DNA from: Asterochloris sp. CNOR1
Lineage: Eukaryota; Chlorophyta; Trebouxiophyceae; Trebouxiales; Trebouxiaceae
Length of the DNA: 64,000 nt
Direction of reading: 5' to 3'
NCBI GenBank assembly: GCA_963969365.1
Contig: OZ017760.1
Coordinates: 2,170,001-2,234,000 of the forward strand
Shown: positions 1-64,000 of the stretch, in pieces
Numbering within the stretch: position 1 is the first letter of the stretch
How the letters are laid out: each line of letters begins with the position of its first letter
The notes under the pieces: generated by a model
What the model was told of the DNA's origin: nothing
What the model saw: the letters and a program-made list of their open reading frames with translations, nothing else
Database searches by the model: none
Program-made: the position numbers and the translations under genes

Positions 1-65
1 GGCAGGCTGTGATCCTGGTGGATGGGTTGGCTGCGGCTCCACATCTCGGCAGGTGGGCCTCCTAC

Positions 66-1659
66 CTGTGACACTGGATGCATCAGCTGTCGTGGCTGAC
101 GTGGGGCGAAAGTCGTCACTGAAGCCGTCAATCTGTGCTGCAATCTCGCGGGAGGTTGGGCGGGACCCTGGGGTGGACACCTCGCGCGAGAGCTGCCTGC
201 TAACGGGGGTGGGCATCCTTGCCTGCACCAGAAGGTCACGCAAGGGAGTGAGCTCAGGGGCTGTGCGTGAGGACTTGAGGGACAGTGGCAATGCGCCTGG
301 GGCCGCATTGCTGCGCGCATCTGCTGACACTAGGCCGCGCTTGAACCTGCAGCAGGGGCGGAGGTCATGAGAGCGGGCTGGGGATGCTGTTGCTGCCTGT
401 GCATACAAGCTTGGTCTTGAGTTTGCGGTTGCTGCCTCTGCAAAGCCATCTGCACGGGCAGCCTGTACGATGCCTTTCGACATACTATGATTCATCCGCC
501 ATGCAACGGGAGAGCAGCTCTTGTTGGGCGTCACCCTGCAGTGTAGTTGTGGCCTGCTTTTAGTGGGTACTAAAGTGCTGCCTGCACTGATAGCCAGGCT
601 GAGTGTCAGCGTCAGGGGAAATTGTGTGAAACCACTGCTGCCAGCCAGTCAACAGAAAAGGGCTGACAAAGCAGCTGCCACCGCGACTCCGAGCGCATTG
701 CAGCAGGCAAGCAGAGCTTGCCTCTGAGCAGGACAAAGTGCTGCACAGGCTGCAGGTGGACCACAGCCGTCTGCTGCCAAGCAGGGCGCACCTGCAGCCC
801 ACTGCCCACCTCCTGTGCCCTTGGAGTATCCCATGCCAGCCAAGCGGAGTAGCATGCTCGGCTGAATGGCAGTCCATTCAGCACAGAAATAGCCCCATGA
901 CTATCAACTGCCAGGGCAAAATATACTTAGCCCTTGGCGCACCTGCTGTACCCCTGAGCCCACCATGCCAAGCCGTACATGGCTTTGAGCACAACAGGCT
1001 GCTGCTCTGCTTGCAGAGGTCAGAGCTGACGTCCAGCTTGTTCCAGGCAGCCACTGCCGGACAGGTCCAAGGCACAGTCCGCAGCCCACCTGTTGTGCGG
1101 CCCCCTCGCCCGCCAAGCAGAAGGCCACACTCGGCTGCTTGGCAACCTGGGCCACTGCTGTCTCATCCGCTGCAGACCCCTCGGGTGCCCCTTGCGCAGC
1201 AGCTGCATCTGGCTGCATGGCTGCAGGCTCCTCAGCAACTGGCTCCAAGCCCCCTGCGGGCCCAACAGGGACCTGATTTCCCGGCACAGCCTCAGCTGAG
1301 GGCCCCAACTCGCTCGCTGCCGCTGCTGGCACATCGGGGCTGGCAGCACCATCCGCTGTCACTGCAGCGCTCTCCTCTGGCGCGGCCGCAGCCGCATCCC
1401 CTGCTGCTGCAATGTCTGCAGGCAGGGGGCACAACAACAGTGGAGCTGATTGTGCCAGATGCAGGCATAGTCTCATCAGCGAAGCTATGCAGGGCCGGGG
1501 ACCCCTAACTTCACCTGCAGCATCTGCCTGCGTCTCCTCCATCGGCCCCTCAGCAGGTGGGGCTGGAGAGGCTTCGGAAGACATACTGTGTGCTTCTTCC
1601 ACCGGGCGCTCAGCATTTGAAGCTGCCACATCAGATGGTGCTGCAGCCTCTTCCGCCAT
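66..1659 (-). CDS. Ala-rich protein of unknown function, partial
   Basis: I do not recognise this protein. Proposed start is the ATG at 1659 (MAEEAAAPSDV...). The first exon ends at a GT donor after 1515, and the next runs 1415-1090; the two join in phase (GCA G|AC). Both are rich in Ala, Glu and Pro, with no visible fold. A third exon at 346-66 has good acceptor and donor signals and one open frame (FKRGLVSADARSN...) rich in Ser, Thr, Pro and Arg. It ends in a donor, so the gene continues beyond the left edge. The phase of 346-66 does not fit directly to 1090, so at least one exon between them is unplaced, or 346-66 belongs to another gene. The frame also stays open upstream of 1659 to an AG at 1737, so a 5' coding exon is an alternative. 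The gene is head-to-head with the cupin gene. Confidence 0.5.
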
Positions 1660-1846
1660 GATGTGGTGTGACTTCTGCACCTGCCCAAAGTCATCGTACC
1701 TGACTTTGCCTAAAATCACCTCGTGACCCACATCGCCCTTTCGGAAAGAGATGATGCAAACCCAGCAGGTCAAGCTCAACAAGCCGCTGAACTTTTCTTC
1801 AAGGACGTCCAGACTCAGACCTCACTCATCGGTGCCTGCGACGCAG
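1660..1846. promoter_or_regulatory. Short divergent intergenic region
   Basis: The 187 bases between the proposed start codons of the minus-strand Ala-rich gene (1659) and the plus-strand cupin gene (1847) must hold both 5' UTRs and promoters if both starts are right. I see no clear TATA box. The assignment rests only on the gene arrangement. Confidence 0.35.
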
Positions 1847-3660
1847 ATGAAGCTGCAGATTACCAAGTGAGTCACCGGTTGCTGGCATCATCGACATCGG
1901 GGCGTTGCACTCATACATGCACACTGTGCACACAGGCACCTACTCAGCACACGTCTGGCTCTACTCCATGCATCCTCGCAGCACCTGGTTCTCGTCAGCA
2001 TACACATGTCGAGATCTGGAAGATCTCCGAGATTTTTTAAGGCGCACTCAGCTGCTGCCTGCCCTGCAGATGGGATGAGGACAGAGATGGCAAGCTCAGC
2101 AGGTGAGTTGCATGCCATAGAAACAGTGGCCAAGCTCTGAGAAGCCTTGCCCACTGCTGGGGGAAGGGGAGCGGGCTTCCCAGCTTTGAGCTGCCCAAAC
2201 GGCTTGAGCAGCTGTTGCCTCGCTTTCTGCCAACCCCACTGGCCCTGCAGGTGTGCCATGATGGAAAAGCTGCGGCATGAGGGGTACAACGCAGTCACCT
2301 ACAGCTTTGCTCCTGGTGAGTACTGCCAGTACATTCTGCGGTACCACTTTTAGCAATACAGCACCTGTTGTTGAGACAGCGTCCTGTGAGCCACACGTCT
2401 CACAGGCGATGTCAGATGCACGATCTCAACATGGAGATCAGGCATGCCTGGGGCCTTCACGTCAAGATTCTGTCCTGTCTCCTGTGATTGAAAGTCACGA
2501 GGCAGTAGGTGCTGGGCTCATGCAGGAGTGTGGCCGGATTTCACATGAGCAGGTCTAGTTGAACCATATCTGCCAGCTTGGCAAGACGACACCAGCAACT
2601 GCTGCACATGTGCCTGCCTGCACCCCACTTTCGCCTGCCGTCGTGCCCCCTGCCAGCCTGCCTGGCCACCATCCAGTTGCAGCATGCACATAGTCAAACA
2701 TGTTGCCTGTGGGCAGTGGCATGCCGAGCCAGCAGCTCCAGTAAGGGACAGGCCTGCGCCGGACACCTTGGTGTGATGCAGTTGCAGGGACCACCTTCAG
2801 CTGGCACACAGACTGGCGGTGGAGTGCTCTTGTGAGCTGTGGGACTGTGAATGCAACACCCATACTCAGCACTCGGCTGTGGTGCGTATGCTAGACTGGG
2901 TGTTGCTATCACCGTCCCACAGCTCACTAGAGCCTGTGCTGTGGCGCAAGCCTCCCCGCCACACCCTACTGGGGTACATGTGCAGGCACGACCTTCACCT
3001 GGCACAAATAATGGAGCTTGGCACAAGCCCTCATTTCCAGTCCTGTTGCATGTAATGCAAGACACCGCTGTTGATGTGTGTGCAGGCACCACATTCAGCT
3101 GGCACAGGCATGGCTGCAGCAAGAAGGACTCCATCGTCAGCGGGAAGTTCCTCTTCAAGACAAAGGACGATGAGGTGAAGTATTGCAGTTCAAATCTAGG
3201 GTGATGATGAGGTCAGTCTTTCTCCAGGTCCTGGCTTATTGGGGGCAAGCACAGCTGCTGCTCTGCTGGGCTTGGCAGGCAGACACCCCCTTGGCACAGG
3301 CTGCGGGATCACGGCCTGTTGCATCACAACTCTGCCACGCAATATGGCAAGCCTGGCTGCTGCTCCGCCACACATACAAGCTGTGAAAGCAGTGAGCAGA
3401 TTGGCATCACCATGGGTGGCAAGTGCAGCTACACGGTACCCAGCCCTTCCTGCTGTGGCATTGCATGTGACACGCCAAGAGCTGCCTTCCATCAGTGCAG
3501 TGCCCAGTCTCCATTGGCCTTGATGCTTGTGCAGGTCGTCCTCGAACCTGGCGACATGCTTGAGGTGCCTGCCGGCCTCCGCCATTTTGCCCAGGTGGTG
3601 GGCAACGAGCCCGTGGAGTTCTTTGACGCCTCCAAAACGCAGGTGCCGCGCATGGACTAG
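1847..3660 (+). CDS. Small single-domain cupin protein
   Basis: Five exons join in phase: 1847-1866, 2070-2102, 2251-2315, 3086-3174 and 3535-3660, giving 110 residues. The order of motifs is that of small stand-alone cupins found in bacteria and algae: an N-terminal WDEDRDGKLS stretch, AMMEKLRHEGYN, then PGTTFSWHRHGC (cupin motif 1, with the HxH metal-ligand pair). These are followed by SGKFLFKT and LEPGDMLEVPAGLRH (cupin motif 2, ending in the third His). Known: such proteins form a beta-barrel and usually bind a divalent metal. The reaction is not predictable from the family. The ATG at 1847 is supported because the seven-codon first exon supplies exactly the two bases needed to enter the TGG codon of the second exon. 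The 770-base third intron contains two degenerate copies of the next exon's start and an inverted repeat. Confidence 0.82.
2784..3105 (+). repeat. Three copies of an acceptor plus exon start (cupin intron 3)
   Basis: The real acceptor and exon start (3082-3105, GCAG then GCACCACATTCAGCTGGCAC) is preceded by two degenerate direct copies, at 2784-2808 and 2992-3007. Each keeps the GCAG acceptor and a version of ACCTTCAGCTGGCACA. The first copy would encode GTTFSWHT, as in the real exon; the second runs into a stop shortly afterwards. They look like tandem duplications of the intron-exon border. Confidence 0.7.
2832..2930. repeat. Imperfect inverted repeat in cupin intron 3
   Basis: Arm one at 2832-2862 begins GTGAGCTGTGGGACTG. 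Arm two at about 2900-2930 reads as its reverse complement with only about three mismatches over 31 bases, across a loop of roughly 37 bases. The transcript could fold into a hairpin inside the intron. It may be a trace of a small foldback element; no target-site duplication was found. Confidence 0.65.
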
Positions 3661-3888
3661 CCATGCTCGGTGCCTTGAGCGGTTCTTGGTCACCTTGCCT
3701 GCCTAACATGTCTGTTTACGGACCCTGCCTTTGCAGTGATGTATTTGTTTGAGCTGTTTTACAAGCCGGTCTCCAGCACAACAATTTGATCGATATCGTT
3801 TGGACATCTTAAATGCTTGTGTAAGCCTGATTGACAATATGTTCAGGTCTAGCCATCTGCTTTGACCAACTGGCCCCTCTCAGACTGA

Positions 3889-6189
3889 GCGCAGCACAGA
3901 CAGCGGCAGATCAGATCATCCCTCATCGGTCGTAAGCCAACGCAATCACAGGCGCATGCGACACCATAGTCGCAATTCCACCTGGAGTCCTGCCAGGAGG
4001 GGATCTAGGTCCAGATCAAGGGACCATCACAGGTCTTCTGCACTGCTCAGATTGCTGAGTTCAATCACACCCTGCATTGTAAGAAAGTGCTGCCATGCAG
4101 CTCGACAAACTTTTTCAAGGCATAGATCAGATAGGTAGCATACAAGGAGCCTTCTGATGAGGTGATGTAACATGCAAGGGCATGTGTGCTGCAGGAGAAG
4201 GTCGCGATCCAGGTCACAAAGCAGGCATCATACATCCAGAAGGCAAGCCCTGTTGCTGTGAGGCCTTCTGAGGAAGCCGCTTTGTCATGCTGTTGCCGTT
4301 TGCCATCTGCGCTGCACAGTGCTGCTGCAAGCCTGACTGTGCACCACAGCAGTCTCTGTGCTGCATGAGAGCCCACCTGTGTAGACATGACACTGCAGTG
4401 CTGTTGGTGCTACTTCAAAAGGGGCACAGCCGCTGTTACAGGGAATGCCACACCTGAAATTGATCACATAGGGGGTCCCTGCGTAGCAGAGCAGTGTTTG
4501 CATTGGCGGTCAAACACTGTGGGGGCCACTCGTGCAGATGGAGGCACAGGGACGCATGGCAAGCTGGTGGTGTGCCTCAAAGAGGGATGGTGCCACTGCT
4601 AAACTCCCGCAGCTGCTGGATGAGGTCAGTTGTGCGCAATACATGCCCACCCCATCAGGCAGTCCAGCACTGCTGCTGCCTCATGACAAGGGCTGTTGCC
4701 ACTGTTGCAGGCAGAGTCCCCTGCACAGACGAAGGGACCAGGACACGCATCGGTCCAGGCCGCGGTCCCGCAGCAGAGATGGCAGGCGACGCTCCCCACG
4801 CAGAGATGACAGGGACAGGCGCCATGAGCCATCGGGCAGCAGGGACGGCAGGCGGCGCTCCCCGAGCAGAGGGTAGTGGACTAGCGAGCATCAGTCTGCC
4901 CAGTCGGGCCTCTGGTGCCGCTCACTTGCAGCCGCAGCGTTGCCTGACACCTTGTGGGTGTCCTGGTCAGGGGCCTGGTCTCTCAGGCCAGCAAGCTTGC
5001 AAGCCTGAACGCTCCAGAGGTGCCGTCTCCTCAACTGCAGACCGCCTCATCTTGCAGGTCTGCCACTGCCAGGCACGCAAGCAAAGAGCTGACCAGCAGT
5101 TGCAAGCATGATTTATGCAGGGATACACGGCGTCCCTTGCACTTAGGCCTGGCCTTTTGCCAACGCCTCCCTCTTGAGCCAGACAATGTCCAGAACCTCC
5201 AGTGAGAACAGCTCCTCATTGTTGCAGGGGCAGGCACCTTGAACGGGACCACATTCGTGACCGGGAGGGGCTTCGCCTCCCATACAGGAAAACCTGCAAC
5301 AGGGACAGGCAACAGGTGGCTCCAGAGCAGCGCCGGCTGTTGCCTGAGCCTGGCAGGCAGCTAGAGAGGCACAGCCGCCCTGCAGGGGACAGGCCTGCGG
5401 ATGGACCAAGGTCAGCACAGCAAGGTGCAATCTACTGCAGTTGACTGATGCGTTGTTGTGCAGGGTCATGTACCTAGGGCAGCAACCTGTGACTCCTGCT
5501 GCCCCACGCAAGGTGTTGTGGGGCTGGCACAGCCCTCTGCGGCTCAAACCAAAATGCAGTAGCAGAGCTGTGGCTGCAGGTCACAGCAAGAGCAGCTAGA
5601 TAGGGACAGGCACCCACCTGGCCAAGCACTGACGGCTGGCCCTGCTCCCAGTGGTGCTCATGGCGCCCACCAGCTGCCAGAGCCACCACCAGCGGATGGC
5701 GCAACAGCCCCTGTGGCGCGTAGTGGCGCAGCAGGTGTGCATGGCAGCTGCAGAGCTGGATGCTGTGCTTGAAGGACCTGAGATCCTCCTGCTTCCTAGG
5801 GAGGCTGGTGTGCCTGTTGCTGGGCTTAATTGGGCAGGGACTGCACTTTCACTATTACGTAAGCAGTTTTGGAGTGCTTTGCCTGCAGCGGCCAGCAGGT
5901 AGTCTTGTGGGCAAATGAATGGTGCTTGCGAGATATGCAGCAAATGGGATGGCTGCTGTTGTTGTCTGCAGGGCTGCCAGCGCCACCACCCGTGACGAGC
6001 ACGTCAGCCCATAGGGTGACAAATCAGCAGGTGACAGCACATGCGGGGATACCTGGTTCCCCACAACTGCCCCTCCCAATGCTGCCCTCACGGCAGACGC
6101 CAGCACAGGGTGCCGCCGAGAGCGCCTCTGGGAAGGTGCTGCTGGGACAGCCCGCGGCTTCTCAGGCCTCAGCAAGTGAGGCACCCTAG
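3889..6189 (+). CDS. Arginine/serine-rich (RS-domain) protein, model incomplete
   Basis: Several plus-strand exons share an RS-rich composition. They are 3889-4032 (ending SRSRSRDHHR), 4195-4242 (RRSRSRSQSRHHTSRR), about 4711-4872 (many RS/RD pairs such as GRRRSPRRDDRDRRHE), 5234-5424 (Arg/Glu/Asp-rich), 5610-5734 and 5972-6175 (Pro/Ala/Gln-rich). The last could end at a stop at 6189 or splice on to an exon at about 6398-6525. RS domains are typical of splicing and mRNA-processing factors, where phosphorylated RS dipeptides mediate protein contacts. No RNA-recognition motif is visible, so this may be an SR-related protein rather than a classical SR factor. The start codon was not found and exon joins were not all phase-checked. 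The exon at 4195 would use a GC donor (AG|GCAAGC). The exons after 5600 could belong to the downstream LSM11 gene instead. Confidence 0.5.
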
Positions 6190-6664
6190 TGTGCTGCAGG
6201 CTTGTGTGGGGCACACTGCGCCAACGCAGCATGGTTGTTTGTATCTCTGAGGCACACCCAAGACAGCCTGGGTAACCAATACGGACTGGCGGCTCAGCAA
6301 AGATTGCCCTCACCACGTTTTCACCTCTGGCCAATTTGGTCCGCTCAGGGCTCAGCAGGCAGCTCACAGACCCTTGCCTGGCGTTCTCTCACCACAGGCC
6401 TTAATTACTGTTGTCAGGACTTATTTCAAAAGTCATGTGTCATTTCCACCAGAATCGGCAGTTTCAGGAGGTGCTGTGCTTTCAACATCAGGTTGTGTGA
6501 CCCTTTCACTGTGTGTTCAGCCTAGCACTGCTAGGCTGTACCTCCCAGTTGCATGTTAAGCGGCTGCTTCTTCCCACTCAATTCCTGACAGAACCCAGCA
6601 GCAGCCCCTTCCACTCCTGTGCTGTCAGGCCCAATGATGTCACATGTAGCTCACAGGTCTCTGG

Positions 6665-6955
6665 CCTCAGCAAGGCCACCCAGAGTCCCCTGACATCAAG
6701 CTCGACTCTTTCCTGCCGCTCTTTGACGCCACAGAGGATCTGGCCACACCTGGCTGACATCCCCTGATGCAGCCTCTGCTCTGCCGTCTGCTGGCTTCAC
6801 GGGGCCCAATACAACTCAGCACCGTTTCAGCATTTTGTAGCTGCACTGCAGGCACAGCCATCAGGCAAGGCCACCCTGAGGCCCTCGACCCAGCGCTCGA
6901 CTTCTTCTCGCCTCTCTTTGACGCTGCAAAGGCTCTGGCCGCACCTGGCTTGAAG
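6665..6955 (+). repeat. Tandem duplication of LSM11 N-terminal exon, first copy broken
   Basis: The segment 6665-6755 and the real exon 6865-6955 align over their length, including the preceding acceptor region. The first reads GHPESPDIKLDSFLPLFDAT and the second GHPEALDPALDFFSPLFDAA in the same relative frame. The first copy hits TGA directly after ...LATPG, where the real exon continues into LKPPRP, and no GT donor precedes that stop. It is either a decayed exon or a poison exon. The two copies are about 195 bases apart. Confidence 0.8.
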
Positions 6956-9416
6956 CCGCCGCGGCCCAAGGCGCGGCCTCTGGACAACGTGGCCAAGTGC
7001 CGCGCCCTGCTGCCCCCGGAGCTGGAGGACTCGGCTGCGTATCGGCAGATGCTGCGTCCCGTAGTGTCACCCGAGGTGAAACCCACACTTCCTGATTAGG
7101 CATGTGCATTGGTATGATGGATTCTTGTTGGAAGCGGCTTAAAAGAGTTAGATTCCTGCAGCACCTGATCTGGGACGACCTTGACCAGCAGAGCAGCAAA
7201 TGCAGACTCTGCGACCCCACAGTTGCCTCCACCTGGAATGACTGCACCTAGTACCAGTGCATAGTAGTCTCAGCCATGCCGCTTGGTTTGCACCTGAGAC
7301 GCAGCCTGCTATGGCTAGACGCTCAGGCCAGGCAAAACAGCAGGCAGCCTGGGACACTCCACCACTGCTTGCAGCGAAAGAGGCAGGCGCAAGAGGTGGC
7401 CAAAATGCGAGCAGGGCGGGTCAGGATGATGCAAGAGCAGGCAGCCGCCAAGGCACAGCAGGGCTCTACCCTGGAGGGAATCATGGACAGGTAGGGAGGG
7501 GCTTTACTGCATCGCTGCCTCCCCAGCCAGCATCATGTCGATCTCCTGTGTGGGCATGTATACATTGCATTTGGCTTGATGCACCACTGAGCATCCATCA
7601 AGGCACAGAGGGGCTCCAGCCTCAACTGCAACAGGGACAGGTGAGGCGTGCTGTGGTCTTGGCTGCATCACCAGCTTTCCCCGTCAGCATGGTATCCGGT
7701 GTCTTGGGGGGCACGTGTGAACTGCACTTTGGGTTGCATGCCTCTGCGCAGGCAGCTCCTGAGATGCAGCAGGACCTCGCCTTGCCATGATCACGGCCGA
7801 GCGTGATTCTGACTTTGTGCTGGCTCATTGTCAGGGCTTTCATGGGCTGCATTGGCCCTGTGATCTTTGCAGCGGCCAGTGGCCGGCAGGTATGGGTCCA
7901 CTCAGCTGGGCGAGGCAGAACTAACAGTACTTCTCCTTGATTCCTGCAGGTGCAAAAGGGGTCCGCTCAGCTGGCTACGGCAGCACTGTCAGACGCATAC
8001 ACGAGTCAGAGTGGTCACCCGGCACGGGTGTGGGGTTAGGGGCTGTGCAGTGGGTGAGGGACTGCCTGCTGCAGTGAGCCGCCGGCACCCAGTAGTGCTG
8101 ACTCACTGTGTTGGGCTGAATCTGCTGCTTGTGGGCGCATATCACCTGCACGGGTGGAGTGCAGGCTGTTGTCCTCCTGCTCACTGTAAAGAGCTACAGG
8201 TTGATGCTACCTGGCGGATTCTGACGCAGCACATGAAATTAATTTGCTTATTGCCTGGTCCAGGCATCTGTGTAGGCTGGTTGATGGGCGGGTCAACATT
8301 CGATACAATGAAAATACTGCTGCTGTTGACTGCCTGATAGGCACTGCAGAGTTATGGTTTGCTGCGACTGTTGTGGGGTTGCTGGCCCAGAAAATTACTG
8401 ATTGAGCCTGCTGCCCACCTGCTCCCCTGCGGCGCCTTATGGCCTTGCCACCTCTGCTCTGCTGCACGCTGTTTTCAGGCCTGCTCTTCTCTGCTGCAGG
8501 CTTCCTAGTGGGATTCGATAAGTTCATGAACCTCATTCTGAAGGACGTGGAAGAGAACTACACAGTCATGGTGCAGGCGAGCTTGTGCTTGATGCGCTGT
8601 GCCAGGGTCTGCATTTAGAGTCTGGGTCAGGCAGAGGAGGCAGGAGTCTGCATTGAGCCAAGGGCTCCACATGTGGCTGCTAGCCTGGTGCACTTAATCC
8701 CTCACGATGCAATGTGTACTAACCCTGTCAGGGAGCATATGGACTGAACCTATCATGGTGCACTGAATTTCTCATGGTGCCAACAAGCTCAAGCACTGCG
8801 GCCTGAGTTTGCCTGCCTAGGCTTCTTGAAGTTTCATGGTGCATTGCGCCCCTGTGCTCAAACAAGTTTTCGGGGTGGAGTTTGAGCACAAGCCGTCTGC
8901 TAGTGCCCGTGCCACCATCCCTCAACATCGTCTGGTAGCTGTTTCCACTGCAGGTGCCTCACCACTACACTGTGCCTCTCCATGCAAGCCAGGGCGGTGA
9001 CAAGCTGGATCAGCCGCTAGCACTTGGCATGGCTGGTGAGGTTTTGTGCATCTCATGCCTGAACGATGTCACTGCTACTCAGCAACTGGTACGGGCAGTG
9101 AGCTCTGACCATACCTTGCGCTGAGGCATCTCACACATGCTCACATGGCATTCATGTGAAAAATGAGGCGCTACTATCTGCAGGCCCAATGGCAGCCATG
9201 GCAGAGAGCGAGAGCGTCTTTAGACCATACAATCAAAGCTGTTTGCTGTCTGCAGGTGCCAGCGAGACCCTGGAGGTCATGAGCGTCAAGCACAAGTTTC
9301 GCTGGAAGCGCAGGGCAGAGCAGCGCAGCCGGCGCCTGCACCAGGTGCTGCTGCGTGGAGAGCAGGTGGTGCTCATTAGCACAGTGGCAGGGCCACAGCA
9401 GCAGAGGCCACAATAG
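6767..9416 (+). CDS. LSM11: LSM11-like Sm protein (U7 snRNP core subunit)
   Basis: Exons 6767-7075, 7375-7490, 7950-8053, 8500-8576 (or to 8570), 8954-9035 and 9256-9416 join in phase to about 282 residues. Three parts match the layout of animal LSM11. The N-terminal block has SPLFDAAKALAAPGLKPP and then LDNVAKCRALLP. The Sm1 half is GPLSWLRQHCQ followed by VRVVTRHGCGVRG, spliced to GFLVGFDKFMNLILKDVEE. After a spacer the Sm2 half is LHQVLLRGEQVVLIS near the C terminus. Known: LSM11 with LSM10 replaces SmD1/D2 in the ring that binds U7 snRNA, which directs 3' cleavage of stem-loop histone mRNAs; the LSM11 N terminus recruits processing factors. The first exon is uncertain: the ATG at 6767 is in frame, but an upstream exon is possible. 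An alternative is another divergent LSm protein, but the split between Sm1 and Sm2 favours LSM11. Confidence 0.75.
7450..7983 (+). repeat. Echoes of LSM11 exon edges inside the exon 2-3 intron
   Basis: The end of exon 2 with its donor (7450-7496) recurs in degenerate form at 7600-7646; both begin AAGGCACAG and end GGACAG followed by a GT donor. The start of exon 3 (about 7945-7983) has an upstream copy at 7885-7918 that shares GGTCC.CTCAGCTGG and the closing GGCAG. The intron is therefore built largely from copies of its two flanks. Confidence 0.65.
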
Positions 9417-10246
9417 AGACCTTACGATCTCTGTTTTAATGGTGTGGACCTTTGCCGGTACCTGCCGCACATGCCTCTAGTGCGGCAGCAAATGGTGCTC
9501 GTCAGGGCAGTGCGAGAGAGGTCAAACCAGCAGAGGCCACAGCTCAAGCTTCATGATGTCAGTTCGGTGCCTAGCTGCCCCAATGGTGGATCTAGCAGGT
9601 CTTAGTGTTTGGTGCTAGCTTCAGCTCTTCGAAGCAAGCATGTGGCCTCCACAGCTGCAGCGCCAGCCATCGCCCAAGCTACACCAGAAGCTTCAACCAT
9701 GAAGTGCTGGTGTTTATCGACGCCACCAAGACTCTGGAATGCCGGCAGAGCAGAGCGTGGCTACTTGCAAACACCCAGGGGCTTTCAATGCATGCCTACT
9801 GTCACCAACAAGTTTTCGACATAATTGCTTGATGGCTGGCTGTGTCCCTACAAGTAAACAGATGCTGTGTGGTGACAAGCTCTTGTGCTCTCATCAGTGG
9901 CGTCTTGCTCCCTCCATAACTGCTCCCTCCCTGACCAAAACAACAGGAATTTTGCTTGCCACCCCCCGCCATGGACATCAGCCAAAGGCAATGAAAGATA
10001 TCTCTAGAGCTTGAAAGATAGATGCCAGGTGGCTGAGGCTCAGCTTTCCAGAAGATCTGTGACGTTCTTTTGCCCCGCTTACTTGATATGTCAGAACCCC
10101 TGCGCACAGCATGCTTCTACTTAGCCAGGTGCAACGCAGTTACTGGATGATCTAGAGGGTGCTAGCGCTCCTGAGACATTCACATACAGCGTAGCCACAG
10201 CCCATTAAAATCGGCCATGTGAGGAGGTACCCCTCCGAGCCCAGCC
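9417..10246. other. LSM11 3' region and intergenic stretch
   Basis: No gene was recognised. Just after the stop, 9486-9544 is a degenerate copy of the last 57 coding bases of LSM11 (9359-9416), sharing TGGTGCTC and CAGCAGAGGCCACA. An open stretch near 9690-9830 (FNHEVLVFIDATKTLECR...) lacks a start and a recognisable family, and I do not call it a gene. Confidence 0.5.
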
Positions 10247-11456
10247 ATGACTGACAACGAACTCGTACGAGGTGAGCACCGCAGCAGTTGTCAGGCGTCA
10301 TGCAGCGGTCAAGAATAATCTGAGGCACTGCCCTGGATCACGCACAACAACTGCACCTGCAGTGGCCAGGAAGCTGAAGAAGGCCGCCATGAAGGGTCAG
10401 CTGGAAAGGGTGAAGGAGCTGTACATCCCCTTGCTCGCAGACGCGGGGACAGGTGCTGGGGATTTTTTGATGCCAGCATGTTCACATCTGAGGCATGACT
10501 CTGCTGATGCATGACGCTGCAGATGAGGATTGTCAGTCAGTAGCCGAGGCGGCTGCAGGACGAGGACACCTGCACATCTTGCAATGGCTCAGGGAGCAGA
10601 GTCCAAAGTTTTTGAAGAGCGGCTGGATATTCTTTTCTGCTGCAACCGCAGGACACCTGCACATCCTGCAATGGCTTGGGAAACAGCCCCCTGTCAAGGT
10701 TTGAGGCACTGCTATGTCCTGAGGACACATTGGTGTTTGCGCCTCACCCAAGAAGTCTCTCTGCAGGTCATGGGCGGAGCTTGGATTGACATCCGGTCCT
10801 ACATGTTTGCACAGGCTGCAGGCAATGGTCACTTGCACATCATACAGTGGCTCAGGGAGCAAGACCCGCCATGCCCCTGGGACGTCATGGCTTGTGTGAG
10901 GGCCGCAAGGAGTGGTCACCTGCACATCATCCGGTGGCTCAGGGAGCAGGATCCGCCATGCCCCTGGGACACATATCCGCCGCCATATGGAGATTGTGGT
11001 ACTGTCTCTGCAGCTGGGGAGTCAGGTCACCTTCATGTCATGAGGTGGCTCTATGAGAGTGGCTTTCCCTGGGAGCAACAGTATGGCACTCAGTACATGC
11101 AGGCTGCAGCTGGGAAGGGTGACCTCAAGGCACTTGAGTGGGCCAGGAGTCAGCATCCTCCATTTGTCATGGATGAGACTGTCTGTGAAGCAAGCTGGTA
11201 CATGAGTCTTGGCGCAATCGGTGTGTTGGAATGGTTACGCACACAAGATCCTCCTTGTCCTTGGACCAGTTTTACAAGACTCTATTCACAGAGAGCCATC
11301 TTCATCAAGGAACATCTAACTCTGTGCGGGCTGGCAGGAGAAGTGGCTGTCGTTATCACAGACATTGTCTGCAAGATTGAACATCAAGCAGGCTATCACA
11401 TGTTGGTGGGATGCATCCCACCAGATATTTCTGGTGCTACGTTTGAGCACCGCTGA
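10247..11456 (+). CDS. Ankyrin-type repeat protein (GHLHILQWLREQ repeats)
   Basis: Four exons, 10247-10271, 10363-10452, 10523-10698 and 10767-11456, join in phase from ATG to TGA and give 326 residues. At least five degenerate repeats of about 33-37 residues carry the core A(A/R)xxGHLHI(L/I)(Q/R)WL, four of them followed by a linker such as REQDPPCPWD. This is the divergent ankyrin type found in large families in algae, oomycetes and giant viruses. These repeats act as protein-binding scaffolds and no partner can be inferred. No F-box or other effector domain is seen. The last 60 or so residues (FIKEHLTLCGLAGEV...) lack repeats and may cap the solenoid. The short first exon (MTDNELVR) is supported by phase. 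Composition is like its neighbours and it has introns, so recent viral transfer is not indicated. Confidence 0.82.
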
Positions 11457-11974
11457 GCTACTGCAGTAGCAGGTCAGCTGACCTGACCCCCTTGATCGGG
11501 GGCATGTGAAGTCATCATGGCATATGTGTGGCTCTGAACGTAGCTAAGAAGAATGCTCAACTGTCATGGGTCCTATGTTTTGGTCTTGCAATGCAAATCC
11601 GCTCAGCAATCAGAATTTGCTGGCATGCACACTGTCTGCTGTGTCACAGGGTCCATTGCCAGCTAGTGCAGTGCGAAAATGTAAGCCTGTTGCATGCCCA
11701 GCTTGAGCCTGGCAGCTCATTTGGATCAGGGGTGGCAAATGTGTTACGCACTCGAGTGGTGCTTGCAGCTGGTCTGTCCCTGGGTCACCAAATTGCACCC
11801 ATAGCCTCCACGAAGGCTCTCGTCCAGAATGACACCTCCAAGATAAAACTCAGCCCAGGATGTTGCCTAGTACCAGCAAACAGATTCCTAAACAGATCAA
11901 TGATCACATTCAGGGCGAATTTATATCAGGGCGATGATGCTCCTGATGGGATTGATATTTTGCCTTCTTGCAGC
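11457..11974. other. Intergenic or 5' region of the RsmE-like gene
   Basis: The frame of the RsmE first exon stays open back to 11528 but without a convincing start or family similarity. An N-terminal targeting sequence or an extra upstream exon could lie here. Nothing else was recognised. Confidence 0.4.
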
Positions 11975-13766
11975 ATGGTGGGTCTCTCGCCAATTCTATG
12001 CAGAAACAGGTTGCTCTTCAGCCCAAGTGAAGTCCCAGCAGCACTGCCAGGCAGGCTGCTGATCCCTTCATCAGATGCACGCGCTCAGCATGTGCTGCAG
12101 GTGATGTTATGATCAGCAGTTTCCTGCACCCATCATCTGCAATGTACTCATGCGCAGCCTGCACGGTGTTGGCGCTGCAGGTCCTCAAGTTGCAGACCAA
12201 GGACAGTGTCAGGATTGGCGTGCTGAATGGGCAGATATGCACAGCAGAGGTGCATGCACTGCGCCAGACCTGTGTGGAGCTCGCCTGCACCAAGTGGCAC
12301 CAGCCAGAGCCTGTGCCACCCCTGCACCTGCTCCTAGCAATGCCAAGACCTAAGGTCAGGAGCACATGAGCACCACGTCCATGAGTATAGAGATGTTGCC
12401 TGCACTGTGCTGCCTCATGAAGGCTGGGACCTGAGCCGCTGTGGCCCTTCCCTGTTGCACAACATATTTTGCAGCTGCAGCAACTGGCAACGTGAGGCAG
12501 CAAACCATTGACGCCCCCGACGTCAAATCTGTGTGCCCTGCTGCTGGCAACGGCTGATTCTGTGTTGGCCTGCCTGGGTTTCAGCAGCGCACCGAGACCC
12601 CAGCAGGCAGTGCTGCAGTGCAGCTCAACATCTGCCTTCAGGTGCTTCGGCGGCTGTGGCCCACCCTGGCCTGCCTGGGTCTCAGCAGCGTGCACATCAC
12701 AGGGGCTGCCCGCGTGTGGAAAGCCTACTGGGGCTGCCGTGCCCTGGAGCCAGCTTGCCTACTGGCAGGGCTGACAGAAGGCAAGCAGCACCAATGTGTG
12801 CATGAGGGGGAAAACCAGAGTGGCTTGCGCGGACTGCATCCTGGCAGGGCTGATGGCAGGCGAGCAGCCCCCAGGTGAGCCTGCTGAGGAAGAGCAAGGA
12901 GTGGCTCTTGCCTGAGGGCACAGATGGATTTGGCCTGCGAACTAGCAGGGCTGATGTAAGGTAAGCAGCAGTTTTGAGCAGGGTGTCACATGGCCTCCCC
13001 TTGCTGAGTGGCCAGGTGGCTGCGAGGATGTCGCATGGGGTAGGACTGCTGCAGCAGCTGCAAACCTGGACAGCCGATTGGCGGCTGGTGGGTGCTGACA
13101 TCTGTGTCTTGCAGTGCCCAAAGGACTCATGCACTCCCAGCACAGCGCAGACGCTTGTGCTATGCAGGTCTTGAGCAGGCGGGCCATACCCAGCTGCCGC
13201 CAGTCAGCCTCTGCAGGACGCTGGAGGGCAGCCTGGCGCACATGAATAGAATCCACCCAGCAGGGCAGCCAGACGAGAGGGCGCATCTGTGGCAGGCTCC
13301 CCCCTGCAGGCTCGTGAAGCACTCTGCCGAAATGAAGCTGCACGACTCCCAGCGCCTCATGGACGAAACACTTCTAGAGAGGCTCTCTCTGGACGGCAGC
13401 AAGGTTGAATTTGAGCCTGACCAGGGCAGTGACTGCCCCCAGCACAGCTCGCTGCGCATGAGGCGGCTCAACACGGAAGCAGCTCCCTCTCGCAGCTTAC
13501 GCCTGCTGGCACACCCAGACGGCAAAAATGCCATGCCTGGTGTGAGGCGCACTCTATGGCAGCATGTAGAGCAACACCCGCTCAAGCGCTCTGTACTGTT
13601 GGCCATTGGTCCAGAGGGTGGCTGGCTTGAGCCTGAGCTTGAACTGCTGCACAACCAGGGCTTCAGGCAGCTCAGCGTGCTGCAAGGCAGGACTCTGGAT
13701 ACTCACACTGCTGTCAGCGTTATAACTGGGCTGCTGCTTGAAAGCTGTTTCTCTAGACAGCAGTAA
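11975..13766 (+). CDS. rsmE: RsmE-type 16S rRNA (uracil-N3) methyltransferase
   Basis: Exons 11975-12100, 12181-12354, 12642-12780 and 13168-13766 join in phase to 345 residues. The N terminus has the PUA-like start NRLLFSPSEV and DARAQHVLQVLKLQTKDSVR. The middle has VLRRLWPTLACLGLSSVHIT. The C-terminal SPOUT half contains LLAIGPEGGW and LSVLQGRTLDTHTAVSVITG, the S-adenosylmethionine-binding knot. Known: RsmE methylates U1498 of bacterial 16S rRNA as a homodimer, so a plastid or mitochondrial ribosome target is likely here; that is inference. The insert between the two halves (about 13200-13500, Ser/Arg/Leu-rich) is longer than in bacteria. The ATG at 11975 is the nearest in-frame start and may not be the true one. 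Exon 3 needs a GC donor (GAAG|GCAAGC at 12780/12781); reading through it meets a stop at 12876. Confidence 0.82.
12756..12966 (+). repeat. Three serial copies of the RsmE exon 3 end and donor
   Basis: The segment ctactGGCAGGGCTGAcagaaGGCAAGC (exon end and GC donor, to 12786) recurs at about 12838-12866 (GGCAGGGCTGATGGCAGGCGAGC) and 12942-12966 (AGCAGGGCTGATGTAAGGTAAGC). The donor dinucleotides are GC, GC and GT. Only the first keeps the downstream reading frame. The sequence between copies is also partly repeated, with units of about 80-100 bases. Confidence 0.75.
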
Positions 13767-14054
13767 AGGTGGCTGTGCAGGCTGCCTCTCAGAGTCTGAA
13801 ACATTTCAGGGAGAGCTTGACAGATGTGAGAAGCTGTAGAGTTGATGCATTCACAATGCAGTTCAGCGCGGCGCAAAGCAGGGGAGAGTTTGGGGAGCAA
13901 TGAGCTCAGAGCTGGCTGGTTTCGAGTGCTCAACCTGCTTACGCTGCAAGTAATGTGAGGCAGGGGGCTGCTGACAAAACGAGTGCTTCCACTCAGTCAG
14001 GTCATACTGCTGAGGTGTTTGCATGCTACTCATAGAGTCAGGCAAGATGGTCAG

Positions 14055-17000
14055 TCAGTGGTACTCGCTAAAGCTCTGGTGCCCAGTTGCCTTGGCATGC
14101 TCCCGAGCCTCCTTTTCGCCCTTCACACCTATTTGGCACACCCCGCAGCGCAGCGTAAAGTTGACGACGTCTGTGAACTGCCTGGCCTCGTGGCACTGCA
14201 GTCAAACAGCCTGTGAGACGCTGCTCAACACTGCCTCTGCTTGCTCAGACATGACCACAGAGACATAACGTCCATGAGAGAGCTTGTCCGTCTGATACCG
14301 CAGCTTCAGAATGGAGCAAGCCAAGCAGCTTGCAGCCATGACTGTGGCTGAGCTTGACAGGGACCAGCACACAATGTGTACAACAGAGAAGCCGGCCCAG
14401 CTGTCCACACAGCTCTTATAACATCCAGGGTACTTGCACCCACCGAAGCCTGGCTGAGCCCCAGATAACCCACGAGGGGCAGGCCCACCCAGGGCCAGAG
14501 CTAAGCGGAAGAGGGGCCGCCCCTGCTCTGGGTGTCACAAGGCCTGGCCTGTATATGACCTGTCACGCCTGGGGCCCATGCTGCTGCCTGTGGCCTGCAT
14601 GTGACCTGATGTGCCTTCAAGGCCTTCATAGTGGTCACCTTGGCCGTCAACTCTGCTGCCCCCGCCTCGATCATGCCTGCTGAGCTCTCGGCTGGCAGGA
14701 ACCTGGTGATGTCCATTTCCTCAGGTCCTGGAGGCGAGATGGGGGAGCATGACAGTGCATCATAGTGGAGACCTGCAGCAGGAGGGGGACGCAGGGGTGA
14801 GGTCAACTGCAGGGGTCCTCCGCAGGGGTCAACCGCAGGGTTTGGCAGCTGGACAGCGCACCAGAGTGCGCATCTGCAGCAGCAGGGGAGGCAGATGTTA
14901 GTGGCAGCAGGGGTCTGGCGGCAACAGCTGTGTGGGGCAGCTGGTACAGTGCAGGCGGGCAGCAGTAGGGGAGACAGAGGGGTCAGGTCAAAGGTGGGGC
15001 TGAAAGCAGGGCACCCGACTGCAGAGGTACACATAGGAGCAGGATAGCGTGCTGAAATGCAAGCCTCTGGTAGCAGGGGAGGTGGAGGGTCAGGTTAGAT
15101 GCAGGGGTCTTCGCTGTGGTGGCAGCGCACGGCGTGCCAGTGTGCAGACCTGCACCAGGAATCAATTAGAACGACACAGGGGGTGACAGAGCAGTGCTCT
15201 GCAGGGCATGGTGACCATGTGCAGCCATCACCTGCAGGGGGCGATGCAAAGCAGGAAGCGGCGCTGATAGACCCCATGACCTGCAAAACCCATTTGGTGC
15301 AGCTGCGGCGAGCCAGGACTTGCACAAAGCTGCCTTGTGCCAACACCTGCTGTGCTGTGCTGTGCAGGCGACCTGCCAGCAGCGCTCCATTGCATACCGA
15401 GGCTTCCAGGCTCGCATGCTCACCACACGGGATCATAATGCAGCAGTCACCATGCTGCCTTGCTTACATGATGGTGTCCAGACACAAAAAGCAGCCAGAG
15501 CCCAACTGCGCCGGGCTCACCATCATAGATGACCATGCACCGCTCGCTGTAGCCTGCATCCTGCCCGTAAACGTCCACCCGCTTGGTCTGAATGTCATGA
15601 GCCGCAATCTCCCGCTGGTAATGCCTGCACGTGATGCAGGGAAGGGTCAGTCTGCAGGCTGAGTTCCACAGCAAAGAATGCATGTCCTGGATCTAGCACG
15701 CTGCAATGTCATGATGACTCTGCCTGCATGAGGCGGCCTGCTGCAAGGTGGTGTGTGCAGCTGCAGGTGGCCGCAGCAATGGTATGAGCAGTGAACGACT
15801 TGGTCCCTGGTGCAGGCAGAGCCTGCAGACAACTTTGCTGCCTGCAACATGCATGGGCTTGAGGTGCAGCTTCTCAGGGCATGGGTCGCTGTGCCCACAA
15901 TGGCCGCAGCTGCCGGTTGGTGCAGACCATAGCAGCGCATGTGCAGTGCAGAGCAGTATGCCAGAAAGGTGCTGTGCAGGGGCCTCTCAGCAACCTGAGC
16001 AGTTGCTCTGTGGCATTGATCTGCAGGCTCATGAAAAATGAGACATGCGCAGGGCAGACCATTAATGCTCTTGCTGTGCCCAGGTTGGCGGCTGTGCAGG
16101 CAGCAGGCCACACGATGCGCTTCTCCACACACCAGCACTGCCCACAGCCCCACTGTGGTGCATATCAGCAGAGTCAAAGCTACTCTCAGGACTGACATCA
16201 CGACACAGGTGGTACACAGCAGGTTGCCTGCGTCAGCAACACCGTCGTCTGAGTAGACTGTGTTCAGCTAGGCTGAACCTCAGGAACTGGAATGGCCCTG
16301 AGCAAAGCAAAAGCAGCACGCTGCTCCGAAGGCCCAGCGTTCACCTGGCCAGGATGCTCAGCTCAATGGCACCTCCCCACTTCTGGGCGTCCAAGATCCA
16401 TTTGCAGTAGTCAGCGTTGTCCTTCTCCAGGTAGTCGCGTGTGTAGGTGAAGGGGTCTGCAGCCACAGCTTCCGCAATCACTCGCCTGCAGGCACAGGCA
16501 CTTGGGCAATGGAGGGCTGCTCCCGACCTGCTATGCTTGGGCAGCCCTCCAGTGTGGTTGATGACCAATGTAGTCATAGCAATGCAGTGTTGTTGACAAT
16601 CAGGGTCACAGTGGTGCAGCAACTGCGCTCTGGGCTCCCGTGAAAGGGCAAATGGTCAGCGGTCTGGAGCTCTGTACACTAGCAGCAGCATGGCAGGGTG
16701 CTGGACTTGAGTGAGGTGCCTCAGAGTGCCCTCAAGCTTGGGCCTCTGGCCCTGCTGCCCTACATGCTGCTGCAGTGCGGTGACCACCATGTGGCAGCAG
16801 CACGACAGGCTTGACCCCAAGGCTGCGCCTGAATGTTGGCATATAGGCTCCACAGCTGTGCCATGTTTCACGCTGCCTTGTGGGCAAGATGGGGTCTGCA
16901 TTTGATGTTGCCATGTGGGCCCCACAGCACCTCTTGATGCTGTACAAGGCAAAATGAGGCAGCACAGCAGACTCAAGCCTGAAGTCACACCTGAGCTTGG

Positions 17001-19197
17001 GTGCCTGCGCACGACTGCCCTCCATGACGTAGCCCACAGCATTGAAGAGGCAGCTGTTGTCTGAGGCAATGATGCGGCGCACCACTGCGGACCCGTCAGG
17101 TAATCGTACCCATGTCAGCACCCCTGCAGGGGCACACTCATCCTGTGAGTGCTGGGGACACTGTACCTCAGCTAGACCGTGTCAATGCCTGCGCCCAGGT
17201 GGCCGTCCCTTCAAGATGTTTTGAAGCTGGTGCATGGTCGTGGCATGGCTGAATGAACACATGCTGGGAGCTTGCACGCAGGTGTGTTAGGTGGTCGACA
17301 CTGTGGGTACATTGGAGAACACGCTAGCTTTGGCAATACATGCGGGGAGGGACTTCCACCATGCTTTGGATCGCACACGAACCAGCGGGCTGCCAAAAAC
17401 CTTTAAACTGCTGGAGCGCTCACTGTTGCTGACAGTGCAAGAATGAGGACAGTCAAGTCCCCTTAGTGCCTATCAACCAGCTTCTCAACCTTGACACGAT
17501 GCCAGCCTCCCTGCGATGCTGTTTGCACATCAAGGGGAACAGCCGCCACCCTTCTGCGCACCCGGCTGCTGTACAGAGGGGCTGGGAGGCCCAGCTGCCC
17601 TCCTGCCCTCGCTGGGCACGCCTCCAGCAGACCCCCACTGCTGCTGCCTCTGCTGGGGCAGACCCTGGCCGGGTCCCGCCGGGGACCCGCTGCTGGGCAC
17701 TGGCGGCACCTCCTGCCCCATTGAGGCAGCAATGGCTCTGGCTAGCTGCTCGTCCTCAGTCTGCAGGGCAGGCAAGCGGAGTGGTCCTGTCTGGCATTGC
17801 TTGGTGCCCCTCTGCCCACGAAGCGCCCGCTTGGTGTGGCACCATCAGCTGCCTGCCCCATAGCGGCAGCAGTGGCTCTGGCCATGTGCTCGTCCTCAGT
17901 CTGCAGGGCAGGCAAGAGGGAGGGCCCTGTCTGGCGCTGCTTGGTGCCACTCTGTTGACCATGCACTGGCCTGGAGTGGCCATCCTTGGCTGCATGGTCA
18001 CATGAGGCGGCAATGGCTCTGGCAAAATGCTCATCCTCAGTCTGCAGGGCAGGCAACAGGGAGGGTCCTGTTTGGTGCTGCTTGGTGCCACTCTGTTGAC
18101 TATGCACTGGCCTGGAGTGGCCGACCTTAGCTGGATAATCACATGAGGCGGCAATAGCATTGACAAACCGCCAAAAGTCGATTTGCAGGCAGACACTCTC
18201 CTGCCTCGGCATCTTTTTGAGGTTGCACCTGCGCAGTTGAGGCACTACTAGCTGCCCAACTCAGCCTGCTTGCTCTGCCTGCACACCCTGTAGGCAGGGC
18301 ATGCTCTAGTCAGCTGCTTTCTGCATCTGCAGGCAGGTAGGGGGGTGAGGGTTGCCCAACCCTGCAGCTTACGATTGGTTGCTCTGGCTGTCATGATGGG
18401 CTCCGCATGAGGTGCAATGGCATCCTGTGCTGTTGGCTCCCAGCACAAGGCCCTGTAACAGCATGTTCCGCCTGTGCTGGCGGGGCAAGGTGTGCTGGGC
18501 AGCGCTTCATTCAAGACGCCTCTGCTCACCATGTGCGCCACACTCTGGTGCCCATTCATGCCCTCTTCCTGGGGCATGCCCACAGCCCCTGCGACCGCTG
18601 CTGAGAACCTGGCAGCCTGCGGCACTGCAGCAGCCTCAGCGGCTGGTGCCGCAGCAGCTGGTCCCACAGTAGGCGCTGACTTGCCTGCTGGAGCGCTCAC
18701 CTCCCGCTCCCGCACAGTCAGCGTGTCGCCGTTCTTCAGTGGCAGCTGTGCCAGCGTGGCTGCTGTGTCAGCAGGGAGCTGCAGGCAGTAGGAGAGCGTT
18801 CACTGTCAGACCGGAAGCAGCCCAAACCCCCAGCAATGCCACTGTGGCTGGCCCAAGTGATCAGAGGCATGCATCAGATTGACGCATGCCTGCTGAGGGC
18901 ACTGGCAGCCCAGGGGTGCCCGCACAAATGTTGCAGAGACTTCCAGAACCCCATATGCCTTCAGGCTGCAGTTCAAGGCAGCACCAGGTAGTGTCAGCAG
19001 TGCTAGACAGAGTGGCAGTGCCTCACCTGTAGGACAGCTGGTGGGAAGCCTGTCAGAATTTCCTGTCTCTGCACAGGCACACCTGTCTTGTCCTGCAGGA
19101 GTTGCTGCCAGCCACTCAGGGTCATGCCTGGTGACAGACCACTCAGTGTGGCCTGGGAGCTGGGCCCCCTGCATCTCATAACCATGTGGCCGCTCAT
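14055..19197 (-). CDS. YOD1: YOD1/OTU1-type ubiquitin thioesterase with UIM-like insert
   Basis: Exons (minus strand) 19197-19027, 18778-18530, 17760-17562 (or to 17550), 17123-16991, 16485-16345, 15624-15521, 14772-14606 and 14195-14055 join in phase to 434 or 438 residues. Order: a UBX-like N-terminal domain (MVMRCRG..., [27 protein letters not shown]); an Ala-rich linker; a UIM-like helix ([14 protein letters not shown]); then the OTU protease. Catalytic signatures are DNSCLFNA (Asp and nucleophile Cys) and GLHYDAL (His), with [11 protein letters not shown] and VYGQDAGY between them. The C-terminal C2H2 finger is LRCGVCQ...EHAKATGH. Known: YOD1/OTU1 works with p97/Cdc48 in ER-associated degradation; the UBX-like domain docks p97 and the finger binds ubiquitin. 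A UIM between the UBX-like and OTU domains is not a feature I know for this family. It is tail-to-tail with the RsmE gene. Confidence 0.85.
17750..18190 (-). repeat. Tandem array of 141-base units encoding UIM-like helices
   Basis: Upstream (on the minus strand) of the used UIM exon lie three further copies. Their starts are at about 18181, 18041 and 17900, and the used exon starts at 17760; spacing is 141, 141 and 140 bases. Units read [28 protein letters not shown] and, degraded, [14 protein letters not shown], each followed by a similar linker. The first three copies stay in one frame (47 codons each). The 140-base step shifts frame before the used exon, so that exon is entered only through its own acceptor. 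No GT donor follows the copies at the matching place. Confidence 0.78.
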
Positions 19198-19254
19198 GGC
19201 GCCCGGTGTAAGCTGGTCAAGTCAAACATCTAGCCGAGAAAGCGAAGTGCAAGC

Positions 19255-19627
19255 ATGCCGTTCCCAAAAGCGCTGGGATTGCTTCGCCCATGCGACATGT
19301 CGGTCAGCTGCTGGCCTTCATGTGGTATGAAAGGTGTTTCCACTCTATGCAGCAATCACAGTCATCTTGCGGCCTGGGCTGGCCTGCCTTTCAGTTGTGC
19401 TGTGCTCAACTGGAGCCGCTCCGGAAAACTCCTACAGGTTTTCTGGAGGCAGCCCGCGTCACTGCAGCTTCTCACTACTGACACTGCTCAGGCCCTCACT
19501 GTCTCCTTCTGGCTGCAGGGCTTTGGCGGTACGGGTCTCAGCGGCAGCTACAGCACCAATTTTGGTGCCAGAGGATCAGGTGCTGGCAATCATCCACCGG
19601 GCCAAGACGCTGGGCATCACCCACATG
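19255..19627 (+). other. Possible plus-strand exons of an unresolved gene
   Basis: The ATG at 19255 opens MPFPKALGLLRPCDM up to a possible donor. A second stretch, 19519-19627, has a good acceptor and donor and a helical sequence (EDQVLAIIHRAKTLGITHM) faintly like the end of peptidyl-tRNA hydrolase 2. The following exon does not continue that family. The ATG is only 57 bases from the YOD1 start on the other strand. This could be the 5' part of the CxxC gene downstream. Confidence 0.3.
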
Positions 19628-19900
19628 GTGAGACTGCTGTCCTGCCTGCTTGTCTGTGGCCTGGGAGGTTACTGTGAAATCAGGTCAATGCAATCTCTCT
19701 GAAATCATGGTCTGCTTCTGTGCTGGGCATGCAACTGATGATGCCACAGTGCATACAGCTGCCACCATCTTGCAGTGTAACTCTATGACTCTCTATGACC
19801 TGATTGCCTTGCCTTCCTGTGCAGGACTCGTCAGATGTAGAAGGCAGAGCCGGCAGGCGGCGGCCACTTACGGGACCTGCAGCGGCAAGTCCACCGCTCC

Positions 19901-20035
19901 ACACGACATAGGATGGGCGTGGAGTCTGATCAAGCCTCTGCACATGCAAACTGTGGTCACGCAGCGTGAGGGTCAGCCGCCCATGGTCTGTATTGAGTTT
20001 GGCAAGCCAGACTCCACGCCCATCCTATGTCGTGT
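19901..20035. repeat. Perfect 28-base inverted repeat around a start codon
   Basis: Bases 19901-19928 (acacgacataggatgggcgt then ggagtctg) are the exact reverse complement of 20008-20035. The 79-base loop contains the ATG at 19944. The second arm is inside the coding sequence of the CxxC protein (…STPILCRVG). Confidence 0.92.
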
Positions 20036-20264
20036 TGGCACGAAAGCAGACCGCTGCGACCTGTGCAAGGCCAATGTGGATGGCGAGCCCCTCCTGTACA
20101 GAAGCCGCAAGCAGGGCGACACATTCTACAAATATATAGAGTTTGCTGTGTGCGAGTTGTGTGCCAAGGCGGCCGTCAAGGTGCTGCGGGCCACGCGGCG
20201 CCATGTGGACCGCAGACCGCCCAAGTTGACATGTGACCAAACATTTATTGGTGCTACCTTCTAG
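19944..20264 (+). CDS. Small protein with paired CxxC motifs, unknown function
   Basis: I do not recognise this protein. The uninterrupted frame from the ATG at 19944 to the stop at 20264 gives 106 residues. The frame is open upstream too, so this could be the last exon of a longer gene (see 19255-19627). Two CxxC pairs (DRCDLCKANV and FAVCELCAKA), about 28 residues apart, suggest a structural zinc site of the treble-clef or ribbon kind; that is inference. The sequence between them (GEPLLYRSRKQGDTFYKYIE) is polar, and the C terminus is basic. There is no signal peptide or membrane segment. A perfect 28-base inverted repeat brackets the start codon and could fold the mRNA there. Real coding status is likely given the codon use and the spaced cysteines. 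Confidence 0.5.
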   Translation: MQTVVTQREGQPPMVCIEFGKPDSTPILCRVGTKADRCDLCKANVDGEPLLYRSRKQGDTFYKYIEFAVCELCAKAAVKVLRATRRHVDRRPPKLTCDQTFIGATF

Positions 20265-20999
20265 GGCGTACAGGCCTTTATCTCTCCCTGCACTATCATT
20301 ATCATCTCTGTGCTCTACCTGCTGTAGCTGAAAACTACTGCCCCTGAAATCCACCTTCAGAACTGCCAGGTGTGTTCTTGGCTAGGCCAGGGCTTCTGCA
20401 GCCAGCTGGCTGCTTGAGAGGGCAATTTTGGCAGTTGGAGCCGCATGTGAAGCCATCAGTGCTCACCGCCGCCAGGACTGGCCAGTCAGCCAGGTAAAGT
20501 GTAACGGGCTTGCAGGCTATAACAAGTGCACTCAGGCCCCTAGCTCCCACATGAGCCGGCAAGCAATTGAACAGCCTGACACATAGCACCTTTGTGAGAG
20601 TGCAGCAACGTGGCAGACACGGCTGCCAGCAGTGCAAGTTGAAACAATTGCTTTGCATTGAATGTGACCTGGGGTGCTGAGGCACCTTGTGCCATCTCTG
20701 ACCGTAATCTCAGGTGATATGAGTTCTTCGGGGACCCCCCCAAAGTGGGGTCGTAGCATCAGCAGCCATCATGGAGGCCGCTGTTGAAAATCTTGCCTGA
20801 TGTGTTGGCTGCCAGAGCCTCTCTTCCACACGTCAGTGTCTGTCAGCGTTTCAGCTGGCAGACCATGTGCCAATAAAGTCATGTGGGTGCGTCTCTCTCA
20901 AGTTTGTTCAGCTGACGGGAAAGTTTATGAAGCATGCATGACGTTCAACATGGGCTCACTCGCTGATCGATGCTGTGAAAGTGACAGACAGGACAGGAC
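20265..20999. other. Convergent intergenic region
   Basis: This lies between the stops of the CxxC gene (+) and the branching enzyme gene (-). It should hold both 3' UTRs. I see no further coding exon that I can defend. Confidence 0.45.
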
Positions 21000-23900
21000 T
21001 CAGAGATCAAAGTGTGGCCCTCTGTCCTTGATGCCCAGCCCTGGAATGCCCCAGGTGTGCTGGTCGGCGTTGGCATCGCCCCACTGGGCAGGGCCATACA
21101 CAGTCACCGTTCTGCTGGGGGCATACACCTGAAGCATACATAGCGCAGTTGCTAGGTTTACATCTGCTAACTGCGCTCAACACAACCTCTTACCAAGCAA
21201 TACAACTGGCACCTGCAGGGAGAGAGGGCAGCCAAGCCCAGACAGCTGGCCAGGGCATCGACGCAGAGCGCTCACCAGGAAGCTGTTGGGCCTGCCGTCG
21301 TGCTGAAACTGTGTTGACGCAAAGGTGACATCGCTGTTCTTGGTGACATTGGAGAAGCCGCCAAAGACAGGCTCGTCACTGGAGAGCATGATCTGCAGGG
21401 CGCCATGTGCTCCAGGTGAATAGCATGATCCCTCGATCAGAGACTGCGTCAAGTGCAGTCAGGGGAGCAGCCAGGAGGATGCACACACGTGCGGCTCAAT
21501 CAGCCAAAGTGCTGGTCAACAGACCTATATAGAGGACGCAATGTTGGATCTGCAGAGCACGGCGCCATCTCACCAGACACAACAAGAGTTCTGCTTGCAG
21601 CGCAGCTTTTTGCCAGAGGCACACAGCTGTGAAAATGCCCTTGTGGAGCTGGCCTCTCGGCACACCAGCGTGCTTCCTCAGACCTTGCCTGCTGATCTCA
21701 GAAGCAGCCAGCAGAGGTTGGGGCGCTGGATTGAGGTGGACGCCCCAGAAAAGTATGCAGGTCTGCCAGTGCAAACATGCATGCAGGGCCAGCATCCCAG
21801 CTGCTCAACACTGGCTGTTGTAGCCTCAATGTGTACCACAGCACAGCTGCCATGTACCTTGTAGTCCCCTGGGTTTTTGCAGCCCACGCGGTAATCGCTG
21901 TACGAGTTGGTGGGGTGGAAGTTGAAGACAAACACCAGGTCCCCGCGCTCAAAGATGACCAGCTTGTCCCCCTCGTCCTGCAGTGGGCACGGGTGTTTTT
22001 AGTCTACAGCCAGGGCTTTGTTAGAGGCTGCCATCAGGGAGGCAAAGGTGTCTCTCCACAGCCAGGGCTTCATCATAGCCTGCCAGCAGGAAGGCAAAGG
22101 GGCCAGGCCATGATAAGGCGTACATGAGGCCAAGACATGGCGAGTGCCATATGCTTTAGTGACACAGCAGCCTTTGCTGGGCGACTGGCCAGGTCGTCCA
22201 GCACTGACAGCCCTCCTGAACCTCTTGGTGACATTGACGCACTGCAAAAGGTGTGCAGCGCACCTTGCGCGAGATGTACTGATGAGAGGAGTCCACAAAG
22301 CCAAAGGCCTTGTCCAGGTGGTTCATTGCGCGGTCAAAGGCCTGCAAGAAGGATAGGGAATTTTTACAGCGCAGCACAGGCGACTCCCAGTTCTTTAAAT
22401 CTCACAGCAGGTACCTCCTTGGTCGCTGTGTGTAAGATTCCTGCGGCTTTGTGATGCAGCCTCACATTATGGAGCTGGTGCCAGCAAGATAAATTTCAAG
22501 TTGCTGCATTGGTTCACAGAAGATGACCATGCAGCAACAAGGTCCCAGCTTCAGCCCAGACTGCAGTCCATACTGCTGCCTCGCAGTGCGTGCTGACTGC
22601 ACACACAGCTTCTGGCAGATCCACTGCCAACCTCTGGACATAACGACTCACAAGGCTCTGCTTGGGCTTTTTGAGATGTCTGCAAAATGTGTGCCGGCTA
22701 GGCTCAAGCTGCAGGTTGTTCCGATGCAAGGTGGCGCTCTGCTGTGTCCGCCCCAGCTTGTAAGGCTCAGCAGGGTGCCCTCAACATCAGGCTGACGGCT
22801 GGCAACCTGTTCATTCCTCTTGCAGTCCCTGAGAGGGCTGGCCATGGCCACACCGCTCAGTCCAGTACAGCCCACCTGCATGAACTTGTACTTAAGGAAC
22901 TCGGCATCCGCCAGGTCCCACCGCCGCCGGCACTTGTCCAGGCTGCCGCCGTTTCCTGGGATGAACTTGCCTGCGAATAGACAGGTGTGCAATCGGGCAA
23001 GAGACTGGCAGCAGAACAGGGGGCTGCTGCTTCTTGGAGGTGCCCACGAACACCTCCAGCCTGCTGTAAAACAGAGGCCAACAGGAGCGCTTGGGTTGTC
23101 CACATGGGCCACCTCACCAAAACAGGGCAAACTTCAGCTGGAGTGCAGACATGCCTGCCATACCCAGCAGCCTGCCCCTGTGCCTACCTGTGGAGCTGTC
23201 GTGGGTGTCATCCCGCGGGAAGTCAATCCACTCTGCAGAGGGGGCAGCAGATGTAAAAAGCATGACAGGGGTGAGCCACGCCTTGGGGAACTCAGACAGA
23301 CAGCAGGCATTGACAATGTATGCTGAATCAGAGGTGCCAGCTTTGGAGCGCTTCGACTGGCACTATAGGCTGACATGACATGCTGGGCGCATTGTATACT
23401 TTGATGTTTGTGTGTACAAATGCATTCCTAGGTGATGTGCTGCCAATGGTCACAGCACAAATACTGGCAGAGCTGCCCACCTGGGTGCCCAAACTCATTG
23501 CCCTGCAGCAGAAGCGATGGAGCACAGTCAGAATGGGAATATGGATTGTTAGGGGAGCCTGCACATGCATTGACGCCTTCCTCAACCCTCGAGGTTACTC
23601 AGATAATGGGCAATGATGCCCCGCACATTGACAGCTTTGCAGTGCAATGCAGGGCACCAGCATGGGCTGCCATGTGACTGGCGGCCCTGGCTGACAGCCC
23701 TCCCATCTAATAAAGTGTTGACCTTCAGGTTGACCTTGACGCTCAGCCAAAACACAATAAGCGCTGCTGCCCTTCTTGTGACAGATAGGAATCGAGATTG
23801 CAGAATGTCATTCCTTGGATTTGTCTGTTTTTGTGCAGCATCCAGTATGACCCTTCTATGCACAGACCTGATGAGGAAGTTCATGTTGCACGGCCTGGCC

Positions 23901-26900
23901 TCAATGACTACCCCATGCTCATGTTTTTCTGCCAGTCAAACTTCCCACCAGCTGAGCAAGCAACCTGACCAGAGCCATCAAAATCATGCGATTAAGGCAG
24001 GCATCCCTGCCCATCTCCGGCGTGACTGACCACACCATCTTGTGCAGTCTGGCCTCACCAAAGCCCAACATCAATTGGCAGCCACCCCACTAGCCAATGC
24101 AACCACACCAAGTAACAACACTCACCATGAAGTTGAGGTAGGACTCCCCTCCCAATGCTAGTGTGATGAGGCGCACCATCTTGTGCAAGGCAATACCGCG
24201 GTTCACAATGTCGTTGTCCTTGTCAAGCGACATGGAGTCGTACATCTCCTTGTCCATTAGCCAGAAGGCAATGGTCTTGTCCCCCACCAGCGCCTGCAGG
24301 GTCGCACAGTGAATTTATCCGAACCATTGAGCCAGATCATTGGCGCCTTCTGGGTGGTTTTCAGCCGTCGTCTGCAGGAAACAGCAGGAAGGAGCTGCAT
24401 GCCCTCACCCATCAAGCAGTTGCAAACTCTCTGTCCTCCTCAACAGGCGCTGGCTAGCCAGTGTCAGCAGCAAGCATGAAAGTGATGTGTTGGCTAGAAA
24501 CCCATCAACCCATCTAGTGCAGCCCAGGCGGCCACTTCACATCCAACGCCTACAGGGAAGAGCAGCCAGACTTTGTCAGGCTGAAGCTCTGCAGGGTGCA
24601 GTGGGGAATTGAAGTCATACTTCAGCAGACGTCAGACTGCCTGTGATTGGGGAGTACTCAAGGGGCAACACCCACATGTGAAATGTCGGAGGATCAATAG
24701 CTGGCTTGCTTCATCATGCATGTAAGCCTGCTGCTACATGCTCCAGCAGCAACATGCCACCCAGCAGTGGACCAACTTGATGGTCAAAAGAGAGCCAGGC
24801 GGCGGGCACGCCAGCAGACCACTAGCCTCACATGAAAAGGCGCCACTGCACCTATCATGTATCCAGACCACATGAGCAGCAGTACAAATGCTCCCCTCTC
24901 CTCTCACCTGGTCATGCGACTCTGCATAAGCTACGCAGGGCTCTGCGTATCGCCGATTGGTCAGGGTGTGCACAATGTTGCCCATGTTCCAGTCGTGGTC
25001 TGAGTACTTGCTGAGCACCTCGATCCACTTGTCTGCAATGGCCATCTGCAGGCGGTAGTCAAACCCAACGCCGCCCTCTGTGGTGGGCCTGCAGGCAGGA
25101 GTAAGGAGCAGTGTGGGGACCTCAACTAATCATCTGGGATTGCCCTCCGCAAGTGACACCCAAAGCCCATGCCATTCAAATCTGCAGGGGTGGCGGAAGG
25201 GCAGCAGGGGGCTGGGAGGAAGGCAAGCCTGCAGGCATAGCAGCGTGAGGCCATGATGGCCTCTGAAGGCCATCAAACATGAAAGCTTACACAGGCCAAG
25301 CTGACCGGCGCAACTCAGGGACAGGCCACACTGGGCTCAAGCTGTCAGACTTACAAGCAGAGGCGTGCGTCCTCAAGTGATTTACGCCTGACACAAGCTG
25401 AGGGCAGGTTCCGAAATCATGCAATCACAATGTAAAGGTGCACACGACTGTACCTCTGCACCACATGTTGGGCGGCTCTGCAGGCTCATTGAGTTGAGGT
25501 GGGCCAGTCTGAGCATCGGCTGGGCAGCTGCAGCAATGCCTTTTCACACAGAATGGGATGTCCCCAGGATGTCCTCCCCCGCAGATTGCTGTCACCTCCT
25601 CACACACAGGCTGTCAGCTCGCCGGGCAAACTCTCGTTGCAAGCACCCTCAGGTGCACTTGGCCACCCACTAGACAAGCCACAGCCCAGCATGCTCACCT
25701 TGCAAGGGTGGGTCAGCCCAGAGCTCAACTGGGCAGGTGCAGCAAGACCTCACTGTGCAACAGTGGACCACCCCAAGACTTCCCACCCTACGGTGACGAT
25801 GCTGGCACAGCCTCAACACACCCTGTCCACTAGGCAAGTTCACACACCTGGGCATGCCCGTTGCCAGCCCGTATCTCTGCTGTCTCAGGCCTTGCACAGA
25901 ACATGAACCCACTCCAGTCACTGGCAGTGACAGCTCTCAATCCACGACAAAGCTGTGCCAGCTCACCGTGCGAATGTGGGCATCCCTGAAACGTCCTCTC
26001 CCACAGTGACCACGCTGGGGAAGATGTCATGGAGCATGGTGTTCATCAGCATCAGGTAGACCACTGCCTCAATGTCGGTGTTCAGGCCAAAGTACTCATC
26101 GTAGTTGCCTGCAGGTAGCATATGTTTACCTCACGTAGGTTGGAGTGGTAGTTGGCCTTGCCTTTGGTAGAGCAAAGTGCTCTTAGCTGATGTTGCCCGC
26201 TTGGCAGTGCCTGAGCGCAAGGTTGCCAATGTACTGCAGCAATGCTCGTTTCCAACTTGTCAACACAGCCTGACCGTTCAGTGTGAAGAGAGAAGCAGCA
26301 GCTATGCTTCAGCCTATGATCCAAGCTGGTTCAAGTGTTGACTTCCAGAGGCACACAAGCTCACAAGAGGGAGCTCACGCCAAGGCTAGTCCTTGACTGA
26401 CTCCAGTGCTCAGAATGCAGAAGGTCTGCCCAGGAGCAGGGTGGAGTGGTGTCAGAACAGCCCATGCATGTATTGACAGCTGCCCTACAGCAGGACTCCC
26501 CACGTGACCAGAACCCACCCTGTGCCGTGCGCAGCACGGCGCAGCGACTGTGGTGGTGTCAGGACAGCCCATGCTTGCAGTGGCAGCTGCCCAGCGGCAG
26601 GGCAAGCAACCCACCAGACCAAGCCCACACCATTGTGCTGCACAGCGCAGTGACTAGGGGTCCCTACCTGTGAAGATCGTCTGCAGGCGGTGGTGGCGTC
26701 TCAACAGCCATGCTTTCAGTGCTGTCAACCCAGCAGCAGCATCAACAGAACATGCCTGTGAACTCTGCACACAGAACATGCCACCTGTGCAGCAGCAAGA
26801 CTGGTGGCAAGCTTACCTGTGAAGGTCATCTGCAGGCCGTGGTGGTGGTACATCATAGAGGTCACGCCGTCAAAGCGGTAGCCATCAAACTTGAACTCAT

Positions 26901-29900
26901 CAACCCACCAGCGCGAGTTGGACAGCAGGAACCGCAGGGTCTCCCAGTTTCCTGCAATGCAACAGCGGTGAGGGCAGAGGCAGCAGGTGCTCGCAGAGCT
27001 GCTCACTGCTGTCCGTACTGGCAGCGAGAGGCTGAGCCCCCAGATGGCCACCCCCAGGCAGCAGATTACATTGAGGTGCTGACAGCTTTTGCTGTGCCAT
27101 TTGGCAGTAGTGGTGGCGAGATATAGGCATATCCTGGCTGGGACAGGTGTGAGGCAGACTGATGTATGGCAGACTGATCAGGCTACTCCATCAGCATTGC
27201 AGCAACCAAACGCACAGGCAGCTTGATCACGGCGCACAGGCAGCTCAGCTGCGAAGCCAGACAACGTGGCAGCAAGCAAGGGCCAGGTGAGGCAATCAAA
27301 GCTTGTGGCACAGTACCTATCCTTTGCAAACTGCTCCAGCAGCAGCCTCAGCAGTGCTGAAGGCTGTCAGTCCAAGACAGAGGGTGTCTCTCACAAAGCC
27401 CACAGGTACCCTGGCAAAGCAGCCGTGCGGCCCCTCATCCTCTCTGCGGCAACATACAGTCAGCTTTTTGCTCAGAACACCATTGTGACAGAGGAAGCAG
27501 ATGCTCACCATAGTTGAAACACCGGGAGTCCCACATCCAGTGGTAGCCCCTGGAGCCGCCATGGAAGTACATGCCATCTGTTCCGTCAAACATGTTGATC
27601 CCATCGTTGGTGTTCTTGCTGGCGTGACTGTGCACGATGTCCATCAGCACGATCATGCCCAGCCTGTGGGCCTCGTCGATCATCGCCTTGAGCTCGTCAG
27701 GGGTCCCAAACCTGCTGCTGGCCTGCAGGCAACTGGGACAGCGTCTGGCAGGGGTTGGTGTGGGGTTGCAGGGCTGTCTGTGCTTGCCAACCCTGCTGCT
27801 GGCCTGCAGGCAGACGCAAGTACAGGTTTGCCACCAAGCCGCCCATTTGGCCTCGTCAGCGCTCGCAGGCTGCCACCAGCGCAAAGGCTGGTGCTGGCCT
27901 GCTGGTGGGGATGGGAGAGCTCAATGTCCAGATGCCTTCGATTCTTCAGGGATCCCACAGCTGCTGCTGTCCTGCAGTGGAACCAGTTGAAGCCCAGAGT
28001 GCTGCATGCTGCAATGTTGCTTGCATGTGAATTCGATGTGGGACCAGCCTGCCAGGTCCTGCAAGGACCGCCTGGCAGCACAGAACAGACCCAATGGGCA
28101 GGACGAATTCAGCAGGTAGCACAGCCTGAGCTTGGGCCCAGCTGTGGCAGCACGAGTGTCATCTGGACAGACCCATCTGGCAGAAAAAGATGTTCACAGC
28201 TGTGCTATATGCTGCCAGACAAGTCTGTGGAGCCATCTGGGGCACTGGGCCTGCCACTGCCCACCAAGCGCATAGCCACTGCAAGGCCACACTTTGATAG
28301 TCTACATTCTACCCACCGCAAAAAAGTTGGTGACATGGTAGCCAAAGCTACCATAGTAGGCGTGCTCCTGCACTGCCATGATCTGGATGCAGTTGTAGCC
28401 CAGCTTGCGGATGCGGGGGAGCATGTCCATGCGGAAGTCCAGGTAGCTGTTGATCTTGGGTTCTGCGCTGCTCATGCCCACGTGGCACTCATAAATGCGC
28501 AGTGCCCGTGGCCTGCAGCAGGCAGGTGTGCAATTGCATGTGAGTGCGCTGTGTGCAGGATGCAGGTGGAGGAAGGGCAGGGCTGCTCATGTATCCTTGG
28601 CGCATGTAGTTAAGCAGCACTCAAGAGGCCTACAGCAGCAAGAAGTGGCCTGCTCGAGCGGAACTGTCGCAACCCAGCAGTCTCAGGGGCAGCCACCATG
28701 CTTTGACGCAGAGAAGCAAGAGCACATTGCGCTGGGGCTTGTGGCACAGGATTGCTCCATGGTGTGGAGGTAAAGGCAAATGCAGGTAACTGCCAGCAGC
28801 AAGGCTCCAACATGCTTTTTCGCCTGCAGAAGCACTCTGGGAAGTGCGTGGTGGGGACTGGTGACCAATGATGCTGTGGTCGATTCAGACTGCCAGCAAC
28901 GCTCACTTGGGCGGCCTGGGATATCTGAAGGTGTAGCTGGTGTCGTAGGTGGGCAGCTCCCCAGGCGCGCCCTTCTTGGGGGGCTCATAGTACACGCCAT
29001 TGTACTGGATCTCATTCCACTCCTGCAGGGTATGAGACAACACCCAGCAGTCAAAAGACTTGCAGCACACACTGCAGGGGAGCTGCGACACCCCAACCGC
29101 AACTAGCACTCATGCACCATCTAAAGACTTCTACATGTAGCAAGACATTGCAGGCACCTGCCAGACAGACACGACCTTGATGTGTGTGACACATCAAAAT
29201 CATTGTGGCCACTGTACTTTATCTCACTCCCCCAGATGTTGACGGTGGCAGCCAGTGGAAGAAGAAGAGAGAGGGTCCTCTCAGGGAGCTCAGGGCAAAT
29301 TCTCATCTAGGTGTGAAAAGTGGCACTCAGCAGCAGCTGATGGGAAGCAGATCTAAACAGCGTGAAGCTCAGGCCAATGTGCTGAATCCCACTCCAATCC
29401 TGCAGCTTACGCAAACCAGCACTGGAGGAAACTCCTTCAGACTCCAGGAGCACCAAGCACCGATGTGCGCCCCCCTCACGCTAATTGTGCAACATATATG
29501 ACATTGCAGCCAACAATAGCTGTTTAGAGGCATGGTGCAGCAGCAGGAGCCACCAGCAGCAGGGTCTCCTGGCAGACAGGTGCGGCAAAGCAGCATGCGA
29601 TGGCAGAGTAGCACAACTAGCCTGCAGCCAGGGCCAAGAGTCGGCTCAGTCATGTAGATGCCGTTGCAATGAGATCCAACGAGATCAGCGGAGCGGGAGC
29701 AGGTCACCCAACGTTGTCCACCAAGATTTCCAGCGCACCCCAGAAGACTGCCGCATGGGAAGTCAGGGTCGTTGCAGCAGGCATGCCAGGCTCGCCTCAC
29801 CTGAGTGCCTGAGGGCCACCTTATCCAAGTTGGGATGCGCGTTCCATCAGCTCATTAAAGGCTGTCTCAAAGCTCTGACACACTGATGTGACCTAGAGCC

Positions 29901-32900
29901 GTCCAGGCTCACCTGAGTGGCCCACTTGATCCAGGCGGGTATGCGCTCCACCAACTCCCCATAAGCTGTCTCCAGCCTGGTCTTGATCTTGGTCCTGCAG
30001 TCGGTCAAAGTACGCTTGAGACTCTTTTGAGCATTTTGTCCCTGGGGTACTGCCAGTCAGAGCAGCCCAGCCCCTGCGGCACTGAGAGCCGGGGCAGTTC
30101 GCTATTGCTGCACTGCCATCACAGCTCCAACACTGTCGGGCGCTTGCCTGTGGGGAATGGCTGATGTCCCATCCTCACTGTCTGGCAGGAACAGCTGGAA
30201 GACTCCAAAATCGTTCTTCACGCCCCAGTGCTCAGGTTTGGGGTCCCAGTTGTTGAATTCGCCGACCAGGGCCAGTGCCTGCGGGGTGAAGCAGCACCTA
30301 AGAGGTCGCCCAGGCCTGTCTGGCCGTTCATAGGAGGTGCAGCTGTCAGTAGAAAGCATGTTTGACCACAAAACTTGCAGCTGTGTGAGGGTGTGCCTTC
30401 CCTTGAAGGTACGAGCAAGCACACGCCACTCTCAAATACCCTTTGACAGGGGCACTGGGAGCTGGTCAGACCTCCAGTGGGCTCTGTCTGGTGCGTCAAG
30501 ATCGCTGCTCTAGAACAGAGCATACACCAAAGAAAGCAAAGCGGACTCAGAGAGCAGAATAGACTCACCCTTGCCCCTGGCGCCCACTCCCTGTACCAAA
30601 TCCCTGTCTTGCCCTCATGCTCCCCCCTGTTGAGCCCATAGTATTTGTACCCTGCAGCAGGTGAGGCACGCGTCCACACGAGTTGCAGTCATGCCCTGAA
30701 GCCCTCATATGGCATCTGCAGGTAGGTGCCACACAGGCCAGCATGGTCTGCAGTGCTGACCTCAAGCTCCCCTGTAGCACTGCTTCTCTGCAGCACGTGC
30801 CACACAAGTCAGCCTGTTCTGCAGGTCTCCTCTTCATGCCCCCTGCTGACTGCACAAACCTGAGCCTTGTGCTGCACAAGGGCAGTGGAGTGCCGGTGCT
30901 GTGCCAGATATGTTGGTCCAGCTCTACTCTGTTCCTGTCGCTCTAGATTTTACTGGCAGGCTGCTCTGCCAGCAAAGCTGCCTTTCAATCAGAATGAGCC
31001 CAGCTGTTGCTCTGCTGCAAACTACGTGCAGAACGCTGTCCTGTTGGCGGCGATACCGCTCACATTGAGCAACTTTGACTAACTCCTGTCACACTGCCCC
31101 ATGAGATGAGCATGCTTCACTGGCAGCGATGCTTTCAGCAAGGTCTTCCTCAACTCATGTCACCCTGACCTGACTGACATGAACATGCCTCAGATGGCAG
31201 CCATGCTGCTCCTCACCTTGGGTGAACTTCTCCAGCCCGCCCTCATCCTTGTCAATCCTGTCCCGCAAGCTCTTGTATGTGTTCCACCGGTACTGCAGGG
31301 CATAACAAAAGGTCTGGCCCACAGGTTGCAAGGCTATAGCAGACCGCAGGCTTCTGTCCAGCAGCCTAGCCAAGGGCTCTTGGATGAGCAGCCCAAGATT
31401 GAGCAGGCTGCCAGGCCAGCCAGAAAGGCTGTGGCAAGCTCGCTTTAACATGCTGCAGGCTGCTGCCGTGTCTGCCACACACATTATCCTGGCAAGCATT
31501 CTCAAGCTTCTGTGAAGCAGCAGAAGCAACTCTGTTATGCCTTCAGAGCAATCCCAGTGCCAGATGCCAACAGTACGCTGGGCCTGTGCAGGACCCCCTT
31601 TGCGCTTGAACCTCTTGGATGTGCCCAGCTTGCACCAGAAGTTTAGGCCTAATTGCACCCAGTGCAGGGATCCTGTGTCGTGCAGGTGTGATCCTGGGCA
31701 GGCTGTGATCTCTGTACGCACTTGATCCCAGGGGAGGGTACCTGCCGTGCATCTTGCGCCAATGGCCCCAGAGTCTGGTCATCCTGCAGAGTCCAGCCTG
31801 CTGCCCCGCACTTCAACTTCAGCCCGCCCAACTTGTCGTGGTCCAGTCCAGTCCACAAAGTACCTTCTGGAACAACAAAGCAGGTCTGGCTCCACCCAAT
31901 GGGCTCTGGTGCAGCTGCACACCACCTGCTGTGCCCAGACACACAGCCCCAGCCCCTCCAGAGCCAGAACTCACCTTGATGTGGTCCGCATGGCTCCACA
32001 GGCTGTCGTCCCACTTCAGGCACTCCGTCCCATCGTGCTCTGGTGGGGGCTTGATGGGCTGGTACTGCTCCTTGTAGGCCGCAGTCTTGGGCGGCGGGGC
32101 CAGCGGCGTCCAGAAGTCCTCAGGCGTGGAGATGCCTGTCTCCTGGATGTCTGCCGCCTTGTCCACCATCTCCACGCTGACCCCACCGGTGTTGACCTGA
32201 GACTGCAGCAGGGGCAGTGCAGGCGCTCTCAGAAGTGCAGGCTGCCATCAGGGCAGATTGGGCTGCTGGGCCCAATACTGCAGGTGCCCTCTTGCAGCCT
32301 GCAGCATGTGACAGCTCCTGTTGGGTTATGGGATGTGAAAGAGACTGCTGGGCATGCTGATACCTGTCTCCTGAGTGTCTGCCTTGTCCACCATCTCCAC
32401 TCTGACACTGCCTGTGCTGACATGGGACGTTGAGACAGGCAGTGTTCAGGCACTTGGTGGTAAGTGGAATTACGGCGAGGGTACCTCTGCTGCTAGGCCC
32501 AAAACTGACAGTGACTTGCCCGCAGCAGGTCCCTGCAGCAGGCGGCAGCTCCATTGGTCGTTGTGAGTGGCCTGCAGACCCATGCTGGACATGGAGATGT
32601 CTGTCTCGAGAGGTGTGACCCCTTGTCAACCATACCACACTGAGGGCAGCTAAACCGCAGCAACAGGAGCAGATGGGCGCTGGCAAACCACATGCTGTCA
32701 TGCTTGCTGCAGCAGGGTGTCAGCTCAACCACCCCCAGACCAGACGCAGTGTATTGGGAATGCAGCATGGCCTTGCTGCAGTAGCTTTTTGGGTCAGAGA
32801 GCTGTGCTGCCTCTCAGCACAAGAAGGGGTAGCTAGGCTTCATCACTGCAAGCAGAAGGGCCTGCTGCAGCCTGGAAACACACTGCCGCTTGGATGGGAG

Positions 32901-33568
32901 TCTGACTATACACCTTTTGAGTGTGTCTGGTGAAGCCATTGCAAGCGGGATTAAGGCCCCGGATGGTGTTGCAGTCCAAGAATGCGCCAGATGGGAGGCA
33001 TGTCCCGCCGTAAATGCACCAAGTGACACCTCTCTGTCATTCCTCACAGCTGCGCACAGGGGCAGCCTGCATCAGGGCCGGAGCAGCAGACATTGCAGGC
33101 CACCATTCCTGCAAACTGGCAGCTGCAGTGCAGCTTGCGTCCACAGCTTCAAGCGCACCAGGGTTGACTCTGCAGGCACCGCCTCTGCTGGGACCTGTTT
33201 CCCATTGGAACCCTCCTTGGGCTGTGAGGCCGCAGGGGCTGCAGGCTCAGCCTCATCAGTGGACTCGATGGTCTTCCTCAGAAGCTCGTTCTCCTTCCTC
33301 ATTGCCTCCACGGATGGCGTGGCTGCCTTGGGCGAAGCCCGCTGCTTGGCCTGGGCGACCACATTGTGCTTGCGGCCTGCAGATGAGATCAATGCTGCTA
33401 AGGCACTTTAACGAAGGGACAGGAGTTGTCGATGCCAGCCGTGCATTCCCCACCTTTCGGGGCATTGTGCGCCTGCCTGACGCGGGCACAGGAAGGCCTC
33501 CCCAATGAAGCTGGGCAGTCGCCCTGCAGCTGATGCAGCTGCTGATGCATTGGGCGGTTCATGCTCAT
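21000..33568 (-). CDS. SBE: 1,4-alpha-glucan (starch) branching enzyme
   Basis: Exons (minus): 33568-33454, 33376-33159, 32196-31975, 31292-31217, 30651-30569, 30278-30148, 29994-29913, 29022-28907, 28512-28317, 27722-27509, 26951-26817, 26108-25967, 25088-24908, 24293-24126, 23502-23481, 23232-23188, 22970-22876, 22341-22264, 21977-21858, 21392-21276, 21128-21000. They join in phase to 894 residues. Residues 1-110 are a transit-peptide-like start plus an Ala/Glu-rich coiled region. A CBM48 domain follows ([19 protein letters not shown]), then the GH13 barrel: [23 protein letters not shown] (nucleophile Asp), GEDVSGMP (acid/base Glu) and YAESHDQ. The C-terminal all-beta domain has [15 protein letters not shown] and [12 protein letters not shown]. 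Known: it makes alpha-1,6 branches in plastid starch. One intron is GC-AG (30148|30147) and one exon is only 22 bases. Several introns hold decayed copies of adjoining exons. Confidence 0.96.
23481..23502 (-). other. 22-base microexon of the branching enzyme
   Basis: Flanked by CTGCAG (acceptor) and GTGGGC (donor), it encodes GNEFGHP plus the first base of the Glu codon completed by the next exon (EWIDFPRD). GNEFGHPEW is a conserved branching-enzyme motif and both joins are in phase, so the exon is required. Confidence 0.93.
26655..26860 (-). repeat. Echo of the branching-enzyme exon end at 26817
   Basis: The real exon end (about 26860-26817, ...[11 protein letters not shown] then GTAAGC) is repeated at about 26700-26660 as a stretch that would read [11 protein letters not shown] followed by GTAGGG. 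The copy lies inside the following intron in the same orientation. Confidence 0.75.
27711..27811 (-). repeat. Duplicated acceptor of branching-enzyme exon 27722-27509
   Basis: The sequence CCTGCTGCTGGCCTGCAGGC (plus strand) occurs at 27711-27733 and again at about 27791-27811. On the minus strand it is the acceptor plus the first codons (ASSRF) of the exon. The upstream copy is a spare acceptor 78 bases away. Confidence 0.7.
29815..29998 (-). repeat. Decayed tandem copy of branching-enzyme exon 29994-29913
   Basis: The real exon encodes [20 protein letters not shown] and ends TCAG|GTGAGC. A copy at about 29880-29812, just downstream on the minus strand, encodes [16 protein letters not shown] followed by a stop and then ends CACTCAG|GTGAGG. 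Coding similarity, the donor and the spacing are kept, but the copy is broken. Confidence 0.82.
32120..32650 (-). repeat. Two echoes of branching-enzyme exon 32196-31975
   Basis: The exon starts [20 protein letters not shown]. Upstream on the minus strand, about 32430-32345 would read [20 protein letters not shown], and a more decayed version lies at 32650-32580 (GMVDKGSH...). Both retain GGAGATGGTGGACAAG-like or TGGTTGACAAGG cores. These are 5' copies of an exon start, about 230 bases apart. Confidence 0.8.
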
Positions 33569-34438
33569 TGCTGCATGAGAGATTGCCCAACAGAAAGCCT
33601 ATGAAACCCTAACAAATGGTGTTGGTGGCATCCGCCTCCGTCATAGCATGTCAAGGCTGGACCAGCTAATACCTGGCGGGCTCAAGCAAACAGCGGGCAG
33701 GTCCTGCGTTTGGAGCATGAGCTGCAGGCTCAGAGAGGGGAAAGGCTCTGCAAGGACAGGCCAGGGAGGCTGAGCCAAGGTTGCATCACAGAGTAAGGCT
33801 GCATGCGCCAGCTGAAAGGAGCCAGCTCTCCATGTAGCTGTCCAGTACGATTGCCCTGTGTGTTACAATAGCATGCAACCAGAGCAGTGCAGCGGTTGCC
33901 CGGTTTGCCATTTCAGGACAGGGCTCACAAGGCAGGCTCAGAGAGCAGACTGTGCGGCTAAGATGTTTGTATGCAAATGCAGAGCAAGCAGGCGCAGCTG
34001 GCTGCAGAGGGGCGAGGTCTGAGACTGGGCTGGAATGCGGATTCAAGTCAGATGAAGTCTAAATCACCTTGCCCTGACAGACCAGTACATGCCCTGGAGA
34101 CAGCAGCAGCTGGCGCCGGGTGTCACTGCAGAGACTGGCTGCCTCTTACACACATGTGACCTATGGGAGCAAAAGCAGGACCCGCATCTCTGCAGCATGG
34201 TGCCGCAAGCATGCAACATCTAGCAAGGCCACCAAAAGATGACCACAATACCCATTGGCAGATCACGAACTGCCCAATATTGGACGCAAAATTGGCACTG
34301 CTTTTCGGCAGAGTTCAGGATGTCTGGTCAGTACATAAAGCCTTTGCGTGGTGGAGGCGATTGTCCAAGTTCTACTACCGATATATGGAAATTCTGCTGT
34401 GAAATTCGCACTGTGAAGCCAGCAAGCAACGGTTTGTT
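33569..34438. promoter_or_regulatory. Divergent promoter region, branching enzyme and kinase
   Basis: 870 bases separate the two start codons, which point away from each other. I see no further coding exon. No TATA box or known motif could be assigned with confidence. Confidence 0.4.
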
Positions 34439-37400
34439 ATGGGCGTATGTGCCAGCAAAGAGCAATGCAGGACTGCAGACGAACAGGAGAGCTTCACGGA
34501 CCTGCAGTCTACTAAGGCAACACCTCAGCACCGTGATGAAAATGCCCAGGTGAGCGCGCGCAGGCGTAGCACTGCAGACCAATATGAGCAGCTGGCCTCA
34601 AAGTTGCACGGATCCTGTTGCCCACCTACGCATGATGAGCAATCTCTGGGGGTTTGTGAAAGTGGCACCTACCTCACTGAGCACGCTTGCCTGTGCTTAC
34701 GGGGGCGAAAGGTGCAATTCTGAGGTGCCGCGGTGGCGCAAGCTTTACTGTATGGCAAGTGGGAATCACCACCCTTGCCACAGGCACAGCCGCTGGCCGA
34801 GGTGTGTAAGCCACATGGCAGTGCCACTGAACGTACGCGGGCAACACATCTCCTGCCGGCGTCAGACTCAGACGACGAACGGGCCCACCAGGGCGACAGC
34901 GACCTGGGCAGTGACTCCCTGTTCCCACCGCACGTGCCCCAGCCACATCCTGTACCGGCAGCCGCTGATGCCAATGCTGAGCCAGCCCTGCCCCTCGCGC
35001 TGCCGGCGCCAATGCTCGATCAGGCGGGCCCCCAGCCCGGCATGGAGCCTGCTGTGCAGCAGCCACAGACCGAGCCTGCTGGAGTCCAGGAGGCAGCTCC
35101 AGGGACGCCGGTAGCACTGCCAGGGCAGCAGCAGCAGCAGGCTTTGGCACGCACCAGCACACGGCTGGAGCACAGGTCAAGCGGACCCCCTCTGGGCCAG
35201 ATACGGGAGGGGGAGACCCTTCAGGAGACCGCCAGCCAGCAGCTGCTCGGCGCAGGAGGCAGCACAGAGGCTGCTAAGGCTGGTCCCAGCACCAGTGGTG
35301 CGCTGACAACGGGCAGCTGTACCCTGTCGGGGGCCAGTGCAGGGTCGCCCCTCAGCCTCAGCAGCAGGGGAGGCTCTCTCGAAGCTGGGCTGGAGCGCGG
35401 CGGTGAGGTCTGGCATGACTCTGCGGGGTCAGCCCCGCCAGACCGCATGAGCCGGGATGGCTTCGAGCAATACATCAAAAGCAGGTGGGCTGGGCACGGC
35501 AGGGCGTGTTGGTCCCCCTGCTGCTTGTCACGCCCCGGTCAATGGCAGGTCAATGCGCGCTGCCAGGAGTGGGATGCACCTCCCTGGTGCTTGTGGCCCT
35601 CCTTGGAATGCATCAGTGGCAGCCAGCTGTGCTGCTTGTGAGGCCAAATGGTTGAAGCCAAGATACGCGATATCTCATGGTGAATCAGCAGCGGGCTGCT
35701 TGCGTGTGCCGCTATCACCGCATGACAGGGGGTGGGCTGCCCCTGCCGGCATGCTTGGGGCCACTGCGGCTCAGCGTCAGGCCAGCCCTGATGCAACCAG
35801 GCTCCCAGTGCTGAACACCAGGATGCTGCTGACTTCAGTCGGCCTTCATTTACACAGCAATGTGTGCAGGAAGGCAGCATGAGCTTTCGAGGGCTTCAGC
35901 GCCATGGCACATCTGCATGTGGGGCCCAGCTTGCTGCGCTGCAGCAGTGCCTGCAGGCCTTGCAGGCAGCTCACGTGCTGCATGAATAAACACATGGTAT
36001 GTCAGCTCAACATAGGCATCACCCTCTGAGTACAAGTTGAACAGGACCAGCGGCCGAGTGCAGTGCTGGATGGCCTGGGCCCTGCCATTGGCCTCAGGCA
36101 ACTCTGCTGGCTGCAGGCTGATATAGCACCCCGGCTCTCAGGGGACTCCTGCACCTCTCCTGCTTGCTTGGGTCTGGCAGCCCTGTTCTGGCACAGCCCA
36201 CCACCATGAATCACCCTTGCCTGACAATGATGTGTACAGGCAGGGGAGGTGCTGCACACCATATGCCCTGGTACTTGACAGCTGCTGAGCTTTCAATGTG
36301 ATCTGGCTGCAGGCTGAGCAGCTCAAGTGGCAATGTGGAGCCTGAGATCCGCAGCTGGGGGCGCCGCGGAAATAAGGGGATGGTGCTGCGTGCCCTGTCA
36401 GAGTATGAGGTGCGGCTCTGTCCGCTGACGGCCAGCGTTGTCTCAGGCTGTGCAGCGTCCAGACAGGAAGGGCTGTCTTGTTGACATGACAGCAGCCGCG
36501 CACTTCCCCTGCTGCAGAGACAGTTGACATGGCTGGCACAGTGGCTGCATTGCCTCACCGCCTGCCTCATGCAAGTCTTGGAAGTTGCAATGCGCAGCTA
36601 GTCCCTGTACTCAGTCACAGTGCTGCAGCCAGCACGGTGTCTGCCTCAGCAGCATGATGGTTGACAGACATGATGCCTACCTGAATGCACCCTCAGGCCA
36701 CGCAGCCATCAGCCAGCCCACCTCGCCCTCCGGCTCTCTGCCCACATGCAGGCAGACAGCACTAGCATGCTGCTCCTCCCCCAAAGTCCCCAGCAGGCCT
36801 GCGATGCATACAAAATGTCGCCCTAAAGTCGCCTGCCAGGAGCAATGCAGATGCACTGCAGATGACGGCCACACCCTGCAGCAGCTTCATTGAGTCTGTG
36901 GCTCCTTACATCCTGCAGAGAGACCCCACCAGCAGCCTTCCTCTTTGCTTGGGACCCTCTTGCTCACTTGAGCATGCTCTTCACTCGAAGCTCCCCCGCA
37001 ACCCGCAGGCAGACACCACCAGTGCGCTGCCCCCCGTGAACATTGCTGCATGGTCACCTGGGACTCAGACCACCCCCCTCACGTGATGCAGGCGGACACA
37101 ACCAGCTCGCTGCCCCCCCAGCAGGCCCGCGACGCATACCTGATGGGCGCCCCCAAACCCGCCTGCCAGGAGGAGCGGGAACGCACTGCCGACGGCATCC
37201 ACGCCCTCCAGCAGTTCCACGACGGGGAGGTCGAGTCCATCCTGCGCCTGCTGTGCAAGGTGTTCGACACCAACACAGCGAGCATGACCTTCCTCACTGG
37301 CAAATGCATCCACATCCTCGAGGTGAGGCCTGTTCTGCAGGGTTGTTGGGTCGTGCGCTGAAGGTTAGTGTGCCAGGGATTCCCCAACCCCAGGTCTGCA

Positions 37401-40400
37401 GGCAGCGCATGGGCTGCATGAGTGGTCTGCCGGGCTCGCACTGCCCTGGGGCCGTTGCTGAGACACCACTAAGTAGCATGCAGCTGTGGTGCATTATTTC
37501 TGTTGGCTGCAGGGTTGTGGGAGCTTGAGCCCGGGGGTGTGCCCAGACCGCTGGGGCTTCTGTGGATGGTCATTCCTGAACGACAACCACGAGCTGCTGG
37601 TGGTGGAGGATCTCAAACGGGATGCCAGGCAAGCAGCCTCCTCTTCTCAGGCAGCGGCCAGCAAGCTCCCCAGCGGCCGCACCTTGCGATTGATCAAGCT
37701 GCATGGCATGTTGCAAATGCAGCTCATGTAGCAGCACCTGCTTGGCATGGCGCCCCCGCTCAATAGGACCGTAGGCTTGCGTGATCTGTGCCAGAGCAGG
37801 CTATCCCGGTCCGAGCTCTTTGGCCACAAATCTGCACCGCTCATGGGGAGCGCTTCTGCTGGACCCTTTAGCAGCCAGAGCCTGTGCTGTTTGCCATGCA
37901 GGTTTTCGGCCAACTTCTTTGTGACAGACCCCGCCTTCAACCTCCAGTTCTATGCTGCTGCCCCTCTGATTGCCTCCAATGGCCACCGGCTTGGCTCTCT
38001 GTAAGTCCCTCCTGTCCTGCAAGCGGTCCAAAGGTTCAAGTGCTGACTTGGCCACAGTCACGCAGAGGCTGGTGCTCATCTGGCATCTTAGGAACCCGTG
38101 CATGGAGGATCATGACATGCGCTCCTGTGACTGGTGGAGCCGCTGCGGCATGCCTGGCATGCCTTGAACACTCTGGTGTGTCAGCCAACCAGATGGAATC
38201 ACCCACCACTAAGCCCGCCCATGCACCTGCAGGTGCATCTGCGCCAATGAGCCCCGCAAATTTGATGCCTCCAAGGCTGCTATGCTGGCCAACCTGAGCG
38301 AGCTGGCAGTCAGGCAGGCTGAGCACCGGTGGGCGGTGGACGAGCACAGGAAGCACAATGTGGGCCTTATGCGCCAGCTCAGCTGCTACGAGCAGCCCTT
38401 CTTGTTTGTGGACATCTCGGAGCCTGGTGAGAGGCCCATGAAGTGGTGCATTAGCTTCCCCAGCCATGTGGCTGCCATGCGTGCCACCGCTGCACTGCAG
38501 GTGGCTCTCACTGTACCTGTGCACAACTTGTTGCCGGCATACTCAGTCATGAGCAGTTCGTGGAGCCTGAGGGCTCACTGCAGTGCAGACTTCTGGCTGT
38601 CCATGTGTTGCGGCCCCCCTTCCGCACGCGCTGCCTCCACGAGCACTCAGCCCCTTTTCTTGGCTTGCACTGCACGACAGGCAGCTCCCGCCCTGTCGCT
38701 GCTCAAAGCACATGTGCAGTCTGCCCCACCACCTGCAGCGGTGCAGCCAGCCAATCCCCTGCTTCATGCTACGCCCTCACCCCGCTGCAGAGCTTGGTTT
38801 CAGCCCCGACGTCAAGGCATTGAGACCATCCCGTCAAATGTCACGCTCTTCTCTGACAAATTACTTCTGACCCTTAGTGTCAACCCTGACCTGCCTCCCC
38901 TCCAGCTCCGCTCACGACCTTGTCTCCAGTCTCGCTCTGACCTTACTGCCCTGCTTGCAGGGGCCTGGCGCGTGCTGCACATGAACTACGCCGCCATTGA
39001 GCGGACCCATGCGCAGTGGAGCGCCAGCATGTCGGAGCTGGCCTCCTTTGCTGCGGGGCGGGCTGCGACGCCTTTCACAGGGCCAGCCCTGCGCAACGTG
39101 CTGGATGTGCCTGCAGAGGCCATGGTGAGCTGCTCTCAGAGTGCAGTGGTGCACTTGGTACTGATTTGGACAGTAGCCAGGGAGAGGTCAGGTAGGCCTG
39201 CCTTCAGTGGCCGCACTTTGGGGTGCAGAGTCGCATGTGGCATGGGGTACTCTCCACAAGAGTGCTGTCACGAGCTGCGCTTCAGGCACATGTCTGCACT
39301 CAGCGTCTGTTTGGACAGCATCGTGGGCAGCTCAGGCACTGGTGCAGGTCCTGATGCAGAACTTGCATTTCAGGATGCAAGGTCACATGTTGCATGTGCT
39401 GATCCCAGCATGAGTGCTGTGATGAGCTGATGTTTTGGACAGCTTTTGCACTCGGCACATGTTTGCAGGGGCCTTGAGTGAGCTGCACTCTGTGGTGAGC
39501 ATTGCACTTGGTAGGCTATTCAACAGCAACCAGGGACAACTCAGGTGCAGGTGGATGGCTTGGTGAGACGCAATCTGGGGTGCATGGTAGCACCTCGCAT
39601 GGGGCAGCAGTCTCTGAACTTGGCACATGTTTGCCAAGCCGTGGTGAGTGGCACTGAGTAGGCGTGCTGACAGGAGCCACAGTTCCCAGTGGATGCAGGG
39701 CTGTGCTGTATTTGAGGGCAATGCAGACTGACAATACAGTGCCAGAAATCTTGCAATGGCAACACAAATGTTCACCACAGACACTTGTTCAGCAGTTGGC
39801 AAGTTTGCACAGGCTGAACAAACCATCTGCAGACCCAGTTTAGATCCATGATACCAGCAGCAGCCACATGTGTCCCACCTGGTCCTACAGCTGTGATCCA
39901 CCTTGAGGACGACCGGGGCAGTCTGCATTTGTGGTCGTGGGGCTTGAAGCGACATCATCAACTATCTGACTTGCAGTCAAGCTGCACATGCAGTCAAGCT
40001 GCACGTGCAGCCAAGCGGCACGTACTGCCTGCTGACTGGAGTGCTTTTCTTTTGTGCTGCAGAACAAAGATGTGGTGGGAAAGTCTGCGTTTGTAGTCAA
40101 AGGGGTGTCTGCTCGTGCCTATGAAGACGACGAGGATCCTTGCCAGGAAGTGTTTGACCTCCACTTCAGGTGAGGGGCACGTGTGTAAGTAGTGCTTTTG
40201 TGCAGTCCTGCATGCAGCAGCAGTGCGTGGCGAGCTGCCTGCAGACAGTCTGCTGTCTGAGCAGCTGTGCCATGTGCGTGCCCATGCGAGCCTGGCTTGC
40301 AGGCGTTGCCCCAGCAGGCTTCATGCTGCCCACCAGAATGGCTCTCTGTTGGACATGTGGAGTGTCCCACAGCTGCAGCGTGGCAACCAGACTGAGGCAG

Positions 40401-43400
40401 CCGCAGCTGATCTCATGTGCACGCACGTGGCAAGGAATTGTGAGCAGTCTGCTGCCTTGTGTGCAGGCTGGCTACCAGGCCAGACGGTCCCGATGCAGCC
40501 AGTCCGTTCTGCATGGGTGTCCCCGCAGATCTGGATGACAACCAGGAGAGCTTGCAGAGCTTCTACATTGTAGCACTGGTGCCGTCCACTGGAAATGCCG
40601 ACAGCGTGGTGAGGGCTGCTGTGGCACCTGCCCTGCCAGTGGCTGTACTCAATGCTGCCTCGTCATGCTGCCCACTGGTGACCAAGATGTGGCACGGTGG
40701 CCTGGGTCCAGGGCTTGATCTTGCTGCGCCGGTGTTGGCAGGTGACTGCCATGTGCGTGAGTTTTCTGCAGCCTTGCTTTTCCCAACACACCTACATTGC
40801 TCAAAACAAAGCTTCCACGTCAGGCTCCTCTCTCTCAAAGTCCAGCATGGCAACCTGTAAACTGGTTTCCATGGCAAACTGCTTCATCTGATGGCCGTCA
40901 AGAGACCCGTCCAGCACGCAGTGGCCGCGTGCTGAGGCATGGCTCTCCCTCCGTGCAGGCTGTAAGCCAGGTGCAGGTCCCTGCCAGCCAGGCCACTGGC
41001 CCCTTTGAGAACCTCCTGCTGGGCTCCCTCCTAGGCAAGGGCTCCTTCGGCTCCGTCTACCGCGGCCTGCACCACGGGCGCCGCGTGGCCGTCAAGGTGG
41101 GCGCCGGCACTGCTCTGCCTGGTTTGCATGCTCACAGCTCACACCTCATGTACATGGTTCTTCGGTTTTGCTTGCCTCACAATGGAAGCAGGAGCAGGGA
41201 GGAGGTGACTAAGCCGCTGCCTACACCACAAGCACTGCGTGGCTGCTGAGGTGAGGACTGCAATGCACTGCCAGGCTTGTATGTACGCAGCTCAGCAGCA
41301 GGACGCCAATGTCAGTTTGCAGTTCTGCACAATGTGTTCATTTCTACTTGTGTTGTTGGCTTTGGTTCTGCTCAATCGTCCCTGTGGGCACATATCCTAC
41401 ACTGACTGCATGTCCATCTGCTCAGCATTGCTATTGATGTATTGCAGCCCCAGACAATTGGCAGCCAGAGTGTCCACCCTGCCCAACTTCTGCTCCTGCA
41501 GAACATTGAGATGCCCACACCTGATTGCTGAAGGGCAGCTACTGGAGGCCATCTTGCACCACATCATACATGTCCACTGGGTCTTGCACCACAACATATG
41601 CACCGGGGTCTGACTCCTGCTCAGTGCCTGCTGCAGATCATTGAGGATGTGAGGCGCCTGCGTCTCACCGCTGAGGGCCAGCCTCTGGAGGCAGTCCTGT
41701 GTCACGGGCTGCACCACATGGGTGTCACACAGACCTATGGATGGGCTATGCACCCCGGCGAGGGGCACAATGGAGAGCAGTTCCTGCGCTGCTGGATGCT
41801 GATGCAGTACCTGGACCGCGGGTCTCTTGTGGTGAGCGGTCTGCACATGGCCCACGCAGTGCGCACTGCCACAGCTACCAGCAGCTTTGGGATCAAGCCA
41901 GGGTGATGAGCTTTCTGCTGGTGGCCTGTGCAGTGGGCACTGGCAGGTACCTGAGCCCTTTTGGGCTTGTGCTTGTGTGGCAGGGAGATTGCGGTGATTC
42001 TGGTTCACACACTGTCTTGCATCAGTATTGCCGTGCCAGGTTGGTGCCTCAGCAAGGTGCCTGACCCTGCAGACGGCACTTTCTCACTGGCAACAGTCCC
42101 CAGAAACTCCCTTCTCGTACTTCAAGAGGCTCTTGCCTCAGCACAAGCCCTTTCTTACTCAATCAGGGCTGGCTGGTGGCTGCTGTGTGAAGGGGCCAGT
42201 GCAGGCAGCAACGCTGGGCAGACGCCTCAATCAGGCAGCGAGCAGTGGTCAGGCTTCTTGAAACCAGCCAGCTCGTTGCAGGGCTGCAAGACCTCCTTGG
42301 CTGGGCGAGTTGCGGCTCCCCTTTATTTAGCACGGGCCACCCGGTGTCAAGCAGCCATCAGATTCTTTCATTATGCAGACTGTTCACAGCTGTTGTGCAG
42401 GACGCTGTGGTGAAGGGTTGGTTTCGCACAAGTCGGGACCCCACCAAGGGGGGCCCTGACTATCGTGCCATTGCTATGACTGCGCTTGAGGTGGCCAGCG
42501 CGATGGCCTTCCTGCACAGCCACGACATCATTCATGGGGTGAGCGCACTGTGGCAAGCACATACGCAAGCAGCTTGCTCCTCTGTGCTGGGCAACTGAGC
42601 AGACCAAAAGTGGCAGCTGAGGTACAACTTGCTCTGTTCTGGGGGACTGAGCAGACCAGAATCGGCAGCTGAGGTACAAGTTGCTCTGTTCTGTGGTGGC
42701 TTGCTGCTGTGATGCAGCCGCCTGTGGGTCAGGCCAGCTCTGGTTCTGCAAGACTGGCACGACCTGACTTGCCTGCGACAAAACAAGCAGGGCCAGGTGC
42801 TCTGGCCCCAGGCATTGCAATCTCCAAGACTTACTCATTGACAGCTGTCACACTCAGCAGCACCTGCAACCCCATGAGCCTGTGCCTGATTGGCATCATG
42901 TGCCGCCTGCAGCTGCTAAACTGACTCATCTTCTGCTAACAGGCAACGGTCTCGGGAGGCTGACTCATGGTGGCGTGTGTGCAGCAGCTGATTCAGTACC
43001 TGGACCAGTGGTTGCCCGATCCAAGAGATGTCAGCAAGTCTAGTGTCGCTGGATCTGGTCATGTGCACCAGGCGGGTCTTTCACTTTGTTCTGTGCTGGC
43101 CACCTGATACTCTGCTGGCCCCTGCTGCAGGATCTGAGCGGTGGCAACGTGATGTTGACCTCCTCCGACACCAGCCTGCACGGCTTCTGTGCTAAAGTGG
43201 CAGACTTTGGTCTGGCAAGGTGGGTGCTTTGTCTGAGCTGGGCTGCTGCGTTCCCAATAATTGTGCAAGATGCGCTGGCTGTGCATGGCGAGGTGGAGCC
43301 TCACAGAAAGCTTCTGCCCAACAGCCTGGAAGAGCCAACTCCACAGCAGTTGTGCCATGGCTGTGGCTGGGAGTGCCATCTTTGCGTCATTCAGATTCTC

Positions 43401-45385
43401 TGCATCATGTTGCTTCCCGGGTTGTGAGTGCTGCACTGCACTCTCAGCAGCTGGGCGGGGCCTCTTTCAGGCACCCAGCTGTGTGCTGGTGCTGCCCCTC
43501 AGGGTGCATGTGCCCCGCCGCAGTGCCAGCAGCTGGAAATGCCATCTTTGATTCAGATAGCTTCATGTGCATCGTCTTCTGATCAGCCCCGCGGTCACCT
43601 TGGCCTGTCCCTAAGGTCCCACAGTGGTTGCCTGCAGGATGGTGCAGGAAGACAACAGCCTGGCCCACCGCGCGGAGCAGAATCAGTACGGCACTGTGAC
43701 CCACATGCCGCCGGTGAGCACTCAGTAGAGACCCGCAGTGCTGCCGGTCTGGCAGTGCCGCCAGCTGCCTTACATGCCTCATAGCAAGGTGCAAGACAGC
43801 CAGCAGAGCCATCTTGACTGGTGCACACGCACTGGCAGTGGCTGTGAAGTTGCCTGCTATCCCTCAGCACAGCCAGCAAGCTTGCATGCCGCATCAAGAC
43901 CACAGGGTGCCTGGCAGGAGTGGCACACCTGGAGCAGGCATCGGCTGCTGGTGCACCTGCAGCCTGTTGATTTGCAACTGTCAGCCCTGCAAGGCAGCTC
44001 GTTGAGGCAACACCTGATGTTGCCATGTCTGCCCTGCCCATGCTGACCTGGTCCCTGTCCTGTGCTGCCTGCAGGAGGTGCTGCTGGAGGATGACATGGG
44101 CAAGGAGACTGACGTGTACAGTTGGGGAGTGCTGCTGTGGGAGATGAGCTCGGGGGCGCGCGCCTGGGCCAACCTGCGCTATGCTCAGGTAGGTCTGGAG
44201 GGTTTGATTGGTGCATGTGATGCCTCCTGTGCTGTGCTAATGACATCATGCATGCCCAGGTGGGCCCGGTGGTTGCTTGGTGCATGCCAGCGCCTGCTGT
44301 GCTATGCTGATGCCCTCATGCATGCCCAGGTGGGTCTGCGACACATGCCACCATCTGTTGTCCTGTGCTGAGGCATGCCCTGGTGGGGCGGGGAGTCTCA
44401 TTACTTGTATATTTGTCAAAGCCTACAGTGCTATGCTGGTGAAGTGAGGCATGCCAGCTGCTTTGAGGGTGCTGGCAGAGTGGCCGTCCTGTGGTGTGTC
44501 AATGCAGCTGAAGGCACGTGTGTTGCATGCGGCTGCTGGCTGCATCTCTAGATGCCCAGACATGTAGACTGTTGCACTGAGAGCTGCAGGCGTGGGGGCA
44601 ACTTTGAAGGCCTGCACATGCCATCACTCAGCCAGAATAGACCCCACCCTGCTGCTCTGGTGGCTAATCGTCTATGACCTGTCTGCCCGGCTGCCCATTC
44701 CCCAGCGCCCTGCTACAAGTTGTTGCTTTCTCTATGGTGGCACTGAGAACGCCCGCCCTGTCCTGTAGGTCATCTGCCAGGTCGCCTTGAAGAAGCAGTC
44801 GCTGGCCATACCAGAGCGGATGCCCCCACAGCTCGCCGCGCTCTGTAAGCGAGCGCTGGCATTTGAGCCCTCTGAGCGGCCCCAGTTCACCGAGGTCGTG
44901 GCGGAGCTGCAGCAGTTCCTGCAGGTTAGCTGGGATTGGGTCATGTAGTCCCTGTAAAACTGCCCAGGGCTGCAAGAGTTGCTTTAGGGTGCCTGTATAC
45001 ACATGAACATGCTGCTTCAGATGAGTGACTGCAGTGCCTGGGACAGCCAGGCACCTTATGCAGGAGGGTCAGATGTGGCCATTGGCAGGTTGCGCATGCT
45101 GCAAAATTTGCACTGGGGCTGCCTAAACAGATGCAAGAGTTCCTGTTGCAGCTGTGCCCACACCCTCCATGTGCTGAGACTGGCTGCGTCTGCAGAAGAG
45201 CCATGTCCTGATTACACCACCGTGCATGTTTGCAGACATGCGCTGCTTGCTGTGTCTGCAGCAGCAGGGCACCCTGTGCCTCTGTCTAAAGCACTTCTGT
45301 CGCATCCTCAGCAGTCATGGTCTGCCTCCTGCAGGAGTCACGCGGCATTGACTACAAAGATGTGTATGAGAACCCCAAGCAGTAA
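34439..45385 (+). CDS. GAF-PAS serine/threonine protein kinase, N-acylated type
   Basis: Exons: 34439-34549, 34784-35484, 36313-36409, 37092-37322, 37513-37628, 37902-38000, 38233-38426, 38961-39124, 40063-40169, 40467-40608, 40959-41096, 41637-41831, 42401-42538, 43131-43219, 43638-43713, 44075-44188, 44769-44924, 45335-45385. They join in phase to 972 residues. The MGVCASKE start fits N-myristoylation at Gly2 plus palmitoylation at Cys4. Residues 38-300 are low complexity. A GAF domain follows (about 315-470, ending FYAAAPLIASNGHRLGSL), then a PAS-like domain (about 495-650, FVDISEPG, WRVLHMNYAA). The kinase domain (about 670-955) has GKGSFGSVY, VAVK, Glu of QPLEAVL, HGDLSGGNVML (HGD for HRD), DFGLAR, MPPEV and DVYSWGVLLWEM. 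All catalytic residues are present; it is tyrosine-kinase-like/MAPKKK in style. It is likely membrane-tethered with a small-molecule or redox/light sensor. The ligand is unknown. One donor is GC (37629). Confidence 0.9.
36747..37240 (+). repeat. Decayed copies of the kinase GAF exon
   Basis: Bases 36747-36900 align with the start of exon 37092-37322 over about 150 bases (GCAGGCAGACAGCACTAGC... against GCAGGCGGACACAACCAGC..., and GCCTGCCAGGAG in both). The copy contains stops. A second, shorter copy of the exon's first 30 bases is at 37005-37040. Confidence 0.82.
39101..39665 (+). repeat. Serial echoes of a kinase exon end and donor
   Basis: After the exon end at 39124 (CCTGCAGAGGCCATG|GTGAGCTGC) the intron has degenerate units of roughly 170-180 bases. 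Each closes on ACATGTTTGC-type sequence followed by a GTGAG-like donor (about 39460-39500 and 39625-39660). GCACATGT and TTGGACAGC also recur between them. Confidence 0.55.
41497..41735 (+). repeat. Decayed copy of kinase exon 41637-41831 start
   Basis: Bases 41497-41600 (CTCCTGCAGAACATTGAG... GAAGGGCAGCTACTGGAGGC... TTGCACCACAT) align with 41628-41735 (CTGCTGCAGATCATTGAGG... GAGGGCCAGCCTCTGGAGGC... CTGCACCACAT). The copy includes its own acceptor but has a frame-breaking deletion. Confidence 0.82.
42594..42700 (+). repeat. Two-copy 52-base tandem repeat in a kinase intron
   Basis: ACTGAGCAGACC...GGCAGCTGAGGTACAA.TTGCTCTGTTCTG occurs twice (42594 and 42646) with few mismatches. Each unit holds GAG|GTACAA, a donor-like sequence, but it does not resemble the adjoining exon clearly. 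Confidence 0.8.
44165..44395 (+). repeat. Serial echoes of the kinase donor at 44188
   Basis: The exon ends CTATGCTCAG|GTAGGT. The next 200 bases carry copies ending CATGCATGCCCAG|GTGGGC (near 44262), CATGCATGCCCAG|GTGGGT (near 44331) and GCATGCCCTG|GTGGGG (near 44382). They are preceded by shared TGCTGTGCTA/TATGCTGATG stretches, with units of about 50-75 bases. Confidence 0.72.
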
Positions 45386-47128
45386 AGCAGAACTCAAAGC
45401 AAGTCGTCCAGGGACAGGCTTCAAACCATTGGCTGCCATCCAATAAATGCATCAGGAGCCTCCTCATGGTTTCCCAGAACACATCATGTGTTTGCTGCTT
45501 ATGCCACGTGAACCTCTGCCTGCTCTATGATCTCTGGAGAGCCCAGGGGAGCACCCTCGGCATTGCAAGCAAGTCTTGCTGCCTGCCTGTGCATCCGCAC
45601 TCTTCTTTGACGATGTTGGTCCTGTGCGGCCTTGAACATTGATTTTGTGCTTCTGTGCCCATGGTCTGTTCATGCAGCTTATGTGGCTGTGCACCGCTGT
45701 CATCTTTGTTCAGATATTTAAAGCCTGAGTTACTCAGACTATAATGCGACTGGATGAAGTTCAAGGGTCTGTGTTACACAGGTGTGCTGCACAGCAGCTT
45801 TAGCAGGACGAGCTCTCAGCATGAGTTCACCTTGGGACACCCTTTCAGCCATTTGCATTCAAGACTTGGGCCCAGCAGAGGTTGCAGTAGGGTGGCAGTG
45901 TGCCAGCACTTGACTTGAAAAGGGTGGGAACTCTCTGGCAAGCCATCGTGAATTGCGTTGATTCATGTCTGGTCCCATGCAGGGGCCTGCAAGGAGTGAT
46001 GTTTGATGATTGTCAACAGCAGATTCTGATGATCTTGAGTGCCAACTTGGTACCCTGCTGATAAGAGTGGAGTAGTCCTGCTTCTGCTTCAACTTCTGGC
46101 AAGGCGTCCTAGGACCCAGCCAGCAAGTGTGGGCATCGAGAAGCAAAAGCAGAGCAGCCCAGCGACCCAAGCCTGAGGCTTTGAATGTTGATTCGAAACA
46201 GCTACATGCAACTCATGCTGTGCTTTATGTGTGCACACTGGGTGGACAGCACTCACACATGCAGCTGGTCTGTTCACTGCAGATGACAAGGCCATGGAGC
46301 TGCTGCTGCTGCTCCATGACCACCCAGTCTTTGGCGTTGAATCCCAATGAAAGTCCATGGATAGCCGTATGAATTACAAAGTGGGAGTCAATCTGAACTT
46401 AAACATACAACTGACTAGCATCAAGGCATCAGCATGGTCCAGACAAGGACCTGATCTGCCCCAGGCAGTTTTTGCTGTCCTTCCAAAAGGCAACGCACAG
46501 CACCAGTCACTGCAAAGCGTTCTATAGCATGCCCGGAGCAACCTGCATGAGGCCTGACATAGGCAGGCTGGCCAATGTGGCAAATTGAACGTGAAAGTGC
46601 TGGATGTGGGATGTGCTTTCTGTGTGTGCACACCGCGCTCCGGCTAATGATGTCAAGCTGCCTGTTGTGGAAAAAATTGGTAAGGTCCACAGCCTTGAAT
46701 GTCAAGGCTTCACCATCTGTCACTCCTGCCAGCACCAGCACCACCAGCGTAACGGTCTCCACCGCCACCACCACTCCTGTAAAGCCATGAGAAAGACAAC
46801 CCTCAGCATCAGTGTCAGCAAAGCGCCAGCAGGCATCTGGGTGCAGACTGGATATTTTACAGTTGCTTTTGTGTTGGGAGGCCCAGCCGCAGCTGCAGCA
46901 AGCAAATCCAATACTAAACCCTTCAGTTGCACAGAAATGCTGCCTGCAGGAGGCTCCAGCTGTGGCTCAGGTATTGACTTGCGAAGACAGTGCACAGCAC
47001 GAGAGCATAGCTGCAGAGACTGGCGTCAGCTTGCGATCAACCTCTTTGAGGAAGGCAGATGTACTGCTGCTGTGACTTCAACCCGTGAGCCTGCAAAGCA
47101 CCCACACGCGCCAGTATTGCACCCTCCT
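45386..47128. other. Convergent intergenic region, no confident gene
   Basis: This lies between the kinase stop and the helicase stop. An AATAAA at 45442-45447 sits 57 bases after the kinase stop and could serve polyadenylation. A minus-strand open stretch at 46774-46640 (DGEALTFKAVDLTNFFHNRQ) has coding-like composition, but no start, family or splice context that I can defend. Confidence 0.4.
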
Positions 47129-50100
47129 TCAGCTGCTCAACTTTGTGCTCCCGCTTACCTTTGGTTTTTGGCATGAAGAGCCCCTGCAGCCAGGCTGAGC
47201 AGGCACAACTTCCCACCCCTACAGCCTGTCTTCAGCTGTTGCCTGCCCTCCTGTCAATGTCACGTGCTTGCCCTCCAGCTGCTGCCGCTGCCACCACGTT
47301 TTGCACCATACAGCCTTGAGATCCAAGAGCAGCCCGAGCCCGCAGCCCCAGCACACTACACGGCCTATGAAGGCAGCTTACCTGCTGCCCAGCATCCAGC
47401 CCCAGCACACCAGATGGCCCTATGAAGGCAGCTCACCTGCTGCCCAGCATCCAGCCCCAGCACACCAAATCGATTCGTGCAGGCAGCTCACCTGGTGCCC
47501 AGCAACCAGCCCAGCACACCACAGGGCCCTATGAAGGCAGCTCACCTGCTGCCCAGTGTCCAGCCCCAGCACACCACATGACCCTGTGGAGTCAGCTCAC
47601 CTGCTGCCTGCCCTCCTGTCAAAGCCGCCCCCGGCCCTGGACCCGCCGGCGCCCCCATACCGGTCACCGCCACCGCTGCGGTTCTGGTAGCCACCCCCTC
47701 CCCGGTTGCCACCGCCGTAGCTGCTGCGCCCACCGCCGTAGCTGCCACGGCCACCGCCGCCCCCGCGACGGAAACCGCCGCCACCGCGGCCGCCAAAGCC
47801 GGGGCGATCAAAGCCACTGCAAGGGACAGGGGGCACGGTCAGACTGGCTGCAGGAAGTGAGGGCACAAGTCAGCACTGCTACAGCGTGCTGCGGCTACGC
47901 CTGAAGGATCAAGGGGCAGCGCATGACCAGCACACAACAAATCTAGCAGAGGGGCACCGCCGCTGCCGAGGCCGTCAAAGTCTCTGGAAGAGTGCAGGGC
48001 GGGGTGAGAGTAATTGCAGCAGGCTGGGACGCAGCACCCTGCTGGGACGCTGGAGCAGGTGTGTTGACCTGACTGCCTGCCTAAGGGCCCAACACCAGTC
48101 AGACACGACTGCATCGGCAAGTCAGGGCACAGCACACCAGGCCCTGCTGACATTGATCTGGACAAACCCTCACCCAAGAACCTCCTCAGCAGGGAGGCTG
48201 GTCGCCCGCGAGAGCGTGAAGCCTCTCTTCTCCAACTCCTCCAGCTTGGTCATCAGCTCGTCAGCCAGGACATCCGGCACGTCAAAGGCAGCACCCTGCA
48301 GTCAGCACAAATGAGACAAGGTCAGCGTCAGCAGCCTTGACATCATCCCAGTGTCACACAAGCTTGTCAGGAAGCAGGGGCAGGACCCTTCAGGCCATGG
48401 AATTGTGCTCAGCGACAAGGTGGGAGCAGCTGTAGGCGACACCAAGGACAGCACCCTGCTGCGTGTGGCATGAGCAAGGGCTGAGACTGGACTGTGCATA
48501 CAGCTGAGAGTTAATCAGTCTGAGGCACATGGTGGCCACCTGCAAGGCAAGCCCTGGTGAACTGCTGAGCCTTGAGCACATGCAAATTGACCCCGCAGAA
48601 CCGTGTCGCACCTCCTCGGCCCCATCTGACAACATGCGAATGCGGCCGACCAGGTTGGAGGCATCCTGCCCTGACAGATTGCGCACAATCTGGGCCACAT
48701 GGCCGGGGAGGGTGATGCGCCCAGGCTTGCTCATAACCTTAAGGGTTGCCAGGCCAGCCTCCTGCAGCAGGACGGTGGTTTCTGGAGTCAGGTGACCTAT
48801 CAGCACCAGACAGTCGACCTACAACAGCAGCATGCAGACGAATGTGGGAAGGCATGTCCCTTCAACTGCTGGGTGATGGTAGCCCGAGCAGCCCAGAGAA
48901 TGATGACAGCTGTGACGCCTGCAAAGCTCAGGCTTACAGGCGGCCCCCATGTGTCTTACCTGCGGCTCACACTTTCTCAGTCTGATGTGCCCTGTCCCAG
49001 GTCGGCACAGAACCCCATGCACACAATAGGAAGAAAGAGGGGCACTCTTGCCAGCACCGGTGCACAGCGGCATCGCGCGCCCAGCCGGCCCATCAACACC
49101 CACCTGTGTGAGCAGGCTGCGTGATTTGGGCACAGAGCTGATGCCCGACAGCGAGGCCAGAGCAGCCGCCAAGGCGGCTGCGGGGTCAGTCCCCTCACAC
49201 ACGGTCTTGGCCGCTGTCATGAAGAAGTCGCGCATGCCGGGGTCGACCTTGTCTAGACGCCGCAGCACCTGGCGCACTGACGCCTGCATCAGCTCCTCCG
49301 GCTGCGGGGGCCCCACAATCTGAAGGTTCTTCACCTGCCAATGCCATTAAAAGACATGAGATCTGCTGCTCTCAGTACAACTGCTTGGGAGGGCTCCTCA
49401 ACACTGCGGTGAGGCCACCTTTTGAAGGTTTTATAGCTGCAGGGGCTCGTCACCTTTGAAGTGCTGACCTGGGAGGAAGCGCTGGCCAGGTGCTGGCATG
49501 CCAGCACCTCACGTACAGCTGGACTGCACATCGCCTTGGAGCCCTTACGGTGCAGCCAGGCATGGACCAGTGTGCCCTGCATGCACCGCAGCGGCACGCA
49601 TGACAACACATCAAACACTCACCCCCGTCTCGCGCATGATGGACTTCAGGTAGCGCCCCTCCCGCGGTGAGAAGAAGGCAATGGTGGTGCCTGTCTTGCC
49701 AGCACGCCCTGTGCGGCCGCTCCTGTGCAGGAAGTTCTCGACCTGCAGAGGTGGCAGAGAGGAGGCGTCGGCACTTGCTGTATCAATCAGACACAAAAAT
49801 GGCCAACTACAGCACTGGGGTGTAGGCATACTGCAGCCTGGCTGACTCCAGTACCCAGCCCCGGCTGACTCTCAGCTTGTGCTTGAAGTGGCGTGGATGG
49901 CAAATGCTCTGACAAACCCTCGATTTTCACATGAGCCACAGAGAAGCACTCGTGACTGCTGCACTGCTGCCTTGCAGAACAAATGCAGTGCCCTACAACA
50001 GGCAGCGCTCGTCCATCCAAAGGGACCAGCAGGGACCACTGCAAAAGCACTTCATGCAAAAGCCCTCAATTTTCACATGAGCCACAAAGAAGGATTCGTG

Positions 50101-53100
50101 ACTGCTGCGCTGCTGCTTTGCATAACAGAGGCAGTGCTCTACAACAAGCAGCAGACGGCCATCCAAACAGACCAGCAAGGACCACTGCAAAAGCACTTCA
50201 TGCAAAAGCATGACATGCATACAAGCAAGTTGATGTTTGGCCACAGCAAGACAAGCTACAACTTGTAGCCCAATGCAACTTGCACATAGGTGCACTGTAA
50301 GAAGGCTAAGGGGTCTCTTGCTGCTTGGTCATGGGGCAGGTCTTGGGGACACTATCGGCTCAGCCAGACAGCACTGCGTTGAACGCACTTCCCATTTTTT
50401 GCAGTCACATATACATTCCCAGGTCACCTTCTTTTGCGGTCAGGTGCACACAACCGGCAAACAGCCGGCAGCCGAGGCTGGGACGTCCTAGACCACCAGC
50501 TCACATAGGAGGACGTCCAATCATCTGCTTGTCTTGACAACGAAGTAGGTCTTGACAACGAACCCACAGCACAGCACAGCAGGCCCCACCTGGTCGGGCA
50601 GGTCGTAGTGCACCACCAGCTCGACCGAGGGGATGTCCAGCCCACGAGCTGCCACATCAGTGGCCACCAGCACAGAGAACTTGTCTGCGCGGAAGTTGCG
50701 CAGAATGCTCTCGCGGCTGCTCTGTGCAATGTCGCCATGCAGGGCCTGCAAGGAACCAGTATGTCGAGACGGTTGTGCAATGTCTGGTGTGGCATTGTCA
50801 AGTGCAGCGCCCTGACAAAGTGTGGTTGGTCTTGTGAGCGACCCCAAGTCAAGGGCAGGCCGAGCACTCTGCCTGCAGCATGCTTTCCCGAGGCAGCATG
50901 CAAGTGTGCAGCCGAGCAGTTGGCCTGCAGCATGCATTGACAACGCAACAGGCACAAGAAGCTACCAAAGCTGCTTTGAAGGGCAGTCGCCTGTGCAGGT
51001 GTGCAGCCAAGCACTCAGCCTGCAGCAGCCTGCAGCATGCTGTCATGGCGCATCAGGCACCTGTCACAAGGCAGCAGGCACCACTATCTGCCTCAGTTGC
51101 TTCAAAGCGCAGCCGCCTGTGCAGCTCTGCAGGCTCACCTCCACTGTCAGCATGCCAGCAATGCTGGCTGCCACCTCATCAGCCTCCCGCTTGGTCTTTG
51201 TGAAGACAATGGCCTTGCCGCCAGTGCCATGCACGGTCAGCACGTCAGGCAGGATGTTGCGTCGGCTCTCCGCAGGCACTGACACAGCCTTGACCCTGCA
51301 GCAGGCAGCCTGCACTTGCCATTCGTGCGTCTGAAAGACTTAGTGCTGCCAAAAGCAGCCATTGCGAGGCTGCATTGTGTCACGACTTACACGGAGAAGG
51401 CATTAAAAGAGTGGCTGGCAGGCATACCGTGCAGCAAAACTCTGCAGCTGCTGCTCATAGCTCAGCGCAGACTTCGCCAACAGGAGGAGTCTAGGAAAAG
51501 GGGCGTCTTCAGTCACGGTAAACACGAACTTGACCAGGCTGGCCCCCTCCAGGCACATGTGGGCACCACCAGGTGAGTGAGCTCGCAGATGCTGCAGGCG
51601 CTCACGTGATGGAGTCGGGCATCTTGCCAGCAGCTTCATCGCCGACCAGGTCCACCAGCATCGGGTCCTTCAGGTAGGTCTTGACCAGCCTCTTGACCCA
51701 CATGGGCATGGTGGCAGAGAACAGCAGCGTCTGCCTGTCATCAGGGGCCTCCTGCAGGATCCTCTCCACGTCCTCCTCGAAGCCAGAGGACAGCATCTCG
51801 TCTGCCTCGTCTAGAATGGCAAAGCGGACCTGCCAGCAGCAGGTGGGGGGGCTCAATTGCTATGCAGCCTGCGACTGCTATGATCAAAGGGGCTGTGGTC
51901 CTATGGCCATGAGGCTGATGAGGCAGAGAAAGCCATGAGGGGCTCCATGGACCTTGGGCTCAACCCCAAAATCAGAGGGAAGAAAGACAGAAGAAAGGTG
52001 TGGAGGCCCTGCAGTGCAACTTCATGAGGCTGCCAGCTCTCAGGCTGCACAGACGCATGTCCTGACCGTCTGCAGGCAACCTGATGAGTGGAGCAATGAT
52101 GCTGCTGATCTGCTAAACACCGCAAGTGTTGAACACTGCCCAGCTACAAGAGGGCCCTGCCACAAACACCGCCAGACATCACACCAATGACCCACTGCGC
52201 CATACTTGAGGCAGAAGCAGCAACCAAATGACGCCCTTACACAGCAAAGCTCATCCACTGCAGCCTGGGCAGGGCAGGCCTGCCCACCTGACAGCGCAGT
52301 CCAGGCAGCAGTGACAGTGGAACCCAGTTCAGAGCTACACAGAAAGAAAGCTCCTGCTCACATGTGCCAGGTTGGGTGAGCAAAGGGAACCCAGTACAGC
52401 GCTATGAAGAGGAAAGCTCCTGCTCACATGTGCCAGGCTGAGCAATGGACCCCAGTTCAGGGCTACAAACAAAGCAAGGCCCTGCTCACATGTGCCAGGC
52501 TGAGCTCGCCGCGCTCCTGGATGTCCTGCACGCGGCCAGGGGTGCCCACCACGATGTCCACACCCTGCCGCAGCTGGCGCAGCTGCTGGCTGATGGGGGC
52601 ACCTGCAGCCAGCCAGAAGTCACCCTGGGAGGGCTGCATGCCAAGACCATGTGTGCAGAGCTGGTACCAACAGCCAAGGAGATTCACTTTCTCAAGCATG
52701 ACGCAGCCCCGAGGCATGTGCAGCCGAAGAAGCGTCGAGGCAGACTGCATGCCCACATCGAGTCAGGCGCTGGTGCAAGCCACAAACACTGAGGGGAGAG
52801 ACATGGTCCAGGAGTGTTCCTCACAAGGATGTGGCACAGGGACAGACCTGCCTCAATGGCGCATGTGAGCTGGCTGTGACGTCTGACTGGATCTGTTGTG
52901 TATGGAGACAGGAAGGCCATGTGCTAGGTTGCGATCAGATGCTGGCTGACCCTTCAGGGCCACAGGGTGCCCAACTTGCACCACATGATCTAATGGGAGA
53001 TGAAGGCCAGCTTTCACTTGCAGCCAGCTGCTTCTCAAGGGTTTGCAGATGTGCTGCGATGGCCAGTACTTACCTCAATGTACGCAACTTCGGAGATGTT

Positions 53101-55722
53101 CTGGCCAGTACTTGCCTTCACGCATGCAAACGCTCTTGCCAGTGCTCACCTCCATACACGCAGGCCGTACGCAGCCTTGGGGCTGTCTCGGCGAACTCGC
53201 GCTCGACCTGCTTGGCCAGCTCCCGAGTGGGAGCCAGCACGATGCAGCGTGGCTCCCGCCTACGCTTGCCCCCCTCCAAGTCTTCAGCCATCAGTTTTTC
53301 AATGACCGGCAGGGCAAAGGCAAGGGTCTTGCCGGAGCCTGTTCGCGCCCGGCCAATCAAGTCGCGCCCTACACGCATGATGAGGCTTTAGGTGACAAAC
53401 AGAGCAACGGCAGGACCTGCCGCACTCGATGGGGCCTCCATCTTTTGGACCTGCGGCTTCTACAGAAGCTGCTTGTCAAGCACAGCCAACTTAGCTGCAA
53501 CAGAGGTAAGTGCACAAGAGTTGACCAAATGGAGAAACAGATGCAATGACACTGCCACAGCCACTCATCAGCACACTCTGCTGTTCACAGATACTCTGTT
53601 TACTTGCAGCACAGTTAATTGCCCCAGTTCAGCAGTACCTGCCACGCTGGAATGGCTCAAGAGGCACAGTCCCAAGCTGCCTCAAGCCTGCATGGGCCTA
53701 AGATGTGCAATCTTACATACACAAAAGGGAGCATGCAGCCAGCACGTGCATCAAGAACATGATGCAACACTGATAGCGCCATCGCTCGGGGGTCTGCAGA
53801 ACCTTTGCCAGAAGCCACAGGCTGACCTGCAATTTGCAGAAGCATGCAGCAAGCATGGGCACACTGCCCAAGGACGCTGTTGCCTGGGCATAGGCTGCTC
53901 CTTTACCAGGACACCAAGGGCTGACCTTCATTTGCAGGGAGGAAGACGTGCTTCTGGATGGGGAACAGGGCTGTGATGCCTCTCTCCTCCAGCGTCTTCA
54001 CTGTGATGTCTGACAACCCGCAGTTCTTGAGCTGCAGACAAAAGAGCAAGACCTGAATCCAGCCAGATGAGGCAATACCATGGCTCCTAAGCCATGCCTG
54101 GCCAGCAGAAGCAAGGCTGGCAGTGTGCACAGCAAGCAGCAGGTCCTGGGTGGTCAGAGCAGGGCCAGTGGTCAAAAGGAGGGCCAGTGTAGCCAGCTTT
54201 AGGAGGCATGACTGTATCTACCCCTACCCAGCCAGCGGAAGCAGCGCGGCATGGTGCACAGCAGTGTGCAGCCCATGAAGCTGCAAGCAGAGGATGGCAA
54301 CATCCATTTCAGCTGTGCCACACCCTGCAGCTGCCTGGCCTAACTATGAACGAGATGGAGTTGTGCCGCTGCAACTACAGCACCTGAGCAGGGGCAGATG
54401 GAGGTACAGCAGCACCCTTACCAGGGCAGGTCAGGCACATTGCAGGTGCTTGCAGTCAGGGCAGCATCGCATGCTCAGCAGTCAGGAGCCTCGTCTGCAG
54501 CGCCTCACAAAGCTGCGGCTGACACCCTGCCAAACCTCAGCAGCAAGCTTATCACCCCCAGACACCCGCACTCCAGCTCGCCAGCAGTGACTCATTTGCC
54601 CGATTGGGTCCATCTTGAGCGGTCCTCCCTTCGTTGAAGAACCTGCTGAGGGTCTGGCTGGCAATTTCCCAGCCACACATGCGCAACCATCATGCAATAC
54701 CCCAGACTGCACCAGCATTGCTTGGCCAAGGTGCTGCTGTCGACCAACAGGCTAGCAGTACTTGTTGCTCTGCACACTCAGACCGTCTCAATGCTCACCA
54801 GCAGCGACTCATCGGCCTGCGTGGGATCCACCTTGAGCACCTCCTCTTCCCCCGTGAAGATGCTGCTCAGGCTCTGGCTGGCGCTGCTGTAACGCTTGAA
54901 CTCCTCATCAACGTCCAGCTCCTCCTCTCTCTCTGCGTCATCCTCATCAAGCTCATCATTGAACACAGTAGGCTCAGCCTGCAGATTATGGACAAGGGAT
55001 TTCGCAATTCTGCACTGCTCAAGGCCAGCGGATCAATGACCACGCGTACAAAGATCAAGCTATGTTCTGATAGCATTGCCTGCCCCACTGCACTCCGCAC
55101 CTCTACCCAGAGCCCTGTCTATACATTCTCAAGTCAACTCGAGCTTAGACTCCGACTTGAGAATGCACAGGCAGGGCCCTGGGTGCACCACACAACCAGC
55201 AAGCAAGCAGCAGAGCCTTGAATGGTGCGGTGCAGGTTGGCCCTGCCCAATGCAGGCATCAGCACCCCAAGCAGCGGTCAACAAGCAGTGGGGGCAGAGG
55301 ACTTCCCACGTCCACACCCTAGTCAACCTCATTGTTCAAGTCAGGCATGGCTGCTGCAGCTGCTGGGTGGAGCACTGCATTGCAGCACAGAGGAGGGCAG
55401 CAGACAGATACAGCAGCCACCATCGAGTCAGGCAGCCGCTCACTGTTGCAGCGGCTGCGGTAGCCACTGAGCGGCTGCTGGGCTCTGCGTCGGATGAGTG
55501 CAGCGCCCTAGTGGTCAGGAGACTCTGTGTCTGTGACTGTGAGGACAGCCTCGTCCGGGAGACAGCAGTCGTTGCTGTACTCCTTCCAACCAAGGGCTGC
55601 CCCAGCAGGTAGAATCGTGCCTGCAGGGCCTGCTGGGGCAGCACCCTTGGTTGTTGCAGGGCTGTGCCGGAGAAGAGCTGCATGATGGCTTGACGGGAGA
55701 GTTTTGTGGCGGCCCTCAGCAT
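47129..55722 (-). CDS. Organellar DEAD-box RNA helicase with Gly/Arg-rich tail
   Basis: Exons (minus): 55722-55444, 54978-54799, 54031-53926, 53368-53150, 52602-52490, 51829-51606, 51295-51139, 50745-50590, 49742-49623, 49334-49104, 48818-48612, 48295-48174, 47983-47939, 47816-47601, 47183-47129. They join in phase to 809 residues. The basic, Ser/Gln-rich N terminus ([13 protein letters not shown]...) looks like an organelle presequence. Motifs in order: Q region [14 protein letters not shown]; Ia [63 protein letters not shown]. After the core come a GUCT-like region (about 540-640, [20 protein letters not shown]) and a Gly-rich RGG/SYGGG tail. Known relatives are plant RH3 (plastid, rRNA processing and intron splicing) and the mitochondrial PMH helicases; the GUCT-like part favours RH3. 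Plastid versus mitochondrion is unresolved. The last two small exon joins are the weakest. Confidence 0.9.
47340..47606 (-). repeat. Five-fold serial donor repeat after the Gly-rich exon
   Basis: The exon ends GGCAGGCAGCAG|GTGAGCTGA (donor at 47600). Downstream on the minus strand, units of about 60-70 bases (GGTGTGCTGGGGCTGGATGC, TGGGCAGCAG|GTGAGCTGCC...) repeat four times, to about 47370. Each ends with a near-perfect copy of the exon's last ten bases plus donor (GTGAGC three times, GTAAGC once). Confidence 0.9.
49917..50215. repeat. Two-copy 146-base tandem repeat in a helicase intron
   Basis: CCCTCRATTTTCACATGAGC starts at 49917 and 50063. The copies share about 85 percent of bases by eye through CAAAAGCACTTCATGCAAAAG, and a partial third copy starts at about 50209. 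It is intronic, with no resemblance to the flanking exons. Confidence 0.85.
52352..52512 (-). repeat. Triple donor echo at helicase exon 52602-52490
   Basis: The exon end and donor (minus GAGCTCAGCCTGGCACAT|GTGAGCAGG, plus 52481-52510) recur at 52419-52447 and 52352-52380 with one to four changes (TGCTCAGCCTGGCACAT|GTGAGC and CACCCAACCTGGCACAT|GTGAGC). Unit length is about 62-67 bases. Confidence 0.9.
53061..53172 (-). repeat. Triple donor echo at helicase exon 53368-53150
   Basis: The real donor GCGTGTATGGAG|GTGAGCACTGGC (plus 53138-53170) is followed on the minus strand by GCATGCGTGAAG|GCAAGTACTGGCC (53103-53129) and GCGTACATTGAG|GTAAGTACTGGCC (53061-53089). The donors are GT, GC and GT, about 36-42 bases apart. 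The two downstream donors match the consensus better than the real one. Confidence 0.88.
53819..53945 (-). repeat. Donor echo at helicase exon 54031-53926
   Basis: The exon end CCTGCAAATGAAG|GTCAGCCC is repeated about 100 bases into the intron as CTGCAAATTGCAG|GTCAGCCT (plus 53819-53842). Confidence 0.75.
54578..54892 (-). repeat. Decayed copy of the 3' half of helicase exon 54978-54799
   Basis: Plus-strand 54797-54890 (real exon, [24 protein letters not shown]) and 54578-54672 align over about 93 bases. The copy ends AATGAGTCACTGCTG|GCGAGC, so its donor is now GC, and the frame between is broken. Confidence 0.85.
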
Positions 55723-55892
55723 GCACGACGCGGGTTCGCTCCGGTCACAATGATGAGCCTCTCTGCAAACCCTCAATGCCAGACTCGTGGCAGCTTTCTG
55801 TGGCAGTTGATGGCTGATATATTTTTCTGAGAAAGAGGGCAAAGTAGGTCTGGTTTCACGCATTGGTCCGCCCTCAGAGATTCAGATCCCTC
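55723..55892. promoter_or_regulatory. Short divergent promoter, helicase and SRPBCC gene
   Basis: 170 bases separate two start codons that point apart, both leading into presequence-like N termini. A shared promoter for two organelle proteins is likely. I see no clear TATA box. Confidence 0.5.
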
Positions 55893-58800
55893 ATGCCGAG
55901 CAGCTGGACATTGCCAACCCCGCACAGGTGCCTGCTCAGGCAGCCTCGGCCTAGTAGGCTGCCTGCGCATGCAGCCGCAGCGTTGCCATTTGTGCAAGCC
56001 CGGCATGTAGAAACTACCTGGGCTCAACCAGAGATCGGGAGCATCAGTAGGTCAGTCTGCTCGGTTTTGCTGCCCACTCCCAGCCGGCGGTGACCTATGC
56101 ATGACATGAAACAGGCTCTGCCCAGTCTGGCCATTGCAGTACACCAATGTGCATGGTTACATGGCAGCCATGCTTGGCAGGTCAGGGTGTGAGCAAGCAT
56201 CAGCAATGCAGCACCAGGTGGTTGTTGACCACCTGCCAGAACATCACAAAGGCTCATGTGGCCAGGCAATGGGATTTGTGTACTTGCTTCAGTCTGCCTT
56301 GTGCATCCCAGCCTCAGAGCAGGCAGTGTTCAGGCTGACAGCTCCAGCAGCGTTGCTCTGCTCTTCTCAAGCAGGGCCATTGCTCACCTTCTATTCAGCC
56401 TAGCTGGCATCTCTGCCCAGGCCGCCACATCGGCAGGACTGACAGACCCGCCTCCACACGCAGACACAATTGCTGCAAGCAAGTTGGTGCCCCCGGCCTC
56501 CCAAGCATCCCTCTATGTTCAGCACCACTGCTGTGCACTGTCCTCTCCTGCAGGTGCATGTGCTGCTGGCTGGGCTCCCACACCTCTTTGTGCAAAGCAG
56601 CTGGGTTGCAGTGTCACAGCTGTTGTCACCTGTGCAGGCGCAAGCGGCGTAAACTCAATCAGACCCGCGGGCGCCCCTGTGGGGCCAGGCTACACGCAGC
56701 CTCAGTCGCAGCAGAAGCCCGTGCTGAGGGCTTAGACGCAGACGACGAGGGAGATGACGAGGCTTTTGAAGCAGGTGCAGCAGTGGCACAAGAGTGCTCA
56801 GCCTGGTGGCTGCTTGCAGCAGATGTACTTAGCTGCCCACCAGGGTGCCTGCAGGCGGGCGTCTTTCATGCTGCCATCTGCAGTATTGCTCAATGCCCAG
56901 ATTCATCCCCATTGTATGCCTGGCTGGCCATGGGGATGTGTGACACATTACAAGAACAATTCCACTGCCAGACGGCAAGGCTGCAGCAGGCAACATGCAA
57001 GGCATGCCATGCCTATCTTGTGCAGCAATCCATTAGCCAGCCTGACTACATCTGGCATGAAAGCTTGAGGTGGGAGGCATGCAGCCTGTGTGTGCCTGTC
57101 TCAGCTTATGGCAGGACGTCCCCCCAAGTGTTGGTGTGCCTTGTGGCATTGCGCAGGCTGAGGCAAGCCTCGCTGGCTGTGCAGGTCCCAGCACCCGAGG
57201 GGGAGGTCGTGGCGGTGGACCGGGCCGCGGCGGAGGGGCCAAGAAGCGCGGCCCCAAGGGGAGCGCTGCCAAGGCAAAGGGCGAGGAGGAGGAAGTGGAG
57301 GAGTACGATGGCCCCAACGTAAGCCCAGGATGCCGCTGCCTGCACTCTCAGGACCTGAAAAGACTGCTTGGCGGCGCTGTGGCTGACAAAGCAGGCTGGA
57401 GTGTGCCACTTAGTTCAGTGTTAGGGGTGACTTCTTCCTGGGGGGAACGGGGCCACCAGATGTCCGGGGTCCCTGTATTTGAGGGCACACTGTGCAAGAC
57501 AGACTGCCAAGCAACGAGGTGATTAGCAAAAACAGCGGTGTGCAACACTCCCGTCATGAGAAGAGCACTGAGGTGGCTCAAGGAGACTGGTGGTGGTGGC
57601 ACCCCACTCACCATGGGCAGCAGATGGAGGCAGGTGTTGCAGCTGCTGCGTGACCCTGCCTGCACAGAGATAGGTTGATCAGGCGCTGCATTGGCTGTGG
57701 CCCCCATGGATTGCACAGCATCATTCTCATCTCCACGAGATACAGCCTCCCAGTGCCTCAAGGCGTCCAGTCTGCTGTGGCCCTTGCTGCAGCCCACCGT
57801 GCCCCACATCCTGGCCCTGTTGTGTGAAAGCTGTTCGTTCTGGGCTGCAGTTCGTCCCAAACCCCAATTTGATAGAGGAGCAGGCAGATGCCCAGAAAGG
57901 GCATGACATCCCCCTTAATAAAGGCTTCTTCAGGGAGCGTGGCAACTATACCCCCTTTGAGTACATTGGCTTCACAGGTGCGCAACAGATGAAGCTGCAG
58001 CTTCAGGGCCAGCTTCAAGCTGACAAGCAATTGACAAGCTCCTGTGACACGCCTTTTCTCAAGGCCAAGGCAGCCATCTGCTGCTTGAGTGTCCAAAGTT
58101 GGCCCCAGCTGAAAGGTGCCCTGCTGCATCAGGTGCATGACACCTTTTCACAGTGCCTTGTACTATCGGCAGCACATGCTCTTACCTTGAGCTGATCTTG
58201 GCATGCCATCTGCTGCCTTCCAGTAGTAGCACACTGCTGCTGCGTGACGCCGCCACAGCATGCACAAGGGTGTCAGAGACATGCTGCTGAACTTGGAGAC
58301 CAGACATCTGCTGCCTGCAGATGAGGACATCACACATGAGGTGATCACCACAGTGGATGCCCCTGTGAGCAAGTGCTTCAAGATTTGGGAGAACCGAATG
58401 AACTGGTTGGAGTGGTTTGATCTGCTGGGTCAGGTGAGCTCGAGGCTATGTTTCCAGCGCCCAGTGGCCCATAAAAGGTTGGGTGCATTGCTTGCAGCCA
58501 TGTGGGACACTATCTTGTCCTAAGACTGCACTGCAACAGCAGTCATGGGTTGCAGAGCCCATGCAGATGCAGCTGCAGATTGCGAGGTTGATGGGCTGCT
58601 GGGCTAGAGCCGTGCATGCACACACAGGCCACTTTTGGTTGCAGCGGAGTTAAGCCGCTCAGTACTCCAGTTGCTGAGATGGTTGAACATGCTGCAAGAC
58701 GGATGCAGGGCCTGCCATTCTGACATGCGCTTGCACTCTTCCAGCAGCGACATGTATATCACAACAGGCCACATTCCTGCAGGTGCATACACACTTTCTG

Positions 58801-61800
58801 TAGAGTCTCTGTCTGTGGAGACCTGAGCAGGCCCAATGTTATTGTCAGGCATGTGTCCAACCCTGCTCCACATTGCACCGGCAAACATGCAGCTGAGGAT
58901 GTGCATGGCACCTGCGCACTTAGGCTGTACGGTGCCTCATCACCACTCCTGCGTCTTCTTACAGATGATCCAGCACAAGGAGAACCCAGCCCTATGCTCA
59001 TTCTTCATTTTCTATCGATGGGGTGAGCACCTGCAAGCAACAAAAAGCACACTGCTGGCATGAGCTTTTAGCCCTTGGTGGACAACTCCAGCTTGCCACA
59101 AAGGCCGCGCTTAGCGGCCACAACATGTGCTGCATGCACCCAGCGGTAACTAAGCAGCGTATGGAGTCAATCATTCTTCTTCACCTTGAGAGGTTGTCTG
59201 CTGTATTGGGTTGACACCCTCTCAAGGTGAAAAATGATTGACTCCATACTGCTGCTTCTGATGACTATCATCTTTTGACGATTATCATTGACAGCTAGCG
59301 GACGGCTGCTCAAGCACTGCTGTGCAAGGATGCATCAATCCTGGACCACAACCACTCATCAGCATCATTGAGGCACAGCTCTGGACCTAATGCCCCAGCG
59401 GGGGCATGCCCAGGTGTCCCATGACCTCACTCCTGCATTTCCTGGTTGCCAGGCCAGCTGCCTTGGCTAGAACTGTTCACCACCCTCTGCCGATCGTCAA
59501 TTGAGGAAAACAGCCACATCATCGAGGAAAGTGTGGAGGGCATGGACTTTGTGTCAGGCGCGCTTTTTGAGGAGTTGAGCGATAACAGCACCCAGATCAC
59601 CCTCCGAGTGGGCTACTATTTGCCAGGTGTGGCACATCGCTGCTTGTGGGGAGGCTGGGCTGTGGAGGCTGTTGGGTGTCCTGACCACGCAGCTCCGTGC
59701 ATTTGTGAGCTGGTAGACTCCCAAGGGTGTGCAACTGCTGCCTTCGCTGCACCCCAGCGGCGCCCTTGCAGACACGAAGGGCTGCAAAAGACACCTGTTT
59801 GCCGCAGCAGTCCCTGCACTCCCTGTAACATCTTTAGCAGCTGTTTTCCAGCTTTCAGCAGCGCTGTATGGCCTCTCATCACTGTCAGCATGCTGGGTTT
59901 GAGAGGTGCGGTGCGGTTTATGCCATGAATGGCATAAATGGGGCCCGCCTGCCAAAGAGTGCTGTCTCACAAGCTCTCAGACTGCTGTGAGCATCCAATA
60001 CGCCTCGCTGCTGAGGGCTCAGGGAACCAGTCCCAAAAATGTTGGAGTAGTTCATGCCCTGACCAGCTGCAGATGGGCACATCAGCTGATGGCTGCTGCC
60101 CTTGATGGCTGCTGCCCCTGCAGTGAAACGAATGCATGATACCATTAAGCCAAGTATGTGTGCGTGTGACCTGCAAAAACGGGTTCATTGCACCTGCCAG
60201 GCAGAGCTGGGCTGTTTCCACAAACTATGTTTGTGCACCTGTGCCACGCAGAGGTGGTGAGGCCTTGGTTGGGTGTGAGCACCAGATATAACAGCTGCCT
60301 GTTCTTGTACTTGAACCCAGACTGAGCTTCTGCATCACATGCTGTGCAGAGCCACTGAAGGACTATGTGGGCCCCATTGGCTTGTATGGCCACGTAAATG
60401 ACATCCTGAAAGAAAACATGTCACAGATGAAGGTGGGTGGGTGGCATGACCGCGCAAGCGCCACTTCATGTGGCTGTGCTGACTCATGCAATGGTCGGGC
60501 TGGGGTCAGACGAACCTGCCCTGCACAGCCCCAGGATGCATAACTCGGTAACCCATTTGAAGGGGCTTTGAATTGCACTAGCTTTCTTGGGTTGGCGCAG
60601 AATTGAGCTGCATATTATCTACTCAACCACGTACACATGTTGGCTCTGTCGCACTGCTGGCAGCATATTGTCCTGGGCAATGACCCTGCCCATGCTGCTC
60701 TGGGCCAACTCTTGCTCCGCACCTGCCTCTAGTGCTGGAATGCTGTGCCTGCTGGCATGCACCTCTGATTACTTTGCCCTGGTTCCTGCAGTCCTTCATC
60801 GAGAAGACTGACCTTGAGGGGCTGCAGCAAGCCCGCCAGGAGGATCATGAGGGCATGCTGCAATTCAATAAGACCATGATGGACGTGAGCTGGAACTTTC
60901 TCATGCCTGGCAGCTCATGCGCTTGTCTGTGATGCAGCTTCCACTCCAGCAGATGGCTGGGAGCATGTGCCCTTCTATGGGTCTTGTTCATGGCATGCTG
61001 GCTTCAACTCTCCGTACATGACAGTTGCGTCTTGTCTTTGGCATGCTGCTATGTACTCTCTGTGCATGACAGATGGTCAGCGTTTCCAGAACGTCTTGCC
61101 ACCTCTGTTGCTGGAAAGCTTGTGGTTGCGGCCAGCACCCAGCTGCAGTGGGACCACCTACTGTGGGACATGCAACGTCTCAAGTCCTCCCCTCAGACCC
61201 CAGTCTGCCTGTTCAGGATGCTTGCCTGCTGTGCAGAAAGTCCTGGTGACATGTAGCATAGCATCTCGCAGGCGCAACCCACTGCTTGGGACCTTCTTTC
61301 CCAGCGCAGCACCGCCTGCCCTGCACATGCTGCTGAATGCTGGGTGCCTGTCAAGCATGAGCTTGGCACCCACACCGTTTTAGTGTCAAGCTGGGTGCCT
61401 GCCATGCAAACTGTGCAGGAGACCTACGGCACAGATGCGGCCTTTGGGCGCGCCTGCAGCCCTTTTAGGCCCAGTTGTACAGGTCCTCTGGGGCACTGGT
61501 TTCTCGACCTCAAGCCACTCTCTTACATGTGTCAGACTGGGTACTGGTCTGCAGTTTGTGCGGGAGACCTATGGCACAGAAGAGGAGCTGCAGGAGCAGG
61601 CTGTCGAGTGGCTTGAACAGCAGGATCTGCGAGAGTTCCAGCGGGAGTACGAGGAGGAGCTGGCCGCAGCCGCTGTCCAGTTTGGGGAGGCAGAGGTGAG
61701 GGCATCTGGTGCTGGGCTCTGCCAGCAGCAACATGGCAGGGAATCTTTGAGAGAATTCTCCGAGGTCCATTCCTTTGGAAGAGCATCTGGGGTCAGAGCA

Positions 61801-63250
61801 TTTGCAGGCAGCAGCAGCAGCGTGTGGACCACCCCTTCAGCCCACTCACAGATTTGGAGAGCAGCCAAAAGGTTCATCGAGGTGCTCAGTTGTCACTCTT
61901 GTCTACTTGAGAAACGTGAGGAGGACGACCCTCCAGCTTGCCTTACGGACTGTTATGTGACTCTCATGAGCTGGAGTGTTGTTGTTGGCCTTCAGGATGA
62001 GTTTGAGGAAAAGGCCAACCCAGCAGCATACGCCTTTGGGGACGGGGAAGTGGAGGACAACTTTGAGATCAGCAAGTTGACTGAGGAGGAGCTGGCGGAG
62101 ACGGAGCAGGCTGAGGCAGCGCAGGTGCGCTGCTGGCTCTTGCGCATTGGTCATTGGGTCAGGGTCAGTGTCATTGTCAGAGCTAAAGCACCCATGTTGA
62201 AGCCAGCAGGGTGTGCACAGCGTCTTTTGGTTTGGCCAATGGGTCCATCCTCCGCTTCAGCAATTGCTCCAGTGCCCGCTTTGGCAGAGGAGGCCTCGCC
62301 AGTCCCAGTGCCGAGCCTGTTGGCCAGCCTGCAATGCACTGCATGTGCTTGTCACACTTGCATGAGTCATGCAGGCGGAGGCAAAACCTGAGGTTGCCGT
62401 TGCAGGTGAGGCCCCCAATGCAGTGCATGTGCCCGAAAGTCTGGCATGTGTCCTGCAGGCCAAGGCAGAAGCTGAGGCGGAAGATGCCAAGACTGCAGTG
62501 GATGGAGGCGATGAGGCCACTGCAGGCAGCACGGGAGCCATGGAGCAGCAGCGGGATGGCACCGGCAAAGGTGCAGGGCAGGTAGCACAGGGTGAGCTGC
62601 CTGCCGACACTGTTTCAGCTGCCCACTGTGGTTGATGCATGTGCTGTGAAGGCTGACTGCTGAGCAGTGATGGGATGGCTGCCAAAGCTGCAGGGCTTGC
62701 CGATCATGTAGACATGACGCTGCTGACACAGATGTTGCATGCACTTGCTCAGCATTGTTGTAGTGGAGCTGCAAATGTAGCAAGCCTGTCATGCAGTCAC
62801 TAACCGGTCGCGGACAGCTCTCTGAGCAGCAGGCCACCCTGCACACACAGTCACAGCCAGTACACAATGCCTTTTGTTGCTGCAGATCTGGAGGCTGCCA
62901 CTCAGGAGGCGGACGCCTCAGAGTCAGCTGGTGCCCAACAAGCGGAGGCCCAGACTGAGCAGCCGACCTTGCCCAAGCGGCGGACACGGAGAAAACCCAC
63001 AGCAGCTGCTGCCTCTAGCCAGCAAGCAGAGGCAGACGAGGGACAGACTCCAGCGGCACCAGCGCCCAAGCGACAGACACGTAGGAAGGCTGCATCAGCT
63101 GAAACAGCGCCTGGCGGCCAGGCAGATGCTCCAACGCCTTCTAGACGACAAACACGTAGAAAGGCGACTTCACAAAAGGCTGATGCTGGGGAAGCCCCAG
63201 AGCGGTCACGCAGGAAGGCCGCAACAGACAGAAGCCCCACAGAGACATAG
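55893..63250 (+). CDS. Plastid-type SRPBCC/polyketide-cyclase-like protein
   Basis: Exons: 55893-56050 (transit-like, MPSSWTLPTPHRCLLRQPRP), 56638-56774, 57185-57318 (RGGGRGGGPGRGGGAKKRG), 57851-57977, 58260-58433, 58965-59022, 59453-59626, 60350-60432, 60792-60884, 61555-61695, 61996-62124, 62375 (or 62459)-62570, 62886-63250. All joins are in phase except 57977 to 58260, where an exon is missing or misplaced, so two genes remain possible. The exons from 58260 resemble the START-like SRPBCC fold: EVITTVDAPVSKCFKIWENR, ENPALCSFFIFYRW, FVSGALFEEL and ITLRVGYYLP, then an amphipathic helix near KDYVGPIGLYGHVNDILKEN. Such proteins bind lipids or other hydrophobic ligands. The Glu-rich part (61555-62570) is followed by a tail with three (K/R)R(R/Q)TRRK repeats that could bind nucleic acid. 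Ligand and process are unknown. Confidence 0.72.
59153..59256. repeat. Intronic hairpin, about 39-base stem
   Basis: Arm one, 59153-59193 (GTATGGAGTCAATCATT...TTCACCTTGAGAGG), is nearly the exact reverse complement of arm two, 59218-59256, with small internal differences. The loop is about 24 bases. It lies in the intron between exons 58965-59022 and 59453-59626. Confidence 0.92.
61385..61590 (+). repeat. Echo of the SRPBCC-gene exon start at 61555
   Basis: GTCAAGCTGGGTGCCTGCC...TGTGCAGGAGACCTACGGCACAG (61387-61434) precedes the real GTCAGACTGGGTACTGG...TGTGCGGGAGACCTATGGCACAG (61531-61580). The copy encodes VQETYGTDAA against the real FVRETYGTEEE, but soon loses the frame. Confidence 0.82.
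62330..62485 (+). repeat. Tandem acceptor/exon repeat, one copy exonised
   Basis: CAATGCACTGCATGTGC...CATGCAG|GCGGAGGCAAAACCTGAG (62332-62394) and CAATGCAGTGCATGTGC...CCTGCAG|GCCAAGGCAGAAGCTGAG (62417-62480) are 84-base tandem copies (28 codons). Both acceptors are in phase 0 with the preceding exon. The sequence from the first to the second acceptor is open in frame, so use of either acceptor gives a continuous protein. Confidence 0.8.
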
Positions 63251-63479
63251 TAGTTGAATGTATGCAGACATGATACAAACCTCATGTTATAACAGGCAAA
63301 TGGTGCTTTTACATGTTGCCTGGCTGACTTGACTGAACGGCAAGTCACAACTCTCGAAAAAGATCAGTGTCCCACTGAGAAGTGTGCCTGGCATGTGGAA
63401 TTCAGATGGCCCTTCGCATGCACCAGTCCTGCAAGTGCTTGCACTCACATCCCTCTGTTATGTCTGGTCACTGCCTTGC

Positions 63480-64000
63480 AGCTGTGCTTGTGCAGGTCCA
63501 CAGGGCAAGCTGGCCCTCTCAGACTGTCCTTGCTGAGCTGAGGGGTCATGCATGCCTGCCTGCAACATTGCAGCTCCCACTCCGGGGTATGTTGATGCCA
63601 CAGCCTCTGACTGAGGATGAGCTGGCCAGCAGGACACCAAGAGTTTCTGGCAGCACAGTGCTGGACACCTCTGATGCGGCTTCCTGGATGAAACAGGTTC
63701 TTGCAAACATGCCCACTCTCAGTCTTTTACAACATGCTCATCACCTCCGGTGTCACTTGCAGTTGCCCGGATCTGGCAATCTGCATGGAAGTCAACCTAC
63801 ACAGCCTGGAAGCAAAGCACATCTCTTCACGTCAACCTCTTCTGTGGATTATAATGCCCTTGAAACGCACAGCAATGCACCGTTCATGGGGCCCCAGTTG
63901 GAAAGCTTCCAGCGGGCGACAGCAGGCTTCATGGTTGGAGCTTGCCTTCTTTCAGCTGTGACCACTGGAAGAGCATGAGGCCGGCTGATAACATGCGTCA
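63480..64000 (+). CDS. Possible exon(s) of a gene continuing past the right edge
   Basis: A plus-strand stretch from an acceptor near 63496 to about 63695 is open and reads ...MPQPLTEDELASRTPRVSGS... up to MKQ followed by GT. Composition is coding-like. No family is recognised and no start is fixed. The rest to 64000 shows nothing defendable. Confidence 0.3.

Follow-up and report, generated by a model that had tools for sequence, protein, structure and literature searches.

Duplication across splice junctions is already a known kind of event, and several described systems bear on it. In the RdRp gene of potato, a tandem duplication across an intron-exon boundary created a new intron (PMC4974935), and in Drosophila coding segments with a proto-splice site have been duplicated in tandem, giving rise to new intron positions (PMC2891723). 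The neointrons of Daphnia are described as carrying staggered-break direct repeats of exon-terminal bases, with a passive trend to longer introns (PMC4202315). For green algae, a survey of Chlamydomonas and Volvox reports the highest tandem-repeat density in introns and more repeats near intron-exon junctions (PMC3887541). Here we describe introns of the green alga Asterochloris sp. CNOR1, about one in five of which, among those tested, bears an old, mutated copy (an "echo") of the neighbouring exon's edge.

Exon edges and their copies in adjacent introns

The DNA examined comprised the window, i.e. the whole analysed stretch of 64,000 nucleotides from contig OZ017760.1, and 23 other loci (24 sequences). 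Exon edges were taken from gene models that we built ourselves, in which neighbouring genes are merged. After filtering, 291 of 476 internal introns were kept, while 185 were excluded due to short flanking exons, a length outside 120–1200 bases, or weak sites. Edge sequences of at most 40 bases were searched against the adjacent intron, and each match was ranked against edges from other loci. At p≤0.01 versus wrong exons, 18 of the 138 edges tested in the window match their own intron (1.4 expected), as do 49/444 edges in the other loci (4.4 expected). A looser cut-off of p≤0.02 yields 22/138 window edges (~2.8 by chance), near the "about two dozen" places reported in the initial annotation. 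At least one echo is present in 61/291 introns, compared to approximately 6 expected by chance (two edges at 1% each), and in 20 of the 24 sequences, which agrees with the proposed recurrence in unrelated genes. Among the 67 echoing edges, 56 have one copy, nine have two and two have three; the suggested range of one to five copies per border therefore holds up to three, but not for four or five.

Control searches were carried out with 30-base edges at p≤0.02, where 5.7 matches are expected. Real edges gave 31 and 32 matches in 291, while far exon edges (5 and 5), reversed queries (5 and 3) and reverse-complement queries (5 and 6) remained at the chance level. The placement of donor copies downstream and acceptor copies upstream is inherent in a search of the adjacent intron, and it is the far-edge control that bears on this point. 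In five previously unseen loci, 6/122 30-base edges echo (1.2 expected; reverse-complement control 2/122), a weaker signal than the 67/582 obtained with 40-base edges. Direct repeats far outnumber inverted ones at distances below ~500 bases. The copies are homologous to their own edge and directly oriented, as in local direct duplication; they fit their own exon better than those of other loci, unlike introner elements, where the same element would recur across unrelated introns. The echo of exon edges is thus confirmed as a real observation.

Pfam searches supported seven of eight predicted protein pieces of the window genes (Cupin_2, LSM, Methyltrans_RNA, OTU1/OTU/UIM, alpha-amylase/CBM48, protein kinase, and DEAD/Helicase_C/GUCT); for the SRPBCC-like piece no Pfam match was found. 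With ranges set by hand, 10/90 edges of the Pfam-supported genes echo. When ten raw open frames were scanned against Pfam, one of them had matches, to ankyrin repeats.

The individual copies in the window have p=0.0045 unless stated otherwise. On the plus strand, acceptor-side copies are found at 2788–2819 (exon edge at 3086, cupin gene; supported by alignment), 3995–4031 (edge at 4195, p=0.009), 6664–6694 (edge at 6852; alignment), 7892–7922 (edge at 7950; weak on realignment, score 51), 37009–37035 (edge at 37092) and 61412–61440 (edge at 61555, SRPBCC-like gene; alignment). Donor-side copies on this strand lie at 7601–7640 (exon edge ending 7490, with the donor itself copied; alignment), 12936–12969 (edge ending 12874) and 41214–41245 (kinase exon edge ending 41096, with an alignment that runs ~45 bases into the intron). 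On the minus strand, the branching-enzyme gene contains donor-side copies at 26668–26706 (edge at 26817, including a copied donor; alignment) and 29809–29848 (edge at 29913), and acceptor-side copies at 27934–27971 (edge at 27722) and 29366–29399 (edge at 29022), the last two edges with two copies each. The YOD1-like gene has a donor-side copy at 16735–16766 (edge at 16991) and an acceptor-side copy at 18143–18173 (edge at 18041), which is the upstream unit of the array described below. The remaining minus-strand copies are on the acceptor side at 32388–32427 (edge at 32202), on the donor side at 54582–54620 (helicase edge at 54799), both with permissive alignments spanning ~80 exon bases, and at 47236–47274, a further copy of the helicase edge at 47601 (alignment). 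Four entries are weak (p 0.0135–0.0179), given that chance alone would bring ~2.8 of the 138 edges tested in the window to p 0.02: the donor-side copies at 6648–6673 (plus strand, edge ending 6175, p=0.0135), 62672–62696 (plus, edge ending 62591, p=0.0135) and 51020–51055 (minus, helicase edge at 51139, p=0.0179), and the acceptor-side copy at 52847–52878 (minus, helicase edge at 52602, p=0.0135).

Intron length, reach and decay of the copies

Great intron length is commonly attributed to transposons or to small insertions of no specified kind. In our sample, edges echo more often the longer the intron is (1/74 below 200 nt, then 5/144, 11/166 and 22/120, and 28/78 above 650 nt), and introns of at least 450 bases hold 50 of the 67 echoes. 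Thus, over a third of the tested edges of introns of 650–1200 bases still show their own copy. This trend is consistent with intron growth, which the initial annotation suggested the duplications could drive; the association is strong, and we infer the causal role of the duplications. In a profile of matched windows, similarity to the own intron is highest in the 40 exon bases nearest the junction (64/477), compared to 11/411 at positions −80 to −40 in the exon and 19–27 of 486 inside the intron (interior rate 22/486). Exon edges are thereby enriched 2.4 to 3.4 fold. In long introns, the edge windows reach 24/96 and 26/97 versus 2–10 of 99.

The median distance of a copy from its own edge is 148 bases (n=56). 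An ungapped identity profile gave the impression that the copies end at the splice site, but gapped alignments and extension tests show that part of them continue. Past the junction, a score of 40 is reached in the own intron by 31% of 65 echoes and in wrong introns by 10% of 520, with 1.5% for the next exon and 2.5% for wrong exons; the mean extension scores are 31.1 for the own and 19.6 for a wrong intron. Growth beyond the aligned edge is significant at p≤0.05 into the exon in 10/48 cases and into the intron in 15/55. Retrocopying of spliced mRNA was also considered and rejected, as the extension into the next exon (10.8) is lower than into a wrong exon (12.4).

The copies are supported as homologs of their own exon edge that decay by mutation: transitions make up 198/383 of the mismatches (52%), compared to 631/2170 (29%) in chance alignments. 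Codon position 3 differs most (0.230 vs 0.187 and 0.175). The copies decay as noncoding DNA, because there are ~0.11 gaps per substitution (41 vs 383) and 12/56 copies contain a stop in the exon's frame. None of the 65 exon-edge hits reaches at least 88% identity over at least 28 bases, and 32 of them fall at 78–88%. In a separate selection of 56 local alignments, 53 are below 90% identity, three at 90–95% and none above 95%.

Tandem arrays and the origin of the copies

We consider it probable, judging from these sequence comparisons, that the echoes are genuine local duplications of exon-intron border DNA, most of them old. In each event, a direct copy of an exon edge, together with its splice site and part of the intron, would be placed no more than a few hundred bases away. 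As splicing would keep the outermost site, the protein would not change, and the surplus copy would turn into intron and decay like other noncoding sequence. The exon-edge part of the copy would remain recognisable longest, because selection holds its template constant, and repeated duplications may have lengthened the introns that carry them. We infer that this account could extend to all echoes. Several features fit it poorly: a junction-spanning tandem unit as long as the median copy distance should cover more exon, few copies extend beyond the aligned edge or pass the strict tandem test described below, a steady process should yield copies of at least 88% identity over at least 28 bases, and the exon-edge to intron-edge ratios in generic simulations (0.5 to 2.3) are below those observed.

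Contiguous tandem units that clearly span a junction were found at 17722–18155 of the window and in two other loci (L007, 6918–7154; L011, 6198–6987). The window array, on the minus strand of the YOD1-like gene, consists of 141-base units (TRF 3.1 copies, 82%), each of which combines an intron 3' end, the acceptor region and the start of a UIM-coding exon; Pfam reports one UIM match. A second minus-strand array, at 47343–47608, adjoins the helicase exon end at 47601 and is built of 55-base units (TRF 4.9 copies, 83%) with repeated CAGGTGAGC-like donor motifs. Its units had been described as nearly identical (47340–47606), but they are only 83% alike. The unspliced helicase frame meets a stop at 47597–47599; the array could follow the end of the helicase coding frame, and it may belong to either an intron or the 3' UTR. 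Tandem duplication across exon borders, as initially proposed, is clear for the three junction-spanning units and could apply to most of the copies. A strict test (head-to-tail, unit length equal to spacing) was passed at p≤0.05 by 13/49 echoes, where a strictly tandem origin would give 0.98, 0.86 or 0.33 of cases at per-arm divergence of 0.15, 0.25 or 0.35, respectively. Similarly, whole-exon copies have one clear case, in L011, but overall own pairs (81/547 at score 100) are not separable from wrong pairs (370/2480).

It is a serious possibility that plain genome-wide background tandem duplication, perhaps an old burst, produced the echoes without any link to splice junctions, with exon edges only looking special since selection preserves one member of each pair. 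Junctions are not favoured by the clear tandem arrays, whose period is mostly short (median 16): 12/99 cross one (12.9 ± 2.8 expected), whereas the decayed exon-edge copies peak at junctions. In an ungapped test, repeat arms span donors (26/291) about as often as they span points in the intron interior (119/1045), but acceptor crossing is raised (51/291). Array periods are multiples of three in 16/21 exon arrays, against 22/68 in noncoding DNA. A one-event simulation gave a 1.5–1.9 fold detection advantage to exon edges; given the intron-interior rate of 22/486, agreement with this ratio does not hold. A simulated old burst of 65-base units came nearer, with an edge ratio of 2.3 (0.060 vs 0.026) and no young hits, but this nearest setting still falls short of the observed edge rate (0.060 vs 0.134), and ten simulated, unfitted settings never gave the height, the narrowness and the lack of young copies together. 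Background duplication also has to account for the larger excess in long introns and for CDS start and stop edges, which are conserved on one side only and echo in 1/46 cases (0.46 expected), although terminal exons are poorly modelled.

The narrow peak on both sides, the low rate in exon interiors, the absence of young copies in the presence of many at 78–88% identity, and the lack of excess at the few, poorly modelled start and stop codon edges would all suit a process focused on junctions and active mainly in the past, e.g. transcription- or splicing-linked break repair at exon borders. We regard such a process as rather unlikely, as its mechanism is only putative, donor crossing is not raised in the ungapped test, and short generic units duplicated in an old burst come near the observed ratio. 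Only tentatively, then, could one propose that in this lineage a past wave of duplication at splice junctions carried copies of exon borders into the introns and accounts for much of the extra length of the long ones; if so, introns grew preferentially from their splice sites rather than at large.

Judging from the sequences, it is improbable that the copies persist through use as alternative splice sites or poison exons. Ten of 22 donor and 9/22 acceptor copies score above the cutoff, compared to 12.2 and 8.5 expected without selection, and three YOD1-like units retain the acceptor and the UIM-coding exon start. However, in copies aligned up to the junction the splice dinucleotides are not retained more often than the bases flanking them (GT 9/22, 13.8 expected; AG 11/22, 14.5 expected), so that the idea of retained spare sites finds no support; in-frame stops are present, distances modulo 3 are even, and in YOD1-like units 2 and 3 the exon parts (37/47) are not more alike than the stretches upstream of the acceptors (82/90). 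Nor do the data favor the suggested role in intron birth: in-register identity between donor and acceptor over 34 sites averages 8.59 for own and 8.74 for wrong pairs, 0/291 introns reach 18 (0.48 expected), and local alignments between the two junctions of an intron are at the chance level (291 introns). It is very improbable that the echoes are artefacts, whether of the gene models, of base composition or of the assembly, despite the merged genes in our models and the weaker replication with its control, as the wrong-exon, far-edge, reversed and reverse-complement controls are at chance, Pfam-supported genes also echo, and the divergence of the copies makes assembly error (collapsed or repeated reads) unlikely.

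Comparison with described systems

If the echoes are local duplications of border DNA, as we think probable, they record intron growth in a form that could potentially be dated, and they offer a natural collection of splice-site copies in the course of decay. Whether introns grow by duplication can be tested in any alga rich in introns for which RNA-seq data and a close relative are available. What is less ordinary here than the duplication itself is the concentration of copies on the 40 exon bases next to the junction and the lack of any young copy by the above threshold among 65 hits. As in the Chlamydomonas and Volvox survey, the repeats are located in green-algal introns and near junctions, but that survey counts tandem repeat motifs and is not known to describe degenerate exon-edge copies, and most Asterochloris echoes are not visible as tandem arrays (PMC3887541). 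Daphnia, as described, shares the direct repeats of exon-terminal bases inside introns and the trend to longer introns; its repeats, however, are 4–12 bp long and are found in new introns, at the end opposite to the copied bases, whereas those of Asterochloris have 25–40 aligned bases or more, lie at a median of 148 bases from their own edge and occur mostly in long introns (PMC4202315). Local duplication yields new splice-site copies in the reported Drosophila cases as well, but there new intron positions are gained, while in Asterochloris existing introns seem to grow (PMC2891723). The potato RdRp gene, in the account given, shares with Asterochloris a boundary-crossing duplication whose copy inherits splice sites; it represents one recent, intron-creating case, in contrast to the many old ones found here without in-register donor-acceptor homology (PMC4974935).

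Gene models and the own-edge signal

The initial annotation had claimed copies of exon borders in the introns of most genes, hence gene models were needed, and these were self-trained, ab initio, using the window together with 23 loci of ten kilobases each from outside it. The genome, in which the window occupies C15:2170001-2234000, totals 56.38 Mb over 21 contigs, with cox1 carried by a contig of 110,056 bases; GC content is 0.576 in the window and 0.52–0.59 in the first 18 loci. The models comprise 487 introns (median intron 307 bases, median exon 127), with a donor consensus resembling CAG/GTGAGC and an acceptor consensus resembling CTGCAG/G, and 7 of 8 predicted protein pieces have Pfam matches, with adjacent genes merged in places. 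GC instead of GT opens 42 of 476 predicted introns across all sampled loci, a high proportion if real, the models being ab initio. An ankyrin-repeat open frame at 10527-11456 of the window (Ank_4 1.5e-9), where no exon was predicted, is probably a gene missed by the models.

When 30-base exon edges were compared with their own introns and each match was ranked against wrong edges, 31 of 291 donor and 32 of 291 acceptor edges reached p<=0.02 (5.7 expected), which bears out the claim that introns hold copies of their exon edges. The same test (n=291, p<=0.02) gave chance levels for the opposite, far edges of these exons (5 and 5), for reversed edges (5 and 3) and for reverse-complement edges (5 and 6). 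Ranking of 40-base edges against all wrong edges of other loci yielded p<=0.01 for 18/138 edges in the window and 49/444 elsewhere, and Pfam-supported window genes, with ranges set by hand, have such copies ("echoes") at 10 of 90 edges. With the model frozen, five unseen loci gave a positive but weaker replication: 3/61 donors and 3/61 acceptors at p<=0.01 (0.6 expected each; reverse-complement controls 0/61 and 2/61), and 7 donors and 6 acceptors of 61 each at p<=0.05 (3.1 expected each). Edges at start and stop codons, which are poorly modelled, fall below splice edges, with echoes in 1/46. Among the matches listed in a search of the CC-licensed PMC literature, none described copies of exon edges on a genome-wide scale.

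Descent and decay of the copies

We examined the 56 strong echoes (p<=0.0055) against 350 chance alignments. Transitions account for 198/383 of their mismatches, compared with 631/2170 in the chance set; differences fall more often on third codon positions (148/643) than on the first two (122/652 and 113/645), with about one gap for every ten substitutions. This is what shared descent followed by mutation leaves when the exon side is protected but its copy is not. In-frame stop codons occur in 12 of the 56 copies, thus the copies as a class are not retained as coding exons.

The spare splice sites proposed in the initial annotation are kept no better than their flanks: in copies aligned up to the junction GT is retained in 9/22 (13.8 expected from the flanks) and AG in 11/22 (14.5 expected), and at a looser cutoff GT in 9/31 (19.5) and AG in 11/24 (15.6), a deficit that may in part reflect copies ending short of the junction. 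Nor did its suggestion of intron birth find backing, since similarity between the donor and acceptor regions of one intron does not exceed that of wrong pairs.

Duplications spanning a junction

The clear cases are contiguous duplications over a junction. At 6918-7154 of L007, one of the sampled loci, two 119-base units are 88% identical, each with an intact acceptor, and at 6198-6987 of another (L011) a 387-base unit (82%) takes in an entire exon plus its two splice sites, the exon copies of 153 and 147 bases being both predicted as coding. The YOD1-like gene of the window contains, at 17722-18155 within the stretch 17722-18189, 141-base tandem units that include an acceptor and the start of a UIM-coding exon; the exon starts of units 2–4 still encode TEDE..ARA.AA (the UIM reading), and the ab initio model treats units 2 and 3 as coding. 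It is possible that a duplicated border has here turned into one or more new coding exons. Units 2 and 3 agree at 37/47 positions in their exon parts and at 82/90 upstream of the acceptors; as the exon parts are no more alike, this similarity does not demonstrate selection on the copies.

About five 55-base units with recurring CAGGTGAGC-like donor motifs lie where the helicase gene ends (window 47343-47608). Because the frame, if left unspliced, reaches a stop at 47597-47599, the array may belong to a 3' UTR instead of an intron.

Origin of the bulk of the copies

Short-range direct repeats are generally common and become scarce by a distance of about 500 bases. Clear tandem arrays, with periods of at least 10 (median 16), are placed irrespective of junctions, 12 of 99 crossing one against 12.9 expected. 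Across all sampled loci their periods are multiples of three in 16/21 cases inside exons and 22/68 in noncoding DNA, which indicates that duplication also strikes exons and is then filtered by selection. The echo rate climbs steeply with intron length (1/74, 5/144, 11/166, 22/120 and 28/78 edges), with no comparable climb for copies of interior intron windows (3/122, 7/166, 7/120, 5/78). By position, echoes peak on the final 40 exon bases (64/477); the rate is 11/411 at -80 to -40 and low within the intron (19–27/486 windows; 24/462 at 120). Young hits are lacking at exon edges: of 65 hits, none reaches 88% identity across a stretch of 28 or more bases, and 32 lie at 78–88%. Intron windows, summed over five (2314 in all), contributed 8 hits of the young class and 27 of the middle-aged one. 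A separate set of 56 echoes included three local alignments at 90–95% and none higher.

A strict tandem test was passed by 13/49 echoes, its power being 0.98, 0.86 and 0.33 at per-arm divergences of 0.15, 0.25 and 0.35, a result compatible both with a tandem origin and with another one. Extension past the aligned edge (p<=0.05) was found into the intron for 15/55 (2.8 expected) and deeper into the exon for 10/48 (2.4 expected); with so few extending, most visible blocks fall short of the copy distance (median 148).

Background tandem duplication without any link to junctions, for instance a larger old burst combined with survivorship at exon edges, is a tentative explanation to which we give somewhat less than an even chance. 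Ten simulated settings, constant or burst and unfitted to the data, gave exon-edge/intron-edge ratios of 0.5 to 2.3, compared with 2.4 to 3.4 observed, depending on the choice of intron window. The height was matched (0.135) by one constant-rate setting, which also produced young hits and almost the same rates in introns. In a simulated old burst with units of 65 bases, young hits were absent, as observed, and the ratio of 2.3 came near the observed range, but the height was 0.060 versus 0.134 observed. These results call either for a larger old burst with survivorship or for a process focused on splice junctions. The closeness of the burst ratio to the observed range led us to rate background duplication higher and the junction-focused process lower, and we regard the latter as unlikely. 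Past the junction, an extension score of 40 is reached with the own intron by 31% of 65 echoes and with wrong introns by 10% of 520, clear continuation being absent in about two thirds; the next exon continues the match no better than wrong exons (1.5% vs 2.5%), which argues against a retrocopy origin.

Exon-edge echoes are thus real and widespread remnants of local duplication at splice junctions, a kind of event already known, and they are explained only in part.
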